NCBI RefSeq assembly: GCF_025685545.1
Contig: NZ_JAGSYC010000020.1
Location: forward strand, 186,001 to 250,000
DNA: 64,000 nucleotides
DNA from: Granulicella paludicola
Lineage (GTDB): Bacteria; Acidobacteriota; Terriglobia; Terriglobales; Acidobacteriaceae
Reading direction: 5' to 3'
The notes under the pieces are model-generated. The model had not been told where the DNA came from. It saw nothing but the letters and a program-made list of their open reading frames with translations, and did not search any database. Position numbers and translations under genes: made by a program. Within the stretch, counting starts at the first letter, position 1. Each line of letters opens with the position of its first letter. Of this stretch, positions 1 to 64,000 are shown in pieces.

Positions 1-280
1 CGCGGGCGCTGGTGATCCAGATGGAGTCCTTGGAGATGGTGGCCCAGTCGGGCGAGCCTTCGACGGGGATGACGGCCTCGGTGACGAGGTCGGACATGGG
101 GCGGGAGATGCCGTCGGTCTTGACGCCGGGGCGCGGGACGCGGGGGGGACGAACGTGGGTGGCAGCGGCGGGCTGCGGTGTGGGTGTGGCGTCCTGCGCG
201 AGGGCAATGGGAGCGGCGAGAAGCGTGAGGGAGCAGAGAACGGATTTTGCCGCGGACAAGCTGAGAGGGCGCGAGGACAT
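1..280 (-). CDS. Secreted protein, N-terminal part (possible YncE/Vgb-like beta-propeller)
   Basis: Reading the minus strand from ATG at 280 gives an open frame of 93 codons that runs off the left edge. It starts MSSRPLSLSAAKSVLCSLTL and continues through a hydrophobic stretch to an A-L-A-Q site, a classical Sec signal peptide. A proline-rich linker follows (about residues 30-53), then a segment ending EGSPDWATISKDSIWITSAR. That last segment resembles the first blade of secreted YncE/virginiamycin-lyase-like propellers common in Acidobacteria. The family call is an inference from about 20 residues. The ORF on the opposite strand is only its shadow. The gene is divergent from the TonB-dependent receptor that starts at 696. 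Confidence 0.6.
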   Translation of the reverse strand, partial: MSSRPLSLSAAKSVLCSLTLLAAPIALAQDATPTPQPAAATHVRPPRVPRPGVKTDGISRPMSDLVTEAVIPVEGSPDWATISKDSIWITSAR

Positions 281-695
281 TCTTCAAAAGCTCCTATGAC
301 AAGGGTGCGAAAAAGGTGATGGTTCGCTGAATAGGATTCGATTCTAGTTCAGCAAAAATGAGGTTCGCTGGTGTTCGGGGAATCGTCTATGGGGCATATA
401 GGCAAAACGATATGTCTGGAGAGGGAGAGCGTGGATGAGCAATAAAGACGGGGCTGCGCGCGTGTGTGGGTAGCTATATAAGGGTGAGAGTTTGCGTCGT
501 GGAACGTGGTTTTATGCGCGGCATAGAGGAAGCCTATGCTGCTTTGGTTTGGTTGTCGCCGCCCGGTAGTATCCGAATCATTCAACCAGAAGGCCAGTTC
601 TCCGGTTCTGAGCAAGAGCTCCGATGCGCGCCAACGTTGCCGCGCTGATGAGGACGAAGGCCAATGTGTTCACCCTGAAAATTTTGGAGGCACCG
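281..695. other. Divergent intergenic region, no gene seen
   Basis: About 415 bases separate the two divergent genes. Short open frames here lack a ribosome binding site and coding character. The only clear element is the GGAGG at 686-690, five bases before the ATG at 696. No confident promoter pair was found. Confidence 0.5.
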
Positions 696-3600
696 ATGCG
701 TCTACGCATAACGCGCTTAACCCCTGCACCCTTCTTCCTGTCGATATTGTTCGTGCTTGGCCTGATGTTGTCTCCGCTGGGCGGTTCGTTGCACGCGCAG
801 ACGAATACGACTGGCCTGAGCGGCACAGTGACGGACCCAAGCGGAGCGCTCGTTCCGGATGCGGCTGTGGAGCTCTCGAACCCGGCGACGGGGTTTATCA
901 AGGTGGTCAAATCGGGATCGAAGGGAGAGTACACCTTCGATCAGATTCTGCCAGCGAAGTATCGCGTGACGGTGAGCGCGGCAGCGTTTGCGCCGCAGGT
1001 GGCCGATATCGAACTGCTGGTGGCGACACCGCAGAAGGTGAACTTCAAGCTGACTATCGGCAACACTGAAGTGGTGGATGTGGCTGCTGGTGTTGAGACG
1101 GTGAACTCGACCGATGCGACGCTGGGCAAGGCGTTTAACAGCTCACAGGTGCAGAACCTGCCATTTATCGCGAACAATGTGAACTATCTACTTTCGCTGC
1201 AGCCGGGCGTGCTGGCGCTTGATCCGAACAATCCCAGTTCGGCGGGTGCGAACACGTCGGCGTTGACCGGTGTGGTGAACGGCGCTCGTAATGATCAGAC
1301 GAACCTGACGCTGGACGGTGTGGACAACAACGATCTGACGGCGGGTACGGCATTTGTCGGCATCCTGCGCTCGACGCGCGACTCAGTACAGGAGTTCCGC
1401 GTGACGACGACGAATGCGAATGCGGATGCGGGGCGCTCGTCGGGCGCTCAGGTTTCGGTAGCTACGCGCAGCGGTACGAACAGCTTTCATGGAAGCGCGT
1501 ATGAGTACTATCGCGATCCGGGTATTGTGGCGAACAATTGGTTTGTGAAGCAGGCTGCGCTGAATGCGGGCAAGCCGAATATTCCGGCAAAGGTGCTGAT
1601 CAACACGTATGGCGCTTCATTCGGAGCACCAATCATCAAGAACAAGCTTTTCTTCTTTGGAGCGTACGAAGGCTACAAGTACGCGTCCGATGCCGTGGTG
1701 ACACAGACGGTACCGTCTGTGCAGAACCCGACGGCTGGCGGCGCGCTTGCGGGAACAAACATTGGTGGGCTGGTGACGGGAAACGTGGTGTATCCGAAGT
1801 GTGCCTCGGCGGCATCGTGTACGAGCGGAACGCCGTATGCGCTGACTCCGACGATGATTGCCGGACTGGATGCGCAGTGCACCAGCCCCTGCACGACGCC
1901 CGGCACGGATTCCGCTGCGGTTGCTTATATGAACCTGTTTCCGCACTCGAATGCGAACACCGCGGGTGATGGTCTGAATACGGGCGCATACACCTTCGTG
2001 TCGCCGAACCCGAACCACCAGATTACGAATGTTGTTCGCTTCGACTACAACATCAACGACAAGCAGAGCCTGTTCTTCCGCGGCACGCTGGAGCAGGACA
2101 ACTCGGCGGCAGCGCTGCAGTTCGATTCGGGTCCGGGCGCTGTGCCGGCATCGAGTGTGTATGGCAATAGCAAAGGTTTTGCAGTGGGCCACATCTGGTC
2201 GGTGACGCCGAGCCTGACGAACAACTTCCGTTACGGCTTCACTCGGCAGAACAACAACACGCAGGGCGCGGGCGCTCATCCGAACGTGAGCTTCTCGGCG
2301 TTCGCGAACCTGACAGGTACGACGAAGAACTCGGACTACATCCTAGTAACGAACAACTTCGTGGATGATGCGACGTGGGTGAGGGGCAAGCATGTGATTC
2401 AGTTCGGTGTGAACGATCGCCTGATCACGAACAATCGTTACTCGGCGAGCACGCTGTATTCGACGGCTGGCATCCAGGCTTCGGCACTGGCAGCGGCGAA
2501 GATTGCGGGCACGGGCGGTGACCTGGATCCGACGGCGGTGTATGGCGCGGTGCAGACATCGGCACAGAGCAACTACAACAACAATATCCTGGCTAACGTT
2601 GGAGGCATTACGACGGCGACGACGTATACGAACTACTCGGTGCAGAACAATCAGCTGGTGGCTGCTCCTGCGGGCACGGTGCCGCACCACATCTACAAGA
2701 GCTTCGAGCAGGAGTACTATATCTCCGACCAGTGGAAGGCGACGGAGCGTCTGACGATCACGGCGGGCCTGCGCTACCTGTACCTGGGCGTGCCGTATGA
2801 AGAGAATGGTCAGCAAATTGCACCGAGCATCAACCTTGGCGGCACATTCTTCAAGAACCGTTTGACGGGTTCTGCTGCGGGTTCGAGCTACAGCACTCCG
2901 TTTGCTGTGCAGGCTGCCGGACAGGCGAATGGACAGCCGAATCTATACACACCGCAGAAGGGGAACTTTGCTCCGCGCCTGGCGTTTGCCTGGGCGACGC
3001 CGGACAACAAGACCTCGGTTCGCGGCGGCTTTGCGCTGGCCTACGATCACTTTGGATCGGCGCTGATCGATGCTTACGATTCGGGCGGAGCGTTTGCATT
3101 GAGCTTCGCCAACGGAGCGTCGTATCCGTACCCGCAGGTGACTCCACGCTTTACGAGCTACCTGAACACGCCGAGCGTGCCGATCATTGCGACCTCGCCG
3201 GAGCAGCTGCCGATCGTAAACCCGAACTACACGTACACGAACTTCAACGGCTCGTTCGTGAGCGACATCAACCAGACGCAGAAGACGCCGTATGCGGAGA
3301 CGTTCAACCTTTCGGTTCAACGCGAGGTGACGCACGGTCTGACGGTGACGCTCTCCTACGTGGGTCGCCTGGGACATCACACGCTGGAGAACCTGGACGT
3401 TGCCGAGCCGAACAACCTCTATGACGCGGGCAGCAACCAGACGTACTTCCAAGCAGTGACGGCGTACGACAAGATGATTGCGGCTGGCGTGCCGGCGGCA
3501 AATGTGGCGAAGAGCGGCTACTTTCAGAATGTCTTCCCGAATGCGAGCTACACAACCGGCGGCGTGACCTACACGGGAGCCCAGGCCTACTATGCATCGC

Positions 3601-4517
3601 TGATCAGCGATGCGAAGGTCGGTAACGAGACGAACACGCTTTACCTGTTCGACGTGGGCGTGGCGGGAACGAAGCTGAGCACGGCGAGCCCGAAGGGACC
3701 GTACCAGTTCTTCTTCCCTGAGTATTCGTCTATCTTCGTGAACTCGACGATCGGCAACAGCAATTACAACGCGCTGCAGGCTTCGGTGCGCCACGTGTTC
3801 AAGCATGGCAACGAGTACGACTTCAACTACACGCTGTCGAAGTCGATGGACCAGGGATCGTCGCCGGAGAGTGCGAGTAGCCCGAACCGCGTGATCAACG
3901 CCTTCAGTCCGAGCCAGATGTATGCGGTTTCCGATTACGATGTGCGGCACCTCATTACGGGCAACTACAACATGTCGCTGCCGTTCGGAAAGGGGCAGCG
4001 GTTCCTGAGCACGCCGGGGCCGATTCTGGACCGGATCATCAGCGGCTGGCAGTTGAACGGAACGATGCACTACAACACGGGCTTCCCGTGGTCGGCAGCT
4101 GACAGCGGCTACTACGGTACAGACTTTGCTTCGGGCAGCTACGCGGTGCAGACGGCTCCGCTGGCAACGGGCAAGCGCCGGATTGCGGGAGCGGGTACGG
4201 CGGCGTATGTAACCTCACTGAAGTCGGCGACGCCGGCACAAGGTGCAGCGAGCTTCCGCACGGCGTATCCGGGTGAGACGGGTCAGCGTAACGAGCTTCG
4301 TTACAACGGCTATCTCGACTTCGACGACGGTCTGAGCAAGTCTTTCCGCACGTATCACGACCAGACGTTCAAGCTGACGGTCGAGGTGTTCAACGTGATG
4401 AACAATGTGGTGATGGGCGCTCCGACGACGAGCATCAACAGCGCGAAGTTCGGTAACTACACGGCCATCCAGAACCAGCCGCGTCAGTTCCAGTTTTCGG
4501 GTAAGTACAACTTCTAA
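696..4517 (+). CDS. TonB-dependent receptor with carboxypeptidase-regulatory-like N-terminus
   Basis: 1273 residues if started at ATG 696, which has GGAGG five bases upstream; the open frame extends back to 624 but without such a site. The order is a signal peptide ending L-H-A-Q, a carboxypeptidase-regulatory-like beta-sandwich (about residues 35-120, GLSGTVTDPSGALVPDAAVE), a plug domain with LTLDGVDNNDL, and a long outer-membrane beta-barrel ending in an aromatic residue (GKYNF). This architecture (Oar/SusC-like) is the dominant TonB-dependent transporter type of Acidobacteria. It should import an unknown oligosaccharide or other bulky nutrient across the outer membrane. No SusD partner is adjacent. 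It leads the co-directional train that includes the ABC importer at 5844-8789, so outer- and inner-membrane uptake may be coupled; that link is inferred from position only. Confidence 0.9.
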   Translation: MRLRITRLTPAPFFLSILFVLGLMLSPLGGSLHAQTNTTGLSGTVTDPSGALVPDAAVELSNPATGFIKVVKSGSKGEYTFDQILPAKYRVTVSAAAFAPQVADIELLVATPQKVNFKLTIGNTEVVDVAAGVETVNSTDATLGKAFNSSQVQNLPFIANNVNYLLSLQPGVLALDPNNPSSAGANTSALTGVVNGARNDQTNLTLDGVDNNDLTAGTAFVGILRSTRDSVQEFRVTTTNANADAGRSSGAQVSVATRSGTNSFHGSAYEYYRDPGIVANNWFVKQAALNAGKPNIPAKVLINTYGASFGAPIIKNKLFFFGAYEGYKYASDAVVTQTVPSVQNPTAGGALAGTNIGGLVTGNVVYPKCASAASCTSGTPYALTPTMIAGLDAQCTSPCTTPGTDSAAVAYMNLFPHSNANTAGDGLNTGAYTFVSPNPNHQITNVVRFDYNINDKQSLFFRGTLEQDNSAAALQFDSGPGAVPASSVYGNSKGFAVGHIWSVTPSLTNNFRYGFTRQNNNTQGAGAHPNVSFSAFANLTGTTKNSDYILVTNNFVDDATWVRGKHVIQFGVNDRLITNNRYSASTLYSTAGIQASALAAAKIAGTGGDLDPTAVYGAVQTSAQSNYNNNILANVGGITTATTYTNYSVQNNQLVAAPAGTVPHHIYKSFEQEYYISDQWKATERLTITAGLRYLYLGVPYEENGQQIAPSINLGGTFFKNRLTGSAAGSSYSTPFAVQAAGQANGQPNLYTPQKGNFAPRLAFAWATPDNKTSVRGGFALAYDHFGSALIDAYDSGGAFALSFANGASYPYPQVTPRFTSYLNTPSVPIIATSPEQLPIVNPNYTYTNFNGSFVSDINQTQKTPYAETFNLSVQREVTHGLTVTLSYVGRLGHHTLENLDVAEPNNLYDAGSNQTYFQAVTAYDKMIAAGVPAANVAKSGYFQNVFPNASYTTGGVTYTGAQAYYASLISDAKVGNETNTLYLFDVGVAGTKLSTASPKGPYQFFFPEYSSIFVNSTIGNSNYNALQASVRHVFKHGNEYDFNYTLSKSMDQGSSPESASSPNRVINAFSPSQMYAVSDYDVRHLITGNYNMSLPFGKGQRFLSTPGPILDRIISGWQLNGTMHYNTGFPWSAADSGYYGTDFASGSYAVQTAPLATGKRRIAGAGTAAYVTSLKSATPAQGAASFRTAYPGETGQRNELRYNGYLDFDDGLSKSFRTYHDQTFKLTVEVFNVMNNVVMGAPTTSINSAKFGNYTAIQNQPRQFQFSGKYNF

Positions 4518-4708
4518 CCCCCGATCTCGCCTCATTCCCTCGCCTTGATGGGAGGGGGTGGGGCGATTTCAGGTTTGTTTCGTGTTGCGTCAAACGGCGA
4601 TTCGTTCTTAAATGTGAGGTAGTGAGGCTGGACCCGCGCCGCTCCTACTCTCTCTATCCAGTGACAATCGCACCTCTATACCGTATGACAGCCGCAAGGA
4701 GTGTCCAC

Positions 4709-5566
4709 GTGTCTCAGCGCCCTGTGTCCTATTTTTCTCAAGTGACGGTTTCTGGACGGAAGTCCGGTGCTTACCTGTCCCTGTTGTTTGTTCTGGCGAT
4801 CTTGGCGACGTCGACGTCGACGTTCGCTCAGAGGACTAAGCCTACGGATCCGTCGGCAGCGTCTGCGCCTGCGGACAAGGGTCGCGGGGAGAAGGGGGAC
4901 AAGGCTGCGGGAGACAAAGGTGGTGGGGAGAAGGGGCCGGGTGGCAAGGGCGGCGGGCGCCGTCGCGGCGGCGGGGGTGGTGGCGATGCGGCTGGCGGTG
5001 ACGATGCCAAGACCGAGACGGCGTATGACTTCCATCTGATCGGGCCGGACGGTAAGGATGTGGCGCTGTCGCAGTACAAGGACAAGTATCTGGTGGTGGT
5101 GAACCTGGGGCGTAAGTCCAGCTATAACGACCAGTTGGCGGCGCTGATCAAGCTGAATGACACCTACAAGGATAAGGGTCTGGTGGTGATTGGCGTGCCG
5201 TCGAATGAGTTTGGAGCGGCGGAGCCGGGGACGCAGGCGGAGATTCTGAAGGCCTATGCGGATGCCAAGGTGGACTTTCCGATTATGGGCGTGTCTAAGC
5301 TGACGGGCGACGATGAGCTGCCGTTTTACACGTTTCTGACGAAGGGCAAAGGAGCTCCTGCGGGCGGGGACGTGGCGTGGAACTACACCAAGTTTGTGGT
5401 GGACAAGAAGGGCGCGGTGGTGGCCCGGTTGGACCCTGATGTGGCCCCGGATTCGCCGGAGATGCTGGCAACGATCGACCAGATTCTGGATGGCAGCTAC
5501 AAGCCGAAGAAGGAGCCGGGCGGGGGTGGCAAGGGCGGCGCGGACGCGATGAAAGAGGCGAATTAG
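4709..5566 (+). CDS. Secreted glutathione-peroxidase-fold protein lacking catalytic cysteine
   Basis: 285 residues from GTG 4709, which has AAGGAG seven bases upstream; the open frame continues upstream to 4622 without a good site. A signal peptide (ending TSTFAQ) is followed by a Gly/Lys-rich low-complexity linker of about 60 residues, then a thioredoxin-fold domain. GPx-family signatures are visible: VVIGVPSNEFG matches the V-x-F-P-C-N-Q-F-G strand, AEPGTQAEI follows it, and VAWNYTKFVVDKKG matches the W-N-F-x-K-F segment. The peroxidatic cysteine position reads N-L-G-R-K-S-S-Y (serine codon TCC at 5117-5119) and the second cysteine reads V-P-S-N-E. There is no cysteine anywhere in the protein. 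The Trp and Asn of the GPx tetrad remain, while Gln is Glu. It is therefore probably a pseudoenzyme, perhaps structural or binding. A Gly-rich tail (GGGGKGG) mirrors the linker. Confidence 0.75.
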   Translation: MSQRPVSYFSQVTVSGRKSGAYLSLLFVLAILATSTSTFAQRTKPTDPSAASAPADKGRGEKGDKAAGDKGGGEKGPGGKGGGRRRGGGGGGDAAGGDDAKTETAYDFHLIGPDGKDVALSQYKDKYLVVVNLGRKSSYNDQLAALIKLNDTYKDKGLVVIGVPSNEFGAAEPGTQAEILKAYADAKVDFPIMGVSKLTGDDELPFYTFLTKGKGAPAGGDVAWNYTKFVVDKKGAVVARLDPDVAPDSPEMLATIDQILDGSYKPKKEPGGGGKGGADAMKEAN

Positions 5567-5843
5567 AGGATGCGGGACGCGCTTTTGTTGATGCGACGCA
5601 GCGCTGTCGACCCACGGTATCGGATCTCGTTATCAGGGCAATCGGGATCGGGTATAGCGCGTGAAATGCAGCGTTTTCAGGCCTAAACTAATAATCAGTT
5701 CCACGGTACTTAGCGAGCCACGACGCTTGCGCTATCAATATCGCATGACGACTTACCTGCAAGGGTGAGCTCTGCGATGTTCTGCCTCTCCGCTGCTGTG
5801 GAGAGAAGTAAGTCAACCGTTCGAGACGAATTCAATTTTCAGG
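5567..5843 (+). other. Intergenic region and structured leader before ABC importer
   Basis: 277 bases without a gene. Near the importer start, GACTTAC (5750-5756) is exactly complementary to GTAAGTC (5808-5814). Inside that stem an 8-bp hairpin, CTCTCCGC (5786-5793) with GTGGAGAG (5798-5805), has a TGCT loop. The nested arrangement ends 29 bases before the ATG at 5844. The conserved blocks of the guanidine-I riboswitch were looked for, because this transporter family can be guanidine-linked, and were not found. Confidence 0.35.
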
Positions 5844-6932
5844 ATGCACATGAAGCAGATGAAGAAGCACCTCTCCCGTGTTGTTGCCGCCGCAGCGATG
5901 GTTCTGACGATGGCGTCGTTTGCGCCGCAGGCCAAGGCGGAGACGCCGACGTTCACGGTGGGCTGGTCGGTGTATGCGGGATGGAACCCTTACTTCTACA
6001 TGCAGAAGTCGGGGATTTTGAAGAAGTGGGCGGACAAGTACGGGATTGCGATCAAGGTGCAGCGGTTCGACTATGCGGCGTCGCTGGATTCGTTTGTGGC
6101 GAAGAACATCGATGCGTGCACGATGACGAACATGGAAGCTCTCGATATGCCTGCGGCTGCGGGCGTGGATTCGACCGCGATCATTGTGGGCGACTACAGC
6201 AACGGCAACGATGCGGTGCTGACGCGCAACGGACTGACCTTTGCGACGCTGCCGGGCAAACCTGTGATGCTGGTGCAGAAGACGGTGTCGGAGTACCTGC
6301 TGGAGCGTGGCATGGTGCTGAACGGACAGCAGGCGCAGCTGAACAAGCTGAAGCTGATCAACACGTCTGATTCGGACATCGTGGCGGCGTTCCTGAATAA
6401 CAAGGGAAACCAAGCGGTGGTGACGTGGAAGCCGCTGGTGAGCCAGATTGTGGCGGACAAGAGCGTGAAGTCGATCTTCGATTCGTCGAAGATTCCGGGC
6501 GAGATTCTCGACCTGCTGGTGGTGCGTACGGAGCTGCTGAATACGCCGAACGGACAGAAGTTTGCGAAGGCGATTACGGGTGCGTGGTACGAGACGATTC
6601 AGCAGGTGGCGGCGGGACAGGCTAATGCGATCAAATACTCAGCAGCTGCGTCTGGCGACTCGGTTGATTCGTATAAAGAACAGCTCAAGACAACAGCGTT
6701 GTTCAGCGCGCCAGCAGCAGCGGTGAGCTTTACGAACGGGCCCGACCTACAGAAGAAGATGGACCTGGTACGGCAGTTCTGCTTTACCCACGGGCTTCTG
6801 GGGCAGGGCATCAAGTCGGTCGATGACGTGGCGATTCTGTATCCGAACGGAACGATCCAGGGCAAGAAGGACCGAGTGCGGTTCCGTTTCAACTCGGCTT
6901 ATATGCAGGCAGCACAGCTTGGAAAGTTGTAG
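5844..6932 (+). CDS. ABC transporter substrate-binding protein, putative urea type
   Basis: 362 residues. The signal peptide ends Q-A-K-A; the start is uncertain because ATG occurs at 5844, 5850 and 5859. The mature protein begins with a short T-F-T-V-G-W-S-V-Y-A-G-W-N-P-Y segment and contains CTMTNMEALDMPAAAGVDST and IIVGDYSNGND. These match the periplasmic binding protein of the urea-carboxylase-region ABC importer (NMT1/TauA-like superfamily). In several bacteria that importer is now linked to guanidine rather than urea. No urea/guanidine carboxylase or allophanate hydrolase is in this window, so the ligand is unassigned. The protein would act in the periplasm and deliver ligand to the permease encoded 19 bases downstream. 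Confidence 0.8.
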   Translation: MHMKQMKKHLSRVVAAAAMVLTMASFAPQAKAETPTFTVGWSVYAGWNPYFYMQKSGILKKWADKYGIAIKVQRFDYAASLDSFVAKNIDACTMTNMEALDMPAAAGVDSTAIIVGDYSNGNDAVLTRNGLTFATLPGKPVMLVQKTVSEYLLERGMVLNGQQAQLNKLKLINTSDSDIVAAFLNNKGNQAVVTWKPLVSQIVADKSVKSIFDSSKIPGEILDLLVVRTELLNTPNGQKFAKAITGAWYETIQQVAAGQANAIKYSAAASGDSVDSYKEQLKTTALFSAPAAAVSFTNGPDLQKKMDLVRQFCFTHGLLGQGIKSVDDVAILYPNGTIQGKKDRVRFRFNSAYMQAAQLGKL

Positions 6933-6951
6933 CGGAAAGCTCTAAGGATTT

Positions 6952-7812
6952 ATGGCGAACCTTTCACCTTTCGAGATTCAGGCACGGCCGAACCGGCTGC
7001 TGATGCAGGCTGCATCGTGCATGCTGTTTGTGATCTGCATGGGGCTTTACATGCAGACCTCGGTGCGGCGGCACCATGAGAACCCTGAAGATCGTGTGGT
7101 GCCAAGCCTGACGCAGCTGGCGGCGGGGATTCATGCCTCGGTGCTGGAGCCTGCGGAAGAGGACGATTACATCCCTGCGGACAATGCTTCGAAGTGGGAG
7201 CGGTTCAAGCACTCGATGATTGTGAAGGACACGATCTCGAGCGGACGACGGTTTTTGATTAGCCTGGCTCTGCTGATTCCAGCGGTGGTGCTGGCGCTGC
7301 ACATAGGGTTGTATCCGTGGTTTGGGGCGTTCTTCATGCGCTTCGTGCTGTTCTTCGACAAGATTGTGGCGCTGTCGCTGCTGCCGATTTTGTTCATCGT
7401 GTTTGGCATCGAGGAGTGGTCGAAGATTGCGCTGATCGTGATTGGCGTGGCGCCGACGATGATCCTGGATGTGACGCAGATGGTGAAGGCGGTCCCGCAG
7501 GAGCAGATCGTGAAGGCGTTCACGCTGGATGCGAACAATTTCGATGTGGCGTATCGCGTGGTGTCGCGGCAGATTATGCCGCAGGTGATCAACAGCCTGA
7601 GGCTGAACCTGAAGCCGATGATGCTGTTTCTGTTTGCGGGCGAGATGATTGCGGCGTCCGATGGGCTGGCATACCGCATTGCGATCATGCGGCGGCATAT
7701 GGGCATGGATGTGATTCTGCCGTACGTGCTGTGGGTCGCGCTGCTGCTGTTCCTGATTGATTTTTCGCTGCGCACACTGAACAGGAGGATGCACCCATGG
7801 TTTCAGGCGTAA
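6952..7812 (+). CDS. ABC transporter permease, putative urea type
   Basis: 286 residues, starting at ATG 6952 after AAGGA. One N-terminal transmembrane segment is followed by a periplasmic stretch containing H-E-N-P-E-D-R-V-V-P-S, close to the N-P-x-D-K-x-L-P-S segment typical of the permease of the same importer family. Several more membrane spans follow, with the BPD_transp_1 (EAA-like) loop around KAFTLDANNFDVAYRVVSRQ. It forms the inner-membrane channel for the 5844 binding protein and the 7797 ATPase, whose gene overlaps its end by 16 bases, indicating translational coupling. Acidic residues between spans one and two (E-P-A-E-E-D-D-Y) form an unusual soluble loop. Confidence 0.8.
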   Translation: MANLSPFEIQARPNRLLMQAASCMLFVICMGLYMQTSVRRHHENPEDRVVPSLTQLAAGIHASVLEPAEEDDYIPADNASKWERFKHSMIVKDTISSGRRFLISLALLIPAVVLALHIGLYPWFGAFFMRFVLFFDKIVALSLLPILFIVFGIEEWSKIALIVIGVAPTMILDVTQMVKAVPQEQIVKAFTLDANNFDVAYRVVSRQIMPQVINSLRLNLKPMMLFLFAGEMIAASDGLAYRIAIMRRHMGMDVILPYVLWVALLLFLIDFSLRTLNRRMHPWFQA

Positions 7813-8789
7813 TGACTCCTGAGCTGCATGTGGCGAGCGCCTCGGCAGTTGAGGTGGCGAACGGCGCGCGTGCGTTGACTGCGGCGGCGACGGCAATTCG
7901 CGTTGACGATGTTTCGATGACGTACACGGTAGGGCGCAAGGGCAAGCGCACGGTACTGCAGAACATCTCGCTGGAGATTGAAGAGGGCGAGTGCGTGGTG
8001 TTGCTGGGCGAGACGGGCTGCGGCAAGAGTACGCTGCTGCGGATGCTGCTTGGCCAGGAGCCGCCGACGTCGGGTTCGATTACGGTGGCAGGCAAGCCGG
8101 TGGAGCGGGTCGATTCGCGGTCGGGGTATGTGCCGCAGAGGTACTCGCTGTTTCCTGATCGCACGGTACTCGAGAACCTGTGCATGGGGCCGGAGACGTC
8201 GAAGGCACACATCTTTGGGAGGCTGATGCCGGGGTTCCGCGCGTTCCGCAAGACGGTCCGCGCGGAGGCGATGCGGCAGTTGGAGCACATGGGCCTTCAT
8301 GCTTCGGACGCGGCGAAGTATCCGCATCAGCTATCGGGCGGCATGCAGCAGCGCGTGGCGATCGCGCAGGCGCTGATGATGAAGTCGCGCGTGCTGCTGA
8401 TGGATGAGGCGTTCAGTGCGCTCGATCCGGCGACGCGCGCGAGCCTGCAGCGACTGCTGCGGTCGGTATGGAGCGAGACGAAGCCGACGATTGTGTTTGT
8501 AACGCATAACACGGCGGAGGCCCTGTTCCTGGGGACGCGTGTGATTGTGCTGCGTCGTGAGAGCCGCGAAGACAGTTGCGGATCGCGGGTGGCGCTGGAT
8601 ATGAAGTTGCCTGCGGCGGGGATGAGCCTGCACCGTAACGGCAAAGAGTTCCTCGATCTGGTTGAGTACATCGAGAGTTTTTCGCGTGGGGATCATCAGA
8701 AGGTTTCGTCCGATGGCGATGACCGCGATGGCTCTGCCTTTGAAGCAGAAACAACGACCGTTTTCCCGCTCGATGGAGAGACGCTGTGA
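7797..8789 (+). CDS. ABC transporter ATP-binding protein
   Basis: 330 residues. ATG 7797 lies inside the last codons of the permease gene. Walker A is GETGCGKST, the ABC signature is LSGGMQQRVAIAQAL and Walker B is RVLLMDEAFSALD, followed by the switch histidine in FVTHNT. It is a SsuB/TauB-like nucleotide-binding subunit powering the importer. About 35 leading residues before the nucleotide-binding core and a roughly 30-residue acidic C-terminal tail go beyond the core fold. The stop overlaps the GTG of the PSD1 gene (GTGA at 8786-8789), so importer and cytochrome protein are probably one operon. Confidence 0.9.
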   Translation: MVSGVMTPELHVASASAVEVANGARALTAAATAIRVDDVSMTYTVGRKGKRTVLQNISLEIEEGECVVLLGETGCGKSTLLRMLLGQEPPTSGSITVAGKPVERVDSRSGYVPQRYSLFPDRTVLENLCMGPETSKAHIFGRLMPGFRAFRKTVRAEAMRQLEHMGLHASDAAKYPHQLSGGMQQRVAIAQALMMKSRVLLMDEAFSALDPATRASLQRLLRSVWSETKPTIVFVTHNTAEALFLGTRVIVLRRESREDSCGSRVALDMKLPAAGMSLHRNGKEFLDLVEYIESFSRGDHQKVSSDGDDRDGSAFEAETTTVFPLDGETL

Positions 8790-11700
8790 AAAGTTCTTCC
8801 GACACTATGCGAACATTTGTCCGCATCCTTGGTATCTCGACAATCGCAGTCGCCGGCAGCTTTGCTGTGAGCACCGCGACGGTGCATGGCCAGGCGAAGG
8901 CCACCCCTGCGGTGGCGCAGGTGCCGACGGCTTCGAATGAGGACAACACGCAGTTCTTCACGCAGAAGGTGCGGCCGGTGCTGGCGCAGAGCTGCTACCA
9001 GTGCCACACGACGGAGGCTGCGGGTGGGCTGCGGCTGGACTCGCGGGCGTCGCTGCTGAAGGGCGGAGATTCGGGCGCTGCGATTGTTCCCGGCGATCCA
9101 GAAAAGAGCCTGCTGATCCAGGCGGTGCTGCATAAGGGGGACCTGGCGATGCCGCCGAAGGGTGGCAAGCTGCCGGATGGAGACATCGCAAACCTGGTTG
9201 AGTGGGTGAAGCGCGGCGGGCACTGGGACAGCGCGGAAGAGACGCTGCCGGTGGTCGCGACGTTGACGGCGGCGCAGGCGAAGGGTTCGCCGGGCGACGA
9301 GTATTTCGAGACGAATGTGCGACCGATTCTGGTGAACTCGTGTGGCAGCTGCCATCAGGATCGCGCGGCGGGCGGGTTGAGCATGAACTCGCGTGAGGAC
9401 CTGCTGAAGGGCGGTAAGACGGGACCAGCGATCGTTCCGGGTGATCCGGAGAAGAGCCTGCTGATCGAGGCGGTCCACCAGACGGGAACGCTGAAGATGC
9501 CGAAGGGCTCAGCAAAGCTGACCGATGGAGAGATCAAGTTCCTGTCGGAGTGGATCCGCATGGGGGCACCGTGGCCGACGACGACGGCCCCTGTCCGCAC
9601 GGGTAAGGTGATCACGGAGGACATGCGCCAGTTCTGGTCGTTCGTCCCGCTGAAGGATCCGACGGTGCCGGACATCAAAGACCCTGCGTTCAAGGCGTGG
9701 GCGAAGACGGACATCGATCATTTTGTGCTGGCGAAGCTGACGGAGAAGGGCATGAAGCCTGCGCCGATGGCGGACAAGCGCACGCTGATTCGTCGCGCGA
9801 CGCTGGACCTGACGGGCCTGCCACCGTCGATGGAAGAGATTGAGGCGTTCGAGAAGGACAGCTCGCCGGACGCGTATGCGAAGGTGGTGGACCGGCTGCT
9901 GGCGTCGCCTCGGTATGGAGAGCGCTGGGGACGGCACTGGCTGGACGTTGCGCGCTATGGCGATGACGACATCCGTGGTCTCGATCCGCGCGGACGTGGA
10001 TATATGCCGTTCGATGGCGCATGGGTGTATCGCGACTGGGTGATCAAGCAGATCAACGACGATACGCCGTATGACAAGTTTGTGAAGATGCAGCTGGCGG
10101 GCGATTTGATGTCTCCGCATCCGACGCCTGAGGATTTGAAGGGCACCGGATTCCTTGGCGGAGCGCCGTGGATTTGGGATCAGGCGGAGCCGATTCAGGG
10201 ACGCGCGGACGAGCGCAACGAGCGCATCGATGCGGTGACGCGCGGCATGTTGGGGCTGACGGTGGCGTGTGCTCGCTGCCACGATCACAAGTACGATCCG
10301 ATCCTGGCGAAGGACTACTACGCGCTGGGCGGCATCTTCGCGAGCTCGACGTATAAGGAGTACAACTTCGTTCCCGATGCCGAGGTGATCTTCTATGAGG
10401 AAAAGCGGAAGGCCGCCGATCAAAAGCAGGAGATGAACCAGGACTTCCAGAAGATTGCGGGTGAGGCGGTTGCGAAGGCGTATGCGGCGCAGAGCTCGCA
10501 GTACATGGTGGCTGCCTGGCGCGTGATGGGCAAGCCGAAGGCGAAGGTGGAAGAGGCCGCGGACCAGGCGAAGCTCGATCCGGAGCAGCTGGATCGCTGG
10601 GTGAAGTTCCTGGCGAAGAAGCCCATGTATTACCCGTATCTGAAGGACTGGCAGTTGATGGTCGCGGAGGGTGGCACGGAGGAGCAGGCGAAGTTCCTGG
10701 GAGACTCGTTCCAGAAGCGCGTGCTCGACATCGAGATCAAGAACAAGAAGATCGAGGAAGAGAACGACAAGATCAAGGCGAAGGCTGGTGTGCCGACTCG
10801 GCGTGAGAAGGACGTGAAGCCGAATGACTTCGACACGTACGACCAGTTCTGCCCGGGCTGCACGCTGGAGCTAAAGGTGCTGCCTCCTGAGGAGGCGAAC
10901 TTCTACACCGACCTGTTCGTGCGGAGCCTGAGTTCGGGCGACGAGGGTGAAGAGCGCGGCGATCCTGCGTTGTTCAGCTATCGCGGATGGGACCTGACGC
11001 GTCGGCTTGGGCCGGTGGAGCAGGCGTACCTGAATGCGCAGGGCGGCGGTGGAGGTGGCGGCGGACGTCGCGGTGGAGCCCAGCCGGACTCGGATGTGTA
11101 TCCGTTCGTGCATGGGATGGCAGACAAGCCGAAGATCATCAACATTGCACTCGATGTACGCGGCAACCCGCATGCGCAGGGCGATATTGTGCCTCGTGCG
11201 TTCCTGACGGTACTGGGTCCGGCTGACAAGAAGCCGTACAGCAGCAAGGAGAGCGGACGCCTGGAGCTGGCGAACGACATTGTGGCAAGTCCGATTGCGG
11301 CGCGTGTGTTCGTAAACCGAGTGTGGAAGTGGCACTTTGGAACGGGCATCGTGAATACGCCGGACAACTTCGGCAAGGTGGGCGATCCGCCTTCGGACCC
11401 TGAGCTGCTGGATTACCTGGCGACGCAGTTTACGAAGAACGGGATGTCGCTGAAGAAGCTGCAACGTATGATCATGCTGTCGGCGGTATACCAGCAGAGC
11501 AGCAAGGAGACGCAGGAAGAGCATGTGAAGGACCCGCTCAACCGGTACTACTCGCACTTCTCGATACAGCGTCTGGATGCGGAGCAGCTGCGCGATTCGG
11601 TGCTGTTTGCTGCGGGCGATTTGGACCTGAAAAAGGTTGGCGGACCGGCGACACCGTTGGGCATGGATAACGACAAGCGCACGGTGTATGCGAAGGTGAG

Positions 11701-12070
11701 CCGTTTCCGCATCGATCCGTTCCTGCAGGCGTTCGATTTCCCAAATCCGACGTTTACGGCGGAGCAGCGGTTCTCAACGAACGTGCCGGTGCAGCGGTTG
11801 TACTTCATGAACGATCCGTTTGTGTACAAGCAGGCGGAGGTGTTGACGACCAAGGTGTACAGCAAGGGCGACGACACGGCACGCATCAAGGAGATCTATC
11901 ACCTGGTGTATGGCCGGGAGCCGAGCGTTGCGGAGTTGCAGACGGGGCTTGAGTTTATCAAGACCACGCCGGACAAGCCAGGATACGTGGTGGACCAACA
12001 GCCGATCAATGCGTGGAAGGAATACTGTCGCGTGCTGTTCAGCTCGAATGAGTTTGAATTTTTGAATTAG
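8786..12070 (+). CDS. PSD1 and planctomycete-cytochrome-domain protein (DUF1549/DUF1553)
   Basis: 1094 residues from GTG 8786, preceded by GGAGAG at a six-base spacing; an ATG at 8807 is the alternative. A signal peptide is followed by two consecutive planctomycete-type cytochrome domains, each with one CxxCH (CYQCH near residues 70-74; CGSCH near 186-190). A DUF1549 (PSCyt2) domain carries a third motif, CARCH near 495-499. The C-terminal DUF1553 (PSD1) domain has the typical SAVYQQSS. A lysine/glutamate-rich helical segment and a polyglycine run (about residues 754-765) lie between them. Such proteins are periplasmic, covalently bind heme and usually pair with a DUF1501 protein, as here. 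Their reaction is not established. What is odd is the translational coupling to an ABC importer. Confidence 0.88.
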   Translation: MKSSSDTMRTFVRILGISTIAVAGSFAVSTATVHGQAKATPAVAQVPTASNEDNTQFFTQKVRPVLAQSCYQCHTTEAAGGLRLDSRASLLKGGDSGAAIVPGDPEKSLLIQAVLHKGDLAMPPKGGKLPDGDIANLVEWVKRGGHWDSAEETLPVVATLTAAQAKGSPGDEYFETNVRPILVNSCGSCHQDRAAGGLSMNSREDLLKGGKTGPAIVPGDPEKSLLIEAVHQTGTLKMPKGSAKLTDGEIKFLSEWIRMGAPWPTTTAPVRTGKVITEDMRQFWSFVPLKDPTVPDIKDPAFKAWAKTDIDHFVLAKLTEKGMKPAPMADKRTLIRRATLDLTGLPPSMEEIEAFEKDSSPDAYAKVVDRLLASPRYGERWGRHWLDVARYGDDDIRGLDPRGRGYMPFDGAWVYRDWVIKQINDDTPYDKFVKMQLAGDLMSPHPTPEDLKGTGFLGGAPWIWDQAEPIQGRADERNERIDAVTRGMLGLTVACARCHDHKYDPILAKDYYALGGIFASSTYKEYNFVPDAEVIFYEEKRKAADQKQEMNQDFQKIAGEAVAKAYAAQSSQYMVAAWRVMGKPKAKVEEAADQAKLDPEQLDRWVKFLAKKPMYYPYLKDWQLMVAEGGTEEQAKFLGDSFQKRVLDIEIKNKKIEEENDKIKAKAGVPTRREKDVKPNDFDTYDQFCPGCTLELKVLPPEEANFYTDLFVRSLSSGDEGEERGDPALFSYRGWDLTRRLGPVEQAYLNAQGGGGGGGGRRGGAQPDSDVYPFVHGMADKPKIINIALDVRGNPHAQGDIVPRAFLTVLGPADKKPYSSKESGRLELANDIVASPIAARVFVNRVWKWHFGTGIVNTPDNFGKVGDPPSDPELLDYLATQFTKNGMSLKKLQRMIMLSAVYQQSSKETQEEHVKDPLNRYYSHFSIQRLDAEQLRDSVLFAAGDLDLKKVGGPATPLGMDNDKRTVYAKVSRFRIDPFLQAFDFPNPTFTAEQRFSTNVPVQRLYFMNDPFVYKQAEVLTTKVYSKGDDTARIKEIYHLVYGREPSVAELQTGLEFIKTTPDKPGYVVDQQPINAWKEYCRVLFSSNEFEFLN

Positions 12071-12182
12071 CTACGTTTTTGAATTGAAGAAGCAGATTCC
12101 CTGCGGGAATGACAAACGAATGAGCAGCAGCAGCGGAAACAGATTCCGTTGGGTATGACAAAGATTTGGAGGAGAACAGACT
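12071..12182. repeat. Two copies of a short dispersed hairpin repeat
   Basis: Between the PSD1 and DUF1501 genes, 12091-12116 contains the hairpin ATTCCCTGCGGGAAT followed by GACAAA. A degenerate second copy lies at 12138-12163 (CAGATTCCGTTGGGTATGAC). A near-identical element is at 62885-62911 and a diverged one at 14406-14438. The second copy ends just before the GGAGG of the DUF1501 gene. Confidence 0.75.
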
Positions 12183-13667
12183 ATGTCCTGTGAGAAGCCA
12201 AAGCCTACTACACGACGCGAAGCGCTGCGGAAGATCGGCGGCGGATTCGCGATGATGAGTTTCGCCGGAATGATTGGCGAATCGCTCGCGCAAGCCGAAT
12301 CGATGAATAAGGAGAAGCCAGGTTCTGCGGACGCGACGACGGCGGCGACGAATCCGTGGATGCTGAAGGACCCGCACTTCAAGCCGAAGGCAAAACATGT
12401 CATCTTCCTGTTTATGAACGGCGGTCTGTCGCACATCGACAGCTTCGATCACAAGCCGATGCTGGCGAAGTACGATGGGCAGGCGATGCCGGGTGGCGAT
12501 CTGGGGCACGAGCGCAAGACCGGCACGCTGATGAAGTCGCCGTTCGAGTTCAAGACGTATGGCAAGAGCGGGCTCGAGGTGTCGGAGCTGTTTCCGAATG
12601 TTGGCGAGTGCGCGGATGACATCTGCGTGGTGAAGTCGGTGTACACGGAGATACCGAACCACGAGCCGGCGCTGATCATGATGAACACGGGCGCGAACAT
12701 CATCGGTCGGCCTTCGATGGGATCGTGGCTGACGTATGGACTGGGTACGACGAACAAAAACCTGCCGGGCTTTGTGGTGCTGTGTCCGCGGGTGCCGACG
12801 ACGGTGGGACCGCCGCTATGGAGCGCGGGCTTCCTGCCTGCGGTGAACCAGGCGACGTATGTTTCTTCGGATACGAGCAACAAGGATTTCGATCCGTACA
12901 AGCTGATTCCTGACATCCACAATTCGAAGTACGACATTGAGCAGCAGCGCAAGGAGATGGATCTTGTGAAGAAGCTCGACGCGCTGAATGTGGAAGAGAC
13001 GTATGGTGCGGACAAGGCTGACGCCGATCCTCAACTGGAGGCGACGATCGGCTCGATGGAGACGGCGTTCCGTATGCAGACGGAGGCTCCGGATGTATTC
13101 GACGTGCGCAAGGAGACGGCCGCGACGATCAAGATGTACGGTGAGGGCTCGACGGCTCGTGGCTGCCTGACGGCGGCACGCCTGATTGAAAAGGGCGTTC
13201 GCATGGTGCAGGTGTATTACTCCTCGGGCGATCCGTGGGACGCTCACCAGGACATCCAGGCGCACCGCAAGAACGCGAAGGACTCGGATCAGCCGTACGC
13301 CGCGCTGATCAAGGATCTGAAGGGCCGCGGACTGCTGGACGAGACGATCATTGTTTGTGGCTCGGAGTTTGGGCGTACGCCGGTGGTGGAGCTGGGCGGT
13401 GCGGGAACGCACGCTGGCCGAGATCATAATCCACATGGCTTTACGATGTGGCTTGCGGGTGGCGGCATCAAGGGCGGCATGACGTACGGAGCGACGGATG
13501 ACTTCGGATGGAAGGTCGTCGACAAACCGGTGCATGTGCATGACATTCACGCGACGATCCTGTACCTGATGGGCATCGACCACACGAAGCTGACGTTCCG
13601 CTCGAGCGGTCGCGACTTCCGTCTGACGGACGTTGCCGGGAATGTTGTCCACGACATCATCGCGTAA
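12183..13667 (+). CDS. DUF1501 protein, Tat-exported, sulfatase-like fold
   Basis: 494 residues from ATG 12183, with GGAGG upstream. The N-terminus has a twin-arginine signal (TRREALRKIGGG) and a short hydrophobic region ending S-L-A-Q-A. The body matches DUF1501 (alkaline-phosphatase/sulfatase-like superfamily): FLFMNGGLSHIDSFDHKP near the start, NHEPALIMMNTG, SEFGRTP, GRDHNP and HVHDIHATIL towards the end. DUF1501 proteins routinely follow PSD1/DUF1549 genes in Planctomycetes and Acidobacteria and are thought to act with them in the periplasm; the substrate is unknown. Export by Tat suggests folding with a metal in the cytoplasm. Confidence 0.88.
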   Translation: MSCEKPKPTTRREALRKIGGGFAMMSFAGMIGESLAQAESMNKEKPGSADATTAATNPWMLKDPHFKPKAKHVIFLFMNGGLSHIDSFDHKPMLAKYDGQAMPGGDLGHERKTGTLMKSPFEFKTYGKSGLEVSELFPNVGECADDICVVKSVYTEIPNHEPALIMMNTGANIIGRPSMGSWLTYGLGTTNKNLPGFVVLCPRVPTTVGPPLWSAGFLPAVNQATYVSSDTSNKDFDPYKLIPDIHNSKYDIEQQRKEMDLVKKLDALNVEETYGADKADADPQLEATIGSMETAFRMQTEAPDVFDVRKETAATIKMYGEGSTARGCLTAARLIEKGVRMVQVYYSSGDPWDAHQDIQAHRKNAKDSDQPYAALIKDLKGRGLLDETIIVCGSEFGRTPVVELGGAGTHAGRDHNPHGFTMWLAGGGIKGGMTYGATDDFGWKVVDKPVHVHDIHATILYLMGIDHTKLTFRSSGRDFRLTDVAGNVVHDIIA

Positions 13668-13765
13668 GCGGTGATGTAGGTTCTTGATGGGGAGTCGACG
13701 ATAGAAGTATGAGATGTTTTGGAAGTATGCGCTCAAGGTTCGCCCGGTTGTCTGATCATTTCCCT

Positions 13766-13823
13766 CCGGGGCTAAAGCCCTCTGCTTCCGTGGCAAGTTC
13801 GATGTACGGGCTGAAGCCCGTAC
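13766..13823. repeat. Dispersed repeat with two hairpins (GGGCTAAAGCCC / GTACGGGC family)
   Basis: GGGCTAAAGCCC lies around 13769-13780 and the perfect inverted repeat GTACGGGCTGAAGCCCGTAC at 13804-13823. Similar paired hairpins are found at 44491-44534. The element is open in the frame of the following cytochrome gene, which artificially extends that frame upstream to 13709. Confidence 0.7.
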
Positions 13824-13834
13824 CCTTCAATGCT

Positions 13835-14314
13835 ATGGGCGGGAGATTCTCTGCGGGTACGGTTGTATTGCTTTCAACGCTGGCCCTTGCAGGCTGCCGC
13901 GCTACACCGCCTTCGCCTACGGAGACCAAAGTAGCGTACTGGGCGAAGCATCACGTTACGGTGGGGGGGAAGAAGGACGTGAACCCCATCAAGGCGACGG
14001 AAGAGAACATCGAAGAGGGTAAGGGACTATTCGCGTCGGAGTGCATGGTGTGTCACGGCTTGGATGGGCAGAATACGGGTGTGCCGTTTGCAGCGACGAT
14101 GTCGCCGCAGGTGCCGTCGCTGGCTTCGCCCGAGGTGCAGGCGTATACCGATGGGCAGTTGAATTCGATTATCAAGAACGGGATCTATCCGTCGGGGATG
14201 CCGGGGTTCAGTGGAGACTTTGGGGATCGGGATATGTGGGAGATGGTGCTGTACCTACGGCATCTGCCGAAGGCGGGAAGCCTGGGAGTTCCGAAGGTTT
14301 ATAGCGGACAGTAG
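13835..14314 (+). CDS. Small c-type cytochrome lipoprotein
   Basis: 159 residues if started at ATG 13835, chosen because it yields a lipoprotein signal (L-A-L-A-G-C, Cys21). The frame upstream to 13709 is built from a non-coding repeat. One heme motif CMVCH (residues 70-74) and the later G-M-P-G-F, which can supply the axial methionine, give a class I cytochrome c domain. It would be anchored in a membrane and pass electrons, plausibly with the PSD1/DUF1501 pair upstream. No strong ribosome binding site precedes 13835, so the start is not certain. A strong terminator follows at 14333. Confidence 0.8.
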   Translation: MGGRFSAGTVVLLSTLALAGCRATPPSPTETKVAYWAKHHVTVGGKKDVNPIKATEENIEEGKGLFASECMVCHGLDGQNTGVPFAATMSPQVPSLASPEVQAYTDGQLNSIIKNGIYPSGMPGFSGDFGDRDMWEMVLYLRHLPKAGSLGVPKVYSGQ

Positions 14315-14332
14315 ATTTGATCTTCAAGAACG

Positions 14333-14363
14333 AAAGAGCCAGGGCGGTTGCCCTGGCTCTTTT
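14333..14363 (+). terminator. Rho-independent terminator after the cytochrome gene
   Basis: Perfect 13-bp stem: AAAGAGCCAGGGC (14333-14345) and GCCCTGGCTCTTT (14350-14362), with a GGTT loop and a T run. It ends the train that begins at 696. Confidence 0.9.
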
Positions 14364-14405
14364 GATGTGTGAACAGGCTCGCCGCTTCGCCTCTCGCTAC
14401 TGCAG

Positions 14406-14438
14406 AAGCAGGTCCTTCGCTGCGCTCAGAATGACAAT
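14406..14438. repeat. Diverged copy of the short dispersed repeat
   Basis: AAGCAGGTCC at the start and CAGAATGACAAT at the end share the outer blocks (A-GCAG ... GAATGACA) with the copies at 12091 and 62885; the centre differs (TTCGCTGCGCT). Confidence 0.5.
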
Positions 14439-14479
14439 GTCTGAGAGTGTGTGCTCTGGCAGACAGTCTGCGAAGCAAG

Positions 14480-14911
14480 CTACTGAGCGGGCGCAGCGGG
14501 CATGACGGCTCCGGCTTTGATCCATGCGGTCATGGTGGCGATGTCGGCGTCGGAGAGCTTGTCACCTTTGGGGGGCATGGGCATGGGATCGCTGACGGGG
14601 CCTTCGTGGCGGATGAGGGTCACGAGGAGGGACTTGGAGGGGTCGCCGGGGACGATGGCCGGGCCGGTGTGGCCGCCTTTGAGCAGCGATTCTCTGGTGT
14701 CGATGTTGAGGCCGCCGCGATGGTTCATGCCGCCGTGGCAGCGGGCGCAGTTTGCGTCGAAGATGGGCTTGACCTTAGTGGTGTAGAACTCTGGCTTGGA
14801 AGCGTCTTCGTGCGCGGAGGCCGTGGAGGTGTTCGAAGCGAGGTTCCAGGAAACGGCGCCGAGCAGGGCGACGGCTGCTGCGAGGATGAAGCCTGATGTG
14901 CGGTGGTACAT
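14480..14911 (-). CDS. Single-domain planctomycete-type c-type cytochrome
   Basis: 143 residues from ATG 14911, with GGAGG five bases upstream. A signal peptide (A-S-A-H cleavage region) precedes one PSCyt1-like domain with heme motif CARCH. It is closely related in pattern to the two N-terminal domains of the PSD1 protein: L-L-K-G-G-x-T-G-P-A-I-V-P-G-D-P is shared. It is therefore probably a stand-alone paralogue on the opposite strand. It lies 52 bases downstream of the metallo-beta-lactamase-fold gene and is probably co-transcribed with it. Confidence 0.85.
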   Translation of the reverse strand: MYHRTSGFILAAAVALLGAVSWNLASNTSTASAHEDASKPEFYTTKVKPIFDANCARCHGGMNHRGGLNIDTRESLLKGGHTGPAIVPGDPSKSLLVTLIRHEGPVSDPMPMPPKGDKLSDADIATMTAWIKAGAVMPAAPAQ

Positions 14912-14963
14912 GGTGCCTCCGGTGCGAGTTGTGCTGCTGAGATAAAAGACCCTGATGCAGAGA

Positions 14964-15977
14964 TTAAGGTGTGGTGTGATCCCACATCTTTTCCTTCTGT
15001 TCTTTCATATGCTGAGCGGATTTTGCGCGTTCGTTCGGGACAGCGAAGGCTTGTCCCTGCGGCCAGACGGAGAAGTCGCGCAGGGCGAGGCGTTTGGGCG
15101 TACCGTGCATGGAGAGCAGGGTGTCTTCGAGTTCGAGGAGAGAGCCGCGCGAGAGGGCGAGTTCGTGCTCGTTTGGCTGATAGATGGTGCCGACGGGGTA
15201 ATCGAGGAATGGGGTGCTGGTCTGCTCGATGTGGTTGCCGAGGATGTGAGCGATAGGCTTGCCTTCCGTGAACTTGATGAGGCGTTCGGTGCTGGCCTGG
15301 AAGGCGGGGAAGTCCTGCACGTAGAGGCGACCAGGGTAGAGGCTATCGCCGGAGAGCAGGATGCCGGTGTTGCGGTCGTAGAAGGCGATGCTGACGTTGT
15401 TGTGGCCGGGGATGGGCACGATGTCGAGGACGCGGCCGCCGAGGTCGATGTGGCCGGTGCCGGAAGGCCACGCGTCGATGGAGAAGAACTTCCGCGTGGC
15501 TTCGATTTCGGGCGCTACGAAGGTGATGGGGAGGGCGGGATCGTTGAGAGTCTGCAGAGCCTTGTCGCCGAAGATGTGGTCGCCGTGCGCGTGGGTGTGC
15601 GTGACGATGAGCGGGACGCTGGTTCGGTTGTTGCGCGTGAGCCAGTTCTTGACGGTGGTCTGGATGGCGGGGGCGAGGTTGCCGTTGCGCGAGCCGGTGT
15701 CGACGAGCATGGCTCTGTCTTTGCCGAAGAAGAGGAAGACGAAGGGTTTCTCGTAGTCAGTGCAGGGCGACTGGCGGAGGATGAAGAAGTTGGGGTTGTA
15801 CTCGTGGACCTGCCACTCGGGGATCTCCATGCACTTGGGACCTTCCGAGAGCCAGTGCTCGGGGAGTGAGCCACGTTCGAGGGTGCCGCCGTCGGGCTGC
15901 GGAAACTGGGCGCGCAGACAGCAGGAGGCGAGGCTGAGAGCGAGCACGAGGCTGGCTGCGGAACGCGAAGGTTTCAA
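14964..15977 (-). CDS. Secreted metallo-beta-lactamase-fold hydrolase
   Basis: 337 residues from TTG 15977, chosen because AGAGG lies six bases upstream and the product begins MKPSRSAASLVLALSLASCC, a clean signal (L-A-S-C could be a lipobox). Upstream codons to 16052 are in frame but give no signal start. Metal ligands are visible: THTHAHGDH, H in P-I-P-G-H-N-N-V, D in L-L-S-G-D-S-L-Y and a late H in L-G-N-H-I-E. This is the standard MBL binuclear site; the substrate is unknown. The context (planctomycete-type cytochrome downstream, divergent LysR regulator upstream) suggests an inducible periplasmic step. Confidence 0.85.
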   Translation of the reverse strand: MKPSRSAASLVLALSLASCCLRAQFPQPDGGTLERGSLPEHWLSEGPKCMEIPEWQVHEYNPNFFILRQSPCTDYEKPFVFLFFGKDRAMLVDTGSRNGNLAPAIQTTVKNWLTRNNRTSVPLIVTHTHAHGDHIFGDKALQTLNDPALPITFVAPEIEATRKFFSIDAWPSGTGHIDLGGRVLDIVPIPGHNNVSIAFYDRNTGILLSGDSLYPGRLYVQDFPAFQASTERLIKFTEGKPIAHILGNHIEQTSTPFLDYPVGTIYQPNEHELALSRGSLLELEDTLLSMHGTPKRLALRDFSVWPQGQAFAVPNERAKSAQHMKEQKEKMWDHTTP

Positions 15978-16052
15978 CGTATACCTCTGGCAAGAGTGGA
16001 GTCTGTGGGTGGCTACTCCTTGATTATCAGAAGAGGGTGTACGGAGAATCAA

Positions 16053-16287
16053 GAAGAGAGCGGAAGCGTTATGGTCGCGATAGGAGAGAGTGCAACTCTC
16101 TTTGTTGGCGTCGGCTATGTGGGTAGATGAACGATCGTAACGCGCTGCTTTCGCTGACTCAATAGGGAAAGGCTATTCGCTGCATAAGCTATACTGAGCT
16201 TCCGCAGTGGCCCTTGTCTTTATCGTCTACCCTGTAACCCGATGGACGCAGGCTTGAACGCAGTAGCAGTCTCTCCAAGGACAGAAG
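16053..16287. promoter_or_regulatory. Divergent control region with LysR-type box ATAG-N7-CTAT
   Basis: ATAGGGAAAGGCTAT (16162-16176) is a perfect ATAG-N7-CTAT palindrome, the shape of many LysR-type operators. A -10-like TATACT lies at 16190-16195, and a second inverted repeat AGAGAGT/ACTCTCT at 16085-16101 has a GCA loop. The region separates the LysR gene (plus) from the MBL-fold gene (minus), the classical LysR autoregulation/target layout. Confidence 0.5.
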
Positions 16288-17211
16288 ATGGATTTTGAGT
16301 GGTTGAGTACGTTTCTCGAGGTGGCGCGGCAGAAGAGCTTTTCGCGTGCGGCAGAACGCCTGCATGTGACGCAGCCTTCGATCTCGGCGCAGATTCGATC
16401 TCTTGAGACGTATGTGGGCCATCGGCTGCTGGACCGTGGCGGCGGCAAGGTGACGCTTACGGCGGCGGGGCGGGTTTTCCAGCCGTTCGCAGAGCAGTCA
16501 CTGATTCAGTTGAAACATATCCGGCTGACGCTTGAGGACATGGAGCGGATGCCGCGCGGCACGCTGACGATCAGTGCGAATGATTCGACGGCGCTGTATG
16601 TGCTGCCGCTGCTAATTACGAAGTTCAAGAAGCAGTATCCGCGGGTGTCGTTGAACATTGTGCGCGCGGAGCGGTCGAAGACGATGTCGCTGGTGCTGGA
16701 CCGCGAGGTGGAGTTTGGGATTGTGTCGCTGCCGGTGCGCGATCCTCGGCTGCATGTCGAGGTGATCCACGAGGACAAACTGGTGCTGGTGGTGCCAGCG
16801 AAGCATCCGCTGACGACGCTGAAGACGGTGACACTGTCGGATGCAGCGAAGCATGGGTTCCTGGTGCCGAAGGAAGGGCGACGGCGCGAACTGATCGACC
16901 ACTTGTTTATCCAAAACAAGACGGCGCGGCGCGTGACGATGGAGCTGGATTCGAGCGAGCTGTTGAAGAGGTTGATCGTAGCGGGGCTGGGCATCAGCTT
17001 TATGCCGCGAATCAATTTTCTGGAAGAGATCAAGCAGGGGCTGGTGCAGGCGATCGAGGTTGAGGGTGTGAATATTCCTCGCGATCTTGGGATTATTTCG
17101 CTGCATAATCTTCCGCTGTCGCGTGCGGCGAATGCGTTCTTTACCTTTGCGACGGGGACGGAGCGGTCGACGCCGAACGCGGAGCCTACGGATGTGACGG
17201 AAGATTTGTAG
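16288..17211 (+). CDS. LysR-family transcriptional regulator
   Basis: 307 residues from ATG 16288 after AAGGA. An N-terminal winged helix-turn-helix (FLEVARQKSFSRAAERL, VTQPSISAQIRSLE) is followed by a LysR substrate-binding domain (about residues 90-290). No cysteine is present, so OxyR-like thiol sensing is excluded. It is divergent from the MBL-fold hydrolase and single-domain cytochrome genes, which are its most likely targets, with an ATAG-N7-CTAT box between them. A strong bidirectional-looking terminator follows. Confidence 0.92.
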   Translation: MDFEWLSTFLEVARQKSFSRAAERLHVTQPSISAQIRSLETYVGHRLLDRGGGKVTLTAAGRVFQPFAEQSLIQLKHIRLTLEDMERMPRGTLTISANDSTALYVLPLLITKFKKQYPRVSLNIVRAERSKTMSLVLDREVEFGIVSLPVRDPRLHVEVIHEDKLVLVVPAKHPLTTLKTVTLSDAAKHGFLVPKEGRRRELIDHLFIQNKTARRVTMELDSSELLKRLIVAGLGISFMPRINFLEEIKQGLVQAIEVEGVNIPRDLGIISLHNLPLSRAANAFFTFATGTERSTPNAEPTDVTEDL

Positions 17212-17227
17212 AAACAGACGATCGATA

Positions 17228-17264
17228 AAGGCCCGCCAAGATTTTGTGGCGGGCCTTTTTGTTT
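17228..17264 (+). terminator. Rho-independent terminator after lysR
   Basis: AAGGCCCGCCA (17228-17238) pairs perfectly with TGGCGGGCCTT (17247-17257), then a T run. It lies between the convergent LysR and Tex genes. Confidence 0.9.
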
Positions 17265-17321
17265 GTGACTAAGTCGAGGGAGGATGGGAGGGCGTTTCCG
17301 GCCCTTACGAAACGTAAGTGT

Positions 17322-19631
17322 CTACTGGACCTTCCAGCGGGTCGAGAGCATGGCGAGCTTGTCGTTCATGCTGAGGGCCGGTTTTGGTGCGGGCTTGCTC
17401 TGCTGCTGTGGGCGCTTGCCGTTGTTGTTGGAGCGAGCGTCGCGGGCAGGCGCGGGTGTTGAGGGTCGGCCTGCGGCGGGCATGAGGGCTTTCATCGAGA
17501 GAGCGATGCGCTTGCTGATGGAGTCTGCGGTGAGGACCTTGACCTTGACGATCTGGCCGACTTTGACGGCTTCGTTGGGGTCTTTGAGGTAACGGTTGGA
17601 GAGCTCGGAGATGTGGACGAGGCCGTCCTGATGGACGCCGATATCCACGAAGGCTCCAAACTTGGTGACGTTGGTGACGACGCCCTCGAGGACCATGTCG
17701 GGCTGCACATCGGCGAACTCGCGCACGCCTTCGTGGAAGGTGGGAGCGACGAACTTGTCGCGGGGATCACGTCCAGGCTTGCGGAGTTCTTCGAGGATGT
17801 CGTTGAAGGTGAAGGTGCCGGTTGTGAACTTCGAGCGATCGACGCTGTCGAGAAGTTGCGGTTCGGCGATGATCTTTTCGATGGGAGCGCCAAGGCTGGT
17901 GGCGATCTGCTCGACGAGTTCGTAGCTTTCGGGGTGGACGGCGGTGGCATCGAGTGGCTGCGAGCCGCCGCGAATGCGCAGGAAGCCTGCGGCCTGCTCG
18001 AAGGTCTTGGCTCCAACGCCAGTGACCTTTTTGAGTTGCGCGCGCGAGGTGAAGCGGCCGTTGTCGTTGCGGAACTGGACGATATTGAGCGCCATGCGTT
18101 CGGTGATGCCGGCGACGTAGCGGAGCAGCGTCCACGAAGAGGTGTTGAGATCGACGCCGACCTTGTTGACGCAACTTTCGATGGTGGCTTCGAGCGATTG
18201 CTGAAGCTGGCGCTGATCGACGTCGTGCTGATATTGACCGACGCCGATGGATTTGGGGTCGACCTTGACGAGCTCGGAGAGCGGGTCCTGCAGGCGGCGG
18301 GCGATGGAGATGGCGCCGCGCACGGTGAGGTCGAGGTCGGGGAACTCCTGCCGCGCGACGTCGGAGGCGGAGTAGATGCTGGCGCCGGATTCGGAGACCA
18401 TGACTTTGAAGATGTCGGTGAGGTGATGCTCGGCGAGGAAGTCGCGGACGATGGCGTCGGTCTCGCGCGAGGCGGTGCCGTTGCCGATGGCGATGGCACG
18501 GACGTTGTGCTGCTTTACGAGTTGCGCGAGGGTCTGATTGGCCTTGGCGGTCTGGCCGGTGTGCGGATAGATGACATCGTGGGCGAGGAACTTGCCGGTC
18601 TCATCGACGACGGCGATTTTGCAGCCGGTGCGCAGGCCGGGGTCGATGCCGAGAACGGAGATGGGACCAGCGGGCGGGGCGAGCAGAAGGTTGTTGAGGT
18701 TGTCGCGGAAGACCTGAATGGCGTCGAGGTCAGAACGCTGCTTGAGCTCGAAGCGGATCTCGCTCTGGATGCTGGAGGAGAGCAGTCGCGACCAGGAGTC
18801 GTCGATGGCGAGCTCGAGCTGCGGTGTCCAATCGCCTTCGGGGCCGAGGATGTGTTTGCGCAGAATGCCGGTGGCGCGCAGGGCGTCGAGTTCGATGAGG
18901 AAGTAGAGGACGGACTCGGCTTCGCCGCGACGGATGGCGAGCATGCGGTGCGAGGGGATCGTCTTCACGGGCTCGCTGTAGTCGTAGTACATCTTGAACT
19001 TTTCCTGAGGGTCCTGCGCGTCCATGATCTTGCGGCTGACGATGGTGCCTTCGTCGTGCATGAGGGTGCGCAAGGCTTTGCGGACTTCGGCGAGTTCGGA
19101 GATGCGTTCGGCGAGGATGTGGCGCGCGCCTTCGAGGGCGTCGTTGATGCTGGCGACCTGCAACTCTTCGTTGAGGAAGGTGGCGGCGAAGTCGAGAAGA
19201 GATTGCGAGGCGGGCTGCTGCGACCAGAGGTAGTCGGCGAGGGGTTCGAGGCCGCGCTCGCGGGCGATGGTGGCCTTGGTGCGACGCTTGGGGCGGTAGG
19301 GGAGGTATAGGTCTTCGAGCGTGCTCTTGTCGAAGGTGGCTTCGATCTTGGCCTTGAGCTCGTCGGTGAGCTTGTTCTGCTCGGCGATGGAGGTGAGGAT
19401 GGTCTCGCGGCGGCTGACGAGCTCGCGGAAGTAGGCGAGCTTCTCTTCGATATCGCGGATCTTGACTTCGTCGAGCGCGCCGGTGGCTTCTTTGCGATAG
19501 CGGGCGATGAAGGGGACGGTGCCGCCTTCGTCGAAGAGCGCGATGGTCGCGTTGAGGGAGTTGAGCGAGATGCCTAGCTGCTCGGAGATGTGACGAAGGA
19601 TTTCAGTGGAAAGGGTTTGGGTCTGGTTCAT
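17322..19631 (-). CDS. tex: RNA-binding transcription accessory protein Tex
   Basis: 769 residues from ATG 19631, the usual Tex length. The frame stays open upstream into the GH35 gene, but those residues are a low-complexity shadow and are excluded. It has the Tex N-terminal domain (L-F-D-E-G-x-T-V-P-F-I-A-R-Y-R-K), the YqgF-like RNase H-fold domain (VLGIDPGLRTGCK), helix-hairpin-helix segments (VAGITERMALNIVQF and K-K-V-T-G-V-G-A-K-T-F-E-Q-A-A-G-F) and a C-terminal S1 domain (VVTNVTKFGAFVDIGVHQDG). A Ser/Ala/Lys-rich tail follows. Tex is a conserved cytoplasmic nucleic-acid-binding protein affecting transcription. It is not functionally tied to the glycan genes next to it. Confidence 0.95.
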   Translation of the reverse strand: MNQTQTLSTEILRHISEQLGISLNSLNATIALFDEGGTVPFIARYRKEATGALDEVKIRDIEEKLAYFRELVSRRETILTSIAEQNKLTDELKAKIEATFDKSTLEDLYLPYRPKRRTKATIARERGLEPLADYLWSQQPASQSLLDFAATFLNEELQVASINDALEGARHILAERISELAEVRKALRTLMHDEGTIVSRKIMDAQDPQEKFKMYYDYSEPVKTIPSHRMLAIRRGEAESVLYFLIELDALRATGILRKHILGPEGDWTPQLELAIDDSWSRLLSSSIQSEIRFELKQRSDLDAIQVFRDNLNNLLLAPPAGPISVLGIDPGLRTGCKIAVVDETGKFLAHDVIYPHTGQTAKANQTLAQLVKQHNVRAIAIGNGTASRETDAIVRDFLAEHHLTDIFKVMVSESGASIYSASDVARQEFPDLDLTVRGAISIARRLQDPLSELVKVDPKSIGVGQYQHDVDQRQLQQSLEATIESCVNKVGVDLNTSSWTLLRYVAGITERMALNIVQFRNDNGRFTSRAQLKKVTGVGAKTFEQAAGFLRIRGGSQPLDATAVHPESYELVEQIATSLGAPIEKIIAEPQLLDSVDRSKFTTGTFTFNDILEELRKPGRDPRDKFVAPTFHEGVREFADVQPDMVLEGVVTNVTKFGAFVDIGVHQDGLVHISELSNRYLKDPNEAVKVGQIVKVKVLTADSISKRIALSMKALMPAAGRPSTPAPARDARSNNNGKRPQQQSKPAPKPALSMNDKLAMLSTRWKVQ

Positions 19632-19713
19632 GTTCACGCTTAATCGTAGCTGCATATGGCTAGGAAAACGGGGCAGGCCGCAGCCCGCCCCGCGGTGTAT
19701 ATTACGTGCGAAA

Positions 19714-21588
19714 TCAGGGGAGCGGCGTGGTGAGCTCGGGCTTCGGTTCGAAGTAGGTCGCGTGGTCTTCACCGGTGACGGAGAGGTGATCGCCGCCGTT
19801 GAGATCGAAGACGGTGATGTCGTTTTGGCCTGCATGTAGCCAGACGCCGGGGAGATAGAGAGCGCCTGCGGGACCGATGTTCCAGAAGCGACCAAGGAGA
19901 TGGCCGTTGACCCAGAGGACACCTTTGCCGAGTTGCTGCGTGTTGAGGTAGGTGTCGCCGGGGGTGGTGACGTTGAAGTGCGCGGTGTAGAAGCAGGGGC
20001 CTGTGCAGGGCTTCGAGCTGAATTGGCTGGAGGGTGATGGAGACAGGGGCAGCGGAAAGATCTGCCAGTTGTTGAGCACGGTTTTCTGGAAGGTGACATC
20101 GCCGAGAATGCCAGCACGTTCGGTGCGGATGATGGGGTTGAAGTTGATGCGACCGGAGTTTTCAACGAGGATGTCGAGCTGGTGTTTGCCGGTGGTGTCG
20201 ATGGCGAGAGTCTTCTGGCCGAGGCGGCGGTCGACGACGCCGGCGAGTACGCCGTCGAGGTAGATGCGCGCGTAGCTGTGGAGGTCGGTGAAGGCGAGTT
20301 CGCCCTTGCCGGTGGAACTGAGCTTGGTGCGATAGAGGATGTAGCCATAAGGCTGATCGACGTCCTCCATGGTGAGAGGTTTGATGGAATCGATGGCTGC
20401 GGGGAGTGTGTTCCAGAGGGATTGCGATGTGCGGAGTTGGATGGTGGGGAGCGTGATCAGAGGTGGTGAGTCGGGCACGGGGACCGGGGTCTGGTGCGTG
20501 ATCTCTGCTATGAGTGTGCGGAGGCGGAAGTACTTGGGGCGAGGACGGCCGGACTCGTCGAGCGGGGCGTCGTAGTCGTAGCTGGTGACGTCGGGCTGGT
20601 AGCCATCGTGATCGCTGTTGGCACCGTTCATCCAGCCGAAGCTGGTGCCGCCGTGGATCATGTAGAGGCTGATGGAATAGCCCTGCTGGAGCATGGAACG
20701 GATCTCGGCTTCCTGCTTGGCGGCGTCGGTGACCTGATGCTTTTCGCCCCAGTGATCGAACCAGCCGTCCCAGTACTCGGCGACGTAGATGGGCGTGTTG
20801 GGGCGGAAGGTTTTGTAGAGCTTGATGGAGCGCTCGGCATCGCCGGTGCCGAAGTCGATGCCTGCGAGAAGGCCGGGCAGCGTGCCCTGCTTGAGGACGT
20901 CAGCACCATCGCCGGTGTAGAGCAGCGAGGTGGTGAAGCCGGCCTTGAGGATGAGGTCGTGCATCCACTGCATGTAGGTGTGGTCGTCGCCGAAGGAGCC
21001 ATACTCGTTTTCGACCTGCACGGCAAGGATGGGGCCTCCATTGCTGGCCTGGAGTGGTGCGAGTTCCTGGCCGAGGCGCAGCATCCAGCTCGTAGCTGCG
21101 GCTTTGAATTGCGGCTGAAGGCTGCGTAGCTGCATCGTGTGATCTTTGAGGAGCCAGGAGGGATAGCCACCGAGGTCCCACTCCGCGCAGACGTAGGGGC
21201 CGGGGCGAAGGATGACGTAGAGTCCTTCCTGCTGGGCTTCGCGGAGGAACTCAGCGACGTCGTTCTGGCCGGAGAAGTCGTAGACACCGGGGCGAGGTTC
21301 GTGGACGTTCCAGAAGACATAGACGGTGATGGCGTTGAGGCCGAGGGCATGGGCTTTGCGCAGGCGATCGCGCCAGTAGGGGCGAGGGATGCGAGTGTAT
21401 TCGAGCTCGCCGGAGATGAGCTGGAAGGGCTTGCCGCGCAGGGTGAAGTGATCGCCAGCGGTGGCAAGGGGAGTGGGTGCGGGGGGCGTCTGCGCGAAGA
21501 TCGACTGCGCGGCCAAGGTAAAGGACATGGCGATGAGAAGGGCGAGACGTCGGCAGAGCGCGGCTAGGGCGTTGAAACGAATGGGCAT
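19714..21588 (-). CDS. Secreted GH35 beta-galactosidase
   Basis: 624 residues from ATG 21588 (GGAG ten bases upstream); a GTG at 21645 is the alternative. Signal peptide (ends S-I-F-A-Q), then a GH35 (beta/alpha)8 barrel: FWNVHEPRPGVYDF, LRPGPYVCAEWDLGG, acid/base Glu195 in QVENEYGSFG and nucleophile Glu271 in VAEYWDGWFDHWG, followed by C-terminal beta-sandwich domains. It removes terminal beta-linked galactose from oligosaccharides outside the cytoplasm. It is divergent from a TonB-dependent receptor with 210 bases between the starts, a typical enzyme/transporter pairing, and lies at the edge of the GalNAc-type catabolic locus. Confidence 0.9.
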   Translation of the reverse strand: MPIRFNALAALCRRLALLIAMSFTLAAQSIFAQTPPAPTPLATAGDHFTLRGKPFQLISGELEYTRIPRPYWRDRLRKAHALGLNAITVYVFWNVHEPRPGVYDFSGQNDVAEFLREAQQEGLYVILRPGPYVCAEWDLGGYPSWLLKDHTMQLRSLQPQFKAAATSWMLRLGQELAPLQASNGGPILAVQVENEYGSFGDDHTYMQWMHDLILKAGFTTSLLYTGDGADVLKQGTLPGLLAGIDFGTGDAERSIKLYKTFRPNTPIYVAEYWDGWFDHWGEKHQVTDAAKQEAEIRSMLQQGYSISLYMIHGGTSFGWMNGANSDHDGYQPDVTSYDYDAPLDESGRPRPKYFRLRTLIAEITHQTPVPVPDSPPLITLPTIQLRTSQSLWNTLPAAIDSIKPLTMEDVDQPYGYILYRTKLSSTGKGELAFTDLHSYARIYLDGVLAGVVDRRLGQKTLAIDTTGKHQLDILVENSGRINFNPIIRTERAGILGDVTFQKTVLNNWQIFPLPLSPSPSSQFSSKPCTGPCFYTAHFNVTTPGDTYLNTQQLGKGVLWVNGHLLGRFWNIGPAGALYLPGVWLHAGQNDITVFDLNGGDHLSVTGEDHATYFEPKPELTTPLP

Positions 21589-21645
21589 TCTGGGGGCATC
21601 TCCGGGAGTGAAGCGGCTTACGGCAGCTTCGGTCTGGATGTTCAC

Positions 21646-21798
21646 AGGTCAAATAAACATTCCACTGGAGAAAATTCAATTGACTTTAACGTTGAGCATA
21701 ACGTAAACGTTCATATAGAGCTGAAATCGACAAAATATCTGGCGACCACGATGTAAGCGGATACATAGCCTTTCAGCGAACTAAACGGGAGTCGTCCA
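21646..21798. promoter_or_regulatory. Divergent promoter region with AACGT inverted repeats
   Basis: TTGACT (21680-21685) and TTGAGC (21692-21697) are -35-like; TATAGA (21714-21719) is -10-like for the plus strand. AACGTT (21688-21693) and AACGT-AA-ACGTT (21700-21711) form overlapping palindromes that could bind a regulator of the GH35 and receptor genes. Confidence 0.35.
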
Positions 21799-24700
21799 AT
21801 GCACCCCATTAAAAGAATTCTTCTTGGTTTACTTCTCGTTCCGGTTTGTATGTTCGGAACGTCGGCCGCTTACGCACAAATGGATCAAGGAGCAGTGACA
21901 GGCATCGTTCACGACACGCAGAAGGCGGTCGTGGCGGGTGCAACGGTCACGCTTATTGACACGGATACGAACCTCACGCTGACGCGCACGACGGATAAGT
22001 CGGGCGCCTATAACTTTTCGCCGGTGAAGATCGGCAATTACCAACTGACGATCAATGCTCCGGGCTTTGCGCCGCAGATTCAGGACCACATCCACGTCGA
22101 TGTGAGCCAGACGGTCGGCCTGAACCTGACGCTGAAGGCTGGCGGAGCTTCGGACTCGGTGACGGTGGATGCGTCTGCAGAGCTGCAGACCGAGGAGGCT
22201 TCGACGGGCCAGGTGTTTACCAAGGCTGAGCTCGAGAACCTCCCGATTCTGGATCGCAACTATTTGTTTCTCGCGCAGCTGACGACGGGTGTGGCCGCGC
22301 CGAACCAGGGCAACACGCAGACCTCGGGGAAGGGTGGATTTTCGTCGAACGGCAGCCGTGTATCGCAGAACAACTTCATTCTCGATGGTGTCGATAACAA
22401 CTCCAACATGCAGGACTTTCTGAACGGTGCTACGTACGCTGTTGCGCCTCCGCCAGAGGCACTGGAGGAGTTCAAGGTTCAGACCAGCGATTACAGCGCA
22501 GAGCTTGGTCGATCGACCGGCGCTGCTGTCAACGCTTCGATCAAGTCGGGAACGAACAACATCCACGGATCTTTGTGGGAGTTCTATCGTAGCGATCGCC
22601 TGAAGGCGCGCGAGTTCAATTTCAGCTCGACGCCCCAGCCGAAGACTTCTTATCACGAGAACATCTTCGGAGCGACGCTGGGCGGTCCGGTCATCAAGGA
22701 CAAGCTGTTTATCTTTGCCGATGCACAAGGGCAGCGTATCAATATCTACCAGCCCGCACAGACGAACCTGACGGTGCCGACGGCAGCTGTACGTACGGGT
22801 GACTTCTCGCAGTATTTGAACCCTGCGCTGACGAACGGCAATGGCGCCATCACGCTTTATAAGGTTGGCGGCAATGTAACTCCGAGCATAGGTACTGCCG
22901 AGTTGGCAAAGGATCCGACCCGTTACCTTACGTGTGCGGGAAGCACGCCTGTGTATGCCACGGCGATTGCAGGCCAGAACGTTATTTGCCCGGCGAACGT
23001 CAATGCTGTGGCGAAGACGGTGATGAACCTTTTTCCGCTGCCGAACCAGGGTGTGACGGGTCAGGTGGTGCAGAATTACACGGCTCCGGCAACCGCTTCG
23101 CAGAACAACACGACACAGTACGACGTGCGCGTGGATTATAACTTCAGCCCGAAGGACCAGATGTACGGGCGCTATAGCTATAGCAATAACCCATCTGCGT
23201 ACACTCCGCCTCTCGGTGTGCTGGATGGCGGCGGTTACGGCTCGGATGGTCACAACACGAACTACGCGAAGAGCGGTCTGTTCAGCTACACACACTTCTT
23301 CTCTCCGAAGCTTTCGAACGTGTTCCGCGTCGGCTATAACTTCCTCTCGGCTTCGTACCTCCCACAGGGAGCTCAGGTCGACGTGGCAGCTCAATACGGA
23401 CTGGGCGGTATTCCGTTCGGCCCGAACCTCGGCGGCTTTCCCGATCTCGACTTCAATGGCGGTGGATCGAACTTCGGTATCGGTATTCCGGGATACGAGC
23501 CTTCGGCTGAGAAGCAGAACGTGGTCGAGTTCATCGACAACGTGGCGTGGCAGAAGGGCAAGCATGATTTCACGTTCGGTGTGAATATCCAGCACATCCG
23601 TTTCTATGGACTGCAGTCGGCTAATTCGACCGGCTATCAGGGCTTCAAGGGAACGTACACCAGCGATCCCGGCGATCTCTCCGGTGCCGTCACCGGCGCT
23701 GGTCTTGCGGACTTCGCGCTCGATCTGGAGAACTACGCTGGCTTGAACAGCACAACGCCTGTGACGGATCTTCGCTGGTACAACGCCGGCTATATTCAGG
23801 ATGACTGGAAGCTCCGTTCGAACTTCACGCTCAACCTGGGTATTCGCTGGGAGTACACGCAGCCGTTCGTGGAGTTGCACGATCAGCAGGCGAACTTCGT
23901 CGGCAACTTTGCGGGCATGAACCAGGGAAGCGGTACGTTCTACATTCCTCAATCGCAGCAGAACTATCCGATCCCCGCGTTCCTGACGACTGACTTTGCC
24001 AAGGACAACATCGCGATCAAGTACACGTCGAACCGTTCGCTGGTGCATCCGGATTATCACGAGTTCGCACCGCGCATTGGCTTTGCGTATCAGCCAAAGG
24101 CGTCGATGGTGGTTCGCGGAGGCTTCGGCTTCTTCTACGGCGGGCAGGAGAACATCGGGTTGGGTCTGAACCTTTACAACAACCCTCCGTTCTTCCTGAC
24201 GAGCTACATCCAGCCGAATCCGAACCAGTGCTATAACACTGCGACGACGGGGGTTGTCTGCCCGACCAATGGACAGACGCTGGAGACGGGATTCGGAGCG
24301 GCGGCGACGTCGAATGCCGGCCTGGAGGCGAATGCGCAGCTGCCTTCGCTCTACGGTCAGGACATCAACGCGCGCAGCACCTACACCGAGGCCTACAACC
24401 TGAGCGTGCAGCAGACGATCACTCCGACGATTGCATTCACGCTCAGCTACCAGGGCAACATCACTCGTCATATGCGGGTGAGCTACAGCGCGAACCAGTA
24501 TCCGGGTGTGATTCCGCACGATGCTACGCTGAGCTCGCAGTACTATCAGCCGTTCTATGACTTCGGCAACATCGTGCAGGTCATCAACGAAGGCGATGCC
24601 AACTACAACTCACTGCAGGCAAAGCTGGACAAGCGCTTCTCGCATGGTCTGTCGTTCATGACGGGCTACAGCTGGTCGCACAGTCTGGATGATGCAGCGC

Positions 24701-25437
24701 AGCCGATCCAAGGTACGGACGGTGGCGAGGCTGGAAACCCTGCGTTCCTCGGTCTGAAGTTCCAGTACGGTGCGAGCGCGAATGATGTACGCAATCGCTT
24801 CACCTTTGCTCCTCAGTATGAGTTGCCATTTGGCAAGGGCAAGGCGTTCCTGAACCACGGTGGTTTGGTGGATGGTCTGGTAGGTGGTTGGAAGACGTCG
24901 GCTATCTTCCAGGTGCAGACTGGCACACCGATCGCGATCCCGGGAGTCTTCCGCGTTGGCAACCCGTTTACGCCCGGTGGCACGGCAAGTGCTGTCACCC
25001 AGCCGAACGAGACCTGCTCGGCGGTAACCCGTACGATCACGCACTGGTTCAACCCCTGTGCATTCGCACAGGCCCCAACTGCGTACGCTACGCAGGCGGA
25101 TTATCAAGCTGCACTGCAGGCAGGCGGCGCAACCGCCAACGCGGTTCTGTTGGCGAACGCTGGAACGCTTCCCTATGGACAACGCGGCCGTCAGACGGTT
25201 GAGGGTCCTGGTTTCAATCGCCTGGATATGTCGTTGTTCAAGAGCTTTGCGCTGCCGTTCCACAACTCGTCGTTTGAGCTTCGTGCGGATGGCATCAACC
25301 TGATGAACACGCCTTCCTTCGGCGATCCGAGTGGTGGCATCACCGGTGGAAGCGCAGGCCAGATCACGTCCACGCGCTTCAGCTCGGTATTGCCGAACGC
25401 ACGCGTGATTCAGCTAGCGGGTCACCTCTACTTCTAA
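21799..25437 (+). CDS. TonB-dependent receptor with carboxypeptidase-regulatory-like N-terminus
   Basis: 1212 residues from ATG 21799. Signal peptide ending S-A-A-Y-A-Q, carboxypeptidase-regulatory-like domain (GAVTGIVHDTQKAVVAGATV), plug domain with N-N-F-I-L-D-G-V-D-N-N-S-N, and a large barrel ending in L-Y-F. It probably imports oligosaccharides released by the neighbouring secreted glycosidases; the exact ligand is unknown. It is divergent from GH35 and closed by a strong terminator at 25448. Confidence 0.9.
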   Translation: MHPIKRILLGLLLVPVCMFGTSAAYAQMDQGAVTGIVHDTQKAVVAGATVTLIDTDTNLTLTRTTDKSGAYNFSPVKIGNYQLTINAPGFAPQIQDHIHVDVSQTVGLNLTLKAGGASDSVTVDASAELQTEEASTGQVFTKAELENLPILDRNYLFLAQLTTGVAAPNQGNTQTSGKGGFSSNGSRVSQNNFILDGVDNNSNMQDFLNGATYAVAPPPEALEEFKVQTSDYSAELGRSTGAAVNASIKSGTNNIHGSLWEFYRSDRLKAREFNFSSTPQPKTSYHENIFGATLGGPVIKDKLFIFADAQGQRINIYQPAQTNLTVPTAAVRTGDFSQYLNPALTNGNGAITLYKVGGNVTPSIGTAELAKDPTRYLTCAGSTPVYATAIAGQNVICPANVNAVAKTVMNLFPLPNQGVTGQVVQNYTAPATASQNNTTQYDVRVDYNFSPKDQMYGRYSYSNNPSAYTPPLGVLDGGGYGSDGHNTNYAKSGLFSYTHFFSPKLSNVFRVGYNFLSASYLPQGAQVDVAAQYGLGGIPFGPNLGGFPDLDFNGGGSNFGIGIPGYEPSAEKQNVVEFIDNVAWQKGKHDFTFGVNIQHIRFYGLQSANSTGYQGFKGTYTSDPGDLSGAVTGAGLADFALDLENYAGLNSTTPVTDLRWYNAGYIQDDWKLRSNFTLNLGIRWEYTQPFVELHDQQANFVGNFAGMNQGSGTFYIPQSQQNYPIPAFLTTDFAKDNIAIKYTSNRSLVHPDYHEFAPRIGFAYQPKASMVVRGGFGFFYGGQENIGLGLNLYNNPPFFLTSYIQPNPNQCYNTATTGVVCPTNGQTLETGFGAAATSNAGLEANAQLPSLYGQDINARSTYTEAYNLSVQQTITPTIAFTLSYQGNITRHMRVSYSANQYPGVIPHDATLSSQYYQPFYDFGNIVQVINEGDANYNSLQAKLDKRFSHGLSFMTGYSWSHSLDDAAQPIQGTDGGEAGNPAFLGLKFQYGASANDVRNRFTFAPQYELPFGKGKAFLNHGGLVDGLVGGWKTSAIFQVQTGTPIAIPGVFRVGNPFTPGGTASAVTQPNETCSAVTRTITHWFNPCAFAQAPTAYATQADYQAALQAGGATANAVLLANAGTLPYGQRGRQTVEGPGFNRLDMSLFKSFALPFHNSSFELRADGINLMNTPSFGDPSGGITGGSAGQITSTRFSSVLPNARVIQLAGHLYF

Positions 25438-25447
25438 CTCTTAACCG

Positions 25448-25493
25448 AAAGGGCTCCTCTGCGGATGATTGCAGAGGAGCCCTTTTTCTTTTT
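25448..25493 (+). terminator. Rho-independent terminator after TonB-dependent receptor
   Basis: AAAGGGCTCCTCTGC (25448-25462) pairs with GCAGAGGAGCCCTTT (25471-25485), followed by a T-rich run. Confidence 0.92.
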
Positions 25494-25511
25494 GGTGTGA
25501 AGGCTGCTGGC

Positions 25512-26708
25512 TTAGCCGAAGTTGTGGAGGGCTTCGGACAGGGGCATGGGTGTGGCGGCGGTGGTTGCTGTGGGAGCGTTGGGGCTGAGGATCACGGCGA
25601 AGGGGTGATCTTCGATCCAGGCGACGAAGGTGAGTTTGCCCTTCGTGGTGATGCGGTCCATCTCGATCCAGTTGTAGTAGGCGCCCATCTCGGCGTCGCG
25701 AAAGGCTCCTTGCGCGTCGAGGGTGGGGGTTGTGGTGGTGACGAGTTCGTTGAGATCGTGGTAGGCCTGGCGGGGAGTGTAGCGCAGCAGAAGAGTTTGT
25801 GGCTGTGCGCGGCGAGCGAGTTCGCGGCCTGTCCACTGGACAAAGCTGGTGCTAAAGATTTGTGGGCCGGAGCTCTGGGTGAAGAGCTCGGTGTAGAAGC
25901 GCTGGAGTATGGGGTCTGGGGTGATGTCCGCTGCGGCGACGTCCTGCTGTGAGGTGCTGGTGAGGTTTGTGCGCATGGCTTCGGCTCCGCCGCTGCCGCT
26001 GGTGATGGTGGACTGCATGCGCTGCAGAACGCGTTCGCGAAGGGGAGAGAGGCCGGGGTAGCTGATTGCTATGGCGTGCAGCAGGCTGTTGGTTAGTTCT
26101 GGTAAAGGTGGGCCGCCGTCGATGTACCAGCTTGCATAGGGAGCGTCGGTGGCGCGCTGTTGGAGGGTGCTCCGAATGTCCAGCCAAGCTGTCTCGTGCT
26201 TGAGGGCGGTGAGGGTGATGCCGTTTCGAGCCAGCTTGCGGAGCGCTTTGCGCGGATCGATGGTGGCGTCTTTGCCGAGCACGACAAAGACGGTTCGATG
26301 GGTCGTGGTTTCGCGCGGTGGGACGGCGGCGAAGAGAGAGGTCGCTGCAGCGCGGAACAGATTGAGTTGTCCGCTCGACCAGAGATGTGCGGTCAGTTCG
26401 GTGATGAAAGCGGCGGGGTCATTGACCCAGTCCATGGATTGAAGAGCAGGGGTGAGCGCGAGCGTGGACAGTGGCGCGGTGAGCTGCTTGTATTTCTCTG
26501 CGGGAAGAGCCTGGAGGGCGGTGCATTGCCAGCGCAGCGCCTCCTGTTCGGCGGGGAAGCTGGTGTGCAGGTTCTGGATCTGTTGGAGGAATGAGGGGCA
26601 GACGGCGAGCGGGAGTCGTTGGAGTAGAACGAGGTGCTCAATGGCGAAGGCGCGGGCGGGCGCGGAGTAGCTGACGAAGGAAGCGGGTGTGAGTTGCGCC
26701 GGGGTCAT
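25512..26708 (-). CDS. Uncharacterised protein paired with Tat-exported phosphatase-fold protein
   Basis: 398 residues, not recognised. Its ATG overlaps the stop of the upstream gene (ATGA, 26705-26708), so the two are translationally coupled. No signal peptide or membrane span is evident. The middle has a V-F-V-V-L-G-K-D-A strand-like stretch and the C-terminal third is threonine-rich (ELVTTTTPTLDAQ) with a W-I-E-M-D-R segment. It may be a cytoplasmic partner of the 26705-27880 product, or an exported protein lacking a classical signal. Domain assignment needs a profile search. Confidence 0.75.
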   Translation of the reverse strand: MTPAQLTPASFVSYSAPARAFAIEHLVLLQRLPLAVCPSFLQQIQNLHTSFPAEQEALRWQCTALQALPAEKYKQLTAPLSTLALTPALQSMDWVNDPAAFITELTAHLWSSGQLNLFRAAATSLFAAVPPRETTTHRTVFVVLGKDATIDPRKALRKLARNGITLTALKHETAWLDIRSTLQQRATDAPYASWYIDGGPPLPELTNSLLHAIAISYPGLSPLRERVLQRMQSTITSGSGGAEAMRTNLTSTSQQDVAAADITPDPILQRFYTELFTQSSGPQIFSTSFVQWTGRELARRAQPQTLLLRYTPRQAYHDLNELVTTTTPTLDAQGAFRDAEMGAYYNWIEMDRITTKGKLTFVAWIEDHPFAVILSPNAPTATTAATPMPLSEALHNFG

Positions 26709-27880
26709 AGGAGCTCCCGGATGGGCTTGCCGCTGGAGTTAGTGGAGAAGCCTAAGACGCTGCCGATGGTGGGAACGAGGTCGATCGATTGGATGGGGCG
26801 ATCGACGATGGTGTTCTGGCGCAGGTGAGGACCGAGAGCAAGCATCCAGGTGGTGCGGGCCATGGCTCCGCCGGTGCGATGGTGCTGGAAGCCGTTGCCG
26901 CCAGGGTCGGTGTCGCCGTCGCGGCCGAAGTCGGGGAGGATGTAGAGCGTGGTGCGGTCTTTGTATTCGGGATCCGTCTGCACCATGCTCCAGAGCTCGG
27001 CGCAGAGGCGGTCGGCGCGCTGGATAGCGTCGATATAGAGCGAGTAAGCGCCGGAGTGCGCGATGTCCATGTCATGCAGCGTGAGCATCATGAGCGAAGG
27101 CGCGTGCTGTTTCATGAGCTGCTTCGTGATGAAGATGGAGAGCTCGTCGGCGCTGTCGAGGCTGCGAGCGTGCTGCAAGAATTCGTCGACGGAGAGTTTG
27201 AGTGTGGAGGAGAGTGTGTCGAGGTGCAGCTCGTGATCGATGCTGGTCTGGAGCGGCTGGTAGAGCGGCATCTCGTAGCTGTCCTGCAGCAGGTATGAGA
27301 GTCGATCGGCGTCGAGTGATTTGCTGTTGTGCAAGGCGGCGGCGAGCAGGCGCTTGGGCAGGATGACACCGGCTCCGTAGTCTGGACCAAAGCTGGAGTG
27401 GCTGCTGCTGCCGATCCGCTGGAAGCCATTGCTGGGAGCGATGACCCAGGCGTCGGAGGCGGGGCGGCGCAGGCCCTTGCGGTAGTACTCGAAGAGTGTG
27501 GGATTAGGTGGAGGCTGGGCGATGAAGTTATCGAAGCGCTCGTAGCTGCCGGTGACGATGCTGGCGGTGGCGACGTAGTGGCCGAGGATGCCGGCGTTGA
27601 CGACGTGGCTGAAGAAGGTGCCTTGCGGCAGAAGGGTGTGGAGCAGGTTGGGGATGTTTTCCTGTCCATCTTTGGCGAAGGTTTCCTCGTCGCGCGCGCC
27701 GCCGCCGAAGGTGACGACGATGGTCTTCTGTGTGGGACGAAGGACGGAGGCTGTCTGTGAGGCGAGAGCTGCGCTGCTGATGGAGGCTGCGGAGAGAGTC
27801 CCAATGGCTCCGCGCAGAAAGTCGCGGCGTGTGGCCGAGATCGTCTGCGCGGAGGATGGGTACAGCAGGTTGCGTCTCAT
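26705..27880 (-). CDS. Tat-exported alkaline-phosphatase-superfamily (DUF1501-like) protein
   Basis: 391 residues. A Tat motif (SATRRDFLRGAIGTL) is followed by a hydrophobic region and A-L-A-S. The body has features of the sulfatase/phosphatase fold: IVVTFGGGARDEETFA at the first strand, LMMLTLHDMDIAHSG, and a late ILPDFGRDGD plus FQHHRTGG metal-site-like segment. It may act on a decorated sugar (sulfate, phosphate or phosphoglycerol), but that is inference. It is followed in the same direction by the unknown 25512 gene and preceded by GH20 (nine bases away), so GH20-phosphatase-unknown is probably one operon. Confidence 0.7.
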   Translation of the reverse strand: MRRNLLYPSSAQTISATRRDFLRGAIGTLSAASISSAALASQTASVLRPTQKTIVVTFGGGARDEETFAKDGQENIPNLLHTLLPQGTFFSHVVNAGILGHYVATASIVTGSYERFDNFIAQPPPNPTLFEYYRKGLRRPASDAWVIAPSNGFQRIGSSSHSSFGPDYGAGVILPKRLLAAALHNSKSLDADRLSYLLQDSYEMPLYQPLQTSIDHELHLDTLSSTLKLSVDEFLQHARSLDSADELSIFITKQLMKQHAPSLMMLTLHDMDIAHSGAYSLYIDAIQRADRLCAELWSMVQTDPEYKDRTTLYILPDFGRDGDTDPGGNGFQHHRTGGAMARTTWMLALGPHLRQNTIVDRPIQSIDLVPTIGSVLGFSTNSSGKPIRELL

Positions 27881-27889
27881 CTATGTTAG

Positions 27890-29941
27890 CTAGCGTGTGG
27901 CGTTGACTAACTGCGTGAGTGCGGGGAGGAAGGTGAAGTTGACGAGGCCGCTGGGCTTCTTTGCGGCTTCGATCTGTGCGAGGCTGTGTTCCTTCCACTG
28001 GGCGGGAGGCGTGGTAGAGGTATTGAGATACTTCAGCGCGTCGATGCCAATGACGGAGAGTTCGGTGAGTTGCTCGGCGCGCGTGTGAATGGGTTGGAAG
28101 CGCGGCTGCCTGTCCATTACAAGCTGAACACGCGGGACGGAGGCGCCGACCGTTTCAAAGAAGTGTAGAAGCAGTTGGTGCGCGTCGTTCGTTGCAGGGT
28201 CTTGTGCGGTCGGGGCAGTGAGAAAGGTCTTTGCAGCGACTTCGATCTGGTGGCGGATGGGTGGGTCAGGGCGGACGGCGTCGACGAAGCTGGTGAGCGG
28301 GGTCAGCTGCGTGGTGTGCTGTGTGGAGGAGCGTTCGCCGAAGCTGACAGGTTCGAACGCGGAGGCGAAGTCGCGCATGGCTGCGATGTTTTCGCTGCCA
28401 GCGAGGGCGCGGAGTTCGGCGTCCTCGCTGGTGAGGTGACGAAGGCCGAGGGTTTCCAGTTCGACGGAGACGACGTCGAGGCGGCGATACATGTCGTCGA
28501 CGTCACGGACGTTCTGCGGCGACCAGAAGCGCTCGGCGATGGCGGCGGTGCGCGGCCAGATGCGGGAGTCGATGGTGCGCTGGTCGAGATGCTCGGCCCA
28601 CATGGGGACTTCGCCGCCGAGGATCAGCTTCTGCTGCTCGGGTGTAAGCGTTGTGTCGGCGGGGACGGGGTCCGCGAGATAGAGTTTGCCTGCCGGTTGC
28701 ATGCCGTCGATGTAGTACGGGGCAGAGAGGATGCCCTCGTAGCCTTGCTGGGCTCCTTTGGCGAGCGAGGCTACGCCGCGCCAGGACTGGATGACGACGT
28801 CCTTCGGCAGCGCGGGGTTGAAGATCTCGTCCCAACCGGCCATGCGGCGGTGCAGCTTTGTAAGTATGCCGAGGACCTGAGTATTAAAGTAGGCCTGCAG
28901 CGCGTCGTTGTCGTGCAGGTCGTGCGCCTTCATGAAGGCGAGGATGCGTGGGTTCTTCTTCCAATCGGGCGCTGGTGCTTCGTCGCCGCCGATGTGGATG
29001 TATTCATCGGGGAAGATGGTGGTCATCTCGGTGAGGAAGGAGTCGATGAACTTGTAGGTCTCGGGGTGGGTGGGGTCGAGGACGTAGTCAGAGACGCCGA
29101 ACTCGCGACGGATGCCGGTGGGCTGCGAGCCGCTGTTGAGCTCAGGGTAGGCGACGAGCCAGGCGACGGAGTGGCCGGGCATCTCGAACTCAGGCACGAC
29201 GCGGATGCCGCGTTCACGAGCGTAGGCGACGAGATCGCGCGCCTGCTCCTGGGTATAGAAGAGGCCGTCGGAACCCTTCTCGGTGAGCTTGGGGAAACGC
29301 TTGCTCTCGATGCGGAAGCCCTGGTCTTCGGTGAGGTGCCAGTGGAAGACATTGAGCTTTACGGCGGCCATGGCGTCGATGTTGCGCTTGAGGACTTCGA
29401 TGGGTTCGAAGTGACGGCCGCAATCGATCATGAGACCGCGCCAGCGGAAGCGGGGCGAGTCCTGAATGGTGACGGAGGGGATGACGTAGCTGGATCCGCT
29501 GGCCTGGACGAGCTGGAGCAGGGTCTCCATGGCGTGAAGAGCGCCGACCGGGGTGGCGGCTTCGATCTTGATGGAGTTGGCGGTGCTGGTGAGGCTGTAG
29601 GATTCGTCCTCCTCGAAGCTTTGAACCGCTGGACCGGCGGAGCGGACGTCGATGACGAGCGTGGCAGTCGGGGCGGTCTGGATCTGCTTGGAAAGCTGGA
29701 GGCCGGTGCGGTCTTCGAGGCGGCTGATCATCCGCACGATCGCGTGGTCGAGCAGCGGGGAGGAGGCTCCGGTGGCGCTTACGGTAAGGCCATTCGTGAT
29801 GCTGAGGCTGCCCGTATTTGCGGTGAGGCTGGATGGCTCTGGCATCAGATTGTTGTGAAAGGCGTCTGTGGCAGTGGACTGGCCGGAGACGCGGACAGCA
29901 GACAGGGCAATGGCAAAGGCCAGCAGAGCGTTCTTTCGCAT
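27890..29941 (-). CDS. Secreted GH20 beta-N-acetylhexosaminidase
   Basis: 683 residues from ATG 29941 with GAGAGG upstream; codons up to 29998 are in frame but precede the signal peptide (MRKNALLAFAIALSAVRVSG). It has the GH20b N-terminal domain, then the catalytic barrel: RWRGLMIDCGRHF, HWHLTEDQGFRIES and the catalytic Asp-Glu pair in YIHIGGDEAPAPDW. It releases terminal beta-GlcNAc or beta-GalNAc by substrate-assisted catalysis. The AgaS/AgaR genes nearby favour GalNAc as the useful product here. Confidence 0.92.
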   Translation of the reverse strand: MRKNALLAFAIALSAVRVSGQSTATDAFHNNLMPEPSSLTANTGSLSITNGLTVSATGASSPLLDHAIVRMISRLEDRTGLQLSKQIQTAPTATLVIDVRSAGPAVQSFEEDESYSLTSTANSIKIEAATPVGALHAMETLLQLVQASGSSYVIPSVTIQDSPRFRWRGLMIDCGRHFEPIEVLKRNIDAMAAVKLNVFHWHLTEDQGFRIESKRFPKLTEKGSDGLFYTQEQARDLVAYARERGIRVVPEFEMPGHSVAWLVAYPELNSGSQPTGIRREFGVSDYVLDPTHPETYKFIDSFLTEMTTIFPDEYIHIGGDEAPAPDWKKNPRILAFMKAHDLHDNDALQAYFNTQVLGILTKLHRRMAGWDEIFNPALPKDVVIQSWRGVASLAKGAQQGYEGILSAPYYIDGMQPAGKLYLADPVPADTTLTPEQQKLILGGEVPMWAEHLDQRTIDSRIWPRTAAIAERFWSPQNVRDVDDMYRRLDVVSVELETLGLRHLTSEDAELRALAGSENIAAMRDFASAFEPVSFGERSSTQHTTQLTPLTSFVDAVRPDPPIRHQIEVAAKTFLTAPTAQDPATNDAHQLLLHFFETVGASVPRVQLVMDRQPRFQPIHTRAEQLTELSVIGIDALKYLNTSTTPPAQWKEHSLAQIEAAKKPSGLVNFTFLPALTQLVNATR

Positions 29942-30051
29942 GAGGTGACGCCTCTCGTTGCAAATAGGAGCCGGATGAAATGGCGCCGTAATCATCACAT
30001 GTTAGTTCATTTCGTAGGTAAATGGTCACTTTTGCTGAATAGAACAGACGC

Positions 30052-31026
30052 CTATTCGATTGAAGCGGGGAAAGTGTGCATCTGCAGAAAGTCTGTGCGC
30101 AGCCTCGTGTCGTGATGGGCAGCGATGCCGCCGGGACGAAGTGTGGAGAGCGCGCCTGTTAGGTTGCCGAAAGCGGCGGCTTCGAGCGGGTTTGCGCCTT
30201 TGAGGTAGCGGCTAAGGAAGCCTGAGTTAAAACTGTCGCCGGCACCGATGGTGTCGACGGGCACGACTGTGAGTGGGGCGACCCAGTCTCGCTGGCTCCC
30301 GCGCTGGACGACAGCGCCGCGTGAGCCGCACTTGACGACGATCAGGGGGACGCGCGAGGCGAGGGCATCGAGTGCCGATTCCAAGGTGGAGGTGCCGGCG
30401 ATGCGCAGCAACTCGTCTTCGTTGGGCAGGAGGATGTCGATCTTGTCGAGGAGGGTGTCGAGAACGCCGCGCCAAGTGTCGGTCGGATCGTCGTTGGTAT
30501 CGAGCGAGAGCGTGAGACCCGCGGCTCGAAGCTGGTCGAAGAGTTCGGGCAGGCCAGCATGGAGGCCTGTCTGGAGGAACAACGAGGAGAGGTGGAAGTG
30601 ACGGGCTGAGGTGAGGTAGGCGAAGTCGAGGTCTGCGACGGTCAGCTCGGACATGACGCCGGGGTAGGTAAGGATGTGGCGACGTTTGCCGTGGGGCAGG
30701 AGGACGGTGACGCCTGTGGTTGCGCCGGGTTTGGGGCGAATATGGCTGAGGTCTACGCCGCTGGTTTTGAGGAAGTCGAGGGCGATCTGGCCGAAGGGAT
30801 CGCTGCCGACCTCTGAGACAAAGCCGGTGCGCGTACCGAGTGTGGCAAGATTGTGAGCCAGGATAGAAGAGGAGCCACCGAGGGTGGTGATGAAGGCGTC
30901 ACCGAGGAGTTCACGCTCCGCCGGCATGTCCTCCGGCAGTCCATAAAGAATGAGGTCGAGGTTGGTTTCGCCGACGATGACGATGTCGAGGGACTTTGCG
31001 GACGTTTCGCTAGAAGGGGTGCTCAT
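30052..31026 (-). CDS. PfkB-family sugar kinase
   Basis: 324 residues from ATG 31026. N-terminal ribokinase-fold strand DIVIVGETNLDLIL, G-G-S-S-S-I-L-A-H-N-L-A substrate loop and the C-terminal PfkB signature DTIGAGDSFNSGF with the catalytic Asp. In this position, divergent from agaS by 109 bases, it may phosphorylate tagatose-6-phosphate or an amino sugar; sequence alone cannot tell. It is cytoplasmic and should share control with the agaS operon. Confidence 0.85.
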   Translation of the reverse strand: MSTPSSETSAKSLDIVIVGETNLDLILYGLPEDMPAERELLGDAFITTLGGSSSILAHNLATLGTRTGFVSEVGSDPFGQIALDFLKTSGVDLSHIRPKPGATTGVTVLLPHGKRRHILTYPGVMSELTVADLDFAYLTSARHFHLSSLFLQTGLHAGLPELFDQLRAAGLTLSLDTNDDPTDTWRGVLDTLLDKIDILLPNEDELLRIAGTSTLESALDALASRVPLIVVKCGSRGAVVQRGSQRDWVAPLTVVPVDTIGAGDSFNSGFLSRYLKGANPLEAAAFGNLTGALSTLRPGGIAAHHDTRLRTDFLQMHTFPASIE

Positions 31027-31135
31027 TCGAAACCTTTCGTCGTTTATGCTTTCCTTGAGGTAGTATATTGGTTATTATTGTTTATCTTTAGTTTCGATAT
31101 AACGAATTGAGATTATTTTTCTTTACGAGGAGCCG
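31027..31135. promoter_or_regulatory. Divergent promoter between sugar kinase and agaS
   Basis: The 109-base AT-rich region holds a minus-strand -10-like TATACT (complement of 31062-31067) and GAGGAG before agaS. CTTTCGT (31034-31040) and GCTTTCC (31048-31054) recur, with different spacing, at 33633-33650 upstream of the DeoR gene. TTTCG also occurs at 30010-30014, 31093-31097 and 36623-36627. These may be sites for the AgaR-like regulator. Confidence 0.4.
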
Positions 31136-32326
31136 ATGGCGACATCTCTTGCAAGCTTTGTAGAACTGCCCGTTGAAGAGAAGCAATCCCGGGGTCTACT
31201 TTTTACGCCCGCAGAGATTGCACAGCAGCCGGAGACCTGGCAGACGACGCTCCGCATCTTTGAGCAGCACCAGGCAGAGATCGCCACGTTTCTGGATGGA
31301 CTGGGCGTACGCGCTTCCCTGGAGGCACGACCGGCGGTGCTGCTGATCGGCGCGGGCACTTCGGACTATGTCTCGCTGGCGCTGGAGTTCGTGCTGCGCC
31401 AGAAGTGGGGCTGCGATGTGTCCGCGGTGGCGAGTACGGACCTGCTACCGAACATGGAAGAGTATGTGATTCCGGGACGCAAGTATCTGTGGATCTCCTT
31501 TTCGCGCTCCGGCGATTCGCCTGAAGGTGTCGCCGTGCTGGAGCAGGCCCTTCAAATGTACCCGAGCGTGTCGCACCTGGTGGTGACGTGCAACGCCGAG
31601 GCGCGGATGGCGGACCTTTGCAAAGGAGTAGAGCGGGCCTGCGTGGTGGTGCTGGACGATGCGGTGAACGATCGCAGCCTGGCGATGACGAGCTCCTTTA
31701 CGAACATGATTATCATGGGGCACTGCCTTGCGAACGCATGGTCGATCGAGGAGTACAAGCCTGTGCTCGCGCAACTGGTAAAGGCTGGTGATGATCTGCT
31801 GGTGAAGGCTGGGGCAGAGGCGGACGAGCTTGCGGCACGCGGGTTTGCGCGAATCTGCTTTGTAGGTAGCGGAGCGCTGGCGAGTGTGGCGAAAGAGTCG
31901 GCGCTGAAGGTCCTGGAGATGACTGGCGGTCAGGTGAAGACGATGTCGGAGACGGTGCTTGGGCTGCGCCACGGGCCGATGGCGGCACTCGATCCACAGA
32001 CGCTTTTTGTGTGTTTCGTGTCGGGCGATGAGCGCCGAGCGAAGTATGCGAAGGACCTGCTGGCGGAGATTCGCGCGAAAGAGGTTGTGGCGGAGAGTCT
32101 TGCTGTAGGGCCGGCGTTCGCAGAGGCAGAGCTTGCTCCGCACTGCGATACGTACCTGGCGCTAAAGATCAACGGCGACGTGGAAGATGCGTATCGCCCG
32201 GTGCTGGATGTGATCTTCGGTCAGTTGCTGGGCTTGTACTTTTCGGTTGCGCATAAGTTGAAGCCGGATGCGCCCAGCCCTGGCGGCGTTATCAACCGTG
32301 TGGTGCAGAAGTTCCAGATTTACTGA
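31136..32326 (+). CDS. agaS: AgaS-type SIS-domain galactosamine-6-phosphate deaminase/isomerase
   Basis: 396 residues from ATG 31136 after GAGGAG. Two SIS domains are seen: the first with VLLIGAGTSDYVSLALE and WISFSRSGDSPEGV, the second with ICFVGSGALASVAKESALK and L-G-L-R-H-G-P. Length and order match AgaS, which converts galactosamine-6-phosphate to tagatose-6-phosphate and ammonia. The kbaZ-type gene follows after seven bases and an AgaR-like regulator after that, a gene set characteristic of GalNAc/galactosamine catabolism. The assignment rests on both sequence and neighbourhood. Confidence 0.88.
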   Translation: MATSLASFVELPVEEKQSRGLLFTPAEIAQQPETWQTTLRIFEQHQAEIATFLDGLGVRASLEARPAVLLIGAGTSDYVSLALEFVLRQKWGCDVSAVASTDLLPNMEEYVIPGRKYLWISFSRSGDSPEGVAVLEQALQMYPSVSHLVVTCNAEARMADLCKGVERACVVVLDDAVNDRSLAMTSSFTNMIIMGHCLANAWSIEEYKPVLAQLVKAGDDLLVKAGAEADELAARGFARICFVGSGALASVAKESALKVLEMTGGQVKTMSETVLGLRHGPMAALDPQTLFVCFVSGDERRAKYAKDLLAEIRAKEVVAESLAVGPAFAEAELAPHCDTYLALKINGDVEDAYRPVLDVIFGQLLGLYFSVAHKLKPDAPSPGGVINRVVQKFQIY

Positions 32327-32333
32327 GGCTGCT

Positions 32334-33608
32334 ATGTCGACTCTTCTTCAGAAGCATTTGGCCAAGCGTAAAGAGGGCATTGCTACCGGCATTTATTCGG
32401 TATGCTCTGCGCATCCTTGGGTGATCCGAGCGGCAGCGGAGCAGGCGGTTGCGGATGATTCACTGTTACTAGTGGAGGCGACCAGCAACCAGGTGAACCA
32501 GTTCGGCGGCTATACCGGGATGCGGCCTGCGGGGTTCCGCAGCTTTGTGATGCAGCACATTGAGGCGGCGGGGCTGGATGCGGCGAAGCTGGTGCTAGGC
32601 GGCGATCATCTAGGGCCAAACCCCTGGCGAAAATTGCCAGCGGCCGAGGCGATGGCTCATGCCGAAACAATGGTTGCGGAGTATGCGCGCGCTGGGTTTA
32701 CGAAGATTCATCTGGACGCCAGCATGTCCTGCGCCGATGATCCCGAGCGGCTCTCTGACGAGGTGGTGGCGCAGCGGGCGGTACAACTCTGCAAGGCGGC
32801 TGAGGCTGCGTATGAAACAGGGGATCGTGCGTTGTATGTGATTGGCACGGAAGTTCCAGTACCGGGCGGAGCGACGCATGCGGTGCATGAACTACCTGCG
32901 ACCTCGACCGAGGCTGCGGCTTATACGCTGGCGGTACACAAGAAGGTCTTTAAGCGTGAGTTGCCGGGTGTATGGCGCCGCGTGATTGCGATGGTGGTGC
33001 AGCCGGGCGTGGAGTTCGACCACGATGCGGTGGTGGACTACGAGCCTGCCAAGGCGGAGGCGCTGGTGCAGTGGCTGCGAAACCAACCGGAGTCGATCGT
33101 GTTTGAGGCTCACTCGACGGACTATCAGCTGGCAAAGGCGTATCAAGAGCTGGTGCGCGATGACTTTGCGATCCTGAAGGTTGGGCCGGGACTGACGTTT
33201 GCCATGCGCGAGGCGTTGAGTGCGCTTGAAGATATGGAGCAGCAACTGGTTCCTGAGCCGCAACGCTCGAAGCTGGGCGCGGCCATTGAGAGCACGATGT
33301 TGAAGGAGCCGGAGAACTGGCTGCCGTATTACGCGGGCACGCTGGAGGAGCAACGGTTACTGAGGCTCTATAGCTACAGCGATCGGGTTCGCTATTACTG
33401 GCACCGGCCGGAGATCGCTGCGGCGGTGGAGCGACTGATCGCGAACCTCTCTTCGATCACGCTGCCGGAGAGTATGTTGAGCCGTTATCTGCCGGCGCAG
33501 TATGTTCGTGTGCGGGCTGGGGAGATTGGGAGAGATCCAGAGTCGCTGATCGTGGACCGGGTTCGCGATGTGCTGCGTGACTATGCGGCGGCGTGCAGGG
33601 CTGTTTAG
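32334..33608 (+). CDS. kbaZ: KbaZ/GatZ-type D-tagatose-bisphosphate aldolase non-catalytic subunit
   Basis: 424 residues from ATG 32334 (the open frame from 32268 overlaps agaS and is rejected). Family segments: GIYSVCSAHPWVIRAA, LVEATSNQVNQFGGYTG, VLGGDHLGPNPW, K-I-H-L-D-A-S-M-S and FEAHSTDYQ. KbaZ/GatZ stabilise the class II aldolase KbaY/GatY, and some family members have been proposed to act as tagatose-6-phosphate kinases. No KbaY/GatY is encoded in this window, which makes the second role, or an unlinked aldolase, worth considering. Confidence 0.88.
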   Translation: MSTLLQKHLAKRKEGIATGIYSVCSAHPWVIRAAAEQAVADDSLLLVEATSNQVNQFGGYTGMRPAGFRSFVMQHIEAAGLDAAKLVLGGDHLGPNPWRKLPAAEAMAHAETMVAEYARAGFTKIHLDASMSCADDPERLSDEVVAQRAVQLCKAAEAAYETGDRALYVIGTEVPVPGGATHAVHELPATSTEAAAYTLAVHKKVFKRELPGVWRRVIAMVVQPGVEFDHDAVVDYEPAKAEALVQWLRNQPESIVFEAHSTDYQLAKAYQELVRDDFAILKVGPGLTFAMREALSALEDMEQQLVPEPQRSKLGAAIESTMLKEPENWLPYYAGTLEEQRLLRLYSYSDRVRYYWHRPEIAAAVERLIANLSSITLPESMLSRYLPAQYVRVRAGEIGRDPESLIVDRVRDVLRDYAAACRAV

Positions 33609-33712
33609 GCGAGATGCAGTGTAGATGTTTTTCTTTCGAATGGGCTTTCCAATTGCGTTTAAGAAAGTAGCGATGTACTCTTCGTGGAGTCAGACAGCTC
33701 GTTTGAATCCCT

Positions 33713-34543
33713 ATGGCAGCGAAAAGTACATCGAAAGAAGTTCTCCCGACAAACGTAGAGGATCCCGAGCGGGGTTCGCAGATGCTGATTGAAGAGCGCC
33801 GCCAATATATTGTTGCGCTGGCGCAGAAGCATGGCCGCGTTCTGGTGGAGGAGCTCTCCGAGTCTCTTGGCATCTCGCGCATCACGATTCGCAAAGACCT
33901 TGATTATCTGCAGGGGCGTGGTGTGCTGCAGCGGACGCATGGCGGAGCGCTACTGCCGGGCAGCGGGGCTCTTTCTGATCCATCGTTGCAGGAGAAGGAG
34001 ACGCGTCACTCGAGCGAAAAGCTGCGGATTGCAGCAGCGGCGGCGAACCTAGTGCAGGAGGGGCAGTGTGTTCTGCTGGACTCCGGTACGACGACCACGG
34101 CGATTGCGCGCGCGTTGAAGAGGTTTTCCTATCTGACGATTATTACGAATGCGGTGAACATTGCAGCGGAGCTGAGTGGCACGGATTTTGAGGTGCTGTT
34201 GACGGGTGGCTCGCTGCGGAAGAATTCGTTTTCGCTGGTGGGGCCGCTGGCGGAAGATATGCTGCGCGATATGCATGCAGACATCCTGTTCCTGGGCGTG
34301 GATGGCTTTGACCTTGAGGTGGGGCTGACGACGCCGAACGTGATGGAGTCGCGGGTGAACCGAGCGATGGTGAAGGCCGCGTCTACTGTGGTAGCTGTGT
34401 GCGACTCGACGAAGTTCAATCGACGCAGCCTGTCGAAGATTGTGGATGCGACCGCTATCCATCACGTCATTACTGACAGCGATCTGACTTCGGAGACCGC
34501 TGACGGCCTCCGAAGCCTGAACATCAACCTGACGTTGGTGTAG
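33713..34543 (+). CDS. agaR: DeoR/GlpR-family regulator, AgaR-like
   Basis: 276 residues from ATG 33713. N-terminal DeoR helix-turn-helix (IEERRQYIVALAQKHGR, LGISRITIRKDLDYLQGRG, R-T-H-G-G-A) and a DeoRC sugar-phosphate-binding domain (LLDSGTTTTAIA, L-L-T-G-G, FLGVDGFDLEVGLTTPN). It follows kbaZ after 104 bases, and its gene is convergent with the GH-D glycosidase (five-base gap). By position it is the repressor of this locus, probably released by a phosphorylated amino sugar. The symbol follows context. Confidence 0.85.
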   Translation: MAAKSTSKEVLPTNVEDPERGSQMLIEERRQYIVALAQKHGRVLVEELSESLGISRITIRKDLDYLQGRGVLQRTHGGALLPGSGALSDPSLQEKETRHSSEKLRIAAAAANLVQEGQCVLLDSGTTTTAIARALKRFSYLTIITNAVNIAAELSGTDFEVLLTGGSLRKNSFSLVGPLAEDMLRDMHADILFLGVDGFDLEVGLTTPNVMESRVNRAMVKAASTVVAVCDSTKFNRRSLSKIVDATAIHHVITDSDLTSETADGLRSLNINLTLV

Positions 34544-34548
34544 CAGCG

Positions 34549-36552
34549 CTACTTCTGGGGTGTGGCTTCGAGTGTGAGTACTTCGAACGGAGCGAGGTCG
34601 AAGCCAACGGGTGTGCCACTCTGCACCTTATGGATGTCGCCTGGCGCCCAGCCTTTTACGCCATTCCAAACACCCTGTACGGCATAGCTGTGCGGTGCAT
34701 TCTTTGTAAGCTCGAAGGCACTGGTGAGTTCGATGTCGAAGTGCTGCGGTTTGCTGGATGGATTGCGCAGGGTGAGGATACCCAGCTGCGAACCCCAGGC
34801 TGCCCAACCGTATGGCTGCAGTTTATCGGGATCGCCGCCGACCCAATGAACATCCTTGAGGGTGGCAGCGTGGGCGCGGCTCCAGCGTGCGGAGGCAGCG
34901 AGCGTGTCCCAATTTTCTTTGGAGAGAAGCGATGGGGTGATGTACATCTCCTGCAGTTGCGTGCCTGTGCCGAAGTAGGAGTGGACTTCATCGGCGAAGT
35001 CGTTGGCCGGGTCTGTGCCGAGGTTCTCTGCCTGCTTTGCGTAGACGATGCCATGGAGCATGAGCGAGTTCAAGGGGAACAGAGGTCCCTTGAGCACGAT
35101 GTTTTTGTAGGTCTGCGCATCGCGGTAGGTGATCCAGCGTTGGCGCCAAGTACCTTCGCCGGAGAAGGAGTGATCTTCGCCGCTGCGCCAGATGGAGTCT
35201 GCATAGAAGAGCCAGAAAGGCGAGGCGGTGGTGCCGGTGGTGAGGTTGATGAAGAGATCGGGCTTCTCTTTGCGCAGTCGCTCGATGAGGTGGATGGCGG
35301 CGTCGAAGTCGCTGTCAAAGGCGCTACCCGGGTAGACGCGGTCGACGTTGCCGGTGCCATCGAACTTGAACTGATTGACGTGATATTTGTCGACCATCTC
35401 CAGGCAGGTCTTTTCGAATTGAGCGAAATATTTTGGGCCGGAGAGAGCGTAGCCGTTCTTGAGGATTTCGTAGCCGTGCGCTGTTCCGAAGGCGATGCGC
35501 TCAGTTTTCTCCTTGTCGTAGCCGCCCCACGGGGAGAGCCATACGCCGACGCCAGCGTTGTATCTTTCAGCGGCGGCGGTGGCTTTGGTGAAGCCATCGG
35601 GGAAGCCGGGGTTGAAGCCCCAGAGGGTGTGCGTATCGTCCCAGCCGTCGTCGAAGAGGAAGGAGTCGAGCTTGACGTGGCGCTGCTCCGTAAGTTGCTG
35701 GCCGAAGGCGTTGATGCGGTCGATGGCACCTGCTTCGTCGAAGCGATTGCCGAAGCCGAGGTCGTACCAGGAGTTGTAGTGAAGGAAGGGCTCGTAGGGG
35801 CGCGGGCGTTCGGTTTCGATATAGGTGAGGAACGCGCGGCGCATCTCGCCTGCGGGGGCGGTGCCGATGACGGCGGAGTAGGTGATGGATTGACCGGCGC
35901 GCAGAGGCAGTTCGCGGAAGTACGAGGTTGTGACGACGCCGTTGCTGACGCTGCTCGTGGAAAGGGGATGCTCGACGCCAAAGTACATGTTGCCGTCGAT
36001 GACGGGCGAACCCTTGACGGTGCCATCGACCTTGGCGGTCGCATCGTCGAACTGCAACATGCGGACTTCGGCGATCGGGAGGTCGCTGTTCTGCGCGGAG
36101 ATCTGGAGGAGTTCGCGCAGATACTGCGTTCCGGGTCGCGCGATAAGGCACCACTGGGCCTGTGCGTTGTGCTGCGGAGCGGTGAAGTTCCAGCAGCGTT
36201 TGAGGCTCTCGGTCGAGTCGTGAGAGCGACTGAGGGCCCGGTGCGGATCGACGATGGTGGCGGCGTCGAGGATCGGGGCAACCTGCATCTGCGTGGAACG
36301 CAGTTCGCTATGATCCTTCAGCACGAGAACGAAGGCTTCGCCCAAGGGGAGGGTTCGTTTCGATAGAGCATCTTTGAACGCGAGGCCATCAAACTTTTCG
36401 CCATGTATGGTGACATTGGCCGAGAGCGCGCCTGCCTGGATGCCCTTTCCTTCCGCGTCGCCCTTGGAGGGGGAGGTAGACGATGCTGGCGCGGTGACGC
36501 ATAGAGCGAGAAGGAGGGAGGTAGTGGCGCGAAGGGCGAGAGATTGGGGCAT
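34549..36552 (-). CDS. Secreted clan GH-D glycosidase (GH36-like, alpha-galactosidase or alpha-GalNAc-ase)
   Basis: 667 residues from ATG 36552, which has GGAGG five bases upstream; the frame continues to 36645 without a site. Signal peptide, N-terminal beta-sandwich, then a barrel with GH36-like landmarks: FLHYNSWYDLGFG, LDSFLFDDGWDD, VWLSPWGGYD, the probable nucleophile Asp in NQFKFDGTGN and the probable acid/base Asp in DSIWRSGED. These features place it in clan GH-D, retaining enzymes acting on alpha-galactosides. With GalNAc genes around it, alpha-N-acetylgalactosaminidase activity is as plausible as alpha-galactosidase. The family number is inferred. Confidence 0.65.
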   Translation of the reverse strand: MPQSLALRATTSLLLALCVTAPASSTSPSKGDAEGKGIQAGALSANVTIHGEKFDGLAFKDALSKRTLPLGEAFVLVLKDHSELRSTQMQVAPILDAATIVDPHRALSRSHDSTESLKRCWNFTAPQHNAQAQWCLIARPGTQYLRELLQISAQNSDLPIAEVRMLQFDDATAKVDGTVKGSPVIDGNMYFGVEHPLSTSSVSNGVVTTSYFRELPLRAGQSITYSAVIGTAPAGEMRRAFLTYIETERPRPYEPFLHYNSWYDLGFGNRFDEAGAIDRINAFGQQLTEQRHVKLDSFLFDDGWDDTHTLWGFNPGFPDGFTKATAAAERYNAGVGVWLSPWGGYDKEKTERIAFGTAHGYEILKNGYALSGPKYFAQFEKTCLEMVDKYHVNQFKFDGTGNVDRVYPGSAFDSDFDAAIHLIERLRKEKPDLFINLTTGTTASPFWLFYADSIWRSGEDHSFSGEGTWRQRWITYRDAQTYKNIVLKGPLFPLNSLMLHGIVYAKQAENLGTDPANDFADEVHSYFGTGTQLQEMYITPSLLSKENWDTLAASARWSRAHAATLKDVHWVGGDPDKLQPYGWAAWGSQLGILTLRNPSSKPQHFDIELTSAFELTKNAPHSYAVQGVWNGVKGWAPGDIHKVQSGTPVGFDLAPFEVLTLEATPQK

Positions 36553-36739
36553 AGCGGCCTCCAAAAATGAGATGGTAAAGCTGTGAAGATAATAAAACGT
36601 AATATATGGAAATGTATCAGTATTTCGTTTTACAATTCTCTTCAACAGCAGGCACTTCGTACCTTCAAGCCGGATTCTAGACGCTCGAGAACGGAATTAC
36701 GATGCCTAGTGGGCCGATGATATGCGGCAGGAGACGGGA
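36553..36739. promoter_or_regulatory. Divergent promoter region, GH-D glycosidase / amidohydrolase
   Basis: AT-rich stretch with TATTTCGTTTTAC (36621-36633), similar to TTTCG-containing motifs upstream of other transcription units of this locus. GGAG at 36729-36732 precedes the ATG at 36740. Confidence 0.35.
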
Positions 36740-37810
36740 ATGGCGGATCAGCAGGATCAGGACAAGTTCATCGCAATGGTTTCAGCGAAGGCTGAGGTGA
36801 CGCTGCCGCTCAGCTCGTTCACTCCACGCAGCATGTTGCACACACGGCAGACCGAGGTGCTGGTGCCGCGATTCCCGGTTATCGATTATCACAATCACCT
36901 CGATGCACAGGACCCGCACGAGGTTTTGAAGATCATGGATGCGTGCGGCATCGAGCATGTGGTCAACATCACGATGAAGGTGGGCGACGAAGCGGTCGAG
37001 ATGATTCGGCGCTATCGCGCGGCCGATGCGAAGCGGTTCTCTACGATTGGCTGGATGGATTGGACAGGAGCGGACGCTCCCGACTTCGATGGATTCGTTG
37101 CGCTGAGTCTCGAGCGGATTGAGCGGCTGGTGGCAGAAGGAATCGTCGGCTTCAAGTTCTGGAAGGACCTTGGACTGGTGGTACGCGATGCGAGCGGCGA
37201 GTTGATCCGCGTGGATGATGCGCGGCTTGCACCGATCTTCGAGCGGCTTGGTGAACTGAAGATGCCGGTGATGGTACACATCGGAGATCCCGAGGCGTTC
37301 TTCCTGCCGATCGATGCGAACAATGAGCGGTATGAGGAGCTGGCGGCGCATCCTGACTGGGGATTCTATGGAGCGCAGTACAGCAAGGATGAGTTGCTGA
37401 AGCAGCGGGATCGAGTCTTCAAGAGGCATCCGAACACAACCTTTGTCGGGGCGCACATCGCGGAGAACAGCGAAGACTTGCAGCGGGTTTCAGCGATGAT
37501 GGATGACTGCCCGAATGTGATGGTGGATATCAGCGCGCGCGCTTCGGAGCTTGGGCGTCAGCCGTATGCTGCACGCAAGTTTTTCCTGCGCTTTGCAGAT
37601 CGCATTCTGTTCGGCGCGGACCTGGTGCCAGAGATCAAGATGTATCGGCTCTACTATCGCTTTCTCGAGACGGCGGATGAGTACTTCGAATATCCGACGC
37701 ATGCCTCGGGGCAGGGGCGATGGAATATTTACGGCATCGATCTGCCGGAGGACGTGTTGCGCAAGGTGTATCGCGAGAACGCGCTGCGCCTGCTGCCACA
37801 CCTGAGCTAG
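36740..37810 (+). CDS. Amidohydrolase-family (amidohydrolase_2) protein
   Basis: 356 residues from ATG 36740 (GGAG seven bases upstream). A TIM-barrel amidohydrolase with the first-strand motif VIDYHNHLD (His51, His53), MPVMVHIGDP, TFVGAHIAEN and RILFGADLVPE providing the further His and Asp ligands expected of the metal site. No signal peptide, so it is cytoplasmic. Family members hydrolyse C-N or C-O bonds or decarboxylate. In this locus it could be an N-acetylgalactosamine(-6-phosphate) deacetylase replacing AgaA, or a lactonase; neither is proven. It precedes the sugar porter by 49 bases and is probably co-transcribed with it. Confidence 0.82.
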   Translation: MADQQDQDKFIAMVSAKAEVTLPLSSFTPRSMLHTRQTEVLVPRFPVIDYHNHLDAQDPHEVLKIMDACGIEHVVNITMKVGDEAVEMIRRYRAADAKRFSTIGWMDWTGADAPDFDGFVALSLERIERLVAEGIVGFKFWKDLGLVVRDASGELIRVDDARLAPIFERLGELKMPVMVHIGDPEAFFLPIDANNERYEELAAHPDWGFYGAQYSKDELLKQRDRVFKRHPNTTFVGAHIAENSEDLQRVSAMMDDCPNVMVDISARASELGRQPYAARKFFLRFADRILFGADLVPEIKMYRLYYRFLETADEYFEYPTHASGQGRWNIYGIDLPEDVLRKVYRENALRLLPHLS

Positions 37811-37859
37811 ACAGGGACTGCATGGCGGTTCGCGCCGCCGGAAGACGAGGCTGCGAACG

Positions 37860-39659
37860 ATGACGAGTGAAGCGAAAGCTGTTATGCCGGGAGCCGCCGA
37901 CCTGCGGCGCTATAACCTTCTGCTGTTGTATGTGGCGGGGCTTGGTGGCCTGCTGTATGGCGTTGATATTGGCATCATCGGTGGCGCTCTGCCGTATCTG
38001 CAGGCTACGTCGAAGCTGAGTGTCAGCCAACTCTCCTCGATTGTTGCGGCGGTGCTACTGGGAAGCGTTATCTCTACGATCTTTGCCGGGTTGCTGGCGG
38101 ATTGGATCGGACGCAAGCCATTGATGGTGATCAGCGGACTGATCTTCGTGCTGAGCATCCCGCTCATAGCTTTGTCGGCTGGCTATGGAACTTTGATTGT
38201 CGGGCGGCTGCTGCAGGGTGTCAGCGGTGGCTTTATCGGGGTGGTGGTGCCGCTGTATCTGGCGGAGTGTCTGCCGTCTTCGAACCGGGGCAAGGGCACG
38301 GGGATCTTTCAATGGATGCTGACGTTTGGGATTGTGGCAGCGGCGCTCATCGGGATGTATTACAGCTATCGCGTGCAGGCCGTCGCTGTGAGCGGCGACG
38401 TGGCTCAGCTCTTTCATGTGAAGGATCAGGCATGGCGCCACATCTTCTGGATCTCTCTGCCTCCGGGAATTCTGTTTGCAATTGGCAGCCTGTTTGTGGC
38501 GGAGTCTCCGCGCTGGCTCTATCGCAAGGGGCGCGGCGAGCAGGCGCTTGCATCGCTGCGGCGGTCGCGGACTGCAGCGAAGGCAGAGCTTGAGTTTTTA
38601 GAGATGGGTGCGGTCTCTCTGCAGAGCGAGACGACGCAGAAGATTTCCGGTTCGCTGCTGCAGCGAAAGTATGTGGTGCCCTTTGTGCTGGCCTGTGTGA
38701 TTCTCTTCTGCAATACGGCGACGGGAGTGAACTCGATCATTGGTTACAACACCAGCATCCTGTTGCAGAGTGGACTCTCTGATCTTGCCGCGCACTGGGG
38801 CTATGTCCTCTTCACATCGGTCAATTTTCTGATGACGATGATTGGCATGACGCTGGTGGACCGCAAGGGGCGGCGTTTTCTGCTGATCCTCGGCAGCACG
38901 GGCATCATGATCTCGCTGCTGGTGGTGGGAGCGTTGTTTTGGAGCACGGAGAGAGCTGACCTGGAGTGCCAGCGCGCTGTGCAATCGCTTGTGGGGCCAT
39001 CGCAGGAGCTTACGCTTTCTTTCAACAAGGACGAGGCCGAGCGGCTTCTTTCTGCGAGTGGTGGCAACAGCGACAACTCGCTGGCGTCTCAAGCTTCGCT
39101 GGTGGTCATCTATTCGTATGGTGGCTTTACGGGGGCGACAAACTTTGTGCGATCGGACGATCCCGCCGCGGCGCCAATTCACATCACGCGGGAGGATACG
39201 GTTCCTGGCAACGCGATTGAGGCGTTGTTCAAGAATCCGTTTGCTGATTTGAAGGCAGCGAGAACGGCTCCGCTAAAGATTGAGCGGGCGCGTATCGGCC
39301 GCATCCCCAGCGCGACGCATGGCAAGCTGGTGGCTCTTGCTCTCTTCTCGTTTATCGCGTTCTTCGCTTTGGGTCCCGGTGTCTGCGTATGGCTCGCGCT
39401 GTCCGAGTTGATGCCGACGCGCATTCGGTCGGTGGGCATGAGCATCGCCCTGGTGATCAATCAACTGGTGTCCACGACATTGGCTGTCCTGTTTCTGCCG
39501 ATCGTCAGCAAGTATGGGTACGCGCAGATGTTCCTGCTGTTTGCGGGCTTCACGCTGATCTATTTTGTGACGGCTACTTTCTTTCTGCCTGAGACCAAGG
39601 GCAAGACGTTGGAAGAGGTAGAGCTGCATTTCGAGGGCAAGGCCGCACTCACTGACTAA
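37860..39659 (+). CDS. Sugar-porter MFS transporter with large periplasmic insertion
   Basis: 599 residues, longer than the usual 450-500 of the family. Sugar-porter signatures: LYGVDIGIIGGALPY in TM1, DWIGRKPL in loop 2-3, VAESPRWLYRKGR after TM6, DRKGRR in loop 8-9, LPETKGKTLEEVE after TM12. Between TM9 and TM10 (about residues 363-480) lies an extra hydrophilic segment beginning ERADLECQRAVQSL and containing repeated acidic stretches. It should bring a monosaccharide released by the glycosidases into the cytoplasm. The insertion is expected on the periplasmic side. Confidence 0.85.
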   Translation: MTSEAKAVMPGAADLRRYNLLLLYVAGLGGLLYGVDIGIIGGALPYLQATSKLSVSQLSSIVAAVLLGSVISTIFAGLLADWIGRKPLMVISGLIFVLSIPLIALSAGYGTLIVGRLLQGVSGGFIGVVVPLYLAECLPSSNRGKGTGIFQWMLTFGIVAAALIGMYYSYRVQAVAVSGDVAQLFHVKDQAWRHIFWISLPPGILFAIGSLFVAESPRWLYRKGRGEQALASLRRSRTAAKAELEFLEMGAVSLQSETTQKISGSLLQRKYVVPFVLACVILFCNTATGVNSIIGYNTSILLQSGLSDLAAHWGYVLFTSVNFLMTMIGMTLVDRKGRRFLLILGSTGIMISLLVVGALFWSTERADLECQRAVQSLVGPSQELTLSFNKDEAERLLSASGGNSDNSLASQASLVVIYSYGGFTGATNFVRSDDPAAAPIHITREDTVPGNAIEALFKNPFADLKAARTAPLKIERARIGRIPSATHGKLVALALFSFIAFFALGPGVCVWLALSELMPTRIRSVGMSIALVINQLVSTTLAVLFLPIVSKYGYAQMFLLFAGFTLIYFVTATFFLPETKGKTLEEVELHFEGKAALTD

Positions 39660-39975
39660 GCTTTATCGGTTTGGGGCTAAGTCGTAAGAACCACACATTC
39701 GTTCGCGCTCCTGCTTCCGACAGGAGGGTGGAGGCGGCGCGTGTGCGGCGCGATAGCGGCAAAAGTGGATCCACGCCACAAAAGCGGTGCAAATGTTACG
39801 AAACTTTCCCTTAGCTTTCATTTCTTCTTGACAAACTGTCCGGGCACGTCTAATGTCCACTAATAAGTCACTAAGAGTAAGTAATCGTAATAAAAAGATA
39901 TGCAGGTCGCATGTTCTTCCCATCTTTCCTGATTTGGATAGATACCTGCACACATTCAAACGGAGGAAGTACCCG
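39660..39975 (+). promoter_or_regulatory. Promoter and leader of the third TonB-dependent receptor
   Basis: 316 bases without a gene. TTGACA (39828-39833), 17 bases, then TAATGT (39851-39856) make a sigma-70-like promoter. A leader helix TGCAGGT (39901-39907) / ACCTGCA (39944-39950) is possible. GGAGG at 39962-39966 precedes ATG 39976. TTACGAAACT (39797-39806) is a minus-strand TTTCGTAA similar to motifs elsewhere in the locus. Confidence 0.5.
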
Positions 39976-42900
39976 ATGACAGCCAAGTTTGCGAAGTCTG
40001 CTGGCCACGCTCACACCAGTTCCTCCAGGAGCGTACGACGCACCTGGGGGTCACCTTGTCTCTTCGTACTTGCGGGACTGTTGTCAGTCTTTTGCTTCAC
40101 TCGGTCCTCGTTTGCCCAAGGGACGGAAGGCAACATCACAGGTACTGTAACGGCTGCCGATGGCGGGCTGGTGCCGAAGGCTACGGTGACCGTGACGAAT
40201 GAGGGAACGCATTTCTCGCGTACTGTTGTTTCGGATGCGAGCGGCAACTATATGGTGACCGCCCTGAATCCTGGCAACTACACAGTGAAGATCGATGCCG
40301 ACGGTTTTTCTGAGCTGCAGAACAAAGCGATTGCCTTGTCGGCGCAGCAGACGGTGCGTATCGATGCTCATCTAAAGATCTCGGGTGTAAGCTCGACGGT
40401 CACCGTGATGGCGGACACGTCGGTGCTGAACCTGGAGATGCCTTCGATCTCGAGCACGGTGACGGCCGAGCAGCTCAACGATACGTCGTCGAACCTGCTC
40501 GGCACATCAGACAGCACGGGCGATAGTGGCCTGCTGTTCTACACGACGCTGCTGCCGGGTGGTTCGCAGGCAGGCACGCTGTTTGACTGGTCGATGTATG
40601 GATCGCGCGGCAACGAGGCGTATTACAACGTCGATGGCATCAGCTCGAACTCTGCACTTTATGGCAACATGGTTGGCCCCTCGCTACCACCGTTTGGCAT
40701 GGTGCAGGAGGTTCAGTACACGGCTGTGAACAACAAGGCGGAACTAGGCCAGTTGTTCAACATCAGCATGATCACCAAATCGGGCACGAACAGCTACCAC
40801 GGCGATGTCTTCGAGAATTACGGTGCCGATGTGTTGCAGGCGCCCGGCTATTTTGCCAAGGGTAAGGTCGGCAGCTACAACCAGAATGATTTCGGTGCGG
40901 ATGTAGGCGGTCCGATTCTCAAGGACAAGCTCTTCTTCTATGCTTCGTCCGAGCTGTTGCGTGAGGACACGCCGATTACGCTGACGCCTTCGCTGCCGAC
41001 GGCTGCGTTTGAATCGGGCGACTTCAGTGCGCTTTCAACGCCGATCACGAATCCGTATGCGGGTGGAGCTCCGTTTGCGTATGGCGGAAAGTACAACCAG
41101 ATTGATCCGTCGCTGATCAGTCCAGCTGCAAAATATTGGCAGAGCCTTTTCTATCCCAGCTCTATTGTTGGGCAGAGCACCCTCGGACCCTACGCGCAGA
41201 ACGTATATACCAACCGCTTCTATGGCCGAGTGGATTACTCGCTCTCAAAGAACAACACTCTGTTTGCGCGCGTTGGATACATTCGTTCCTCGCCGGAATC
41301 GCTGGATAGCGGATTACCTCCTTCAATCACTGGCTACCGTGTGCAGAAGCGCCACACGTGGCAGGGCGTGATGGAAGATACCTGGATACTGTCTCCGCAT
41401 ATCGTCAACGTCGCGAAGTTCGGACTAACGCACACGGAGAACCACTATGGTGGTGCAATCGAAGGACAGCCTCTTGTGAATGCCCTTGGCATCACGGGCT
41501 TTCCGGTGGTTGCGAACAGCTTTACAGGTATTCCTTCGCTGGGTATCTCCGGCTACACGTCGCCGTATCAGTTGCCGGAGAGCCAGCCCACGGAAGAGAC
41601 CTTCCAGTACATCGACCAGATCACCTATGAGCGCGGCAAGCACTCGTTCAAGGCGGGTGTGGAGTATCGACCGATGGAAGCCGACAGCTACTTCAACCCG
41701 ACGTTCGGCAGCTTCTCTTTCACAAACCAGTACACCGGCAATGCCTACGCAGATTTCCTTCTCGGCATTCCTGATAGCACCAGCTACACGTATGCTCGCA
41801 GCCCGGAGTATGCGCGCCTCTGGTATGTGAACACGTTCTTGCAGGATGACTGGAAGGTACTGAAGAACCTGACGCTGAACCTTGGCGTGCGCTACGAGTA
41901 CGACAGCCCTGCGGTGGACAAGAAGAACATCGTCGCCTCGTTCGATCCGTACCGTGGAGCGATCGTCGTGCCGAACCTACAGATTGCGGCTGCCAATATC
42001 AACTCGGTTTTCCCGTCTCAGATTCCTATTGAGACTGCGCAGTCGGTTGGTCTGCCTGGCCGTTCGCTGCGTAACGGCTACAAGCTTGCCGTCGATCCGC
42101 GTTTCGGCTTTGCGTATCGCCCGTTCAACAATGACCGCACTGTTATTCGCGGCGGTTATGGCATCTTCAACGACGAGGTCAGCGCTGCTCTGTTTGGCTA
42201 CAACTACGCGGGTCCGTTTGGTGTGAACGTCGCTTATAGCAACAGCTTTGTGAACAACCAGCCTACGGTCACGTTCCAGAGCCCCTTCAACACCTCGGCG
42301 CAGGGCAGCCTGCTGGGTAACATCAGCGATTCGGCAACCGACCCCAACTTCCGCAATCCTTATGTGCAGCAGTTCAACCTTACGGTGGAAGAGAATGTCG
42401 GTTTTGAAACCGACCTCCGTCTTTCTTACATCGGCACACGTGGAGTGAAGCTGCCGTATGCCAACAACATTGACCAGAGTCCTCTGGGCACTGTATTCAA
42501 CCAGCCGACCAGCAATTATCCGGACTTCTACTCGGTGTACTTCTTCCGCAACGGCGGGTATGAAAACTACAACGCCTTCTCGGGTGAGTTGAGCCGGACC
42601 TTCCGCCATGGGCTGAGCTATGACGTTTCACTGACCTGGGCGAAGAACTTGACCGATGATGACGACACCGTTGCCAACGGCATCGACGGCGGTGTGACGG
42701 CTGAGCAGAGCTTCAACCTCTCGCGAGAGAAGGGCAACGCACGCTACACTCCGCGTCTCGACTTCACTTCCAACGTGGTGTACGAGCTACCGATCGGCAA
42801 GGGTGGCTACTTCCTGAACAATGACGGCTATGCCTCGCGCTTCCTGGGCGGATGGAAGTTGAGCGGAGCGTTCCTCTCTGTGACGGGTGACTACCTGACT

Positions 42901-43335
42901 CCGACGTTCGATGGCCTCAGCACTTCGAATACGAGCCCTGTGTACGGCACCAACACGCCGAACCGAGTGCTGAAGTCGCTGGCACCCATCGGGAAGAAGT
43001 CGATCTCGAATTGGTTCAATCCTGCTGCCTTCGCCATTCCGGCACAAGGCACCTTCGGTTCGGGATCCTTTGGAACGATTGAAGGTCCTAGCTCGAACAC
43101 CCTAAACCTGGCTCTGTTCAAGTCTTTCCCGGTGTATCGCGAATCGCACGTAGAACTGCGTGGCAGCTTTACCAACGTTCTGAACCATCCGAACTTTGGT
43201 GATCCGCTGGTCGACCTGTCGGTTTCGCCGACCAACACGTTCCCAGGCCAGGGCGTAGGTCAGATCAACGGAACCACGGGCCGCAGCTTCGCTGGACCGC
43301 GTTCCGGCCTGCTGAGCGCACGGTTCATCTTCTAA
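39976..43335 (+). CDS. TonB-dependent receptor with carboxypeptidase-regulatory-like N-terminus
   Basis: 1119 residues from ATG 39976 (GGAGG nine bases upstream; the frame upstream to 39853 lies in the leader). A long, basic N-terminus leads to a hydrophobic signal ending S-S-F-A-Q. Then come a carboxypeptidase-regulatory-like domain (GNITGTVTAADGGLVPKATV), a plug with Y-Y-N-V-D-G-I-S-S-N, and a barrel ending F-I-F. It sits between the sugar porter and the spherulin-4 lipoprotein, 41 bases before the latter. Uptake of the oligosaccharides produced by that lipoprotein is the likely role. Confidence 0.9.
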   Translation: MTAKFAKSAGHAHTSSSRSVRRTWGSPCLFVLAGLLSVFCFTRSSFAQGTEGNITGTVTAADGGLVPKATVTVTNEGTHFSRTVVSDASGNYMVTALNPGNYTVKIDADGFSELQNKAIALSAQQTVRIDAHLKISGVSSTVTVMADTSVLNLEMPSISSTVTAEQLNDTSSNLLGTSDSTGDSGLLFYTTLLPGGSQAGTLFDWSMYGSRGNEAYYNVDGISSNSALYGNMVGPSLPPFGMVQEVQYTAVNNKAELGQLFNISMITKSGTNSYHGDVFENYGADVLQAPGYFAKGKVGSYNQNDFGADVGGPILKDKLFFYASSELLREDTPITLTPSLPTAAFESGDFSALSTPITNPYAGGAPFAYGGKYNQIDPSLISPAAKYWQSLFYPSSIVGQSTLGPYAQNVYTNRFYGRVDYSLSKNNTLFARVGYIRSSPESLDSGLPPSITGYRVQKRHTWQGVMEDTWILSPHIVNVAKFGLTHTENHYGGAIEGQPLVNALGITGFPVVANSFTGIPSLGISGYTSPYQLPESQPTEETFQYIDQITYERGKHSFKAGVEYRPMEADSYFNPTFGSFSFTNQYTGNAYADFLLGIPDSTSYTYARSPEYARLWYVNTFLQDDWKVLKNLTLNLGVRYEYDSPAVDKKNIVASFDPYRGAIVVPNLQIAAANINSVFPSQIPIETAQSVGLPGRSLRNGYKLAVDPRFGFAYRPFNNDRTVIRGGYGIFNDEVSAALFGYNYAGPFGVNVAYSNSFVNNQPTVTFQSPFNTSAQGSLLGNISDSATDPNFRNPYVQQFNLTVEENVGFETDLRLSYIGTRGVKLPYANNIDQSPLGTVFNQPTSNYPDFYSVYFFRNGGYENYNAFSGELSRTFRHGLSYDVSLTWAKNLTDDDDTVANGIDGGVTAEQSFNLSREKGNARYTPRLDFTSNVVYELPIGKGGYFLNNDGYASRFLGGWKLSGAFLSVTGDYLTPTFDGLSTSNTSPVYGTNTPNRVLKSLAPIGKKSISNWFNPAAFAIPAQGTFGSGSFGTIEGPSSNTLNLALFKSFPVYRESHVELRGSFTNVLNHPNFGDPLVDLSVSPTNTFPGQGVGQINGTTGRSFAGPRSGLLSARFIF

Positions 43336-43376
43336 GCGGCAAAACAAACGATCTTTCAACTTCTCAGGAGACTGAA

Positions 43377-44231
43377 ATGAAGACTCAAGCTATTGCCGCA
43401 GCTGTCGCTATGTCGGGCCTGTTGGCACTTGTTGGATGTACAGGAGTGTCGGAGTTCGGGGGAAAGACCTCGACGACCGGAACCACGACCTCGAACGCAA
43501 CTGGCTCCACGTGTCAGTCCATCGCGATACCAACATATATCTATCCGTCGTACCTCGGTTCGGGATGGAATGTAGGGATCAGCGACTCACCATGGAACAA
43601 AGATACGAAACGCATCTTTATCATGAACCCCGGTAGCGGGCCAGGTACGGCCGCGAACTCGGACTACCAGAACATCGTGACGAAGGTGCATAACGCTGGC
43701 GGCCTCGTGTACGGCTACGTTTACACTAACTACGGCGCGGTATCGCTGGCTTCGGCCGAGACGCAGGCCACGGAGTACAAGACCTGGTACAACGTGGACG
43801 GCATCTTTGTGGACGCCGCGTCGTCTGACCCCGCGCTGGTGAGCACGTACTACCAGCCGTTCGCCAACTACATCACTACGCAGACACCAACCAACGGTGT
43901 GATGCTGAATGCTGGGGACTATCCGGATCCGAGCTATGCGAAGATCACTGTGCCTACGACTTCGGCTCTTACGATTGTGACGTATGAAGGGGACTACACC
44001 GATTACCTGACGACCGTGGTGCCTGCCTGGGCGAATACTTACCCGGCATCGATGTTCGTTCATCTCGTTTACAACGTTCCAGCGGCGAACCTTGCCAATG
44101 TGCTTACGCTTTCGGCACAACGCAATGTGGGCAACATCTTCGTGACGGATCAGGCGCTGCCGAATCCTTATGGGGCACTGCCTTCGTACTGGGCCCAACT
44201 GGTCGCGCAGACACAGGCGGCCTGCAAGTAA
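43377..44231 (+). CDS. Spherulin-4 family (GH135-type) lipoprotein
   Basis: 284 residues. The N-terminus is a lipoprotein signal (L-A-L-V-G-C, Cys21), then a Ser/Thr-rich linker and a spherulin-4 barrel: IAIPTYIYPSYLGSGWN, IMNPGSGPGTAANSDYQ, GGLVYGYVYTNYGAVS, WYNVDGIFVDAASSD, IVTYEGDYTDY. In the family, represented by fungal Sph3, the enzyme cuts alpha-1,4-linked GalNAc polymers such as galactosaminogalactan, and a D-E pair after the G-I-F strand is functionally important. Here the Asp is kept but the next residue is Ala; the later Glu in V-T-Y-E-G is kept. It is probably exposed on a membrane surface. The activity may be altered, but context strongly suggests GalNAc glycan processing. Confidence 0.8.
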   Translation: MKTQAIAAAVAMSGLLALVGCTGVSEFGGKTSTTGTTTSNATGSTCQSIAIPTYIYPSYLGSGWNVGISDSPWNKDTKRIFIMNPGSGPGTAANSDYQNIVTKVHNAGGLVYGYVYTNYGAVSLASAETQATEYKTWYNVDGIFVDAASSDPALVSTYYQPFANYITTQTPTNGVMLNAGDYPDPSYAKITVPTTSALTIVTYEGDYTDYLTTVVPAWANTYPASMFVHLVYNVPAANLANVLTLSAQRNVGNIFVTDQALPNPYGALPSYWAQLVAQTQAACK

Positions 44232-44245
44232 TTGCATCCGGCGGA

Positions 44246-44285
44246 CAGCATAAAGGGTGCGACTTCGGTCGCACCCTTTATGCTG
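44246..44285 (+). terminator. Long UUCG-loop hairpin after the spherulin-4 gene
   Basis: A perfect 18-bp stem, CAGCATAAAGGGTGCGAC (44246-44263) and GTCGCACCCTTTATGCTG (44268-44285), is closed by TTCG. There is no long T run after it, but it would end or protect the transcript of the glycan locus. Confidence 0.8.
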
Positions 44286-44490
44286 CTGTGTTGCGGTTTA
44301 CAAACGCCGAAGAGCAGCCTACTGATCGCAATCTCTGTCCATGCGAAGTGCAGCGCATAGTAGAACGCAGGTCCTGCTGTGTTGAGATGGACTCCATAAA
44401 ATATGGATTTCGCGCATCAAACATCATTTTTGCCACCTGAAAGAGAAAAGATATCTAGGTAAACCCTGTCCAATCAACTGGCGTCCTAGC
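44286..44490. other. Intergenic region, nothing further recognised
   Basis: About 200 bases between the hairpin and the dispersed repeat. No open frame with a ribosome binding site was seen. Confidence 0.4.
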
Positions 44491-44534
44491 AGGTACTTGC
44501 TCGCAGCAAGTACCTAAAGGTGTGGGCTAAAGCC
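44491..44534. repeat. Dispersed repeat with two hairpins upstream of a GT-C gene
   Basis: AGGTACTTGCT (44491-44501) pairs perfectly with AGCAAGTACCT (44505-44515) around CGC. GGCTAAAGCC (44525-44534) follows. The layout resembles the 13766-13823 element. The ribosome binding site of the next gene (AGGAGG, 44535-44540) begins right at the repeat edge. Confidence 0.65.
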
Positions 44535-44548
44535 AGGAGGTTGCCAGG

Positions 44549-46189
44549 ATGGGTTCGATTGCGACGGGCGCCGGACGGAATGTGCGCCCTGGAGTTTCGA
44601 GCGGAATGGCGGCTGTGTCATATCTGCGCGGGGCTCTCGTTGTTGGCTCGGAATGGGTAGAGACAAAGTGGTGGCGCTGTGTGCTTCTCATCAGCGTAGC
44701 GTATCTCCCATTAGCATTCCTGATGGCTCACGCTCAGCGGTTGAGCTCAGATGAAATTTATACCTATCATATTGCCCAGCAGCCGACCATCGCTGCCATG
44801 ATTCACTTGAGTCGACAGATTGATCTCCATCCCCCGCTGCACTTTCTGCTGCAGCGAGCAGCTCTCATGCTTGAGTTGCCACGATGGTTGAGCTCTCGCC
44901 TCCCAAGCCTGCTCGCAGGTTGGGTTGGACTCATAGCTATCTTTGGTGTGGTCGCTAGACGTTTTGGAAATTTGTTTGGCCTGCTGGCTGCCTCGCTCTA
45001 CTGGTTTACACCAGCGACCAATTTCGGTTGGTCGAACCGGCCCTACGCGATTTGGTTATGCTTCCTCGCGCTCACTGCATTCTTCTGGAGCCTCACTAGC
45101 GAGTGGAGGCGCCCTTGGTGGGTGCCTCTCACCATAGGTTTATCCGGGTTCGCAATGGTGCTTGACTACATGTTTGGTCTGCCGTGTCTGCTGGCATTTT
45201 TACTAGCAGAAGCGGTACGCTCTTATCGGCGCAGGTGTGTCGATGTACCCGTTCTCGCGGGGCTAATGCTCCCATTCGTAGCGGGCATTAGCTACTGCGA
45301 GCAGATTCGAAGCTTCGCGACGAATGGCTTTACGCAAAATTATCTGCCCTCTTTCTCCATGGGAGTCGATGTCTACATCGGACTCATTCTGCTTCCGCTG
45401 GCCTGCCTTGCGGGTTGCTGGGTTTTCGCTGATATCGTTGCAGAGCGATCCGCGTATCCGCGGTCGTCGCGGTCGTTGCAACCTGAAGTCTGGGTCATGA
45501 TGGTCACCCTGACTGCTTTGCCGGCGCTACTGCTTATCGTCGCGGCCATCCATCACACGCAGTTTTTTGCGCGGTATGCCGCGTGCGGCTGCGTAGGTCT
45601 AGCGTTGCTATTGTCATGTTTCGTCATCAGCTTCTGCGATAGAGCGCGCACCGTGGCGTTTCTACTTGCGATCGGCATGTTGATCGCATCCGCGGCGAAC
45701 TGCTATCTGGATACACACGACCTGATGGGTGCAGAGCGCCCAACTGCCATGGGAGTTTCCACCAAGCCACTTGAATCGCTCGATCCCCAACTGCCCATCG
45801 TAGTTGCGTCTGCGACCGATTTTACCGAGTTGAATGATCGAGAGCCTCCCTTGATCGCGAAGCGTCTGTATTACTTGACGGACAGGGGTGAAGCGGAGAA
45901 ATATTCAGGACAAACGTTATTTGAGACGGAAGACCAAACTGCGCCGCTTCTTGGTTTGGCTGGTCATGCAGAACCGATGACTACATTTCTAAAAGCGCAT
46001 GCCAAGTTTTATGTTCTCGGCGACTATATGTCTTCGGAAGAATGGAGTCTCCGATACATGATGGATCATCGCCTGCCACTTGCATACCTTGGCAAGTTTA
46101 AAACTACGGTAGCGGCCGACGATCTGTTCGAGGTTCGCAATAACCAGGTTTTGAATTCACATGCAAACGCGGAACCCTCCGCGAAGTGA
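44549..46189 (+). CDS. GT-C type multi-spanning glycosyltransferase-like protein
   Basis: 546 residues from ATG 44549 (AGGAGG eight bases upstream). About ten or more membrane spans. The first periplasmic loop carries L-S-S-D-E-I-Y-T-Y, the Asp-Glu type motif of PMT/ArnT (GT39/GT83)-like lipid-linked sugar transferases, and W-S-N-R-P-Y-A-I-W-L occurs further on. A C-terminal soluble domain of about 140 residues completes it. It may transfer a polyprenyl-linked sugar to lipid or protein. No partner gene is adjacent, and its codon use looks less GC-extreme than the glycan locus. Confidence 0.7.
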   Translation: MGSIATGAGRNVRPGVSSGMAAVSYLRGALVVGSEWVETKWWRCVLLISVAYLPLAFLMAHAQRLSSDEIYTYHIAQQPTIAAMIHLSRQIDLHPPLHFLLQRAALMLELPRWLSSRLPSLLAGWVGLIAIFGVVARRFGNLFGLLAASLYWFTPATNFGWSNRPYAIWLCFLALTAFFWSLTSEWRRPWWVPLTIGLSGFAMVLDYMFGLPCLLAFLLAEAVRSYRRRCVDVPVLAGLMLPFVAGISYCEQIRSFATNGFTQNYLPSFSMGVDVYIGLILLPLACLAGCWVFADIVAERSAYPRSSRSLQPEVWVMMVTLTALPALLLIVAAIHHTQFFARYAACGCVGLALLLSCFVISFCDRARTVAFLLAIGMLIASAANCYLDTHDLMGAERPTAMGVSTKPLESLDPQLPIVVASATDFTELNDREPPLIAKRLYYLTDRGEAEKYSGQTLFETEDQTAPLLGLAGHAEPMTTFLKAHAKFYVLGDYMSSEEWSLRYMMDHRLPLAYLGKFKTTVAADDLFEVRNNQVLNSHANAEPSAK

Positions 46190-46374
46190 GCTGCACTTAG
46201 AAGGCTAGAGAAGTCCGTGCGTGCTGACGAGATTTGATTTTTGCTGGTGCTGACCCGCTACCCCATGTGGGTTGGGAATGCGTGTTCACGCTCTGCAAAC
46301 CATCAGAACTACGTAGCGCTCGGCATCGGGCTGATCGACCCACTCTGCACAGACTCAGTCCCGTACAGACTCCA
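46190..46374. other. Convergent intergenic region, no gene
   Basis: About 185 bases between the convergent GT-C and Crp/Fnr genes. Two overlapping short frames starting at 46234 and 46241 lack ribosome binding sites and are not supported. Confidence 0.4.
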
Positions 46375-47058
46375 TCAGGCAGTCTTTTCAGCGCAAACGG
46401 CTTCGTCTTCCTTCGCCAGGTTAGCTGCTTTTCGCATCAGTCGGCACAGGTGTTCGGGCGTGATCGAAAGTAGATGAGCCAACTCAACTTGAGTCAATAC
46501 AGGCAGAATGTCGACGGTCTTGACATTGAAGTCTGTAGTATCGCGTTCAATAAAGCACTGTTGCAGGCGCTCCTCGGCGGTCCAGCTCATAATCTGAGCT
46601 TGAGAGATCGCCTGCGACATAACCTCCTGGCATAGATTCTGCAAGAAGTGCCGCATCAGCTTTGAGCTCTGCATGAGTCGCGAAGAAAATTCTGAAGCCG
46701 GGATGCACGATGCTGTGCACTGGGTAATGGCCGTCACGGCATACACGCTAGGACGATTCATCAAGACCCAAACACCGCCTGCACACCAACCTGCGCTGCG
46801 AAGGCCAAGGGTGGAATCGCGTCCGGTCATGCTGCCATATCGAAGCTTGACCAAGCCGCTGCGAATGAGCCACACCGAGTTGACCATTTCACCTTGTTCG
46901 AGCAGCGTCTGGTCCGCCTCGAACGTGATAGCGGGTGGAAGATCCTTCAAGTGTTCGAAGGCTTCGGAAACAACGGGGGCAAAACCTGGGTAGCCCAAAG
47001 AAGCCTGTTTCGGTACGAGTCGGGGCCGAAAATCCTCAGAGTAGAACTTGCGGTTCAT
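46375..47058 (-). CDS. Crp/Fnr-family transcriptional regulator
   Basis: 227 residues from ATG 47058 (AAGG seven bases upstream). It has a cyclic-nucleotide-binding-fold domain (TLLEQGEMVNSVWLIRSGLV), a long dimerisation helix (LMRHFLQNLCQEVMSQ) and a C-terminal helix-turn-helix (LTQVELAHLLSITPEHLCRL). The recognition helix keeps Glu and Arg in an E-x-x-C-R arrangement like the E-x-x-S-R of Fnr. No N-terminal cysteine cluster for an Fe-S centre is present, so oxygen sensing like Fnr is unlikely. It is divergent from the Tad pilus operon. A TTGAC-N4-ATCAA box lies upstream of that operon. Confidence 0.85.
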   Translation of the reverse strand: MNRKFYSEDFRPRLVPKQASLGYPGFAPVVSEAFEHLKDLPPAITFEADQTLLEQGEMVNSVWLIRSGLVKLRYGSMTGRDSTLGLRSAGWCAGGVWVLMNRPSVYAVTAITQCTASCIPASEFSSRLMQSSKLMRHFLQNLCQEVMSQAISQAQIMSWTAEERLQQCFIERDTTDFNVKTVDILPVLTQVELAHLLSITPEHLCRLMRKAANLAKEDEAVCAEKTA

Positions 47059-47786
47059 AGTACTGCCTTCTGCCTGACTGAACATCTGTCATTGCAAGGG
47101 ATTGAAGTCATATGGATCAAGAGAAACAAGAGTTACAGATCAATAAGCGAGAGACTAACACCTGCCGACAATCCTCAACTTAGAAACAATTTCGATAAAT
47201 TCTTGTCGTTCCGAAACGGGATAAGCCCTTCTTCAAGGAACCTTGACGGAGTGGAAACTGCAGAGGTTTATGCAGATAGACCGTTCGTTTTCATCTTTGT
47301 GGCAAATGTGTCGAATGCTTCCAATCAGTGCTCATAACAGGTTCAGGTGACATATGTAGAAGCTGCACTCATGTCGCGCGCGCGGGTGTAACTTGCCCTC
47401 GAGTTTGGCGTTGCAGTAGAGGGCTTCTATTACCTTATGTGCTCGCTTTGCAGCTGCAATGGTACTCGGCTTCCCGTTTCATTACTGCTGTACTAAACCG
47501 CGGTATGCCGCGTGCTTTCCATCACAAATCCCTGTAAATCTTGGGATTTTCGCGGTTCCACTACTGAACAGCGGTGCCAGGACCTCGAGTTCGAAGGTCG
47601 CGAGATATCTAACTTGACATACATCAATATCGACTTTGATTGAAAGAAAGCAATGTAGGCACACAGTCATTGGCCCGATACCAATCGACATGATGAACCG
47701 GAGCTTTCAACTGTAGAGACCAACGTTGGCATGGAATGCAGGAATCATGTCGAGGCAGCGAACGACTAACCCAAAGGAGAAACACC
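47059..47786. other. Long gene-free region upstream of Flp pilin genes
   Basis: About 730 bases, visibly less GC-rich than its surroundings. Short frames here (for example 47328-47537) have no ribosome binding site or recognisable product. It holds the FNR-like box described separately and presumably the promoters of both the Crp/Fnr gene and the pilus operon. A small RNA or a long 5' leader is possible, but nothing specific is visible. Confidence 0.4.
47614..47627. promoter_or_regulatory. FNR/Crp-like operator TTGAC-N4-ATCAA
   Basis: TTGACATACATCAA differs at one base from the TTGAT-N4-ATCAA palindrome bound by Fnr-type regulators. It lies 160 bases before the first flp ATG. Its left part also reads as a -35 element (TTGACA). 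No good -10 was found at the standard distance. Confidence 0.5.
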
Positions 47787-47969
47787 ATGAATAACTTCAA
47801 GATGATTGCCAAGAACTTTGTGAACGACGAATCCGGTCAGGATTTGATCGAGTACGCGCTGGTTGCTGCCGTGGTGAGCCTTGGAGCTGTGGCGACACTC
47901 AAGCCGCTGGCCACCGAGATCGGTAGTGTTTTCACCGCGGTCACCGCCGAACTGACCTCCGCTGTCTAG
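47787..47969 (+). CDS. flp: Flp-type pilin, copy 1
   Basis: 60 residues from ATG 47787, behind AAAGGAG. A short positively charged leader ends at the prepilin peptidase site E-S-G, cut before Q-D-L-I-E-Y; Glu at +5 of the mature pilin and the following Tyr are the family hallmarks. One hydrophobic helix (ALVAAVVSLGAVA) follows. This is the major subunit of the Tad/Flp pilus. The product differs from copy 2 by one residue. Confidence 0.93.
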   Translation: MNNFKMIAKNFVNDESGQDLIEYALVAAVVSLGAVATLKPLATEIGSVFTAVTAELTSAV

Positions 47970-48039
47970 TCCTGTGGCGGGCGCCGAGAGGTACCCGCCA
48001 GCCATCTTCAAGCGCAACTTAGCCCAAAGGAGAAACACC

Positions 48040-48222
48040 ATGAAGAACTTCAAGATGATTGCCAAGAACTTTGTGAACGATGAATCCGGCCAGGACCTGA
48101 TCGAGTACGCCCTGGTGGCCGCCGTGGTGAGCCTCGGAGCAGTGGCAACACTCAAGCCGCTGGCCACCGAGATCGGTAGTGTTTTCACCGCGGTCACCGC
48201 CGAACTCACCTCCGCTGTTTAG
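48040..48222 (+). CDS. flp: Flp-type pilin, copy 2
   Basis: 60 residues from ATG 48040. It differs from copy 1 only at residue 2 (Lys for Asn), and the upstream block CCCAAAGGAGAAACACCATG is identical, showing a recent tandem duplication with a 253-base period. Several third-position changes have accumulated, so selection has kept the protein constant. Confidence 0.93.
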   Translation: MKNFKMIAKNFVNDESGQDLIEYALVAAVVSLGAVATLKPLATEIGSVFTAVTAELTSAV

Positions 48223-48300
48223 TCAGGCGGCGGGTGCAGCGATGCCCCGCCGTACCCCTTGGAAGATTGTGGAAGCATCCACCGTAAAAGGAGAATACCC

Positions 48301-48483
48301 ATGAAGATGCTCAAGATGATTGCCAAGAACTTTGTGAACGACGAGTCCGGCCAGGACCTGATCGAATACGCGCTTGTTGCTGCTGTCGTCAGCCTCGGCG
48401 CCGTTGCCTCCCTGCAGCCGCTTGCCACGGAAGTGAGCAGCGTCTTCACTTCGGTTACCGCTGCGCTCACCGCAGCTGTGTAA
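48301..48483 (+). CDS. flp: Flp-type pilin, copy 3
   Basis: 60 residues from ATG 48301 (AAAGGAG upstream). The leader, cleavage site and N-terminal helix match copies 1 and 2, but the C-terminal third differs (S-L-Q-P, E-V-S-S-V-F-T-S, A-A-L-T-A-A-V). It may be a minor or alternative subunit. A strong hairpin follows at 48504. Confidence 0.92.
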   Translation: MKMLKMIAKNFVNDESGQDLIEYALVAAVVSLGAVASLQPLATEVSSVFTSVTAALTAAV

Positions 48484-48503
48484 CCAACTGCCCTGAGATG
48501 AGG

Positions 48504-48533
48504 CCGGATGCGATCGTTCGCGATCGCATCCGG
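48504..48533 (+). terminator. UUCG hairpin between flp copy 3 and the prepilin peptidase gene
   Basis: CCGGATGCGATCG (48504-48516) pairs perfectly with CGATCGCATCCGG (48521-48533) around TTCG. No T run directly follows (ACAATCTCTTTCCC), so it may be an attenuator or a 3' mRNA-stabilising stem that lets pilin mRNA exceed the rest of the operon. Confidence 0.7.
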
Positions 48534-48599
48534 ACAATCTCTTTCCCATTGGCTAACTTACGAACAAGAGCTATTTCCCAGGCCGAAGACAGGTACATC

Positions 48600-49145
48600 A
48601 TGATTGAGCAAGATCTGATCTTTACAACTGCAGCTTCCCTATGCGCAGTCATCGCAGCGGTCTTCGACATCAGAAGCCGCCGGGTTCCAAACCTTTTGAC
48701 GGGACCTTGCTTTCTAGCCGCCCTTGGTCTGCACCTTGCGCTGGGTGGCTGGCATGGAATGCTCAATGCTCTGCTTGCGAGCCTTGCCTGTGGAGTTGTG
48801 TTCTTCCTCTTTTATCTAGCCGGTGGTATGGGTGCCGGCGATGTAAAGCTGATAGCGGTGGCGGGCGGCTTTGCGGGGCTCTCTGCTGTGCCTATACTTC
48901 TCGTCTTCACCGCGCTCGCCGGTGGGGCGATGGCGCTCGCGCTGGCATTCTTCCGCGGCCGGATGCGGGAGACACTTTTCAACGTCGGAACGATCGCTAG
49001 GCATCACCTCGCGCAGGGTCTCCAGGCGCATCCGGAGATCAACGTGCGCAATAGCTCGCAGCTGCGGCTGCCGTATGCGATTGCGATTGCGGCAGGCTGT
49101 CTGTTGACTGAGTGGGCTCGCGTAGGCCAGGGGATAGGCCAGTGA
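48600..49145 (+). CDS. cpaA: Prepilin peptidase, type IV (A24), TadV/CpaA
   Basis: 181 residues from ATG 48600; the frame upstream to 48498 covers the hairpin and is excluded. It is an integral membrane aspartic peptidase: the two catalytic Asp are in FDIRSRRVPN and GMGAGDVK. It lacks the N-methylation domain, as usual for Tad peptidases. It should cut the E-S-G|Q site of the three Flp pilins and of the TadE/F-like pseudopilins. Its stop overlaps the GTG of cpaB. Confidence 0.9.
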   Translation: MIEQDLIFTTAASLCAVIAAVFDIRSRRVPNLLTGPCFLAALGLHLALGGWHGMLNALLASLACGVVFFLFYLAGGMGAGDVKLIAVAGGFAGLSAVPILLVFTALAGGAMALALAFFRGRMRETLFNVGTIARHHLAQGLQAHPEINVRNSSQLRLPYAIAIAAGCLLTEWARVGQGIGQ

Positions 49146-49954
49146 AGACACAACGCCTTCTCGTCGCACTCGTTCTCGCGATTACAGTTTCGGGACTCTG
49201 TACGCTATGGCTCCGCAAAATCGCGGGAGCGAAGGGTTCAAACGGTCATCGCAAGTATGTCGCGGTCACACAGCCGATGACCGCAGGCGATGTGCTGCAT
49301 GCTTCTGCGCTCAAGATGGTGGAGTGGCCCAGCGACATCCCACTGACAGGTGCCTTCACCGCGATGGATCAGGTCGATGGCCGAACGCTTCTCTATCCTA
49401 TCGCCGGTGGGCAGCCTGTTCTTGATGCTCAACTTTCGGCTGCCGGATCAGGACCTGGACTTTCGCCCAAGATCCCCGATGGCATGAGGGCAATCTCGCT
49501 CAAGTCGGATGAGGTTGTGGGCGTCGCAGGCTTTCTGCTGCCGGGCACACACGTGGATGTGCTTGTGACGTATCACATCTCCCCTTCGCCGGATCCGCTA
49601 ACGGCAACGGTATTACAGGATGTGCAGGTGCTGACTGCCGGGCAGAAGATGCAGCCCGATCCGGAGGGTAAGCCGAATACGGTGAATGTGGTGACGCTGC
49701 TGGTCACACCGGACGATGCCGAAAAAGTCACGCTTGCAAGCTCTGAAGGAACCGTACACTTCGTTCTTCGCAACGGAGCCGACCGCGGCCTGACGCAGGA
49801 CAGTCCGGCAAACCTGGCCGAGTTTGGCGGTGGTGTAAAGCCGCATCCGCAACCCGCTGCCGCACCTGTCCGAGTTGTTTCTGCTGCACCTACACGTACC
49901 TCTTACAGTATTCAGATCATCCGCGGCGACAAGCAGAGCGTGGAGACATTCTAA
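49142..49954 (+). CDS. cpaB: Flp pilus assembly protein CpaB/RcpC
   Basis: 270 residues from GTG 49142 (AGGGGATAGG upstream; GTGA overlap with cpaA). One N-terminal membrane helix, then an SAF domain (KYVAVTQPMTAGDVLHASAL) and the RcpC/CpaB core (AISLKSDEVVGVAGFLLPGTHVDVL, presented here in parts: GVAGFLLPG and HVDVLVTY). It is periplasmic and works with the secretin. It is followed by the secretin gene with one base of overlap (TAATG). Confidence 0.9.
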   Translation: MKTQRLLVALVLAITVSGLCTLWLRKIAGAKGSNGHRKYVAVTQPMTAGDVLHASALKMVEWPSDIPLTGAFTAMDQVDGRTLLYPIAGGQPVLDAQLSAAGSGPGLSPKIPDGMRAISLKSDEVVGVAGFLLPGTHVDVLVTYHISPSPDPLTATVLQDVQVLTAGQKMQPDPEGKPNTVNVVTLLVTPDDAEKVTLASSEGTVHFVLRNGADRGLTQDSPANLAEFGGGVKPHPQPAAAPVRVVSAAPTRTSYSIQIIRGDKQSVETF

Positions 49955-51366
49955 TGACTCAATCAGCACGTTGCAGCAGAACCTTATCTCTCTCTCTTCT
50001 GATCCTTGCGATGGCGGCAAGCAATACGTGCACCTTGAAGGCGCAGACCAAATTGGCGGCGATGTCTTCTGCTGTCACGCCCAAAGCTGAGCCGATAGAA
50101 AACTTTACGAATGAGGCGGCGGGCGCGGAGCTGGTTCACATCGCTGTCGGACATTCGCAACTCATCAAGACCAAGTTGCGAGTCAGTCGCGTCTATATTG
50201 CAAACCCTCAAATACTCGACTCCTTCACTGCCGACCCGCACAAGGTCGTCATCACAGCGAAGCAAGCGGGTATTAGCACGATCATGATTGAAGATGAGTC
50301 AAGCATCCTGCAGTTCTACACAGTTCAGGCAGATACGGATGCCGGGTCTGTGAATACCGGACTGCATCAGATGTTTCCGTTGGAGCCGATCAAGGCGGAG
50401 GGCGATCAGGGGAGGATTGTTCTTAGTGGCACGGTCAGTAGTGCGGCCGTTGCTGACGCTGCGGGGAAGCTCGCGAGTCTCTATGCAAAGGATATTTCCA
50501 ACACCATCGTGGTGAACAGCTCCTCCATGAAACAGGTGGAGTTGAAGGTTCGCGTGGTAGAGGTTGATCGCACCAAGCTCGAACAGTTCGGCTTCAACTT
50601 CTTCAGCGGCGGCGGTCGAAACCTTGCAACCACCTCGACGACTCAGTTCCCCTCAACGATCAGCACGACCGGTTCAACAGTGACTATCGCTAATCCGTTG
50701 AACTTCTCGTACTACAACACGAAGCTGAATATAGGGGCAACGCTGCAAGATCTGGCTACAAAGAGCATCCTTCAGATTCTGGCGGAGCCCACGATTACCA
50801 CGGTCAGTGGTCAAAAAGCGAACTTCCTCTCTGGCGGCGAGTTTCCGTTTCCTGTCGTTCAGGGCAGCAGCGGTGGAACAACGTCCATCACCATCCAGTT
50901 CAAGTCTTACGGCGTGAAGGTGGAATTTCTGCCGATTGTGAATCCCGACGGGACGATCGATCTGAAGGTGTCGCCTGAAGTGAGTGCTCTGGACTTCACC
51001 AATGCTGTCACTCTCAGCGGTTATACCATCCCCGCCATTGCAACGCGCAGAGCCGATACGCAGGTCGTCCTGAACAGTGGTCAGAGCTTTGCTATCTCCG
51101 GCTTACTCGACAATCGCGCGACGGACGCGCTCTCGAGAACGCCCGGTATCGCGAGCATCCCCATCCTTGGCGAGCTCTTCAAGTCGAAAAACATCAACCA
51201 CTCAAGAACGGAACTCATCGTGATCGTGACACCAACTGTCGTGAACCCGTTGACCGCTGCAGAGGAGGTTGTCACGCCCATACCCGCGGTGACGAACATC
51301 GACTCGCACGCCTTTGACAAGACCTTGTCTTCCAAGAAGACAGCTAAACCGGACGAACAGAAGTAG
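49954..51366 (+). CDS. cpaC: Type II/III secretin-family protein CpaC/RcpA
   Basis: 470 residues. A signal peptide is followed by a pilus/BON-like N-domain (L-I-K-T-K-L-R-V-S-R-V-Y-I-A-N-P) and the secretin core: VELKVRVVEVDRTKLEQFGF, LAEPTITTVSGQKANFLSGG, VEFLPIV and the final RTELIVIVTPTVVNPL. It forms the outer-membrane channel of the Tad pilus. Overlap with cpaB indicates coupled translation. Confidence 0.92.
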   Translation: MTQSARCSRTLSLSLLILAMAASNTCTLKAQTKLAAMSSAVTPKAEPIENFTNEAAGAELVHIAVGHSQLIKTKLRVSRVYIANPQILDSFTADPHKVVITAKQAGISTIMIEDESSILQFYTVQADTDAGSVNTGLHQMFPLEPIKAEGDQGRIVLSGTVSSAAVADAAGKLASLYAKDISNTIVVNSSSMKQVELKVRVVEVDRTKLEQFGFNFFSGGGRNLATTSTTQFPSTISTTGSTVTIANPLNFSYYNTKLNIGATLQDLATKSILQILAEPTITTVSGQKANFLSGGEFPFPVVQGSSGGTTSITIQFKSYGVKVEFLPIVNPDGTIDLKVSPEVSALDFTNAVTLSGYTIPAIATRRADTQVVLNSGQSFAISGLLDNRATDALSRTPGIASIPILGELFKSKNINHSRTELIVIVTPTVVNPLTAAEEVVTPIPAVTNIDSHAFDKTLSSKKTAKPDEQK

Positions 51367-51380
51367 ACGGAGGACACAGC

Positions 51381-52628
51381 ATGGCTACGCAGACAAACAA
51401 TAGTTCTCCTTCGGTGGGTTTCATCAGCGTCTCCCTTGGCAGAACCTCTTCCGAGGCGATCGAGCAGTTCGTCCAGAACGCTGGTTGGCAGGTGCTGTCC
51501 GCGAGCTTCGATGCGTACATCTCTGCAGAACGCCGCGTGAGCATTCCGCCGCAGATGAAGGCTATAGACCTCCGCATCGCTTTCGTTGACTACGATCGCG
51601 ATGCTGACGCCGCCGCAGAATCGACACGCCACTTGAAGCAGCTCTTCCACGGTGACATCACAGTGATCGCCATTGCAGAGCGACGCGACCCCGAGTTCCT
51701 GATCACCGCAATGCGCGCAGGTTGTGGCGAATTCCTGCAGAAGCCTCTGGCATCAACCGCTCTCACCGAGGTACTGACAAAGGTTGGCAGCAGTAGCGGC
51801 ATCGCCGAGCCTGCTCGCGATGCTGGCACCATTCTGTCATTTTTCGGAGTCAAAGGAGGCGTCGGCACCACCATGATCGCGGTTCACCTCGCCGTATATC
51901 TTACGCAGTGCCATAACAAGAAGACGTTGCTGATCGACAACCACACAGAGCTTGGCCATGCTTGTCTTTATCTTGGTCTCGACGGCAGTCGTTTTAACTT
52001 CCAAGAGGTGATGCAGAATGTGAACCGCCTGGATAGCGAACTGCTCAAAGGTTACGTCGCAAAACATTCCACCGGTCTGGATGTACTGTCCTCGCCGGAG
52101 GTGTGCATGGCTGCCGCCAGTAAAGATCCGGCCTCAATGGCGCACACACTGGACTTCTTACGCGGCGAGTACGATTTTGTTCTCGTCGATTCTTCTATCG
52201 GCACGGATGACACGAGCTTGACGCTCATGGAGAACTCTGCGGAGAGTTATCTTGTCGCCTCGCCAGACATCGCTTCTCTGCGTGACCTTGCCCGCTATCT
52301 CGAAGCCTTTGGGCAGACGGAGGAGATCGAGAAAAAGTTGAAGCTCGTACTCAACCGTTTCTCGTCGACTTCGGCAATCAGCCTTGAGCAGATCGAGTCG
52401 GCTATCGGTCGTCCCATCAATATAAAGCTACCAAACAGCCAGGTGGAACTGCAGCAGGTGGCTAACCTCGGCCAGACGCTTTCGCCCAAGATGAAGTCGG
52501 AGTTTGGAAAGAAGATCGAAGGCTGGGCTGCCGGGCTCGCAGGACCGGCGCCGCGGCGGCCCCTCGCCACGAAGTTGAAGAAGCCTACATTTTTTCGTTG
52601 GACGCCCGCGGATGAGATCGCGCACTAA
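51381..52628 (+). CDS. cpaE: CpaE/TadZ-family ATPase
   Basis: 415 residues from ATG 51381 (GGAGG upstream). The N-terminal receiver-like domain (about residues 10-140) ends in FLQKPL, then a MinD/ParA-like ATPase with the deviant Walker A motif [17 protein letters not shown] at strand 2 and YDFVLVDSS as Walker B-like. TadZ/CpaE localises the Tad machine, often to a pole. The receiver-like domain is typical of the family. Confidence 0.9.
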
Positions 52629-52642
52629 GAAAGAGCACACCG

Positions 52643-53980
52643 ATGCCAATGGCTGAAACCAACTCGGAAAATGGCTCCCGCTTTCGTCCTGTTCGAAGCG
52701 TAGCGGATGGCCAGCAGCAGCAACTGAAGGCCGCTGTACATAAGGAGCTGATACGTCGCCTGGACTTGGAACGTATCTCTGACTTCAGCCAGACGCGCTC
52801 TGGCCAACAGCAGATCTTCGCGCTGATTCAACAACTTCTCGTCGATCAAGGTACACCGCTCAGCGCCCCGGAACGCGACAGGCTTGCGCAGGAGGTTGTC
52901 GACGAGGTCTTCGGTCTGGGGCCTCTGGAGCCGCTGCTTAAAGACCCGACCATTAGCGACATTCTGGTCAACACATATAACTCTGTCTATGTAGAGCGTC
53001 GCGGACTGCTCGAAAAGACGAGTACGGTATTCAACGATAACGCTCACCTCATGCAGATTATCGATCGGATCGTGTCGGCTGTGGGGCGGCGCGTGGATGA
53101 GTCCTCTCCCATGGTGGATGCGCGACTTGCCGATGGATCGCGCGTGAACGTGATTATTCCTCCCCTTGCCGTCGATGGTCCTATCCTCTCGATTCGTCGC
53201 TTCGGTTCCTCGCCGCTGACGTCTGTCGATCTTGTACGCTCCCTGATGCTGACACAGACGATGCTGGACCTTTTGCAGGCTGCTGTCGCCGCAAAGCTGA
53301 ACATCGTCGTTTCAGGTGGAACAGGCGCTGGCAAGACCACGCTACTGAACGTGCTTTCAGGCTTCATCGGATCGCGTGAACGCATCGTGACGATCGAAGA
53401 CTCCGCTGAGCTATTGCTCAAGCAGGAGCATGTCGTTCGCCTTGAAACGCGCCCTCCAAACATGGAAGGCAACGGCGCGATTCGCCAGCGAGAACTCGTC
53501 ATCAATGCATTGCGTATGCGTCCTGACCGCATCGTGCTGGGCGAGGTGCGTGGTGAAGAGTGTCTGGATATGCTTCAGGCTATGAACACCGGCCACGACG
53601 GATCCATCACTACGGTTCATGCCAATACGCCGCGTGATGCCCTTGCGCGTATGGAGACGATGGCCATGATGGGTAACATCCGTTTGCCGGAGAAGGCCAT
53701 CAAAGCACAAATCACCTCGGCCGTACATTTAATCGTCCAAGTGGCCCGCATGTCGGATGGGACGCGCCGCATTACGCACATCAGCGAGCTGACGGGAGCT
53801 TACAGCGAGGCCATCAGCATGAATGATCTGATCGTGTTTGAAAAGAAGGGCCTTGATGCCGAAGGCAAGGTCCGCGGACGGTTCCGCGCGCTCGGAATTA
53901 TGCCGCAGTACTTTGAAAAACTCGTCGCTGCCGGCATTCCTGTGCCTGAAGGCGCCATGAACCATGTGCAGGAGGTGTAG
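52643..53980 (+). CDS. cpaF: CpaF/TadA secretion ATPase
   Basis: 445 residues. An N-terminal helical domain is followed by a VirB11/GspE-type ATPase with Walker [15 protein letters not shown], the Asp box [14 protein letters not shown], Walker [11 protein letters not shown] and the His box [16 protein letters not shown]. It is a cytoplasmic hexamer driving pilus extension. It precedes tadB by six bases. Confidence 0.95.
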
Positions 53981-53986
53981 ACGACT

Positions 53987-54955
53987 ATGCTATTTCTTCT
54001 TTTTTTACTCCTGGCGCTCATCACCTTCGGTCTCGTGATCTCACTCACGCGCCCAACCAAAGACGAGGTCCGCGTTCAGAAACGCCTCAGTAACCTGCGC
54101 AGCAACAGCGGGGACCTACCGCAAACGGACCACCGCCTGGAAGAATTCCTGGCCGCACCGGGATCGCACTCTTTTGAATGGCTCGAGGATATCTTCAGCC
54201 GTGCCACCTCGACTGAAAAGTTCCGGCGACTTCTGGTCCATGCGGGCAGCGAGTGGTCAACGGGCACGTTGCTCTTTCTGTGGCTCGCCATTCTGCTTGT
54301 GGTGTTTGCGATCGTCTCGCTCTCGACGCATATGACTCTGATTGCAATCGCTGCGGCGGCTGCGGCGAGTTCGCTTCCTTTCTTGTACCTCAACTTCAAG
54401 AGTGCCAGGCGAGTCCAAGCTTTTAGTAAGGCGTTGCCGGATTCGATCGAGATGATCGTACGCGCTCTGCGGGCAGGCTACTCGATTGTGGCAGCGATTC
54501 AGATCGCAGGTGAGCAGAGCGCCGAGCCCGCGAAGACTGAGTTCGCCGAGGTCTACAAGAAGCAGAACTATGGTCTACCTCTGCGCGATGCGCTGTTGGA
54601 GATGCTGGACCGTATGCCTTCACCTGATCTGCGCGTACTTGTGACTGGAATCCTCGTACAGAAAGACACGGGCGGCAACCTGGCAGAGTTGCTGGAACGA
54701 ATCTCTGCAGTCATCCGAGAGCGCGTTCGCATTCAAGGTGAGGTTCGTGTTCATACTGCTCAGGGACGCATGACAGGCTGGATCTTATGCCTGCTTCCGG
54801 TGGGAGTGATGATTGCTTTGAACTTGATTTCGCCGGGGTATTCGACGCCGTTGTTCACGGACAGCTTTGGACAAAAGATGCTTTACACCGGCGTAGCGCT
54901 TCTCCTTATCGGTGCCTTCACTATTCGAAAAATTGTCAACGGGATTGAGGTATAG
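53987..54955 (+). CDS. tadB: Flp pilus platform protein TadB
   Basis: 322 residues. N-terminal membrane helix, a paired central span (about residues 90-135) and two C-terminal spans around a T2SSF domain (ALPDSIEMIVRALRAGYSIV, GNLAELLERISAVIRER). It forms the inner-membrane platform with TadC, whose gene starts two bases after its stop. Confidence 0.92.
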   Translation: MLFLLFLLLALITFGLVISLTRPTKDEVRVQKRLSNLRSNSGDLPQTDHRLEEFLAAPGSHSFEWLEDIFSRATSTEKFRRLLVHAGSEWSTGTLLFLWLAILLVVFAIVSLSTHMTLIAIAAAAAASSLPFLYLNFKSARRVQAFSKALPDSIEMIVRALRAGYSIVAAIQIAGEQSAEPAKTEFAEVYKKQNYGLPLRDALLEMLDRMPSPDLRVLVTGILVQKDTGGNLAELLERISAVIRERVRIQGEVRVHTAQGRMTGWILCLLPVGVMIALNLISPGYSTPLFTDSFGQKMLYTGVALLLIGAFTIRKIVNGIEV

Positions 54956-54957
54956 CC

Positions 54958-55863
54958 ATGCCGACCACCATCTATCTCGTTGCAGGTATCACGTTTCTTA
55001 TCACCTTTGCGGTGGTGCTTGCGCCATCCCTGCTGCGGCCATCCGCGCAGACTCAGCACATTCTCAACGTCGTTGCGAATAAGAAACCCGCAGTCTCCAC
55101 TGCATCAGCAAGCCGCGTCTCGATGACGGAGAGCATCATCAAGCTTGCCGCCTCGATGCGTGTGCGTATGGGCTTCGCTGAAAATGCCAAGAGTAAACGC
55201 AAATTGAATGCCGCTGGTTACCGCAGCTCCAATGCCTCTGATCTCTATTTTGCAGCGCAATGCCTTTGCCCGATTCTGGGAATCTTCGCGGGCAGCTTCA
55301 TCCATGACAGCACGATCTTTTGGGTCATTGCGCTGGCCATGGTCGGCTACCTTGCCCCTGATTTCTGGTTGGGTAGAAAGATTGAAGCGCGTAAGAAGAA
55401 GATTCAGCGAGGTATGCCGGATACCATCGACTTACTCGTCATCTGCGTGGATGCTGGCCTTGGCCTCGACCAGGCGCTGCTCCGTATAAACGACGAGTTG
55501 AAGCTTAGCCATCCGCAGATTTATGAAGAGTTGCAGCAAGTCCACCTCGAACAGAAGGCCGGTCAGCCGCGCCTTGTGGCGTGGAACAACGCAGCAACTC
55601 GGACAGCTGTCGAGGAGTTTATCGGTTTCGCTAACATGCTCACGCAGACGGAGCGGTTTGGCACGCCGATTGCGAAGGCACTGACTCGGTTTTCCGAAGA
55701 TTTGCGCATGAAGCGCCGCCAACACGCCGAAGAGGCTGCGGCGAAAACCAAGATCAAGATTATCTTCCCATTGGTGTTTTTTATATTTCCCTGCCTGTTC
55801 ATTGTGCTGCTTGCGCCTGCATTGTTGAGCATCATCAGCGGACTTCACCAGATGGCGAAGTAA
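54958..55863 (+). CDS. tadC: Flp pilus platform protein TadC
   Basis: 301 residues with the T2SSF domain (GMPDTIDLLVICVDAGLGLD, L-T-Q-T-E-R-F-G-T-P-I-A-K-A-L) and three hydrophobic segments. It is a paralogue and partner of TadB in the inner membrane. KIIFPLVFFIFPCLFIVLLA near the C-terminus is the last span. Confidence 0.92.
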   Translation: MPTTIYLVAGITFLITFAVVLAPSLLRPSAQTQHILNVVANKKPAVSTASASRVSMTESIIKLAASMRVRMGFAENAKSKRKLNAAGYRSSNASDLYFAAQCLCPILGIFAGSFIHDSTIFWVIALAMVGYLAPDFWLGRKIEARKKKIQRGMPDTIDLLVICVDAGLGLDQALLRINDELKLSHPQIYEELQQVHLEQKAGQPRLVAWNNAATRTAVEEFIGFANMLTQTERFGTPIAKALTRFSEDLRMKRRQHAEEAAAKTKIKIIFPLVFFIFPCLFIVLLAPALLSIISGLHQMAK

Positions 55864-55909
55864 CGAAGTTGAACTGCACTTTGAACGTTTGAGAAAGGAG
55901 GAACTCGAG

Positions 55910-56005
55910 ATGGATAACACATTGTGGGTAAGAGTGGGCTGTGGCGCCATGGCGCTGATCGTTCTCTGCGTCATCATCTACCGCCGCAGCCGCAAAGATG
56001 TCTAG
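55910..56005 (+). CDS. 31-residue single-span membrane microprotein in the Tad operon
   Basis: An ATG at 55910 has a near-perfect ribosome binding site (AAAGGAGG) seven bases upstream. The product starts M-D-N-T-L-W-V-R-V-G-C-G and forms one hydrophobic helix (AMALIVLCVIIY), then a basic tail R-R-S-R-K-D-V. The stop is at 56003-56005. Size, strong initiation site and position inside the operon argue for a real gene; positive-inside predicts the C-terminus in the cytoplasm. Its role is unknown, possibly a TadB/TadC accessory. Confidence 0.75.
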   Translation: MDNTLWVRVGCGAMALIVLCVIIYRRSRKDV

Positions 56006-56041
56006 TGCCGTACGTTCATGTACTTCGGGAGATGCAGCCTC

Positions 56042-56398
56042 ATGAAACTCGTAAAGGTGGTAAACGAAACCAGGGGAGCTGTAATCGGCGACCGCGTGGA
56101 GGTGGCAAACACCTCCATGCGGCGCTTATTCGGACTCCTTGGACGCCGCAGCCTCGATGCCGGCCAGGGACTTTGGATCAAGCCTTCCTCAGGCGTGCAC
56201 ACCATGGGGATGATGTTTCCCATTGACGTCGTAGGCCTTGATCGCAAGGGCACTGTGTTGAAGGTCTGGAAGGATCTGGTTCCATTCCGAGTCACCAGCG
56301 TCAGCCTAAAGATGCATAGCGTGATTGAACTGAGGGCCGGGCAGATAGCCGAGAGCGGTACTCACGTAGGCGACACCCTCAAGATGGTTGAGTTATAG
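56042..56398 (+). CDS. DUF192 protein
   Basis: 118 residues from ATG 56042 (GGAG upstream). DUF192 segments: FGLLGRRSLDAGQGLWIKP, VHTMGMMFPIDVVGLDRKG, V-I-E-L-R-A-G. The fold is small and all-beta; function is unknown. No signal peptide here, unlike many DUF192 proteins. It is regularly found near Tad genes, but its part in the pilus is undefined. Confidence 0.85.
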   Translation: MKLVKVVNETRGAVIGDRVEVANTSMRRLFGLLGRRSLDAGQGLWIKPSSGVHTMGMMFPIDVVGLDRKGTVLKVWKDLVPFRVTSVSLKMHSVIELRAGQIAESGTHVGDTLKMVEL

Positions 56399-56416
56399 GA
56401 ACAGCGGAGGTGCGTG

Positions 56417-57766
56417 ATGACGACATTGACAGCTCCGTTTGATAAGCATCCGACACCCGCCGGTGTACGCGCTCCCATTATGAGTAATGCGAGTTCGATG
56501 GTTCCGGTCAGGATGCAGAGGCTGGAGCTCGTCTTCCTCCTGTTCTTTGGGTTCATCTTGCGCTTTTGCGGGATGCTGGCAATTATCCGTCAGCGTCCTC
56601 CCATGTGGCTCTTCACCCGAGGCATAGAAATGGGGCTGATGGCCACGTCGATTCTCAGTGGCGAAGGACTCAGTTCGCCCTTTGGTGGGCACACCGGACC
56701 CACGGCGCTCATCGGCCCTGTCTACCCTCTGATGATCGCTGGCATCTTTAAATTCGCTGGATCATACTCACTGGCCTCAGAGATTATCGTTCTCAGTTTG
56801 CAGGTCGCCGTGAGCGTACTGAATCTGTGGTTACTCATTCGCCTTGCAGAACTGGTTGCCGGTCGACAAGCGGCCTTCCTTGCGGGCTTCTTCTGGGCTT
56901 GCTCGCCGCCCATCATCATGATGCCAACAGTCTTTTGGGATACGACCTTTACAACATCGATTCTCACCGGGATGTCTCTCTTTGTAGTGCAGAGCCACTG
57001 GCGGATCAGGAGGCGCGAACTCTATGCGGCAGGTGCGTTGTTTGCTCTTGGCTCTCTGCTTAATAGCGCTCTGTTCTTCACTTCAATCGCGCTACTCGCT
57101 CTGCTTGCAAAGCAACTCCCCAAGGCAAGGATCAAGGGCTTCTCCCTATCTGTTGCTTTGTTCCTGGCCGTCTTTTCTCCATGGCCAGTCCGCAATGCCG
57201 TCGTTCTGCACAGTTTTGTCCCGTTCCGTTCAACCATCGGTCTGGAGCTATGGATGGGGAATCATGCAGGCTCGACCGGACATCTTGAAGAGAAGTTGTT
57301 TCCTTACTTCAACGCCGCCGAGTTTGCGGACTACGCATCCCATGGGGAAATTGCCTACGATCGCGAAAAGAAGCAACTTGCTGTCGACTACATACGAAGC
57401 CATCCTCGGGACTTCGCCGAACTCACGGTAAAACGCATCGCGCGGTTCTGGCTTGGCACCGGCTCACGCGGCGCATCGCTTGTGGTGGCACTGCATGCGA
57501 TCCTCACGCTGACTTTGGGCCTCTTCGGTGCCGTACTCTTCGTAAGGCACCGGGGAATCAAGCACGCTTTGCCGTTGCTGTTGCCACTGCTGCTGTTCCC
57601 GCTTCCCTACTACATCACCCATGCGGAGTTTCGCTACAGACTCGTGATTGACCCGCTGCTTATGGCTTTGGCCGCCTACGGCCTGAGCAGGGTCCTGCCA
57701 CAAGGTCCCACCCGAGGTTCAGTCCTCTCCATGCCTCGCATGGATGAGCAAGCGGAGGCAGCCTGA
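56417..57766 (+). CDS. GT-C type membrane glycosyltransferase-like protein in the Tad operon
   Basis: 449 residues from ATG 56417 (GGAGG six bases upstream). About ten membrane spans; periplasmic loop motifs R-P-P-M-W-L-F and R-G-I-E-M-G in the first loop occupy the place of the Asp/Glu motif of PMT-like enzymes, and W-M-G-N-H-A-G-S-T-G-H follows later. It resembles GT39/GT83-like transferases. Its place between pilus genes, with the downstream tadG start overlapping its stop (TGATG), suggests pilin or cell-surface glycosylation, but catalytic residues cannot be confirmed by eye. Confidence 0.65.
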   Translation: MTTLTAPFDKHPTPAGVRAPIMSNASSMVPVRMQRLELVFLLFFGFILRFCGMLAIIRQRPPMWLFTRGIEMGLMATSILSGEGLSSPFGGHTGPTALIGPVYPLMIAGIFKFAGSYSLASEIIVLSLQVAVSVLNLWLLIRLAELVAGRQAAFLAGFFWACSPPIIMMPTVFWDTTFTTSILTGMSLFVVQSHWRIRRRELYAAGALFALGSLLNSALFFTSIALLALLAKQLPKARIKGFSLSVALFLAVFSPWPVRNAVVLHSFVPFRSTIGLELWMGNHAGSTGHLEEKLFPYFNAAEFADYASHGEIAYDREKKQLAVDYIRSHPRDFAELTVKRIARFWLGTGSRGASLVVALHAILTLTLGLFGAVLFVRHRGIKHALPLLLPLLLFPLPYYITHAEFRYRLVIDPLLMALAAYGLSRVLPQGPTRGSVLSMPRMDEQAEAA

Positions 57767-59166
57767 TGGATCAACGAAGGTCCTTGCAGAACATCGGGAT
57801 TTCCTTCTTTCGTGACGAGAGCGGCCAAACGGCGATCATCGCCGCTGTGTGCCTCGTGATGCTTGTAAGCTTCATTGGGTTGGCGATCGACGTCGGCAAT
57901 CTTCGCTATCAGCAGCGCAAGCTGCAGGCTGCCGCCGATGCAGCTGCGCTGGCGGCTGCGCTGGAGTTGCAAAGCTGCGGCACCTCACACAATTGCAGTG
58001 CCATGCAGACTGCCGCCTCAAAGTCGGTTACAGAAAACGCCTACACCGGAGCGGCCCTCGTCCTCAACTGTGGTGCTACCGCCTCCAGCGGACTCACCCT
58101 GATGCTCAACAACCCCGTCTGCGCGAACGGTTCCAGCGATCCAAATGCGAGCAACACCAACTACGTCGAAGTCGTTATGAAGCAGTATAAGTCGACATAC
58201 TTCGCCAGTCTCCTCGGCTTCACCTCTGTCCCGGTGGTCGCGCGCGCCGAAGCGACACGAGCACCGGCACCCTGCATCTATGCGCTCGATAAGACCAGCA
58301 CGAACGCCATCTCTGTAGATGCCCTCGCAGCACTGCAGGCCCAATGTCCCATCGTGGACGAATCCAGTTCCCCCTCGGCCTTTGGCTGTAACGTGCTGGC
58401 CGCGGTCTCCGCTACGCTGATCCGTGTCACAGGCGGAACGGAGGGATTGCTCTGTGCTGGCGTCAACCCTCCGCCGGAGGTGCACGCACCGATTCCGACG
58501 CCAGCCGATCCCCTGGCTTACCTTCCGAAGCCCGCAGTTCCGAGCACCTGCACAGGTTCCCCAACGCTCGGTCTCACGAGCCTGCAGATTCTAGGCACGG
58601 CCACGCTCTCGCCGGGACGATACTGCGGCGGTATCATCATCGGCCCCGCTGCAAACGTGACTTTCCTGCCTGGCACTTACGTGCTCACAAATACTGGGCT
58701 GCTGGGCATACCTTTGCTGGGTGGTCTCACCGTTACAGCTGGCGCCACCGTACAAGGCAATGGCGTCACCTTCTACAACGACGGTCCATCCAATGGACTC
58801 ACCGGTGGCATAACCTTTGCGGGTACGCTGCCCCTGATCAGCAATATCAACTTGGTCGCTCCTACCACTGGTACGTACGCGGGCATCCTCTTCTTTCAAG
58901 ACCCGAATGACACGGCTCCAGCCATCCTTGCGGCCAGTATCGGTGGTGGCACTAAGCTCGAAGGTGCCTTTTACTTTCCTTCTGCCTCCGTTAGTTACGC
59001 TGTCTCCGGCAGCGCCAAATTTAATATTCTTGTCGCGAAGGACATCGACTTTACCGTGCTGACGATCGGTGGAACAGCCTACGAGCAGAGCGTTTTCGGC
59101 AACAACTACAGCACATTGCCCGGCGGTTCGCCCATTCCAGCGACAGGAGCAGTGCTCATCCAATGA
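57766..59166 (+). CDS. TadG-type protein with large secreted domain
   Basis: 466 residues. The N-terminal pseudopilin-like region has F-F-R-D-E-S-G-Q-T-A-I-I-A-A-V, a membrane helix and the TadG hallmark L-A-I-D-V-G-N-L-R-Y-Q-Q-R-K-L-Q-A-A-A-D-A-A-A. The C-terminal half is a Gly/Thr-rich, probably beta-helical domain (LSPGRYCGGIIIGPAANVTF, LTVTAGATVQGNGVTFYNDG), unlike the von Willebrand domain of many TadG proteins. It may be a tip or surface adhesin. It overlaps the next gene by four bases. Confidence 0.8.
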   Translation: MDQRRSLQNIGISFFRDESGQTAIIAAVCLVMLVSFIGLAIDVGNLRYQQRKLQAAADAAALAAALELQSCGTSHNCSAMQTAASKSVTENAYTGAALVLNCGATASSGLTLMLNNPVCANGSSDPNASNTNYVEVVMKQYKSTYFASLLGFTSVPVVARAEATRAPAPCIYALDKTSTNAISVDALAALQAQCPIVDESSSPSAFGCNVLAAVSATLIRVTGGTEGLLCAGVNPPPEVHAPIPTPADPLAYLPKPAVPSTCTGSPTLGLTSLQILGTATLSPGRYCGGIIIGPAANVTFLPGTYVLTNTGLLGIPLLGGLTVTAGATVQGNGVTFYNDGPSNGLTGGITFAGTLPLISNINLVAPTTGTYAGILFFQDPNDTAPAILAASIGGGTKLEGAFYFPSASVSYAVSGSAKFNILVAKDIDFTVLTIGGTAYEQSVFGNNYSTLPGGSPIPATGAVLIQ

Positions 59167-59624
59167 ATCATTCTGCCAAAGCACTACTCAGTCTCGCCCG
59201 CAGTACAAGCGGATCAAGTCTTGTGGAGACAGCTCTTGTACTGCCTTTCCTCGTACTTGTTCTCGCTGGTGCGTACGACTTCGGTCAGGCCTACTTCGCC
59301 ACCATTGAAGTGGCCACTGCGGCGGAAGCGGGCGCGCAGTACGGTCTACAGAACGTCACCAACCTTACCGGTATGCAGAACGCCGCCAAGCTCGATGCGG
59401 CCGACGTTCTCAACACGCAGGCCGTCGCTACCTACGGCTGCGAGTGTTCCGATGGCACCGCCGCCGTCGCCTCTTGTACGACTTCGCCAACCACCTGTAC
59501 CTACAATATCGTCAACTATGTGCAGGTGGTCGTTACTGCCAGTTATAAGCCGACTCTGACCTATCCGGGCGCTCCTGTATCCATTCCGCTTTCCAGCACC
59601 GTACGACTAAGGGCAGGGCAGTGA
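59163..59624 (+). CDS. TadE-like pseudopilin
   Basis: 153 residues. TadE-like N-terminus with G-S-S-L-V-E-T-A-L-V-L-P-F-L and a membrane helix, followed by a Cys-rich periplasmic part (Y-G-C-E-C-S-D-G, S-C-T-T-S-P-T-T-C). A processed minor subunit of the Tad pilus. Four-base overlap with tadG and TGATG-type overlap with the next gene. Confidence 0.88.
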   Translation: MNHSAKALLSLARSTSGSSLVETALVLPFLVLVLAGAYDFGQAYFATIEVATAAEAGAQYGLQNVTNLTGMQNAAKLDAADVLNTQAVATYGCECSDGTAAVASCTTSPTTCTYNIVNYVQVVVTASYKPTLTYPGAPVSIPLSSTVRLRAGQ

Positions 59625-60118
59625 TGCTGAGATCTCTGCACTCCTTCCCGCGAGAGCAGGACGGCGCCACGCTCATCGAGTTTGCGTTGTGCATCACAGC
59701 TTTGCTGACCGTTGTCTTCGGCATCATGGACCTGTCACGCGCGCTTTATACCGATCACTTTGTGGTGATGGCTGCTCGGCAGGCCACACGTTACGCGATT
59801 GTTCGCGGCGCGGACTTTTCAGGGACCGCCTGCACTACCGTCACCACGGCAAACTGTGACGCTACGCAGGCGAACATCATCAATTATGTCGACAGCCTCG
59901 CGCCGGCTGGCACTAAAATCGCAAACCTCACCATAGCCGCGAGCTGGCCAGGCACCGATGGCTCTGGCGCAACCTGCACCAACGCCGTCAGGGTATCCAA
60001 CAGTTACGGTTGTCTCGTCACGGTCAAGGTCAAATACGCGTATACGTTCTCACTGCCGTTCCTGCCTAAGAACGCGATGTCCCTGCAGAGCACTTCATCG
60101 ATGACGATCTCGCAGTGA
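59624..60118 (+). CDS. TadE/TadF-like pseudopilin
   Basis: 164 residues from ATG 59624 (a GTG at 59621 is the alternative). N-terminal motif D-G-A-T-L-I-E-F-A-L-C and a single helix, then a periplasmic domain with four spaced cysteines. A second minor pseudopilin and last gene of the pilus operon. Confidence 0.88.
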   Translation: MLRSLHSFPREQDGATLIEFALCITALLTVVFGIMDLSRALYTDHFVVMAARQATRYAIVRGADFSGTACTTVTTANCDATQANIINYVDSLAPAGTKIANLTIAASWPGTDGSGATCTNAVRVSNSYGCLVTVKVKYAYTFSLPFLPKNAMSLQSTSSMTISQ

Positions 60119-60162
60119 TGCCGCAAGAACTCTCAACGCGCACGAGAGAATATCGAAGGAAA

Positions 60163-60239
60163 TGGTCGGGACGACTAGATTCGAACTAGCGACCTCACCC
60201 ACCCCAAGGGTGCGCTCTACCAGGCTGAGCCACGTCCCG
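60163..60239 (-). tRNA. tRNA-Pro (anticodon GGG)
   Basis: 77 nt on the minus strand. Acceptor CGGGACG pairs with CGTCCCG, then A and an encoded CCA. The D-arm has GGCTCAGCCTGGTAGAGC. Anticodon stem CACCC/GGGTG has loop TTGGGGT, giving GGG. The T-arm has GTTCGAATC. Confidence 0.95.
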
Positions 60240-60331
60240 ACTTGTTACGATTGCCGCTCGCGCCTTTCGGGCCAGCAACAGGGGTACCTCTAGTCTACAC
60301 GAAGTAGGCCTTTGGTGTGCCACGCACTCGA

Positions 60332-60604
60332 TTAGTGCGCGGGAGCCACGTACTCCTTGGGCAGTTCGCCACCGGAGCCGAAGAAGAATTCGTTCATCTG
60401 CTCCACCAGGAACTCCTGCGCCTCGCGCGTCCAGGGCTGCAGGCGGTACTCGTTCAGCAGCATCTTCTGGCGTTCGACCCACTCGTTCCAGGCCTTTAAC
60501 GACACGGTCTTATAGATCTTCTGACCGAAGTCGGAGTCAAACGGGGGCTCTTCGAGGCCCTCCATCTCGGCTTTGTACTTGGCACAGAAAACCATGTGTG
60601 GCAT
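60332..60604 (-). CDS. yggX: Probable Fe(2+)-trafficking protein YggX
   Basis: 90 residues. It matches the small YggX family along its length: V-F-C-A-K-Y-K-A-E with the conserved Cys near the start, E-E-P-P-F-D-S-D-F-G-Q-K-I-Y, A-W-N-E-W-V-E-R-Q-K-M-L-L-N-E-Y-R-L and L-V-E-Q-M-N-E-F-F. A cytoplasmic protein linked to iron handling and protection of Fe-S clusters from oxidation. It is divergent from ligA. Confidence 0.92.
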   Translation of the reverse strand: MPHMVFCAKYKAEMEGLEEPPFDSDFGQKIYKTVSLKAWNEWVERQKMLLNEYRLQPWTREAQEFLVEQMNEFFFGSGGELPKEYVAPAH

Positions 60605-60684
60605 TGGCGTGTCGCTCCTTTGGAGTCTCTAGTTTACCTGAGAGAGCGGTCGGATACGAGTCGCCCTCCAGAGCTTTAGAATGA

Positions 60685-62862
<2,178 letters not shown>

Positions 62863-62884
62863 GATTGATCCGCAAGAAGAGCAC

Positions 62885-62911
62885 AAGCAGATTCCCTTCG
62901 GGAATGACAAG
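62885..62911. repeat. Copy of the short dispersed hairpin repeat
   Basis: AAGCAG then ATTCCCTTCGGGAAT (hairpin) then GACAAG; nearly identical to the copy at 12091-12116, 50 kb away. Confidence 0.75.
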
Positions 62912-62921
62912 GATTAAATGC

Positions 62922-62954
62922 TGAAGGGCGTGGAGATTGTCTCCACGCCCTTCA
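62922..62954. terminator. Bidirectional terminator between ligA and M61-type peptidase
   Basis: TGAAGGGCGTGGAGA (62922-62936) pairs perfectly with TCTCCACGCCCTTCA (62940-62954); the genes converge here. A short T-rich run follows on the plus strand. Confidence 0.85.
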
Positions 62955-62969
62955 CCGCTTTTCTGAGGC

Positions 62970-64000
62970 TTACTTCTGTTCGTGTGTGTGCTCAGGCTTG
63001 TAGTCCGGCGCATGTTGCGGTGTAGTGAGCGGTGCCGCGATGTCGCTGAGGTAGTCGGGGGTGCCGTCTACGCGCTGCAGAGTCGGGTACTTCTCACCAT
63101 CGTGATAGTTGATGTTGACGGTTTCAACGGTGCCTTCGTGCGAGACCAGCAGGTGAATAGGCTCGGTCTTGCCAGCGGCATCCTTCACTGCCTTGTTAAT
63201 GGCCTCCGCTGAGTACGTCTGACCGTTCACCGCGATGATCTGCTCGCCAGGGTAGAGCTTGGCTGCGTCAGCGGGACCGCCGTAGCGGACATCGCCGATG
63301 GTAGCTGCTCCAGAAGCCGCTGGGCCACGACCGCCGCCGATGCGGATGCCGATGGAGTACCAGAGGCTGGCTGTTCCCATGCCGCGACCGGCCTTGCTGG
63401 CAGCGGAAGGTGATGGGTGATCCAGGTAGACCAGCTTGTAGCCGCCCTGCGTGATGCCGTTGACATCAGCGCGCGGGTTGATGCCGTTGATCTTTTCGCG
63501 GAGCAGTTTGTCCCAGTCATAGGGAACGACCTCGTTCAGGTCCTTCACGAGCTCAGGGAACTCATAGCCGACGATCTCTGGGCCGGTGGAACCGCCTTTG
63601 CCGAGGAATATCTTCTGGAAGTCGGTAAGGGACTTCTTATTGTCGGTGAGCTGACGGATCTTTGTGTCGACGTCGGTCCAGACGAGCAGGCCTTCGTAGT
63701 AGTAGTCCTGGCCGCGCTTCCAGTTGGACCAACGCTGATCGCCACCGCGAAGGATACTGGCAGCGATGCCGGTGTCTTCTGTGGAGCGCCAGTCGCGACC
63801 GGGCTGGTTATCAAGATAAGCAGCGACGCCCGCGATGGTGTCGAGGTACTCCTGCTTCGAGATCATGGTCGAGCGTGCGGAGAGTACATTGCCCATGTAC
63901 TGCGTCATGCCTTCGTAGACCCAGAGCAGATCGCCTTGCTCGGCCGTCGCGAAGGTGGGCTGATTGAGGCGAGCGGGGCGGCGATATTTGCCGTTCCAGG
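62970..64000 (-). CDS. M61-family glycyl-aminopeptidase-like protein, C-terminal part
   Basis: The frame is open to the right edge (residues W-N-G-K-Y-R-R-P before the internal ATG at 63908), so the N-terminus lies outside. The L-L-W-V-Y-E-G-M-T-Q-Y-M-G segment is the M61 element downstream of HExxH that supplies the third zinc ligand (Glu); the HExxH itself is beyond the window. A C-terminal PDZ domain (IGDVRYGGPADAAKLYPGEQ, I-I-A-V-N-G-Q) follows, and a His/Glu-rich tail ends the protein. A probably periplasmic peptidase. Confidence 0.85.
   Translation of the reverse strand, partial: WNGKYRRPARLNQPTFATAEQGDLLWVYEGMTQYMGNVLSARSTMISKQEYLDTIAGVAAYLDNQPGRDWRSTEDTGIAASILRGGDQRWSNWKRGQDYYYEGLLVWTDVDTKIRQLTDNKKSLTDFQKIFLGKGGSTGPEIVGYEFPELVKDLNEVVPYDWDKLLREKINGINPRADVNGITQGGYKLVYLDHPSPSAASKAGRGMGTASLWYSIGIRIGGGRGPAASGAATIGDVRYGGPADAAKLYPGEQIIAVNGQTYSAEAINKAVKDAAGKTEPIHLLVSHEGTVETVNINYHDGEKYPTLQRVDGTPDYLSDIAAPLTTPQHAPDYKPEHTHEQK

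Follow-up and report, generated by a model that had tools for sequence, protein, structure and literature searches.

Biofilms of fungi and bacteria contain polymers such as galactosaminogalactan and Pel. In Aspergillus, the GH135 protein Sph3 of galactosaminogalactan synthesis is part of a biosynthetic cluster, and some actinobacterial operons of the deacetylase gene agd3 are described as holding spherulin-4 genes (PMC7229062). In the Shewanella-type non-PTS Aga pathway, as outlined in PMC12118421, an outer-membrane receptor, a permease and a kinase are used instead of a PTS, followed by AgaS. GatZ and KbaZ of E. coli, subunits of the tagatose-bisphosphate aldolases GatYZ and KbaYZ, were reported to interconvert fructose-6-P and tagatose-6-P (PMC11907403). 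Among literature on galactosaminogalactan or GH135 together with Acidobacteri, no catabolic locus like the present one was apparent from the titles. In one study, the Acidobacteriota, Planctomycetota and Gemmatimonadota of rhizosphere soil increased under wild-type Verticillium dahliae compared with both the control and a mutant in a glycosyltransferase of the galactosaminogalactan cluster, and its authors propose a physical platform and not feeding (PMC13245733). The locus described here would give feeding as a testable alternative to that reading.

The window, a stretch of 64,000 nucleotides from Granulicella paludicola, contains at 19714..44231 what we consider, on balance, a locus for scavenging GalNAc/galactosamine glycans built on a conserved acidobacterial core. 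Its features are as follows.

19714..21645, minus strand, GH35 beta-galactosidase, accessory (PF01301, E 6e-117)
21799..25437, plus strand, TonB-dependent receptor 1 (TBDR1), OMP_b-brl_4/CarboxypepD_reg (PF25183, E 3e-215)
27890..29998, minus strand, GH20 beta-hexosaminidase, accessory (PF00728, E 4e-98)
30052..31026, minus strand, PfkB-family sugar kinase, core, proposed GalNAc or galactosamine kinase (PF00294, E 2e-49)
31136..32326, plus strand, AgaS-type SIS deaminase/isomerase, core (agaS_fam, E 2e-85; PDB 3odp, E 3e-51)
32334..33608 (probable start; longest ORF from 32268), plus strand, KbaZ/GatZ-type protein, core (GatZ_KbaZ-like, E 1e-185)
33713..34543, plus strand, AgaR-type DeoR-family repressor, core (NCBIfam AgaR, 271.9 bits, cut-off 260)
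34549..36552 (probable start at 36552; ORF open to 36645), minus strand, secreted clan GH-D-like glycosidase (GH-D), core (predicted structure)
36589..36636, no strand, pair of inverted 17-base sites between the GH-D and amidohydrolase genes, putative AgaR operator (position-model scores)
36722..37810, plus strand, PF04909 amidohydrolase, core (PF04909, E 1e-26)
37860..39659, plus strand, sugar-porter MFS transporter, Sugar_tr (PF00083, E 1.5e-86; TIGR00879 over cut-off)
39853..43335, plus strand, TonB-dependent receptor 2 (TBDR2), OMP_b-brl_4/CarboxypepD_reg (PF25183, E 8e-194)
43377..44231, plus strand, spherulin-4 (Sph4, GH135-like) lipoprotein (PF12138, E 4.5e-36)
44549-46189, PMT-type glycosyltransferase gene downstream of Sph4

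Pfam confirmed the gene identities listed in the original prediction, but its GH-D "enzymes" turned out to be one protein only, and the list was incomplete, as the conserved PF04909 amidohydrolase had been left out. Two proteins at 25512-27880 on the minus strand had no Pfam, NCBIfam or significant PDB match. A plus-strand ORF at 34630-36366 was rejected as a gene, being the shadow of GH-D. The receptor, permease, kinase and AgaS recall the Shewanella-type pathway. However, the kinase here is of the PfkB family, the cluster has a PF04909 amidohydrolase instead of an AgaA/NagA gene, KbaZ comes without an aldolase, and GH-D and spherulin-4 are attached. No SusD-type lipoprotein, as in polysaccharide utilisation loci of the Bacteroidetes type, was found among the Pfam-scanned ORFs between 19.7 and 44.2 kb.

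The core consists of PfkB, AgaS, KbaZ, AgaR, GH-D and the amidohydrolase. We collected 12 loci from the 13 other genomes with KbaZ, leaving out one with a partial match (G008), and found AgaS in 10, PfkB and AgaR in 9 each, the amidohydrolase in 8 and GH-D in 7. Two peptide patterns of GH-D gave 468 relatives, and the best 80 of these, many on short contigs, had the amidohydrolase nearby in 31 cases, AgaR in 27, AgaS in 26, PfkB in 24 and KbaZ in 12. The control genes of the window were nearly absent from the same best 80 (Tex, PMT and Crp 0, LysR 1). Core genes thus recur around GH-D homologues elsewhere while controls do so in 0-1 of 80 loci, which indicates clustering beyond chance. In the KbaZ set, 2 of the 12 loci likewise had a match to the LysR control, 27-30% identical. 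The two sets overlap, L021/L048, L022/L049, L030/L054 and L023/L082 being the same contigs as judged by their lengths. GH20 and GH35, which had been counted with the rest of the system, were found in none of the 12 KbaZ loci and in 5 and 7, respectively, of the best 80 of 468 GH-D loci; together with spherulin-4 they are accessories. The sugar porter occurred in 12 of those 80. A copy of TBDR2 with 75% identity adjoins the core in L022, and matches of TBDR1 in relatives reached only about 24-34% identity, its tie to the core being putative.

From these genes we infer the following mechanism. Extracellularly, the spherulin-4 lipoprotein would cleave a polymer of the alpha-1,4-GalNAc type, a TonB receptor would import the oligosaccharides, and the secreted GH-D enzyme would free GalNAc, with GH20 and GH35 helping on mixed chains. 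GalNAc might then be taken in by the sugar porter and phosphorylated by PfkB, and the acetate could be removed by the PF04909 amidohydrolase or by the genome's NagA. By analogy with the characterised families, AgaS would convert galactosamine-6-P into tagatose-6-P and ammonia, and KbaZ, acting without KbaY, would convert tagatose-6-P into fructose-6-P; AgaR would repress the cluster. The substrate may be galactosaminogalactan, Pel or another alpha-GalNAc glycan, none of which is favoured by the computed evidence. A bolder reading would be a soil system specialised in consuming polymers of the galactosaminogalactan or Pel type. Its GH135 endo-enzyme at the cell surface would supply a new family of GH-D exo-alpha-GalNAc-ases, the PF04909 amidohydrolase would be a novel deacetylase of GalNAc(-6-P), and KbaZ would act last, as 4-epimerase, so that amino-galactose would join glycolysis as fructose-6-P without passing through tagatose-bisphosphate. 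We hold this fuller version to be possible but rather doubtful.

Spherulin-4 scored far over the PF12138 cut-off (125 bits, cut-off 30.2) and matched the Sph3 structures 5d6t (E 2.6e-5) and 5c5g (E 2.8e-5). With Sph3 it shares the PF12138 domain and the Asp/Glu catalytic pair, matched by Asp146 and Glu204 in the MAFFT alignment, though the phmmer alignment puts the Glu elsewhere. It differs from Sph3 in its setting among receptor and sugar-catabolism genes and in an Ala at the Glu position after the catalytic Asp, and its activity is putative. Glu occupies that position in 10 of 12 homologues, and the window copy is alone among the 12 in having Ala. This residue fits an unlikely alternative, namely that O-glycans, glycoproteins or bacterial surface polysaccharides are the GalNAc source of the core and that spherulin-4 here is a decaying or re-purposed passenger without a role. 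The GH20 in the window and a GH109-type gene adjoining the module in L019 would also suit such sources, as would the near absence of spherulin-4 from core carriers. It was intact in 1 of 61 relatives (KbaZ, 14 of 61) and found in none of the best 80 of 468 GH-D loci, and so is an add-on. In the host family as a whole it is rare, being over the cut-off in 11 of 398 genomes. However, the Asp/Glu pair, the lipobox and the open frame are intact, the gene starts 41 bases past TBDR2 on the same strand, and its linkage to the module recurs in other genera (L140, L155 and L159).

The original prediction named a lack of conserved linkage between spherulin-4 and agaS/kbaZ in relatives as refuting it, and the loci do not bear that out. 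Of the 11 over-cut-off family loci, 4 (own, G324, G619 and G546) had KbaZ in the stretch fetched, and in L140, from G324 of another genus, the full module encloses spherulin-4, with both KbaZ and AgaS in the stretch. Under random placement, with the KbaZ rate taken from the surveyed relatives, stretches of 20 kb and genomes of 4.2 Mb, the tail was 1.6e-7 for 3 of 10 loci (own locus omitted) and 4e-5 for 2 of 9 (one of two same-genus loci also omitted). No core gene was present in the fetched stretch of 6 of the 11 family loci, several of them on short contigs, nor in the class-level spherulin-4 locus of G338 (L142). A spherulin-4 match in G036 was rejected as a broken fragment below the cut-off; it lies outside the 11, with no core gene in its stretch. 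That spherulin-4 loci make or remodel a polymer, like Sph3 in Aspergillus, and are not catabolic appears highly improbable. The biosynthetic cluster of Sph3, the spherulin-4 genes in some agd3 operons as described in PMC7229062 and the PMT-type gene downstream would agree with it. On the other side, spherulin-4 comes after a TonB receptor gene, genes of sugar-phosphate catabolism are found in the same stretch, and general scans of the proteins showed nothing resembling agd3 or pel genes.

None of the 44 GH-D homologues matched any Pfam family at E 0.01, including Melibiase-type families, and the cluster exposes a widespread glycosidase group not recognised by Pfam. The predicted model (pLDDT 87.7) matched GH36/GH27 enzymes and has a GH27/GH36-like catalytic barrel. 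Like the alpha-galactosidases and alpha-N-acetylgalactosaminidases of clan GH-D, the protein has this predicted fold and two invariant Asp positions; unlike them it belongs to no Pfam family, and its identity in the alignments is 10 to 12%. The profile match to GH36 6lcj was weak (E 0.004). The best Foldseek match of the model was a galactosaminidase, whereas TM-scores were higher for GH36 alpha-galactosidases, and this galactosaminidase was not among the 50 matches listed in the VIA table. The specificity of GH-D may be, for example, for alpha-GalNAc.

Since GH36/GH27 alpha-galactosidases dominate these structural matches, the core might instead serve alpha-galactosides, with GH-D freeing galactose, PfkB and AgaS acting on galactose/tagatose phosphates, KbaZ leading to fructose-6-P and spherulin-4 supplying something else. 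The GH35 in the window and Melibiase-domain genes near the module in L022, L030, L029 and L155 point the same way. We regard this as improbable, however, as the regulator is over the AgaR cut-off, the amidohydrolase is conserved, the top Foldseek match is a galactosaminidase, and AgaS is replaced in some relatives by GlmD-like SIS genes, those of L071 and L023 scoring best with GlmD (amino-sugar-phosphate deaminase), under its cut-off.

For the scavenging of GalNAc or galactosamine, the intracellular genes allow a route to be proposed. AgaS reached 287 bits with agaS_fam, under the NCBIfam cut-off of 529, and PfkB passed no NCBIfam equivalog cut-off; KbaZ was over its cut-off (agaZ_gatZ, 603 bits against 569). 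The KbaZ motifs D113, H114, E195, H282 and K304 (longest-ORF numbering) fit the proposed GatZ residues by spacing only. Class II aldolase (PF01116, KbaY/GatY) had no match in the own genome, while 11 of 14 control genomes matched; it was also missing from 11 of the 16 genomes with KbaZ. KbaZ is thus without a KbaY partner, unlike in KbaYZ/GatYZ, and the cluster is a clear setting where it must act without its supposed aldolase partner. The tagatose-6-phosphate route proposed earlier has to be revised: its tagatose-bisphosphate branch is probably not used, as the genome has no PF01116 aldolase. Given the 4-epimerase role described for GatZ/KbaZ in E. coli (PMC11907403), which the window KbaZ fits, AgaS and KbaZ probably lead to fructose-6-P, KbaZ being the proposed tagatose-6-P 4-epimerase. 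Elsewhere the own genome does carry two aldolase-family genes of PF01791 (class I type). In six Rhodanobacteraceae clusters with AgaS, KbaZ is missing and its place is taken by a class I aldolase and a second PfkB. The window PfkB resembles the first PfkB of these clusters, with 172 bits, more than the second, with 35 bits. For that second kinase the 1-phosphofructokinase model (263) outscored lacC (154), neither of them over its cut-off. Over 37 loci, KbaZ against the second kinase plus aldolase gave a Fisher p of 0.07, confounded by phylogeny.

The cluster has no AgaA/NagA-type deacetylase; the NagA of this genome is encoded on contig C23, apart from the window (C24), and its neighbours are a GH20 gene and a frame that combines SSF, beta-lactamase and NamZ domains. 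NagA was over the cut-off in the own genome and in all 18 other genomes with KbaZ or a GH-D/AgaS cluster, so deacetylation does not require the amidohydrolase, and absence of NagA was ruled out as proof of such a role. Against solved structures the amidohydrolase gave a best phmmer E of 0.057 and no profile match at E 0.01. Its model (pLDDT 68) best matched uncharacterised amidohydrolases and ACMSD, with NagA 1ymy at rank 45 (E 7e-4). None of these matches assigns it a function; it is a possible GalNAc(-6-P) deacetylase.

The paired sites at 36589-36636, which we propose as the AgaR operator, gave the two top scores of the window (25.1 and 25.0; next 11.7). The position model was built from 13 sites in the orthologous GH-D/amidohydrolase regions of relatives, so homology would lead one to expect these scores; over 20 block shuffles the mean top score was 14.1, and one shuffle gave 24.3. 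No operator-like site precedes TBDR2/sph4 in the window, and among the best six sites of L155, L159 and L154 none scored above 12.4. Beyond the training regions, operator-like sites occur before TBDR2 in L051 (21.5) and in the GH-D/porter gap of L140 (16.8). Between 30000 and 44700, predicted promoters and terminators were fewer than in shuffles (2 vs 5.3 and 10 vs 12.9, respectively). A hairpin, not among the sites listed by that scan, is visible 3' of sph4.

Pfam and NCBIfam searches recovered the genes of the original prediction, a GalNAc-polymer degradation locus, at their listed positions. However, it spoke of GH-D enzymes in the plural and only one exists, and it left an amidohydrolase of the set unmentioned:

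34549-36645, minus strand: ORF of the GH-D enzyme; 36552 is the first ATG ahead of a signal-peptide-like start
36722-37810: PF04909 amidohydrolase, part of the set

AgaS ends at 32326 and KbaZ starts shortly beyond, probably at 32334. The spherulin-4 lipoprotein (Sph4) has a lipobox-like LVGC, and its gene follows the second TonB receptor on the same strand after 41 bases; a hairpin visible in the sequence 3' of sph4 was absent from the terminator scan output.

KbaZ (PF08013) was detected in 14 of 61 relative genomes, G. paludicola included. The 20-kb neighbourhoods of 12 of the 13 others (G008, a partial match, was left out) were queried with 18 window proteins: AgaS was found in 10, PfkB and AgaR in 9 each, the amidohydrolase in 8, the GH-D enzyme in 7 and the sugar porter in 4, and none held GH20, GH35, Sph4 or either of two proteins encoded at 25512-27880. 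Furthermore, a GH-D alignment scanned against GTDB genomes gave 468 relatives, and the best 80 loci belonged, by record title, mostly to Acidobacteriota, also to Rhodanobacteraceae, Gemmatimonadetes and one Planctomycetota record. At a coverage of at least half, these 80 loci contained the amidohydrolase (31), AgaR (27), AgaS (26), PfkB (24), KbaZ and the porter (12 each), GH35 (7), GH20 (5) and Sph4 (0), all lower bounds as many contigs were cut short; the control genes Tex, PMT and Crp were found in none and LysR in one. The two sets of loci overlap, with at least four contigs in common. GH20 was found again next to KbaZ and GH-D in three loci (L064, L068, L107).

The pair at 25512-27880 (minus strand) adjoins GH20; its genes share a 4-base overlap and encode proteins of 398 and 391 aa, the 391 aa protein with a twin-arginine-like start. 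Neither protein was matched in Pfam or NCBIfam, or significantly in the PDB, and neither had homologues in the 80 GH-D loci or the 12 KbaZ loci. Downstream of sph4, 44549-47085 holds genes for a glycosyltransferase of the PMT_2 type and for a cNMP-binding regulator on the other strand; neither was found in the best 80 GH-D loci. GH109 is a family with alpha-N-acetylgalactosaminidases, and a GH109-type gene sits roughly 3 kb away from the module in L019 (18701-20000, plus strand), a relative of the same genus. In two further loci (L023, 6167-7213, plus; L071, 12981-14009, minus) an SIS protein takes the place of AgaS, with GlmD glucosamine-6-phosphate deaminase as its top-scoring model, below cut-off.

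Among the 61 close relatives, intact Sph4 was present in G. paludicola only; it matched 4 of 399 genomes of the class and 12 of 398 of the family, 11 of them above cut-off, and the stretches of all other matches were examined. KbaZ shared the stretch in 4 of these 11 family loci, namely our own, G324, G619 (L155) and G546 (L159). The G324 module (L140) comprises PfkB, AgaR, amidohydrolase, Sph4, porter, GH-D, KbaZ and AgaS, with Sph4 after the amidohydrolase, while the G619 stretch has amidohydrolase, AgaR, KbaZ, PfkB and a TonB receptor, and that of G546 KbaZ, PfkB and a receptor. In G628 (L154) a GH-D homologue (41%) lies at the contig end, and no core genes were seen in the stretches of G657, G297, G452, G621, G473 and G679. 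Under random placement with assumed sizes, the tail probability of the Sph4-KbaZ linkage was 1.6e-7 without our own locus (3/10), and 4e-5 (2/9) with one same-genus locus also out, G619 and G546 being of one genus and hence not independent. The test set by the original prediction, co-occurrence of Sph4 with kbaZ/agaS in relatives, did not refute the link: KbaZ shared the stretch in the four loci, ours included, and L140 held AgaS too. Sph4 is an occasional front end, outside the core. L154, L155, L158 and L159 hold a longer Sph4 type (about 415 aa) next to a conserved, GHL10-like protein (about 635 aa), with TonB-type receptors nearby; L158 and L159 also encode a protein of some 520 aa with a twin-arginine signal.

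We aligned 12 acidobacterial Sph4 homologues (11 of the family plus G338) with a fragment of Sph3, the Aspergillus GH135 enzyme. The catalytic Asp was kept in all 12; in the window protein it is Asp146, and Glu204 aligned with the Sph3 Glu, although the phmmer alignment puts the catalytic Glu elsewhere. The window protein continues with Ala where 10 of the 12 sequences have Glu and one has Gln. The window Sph4 may be active. We take the Sph3 catalytic Asp to be Asp166, which agrees with a 56-residue spacing to Glu222. The consulted sections of one paper print the nucleophile and acid/base pair as Asp196/Glu222, and describe the characterised GH135 enzymes as fungal and the galactosaminidase families including GH135 as mostly bacterial in membership (PMC12054363). 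Judged by titles, no such locus was described in the papers that open-library searches gave for galactosaminogalactan or GH135 with Acidobacteri. One study found Acidobacteriota more abundant with wild-type Verticillium than with a galactosaminogalactan-cluster glycosyltransferase mutant, a correlation only (PMC13245733).

No PF01116 class II aldolase was matched in the G. paludicola genome, and therefore KbaZ is without a KbaY partner here. PF01116 was missing from 11 of 16 KbaZ genomes (two of the 11 less than 90% complete) and, in the other five, was distant from KbaZ or on a separate contig. Two class I type aldolase-family genes lie elsewhere in our genome. In E. coli, according to the parts consulted, gatZ loss abolished tagatose formation from fructose-6-phosphate, which gatZ or kbaZ plus a phosphatase gene restored; the GatZ residue assignments are predictions (PMC11907403), and window KbaZ motifs (D113, H114, E195, H282, K304, C46, E70; longest-ORF numbering) match them by spacing alone.

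Six Rhodanobacteraceae AgaS clusters (Dyella L111, L117, L122 and L125, Rhodanobacter L123, Fulvimonas L124) share GH-D and the amidohydrolase with the window but lack KbaZ, in whose place they encode a class I aldolase and a second PfkB. The second PfkB of L125 passed the hexose-kinase subfamily (280 bits, cut-off 216) and scored higher for 1-phosphofructokinase (263) than lacC (154), both below cut-off; the L117 aldolase reached 233 bits for class I FBP aldolase, below the cut-off of 277. The window PfkB is closer to the first Rhodanobacteraceae kinase (172 bits) than to the second (35 bits). The simplest reading of these sequences would be that KbaZ stands in for the second kinase and aldolase; the two were mutually exclusive (13 vs 6 of 37 loci; Fisher p 0.07, confounded by phylogeny).

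Within the cluster we recognised no gene of the NagA type. The conserved PF04909 amidohydrolase could be the deacetylase of a GalNAc route, but NagA was present in our genome and in 18 of 18 others tested. In the portions consulted, AgaA is replaceable by E. coli NagA and a non-PTS Aga pathway with permease and kinase is already known in Shewanella (PMC12118421); the pathway signature in use is AgaS plus AgaA (PMC12118421; PMC5583593). On contig C23 of our genome, a region that seems to serve the recycling of cell-wall sugars (L134, 7240-15061) holds a GH20 gene, NagA and one 1457 aa frame in which SSF transporter, beta-lactamase and NamZ domains are combined.
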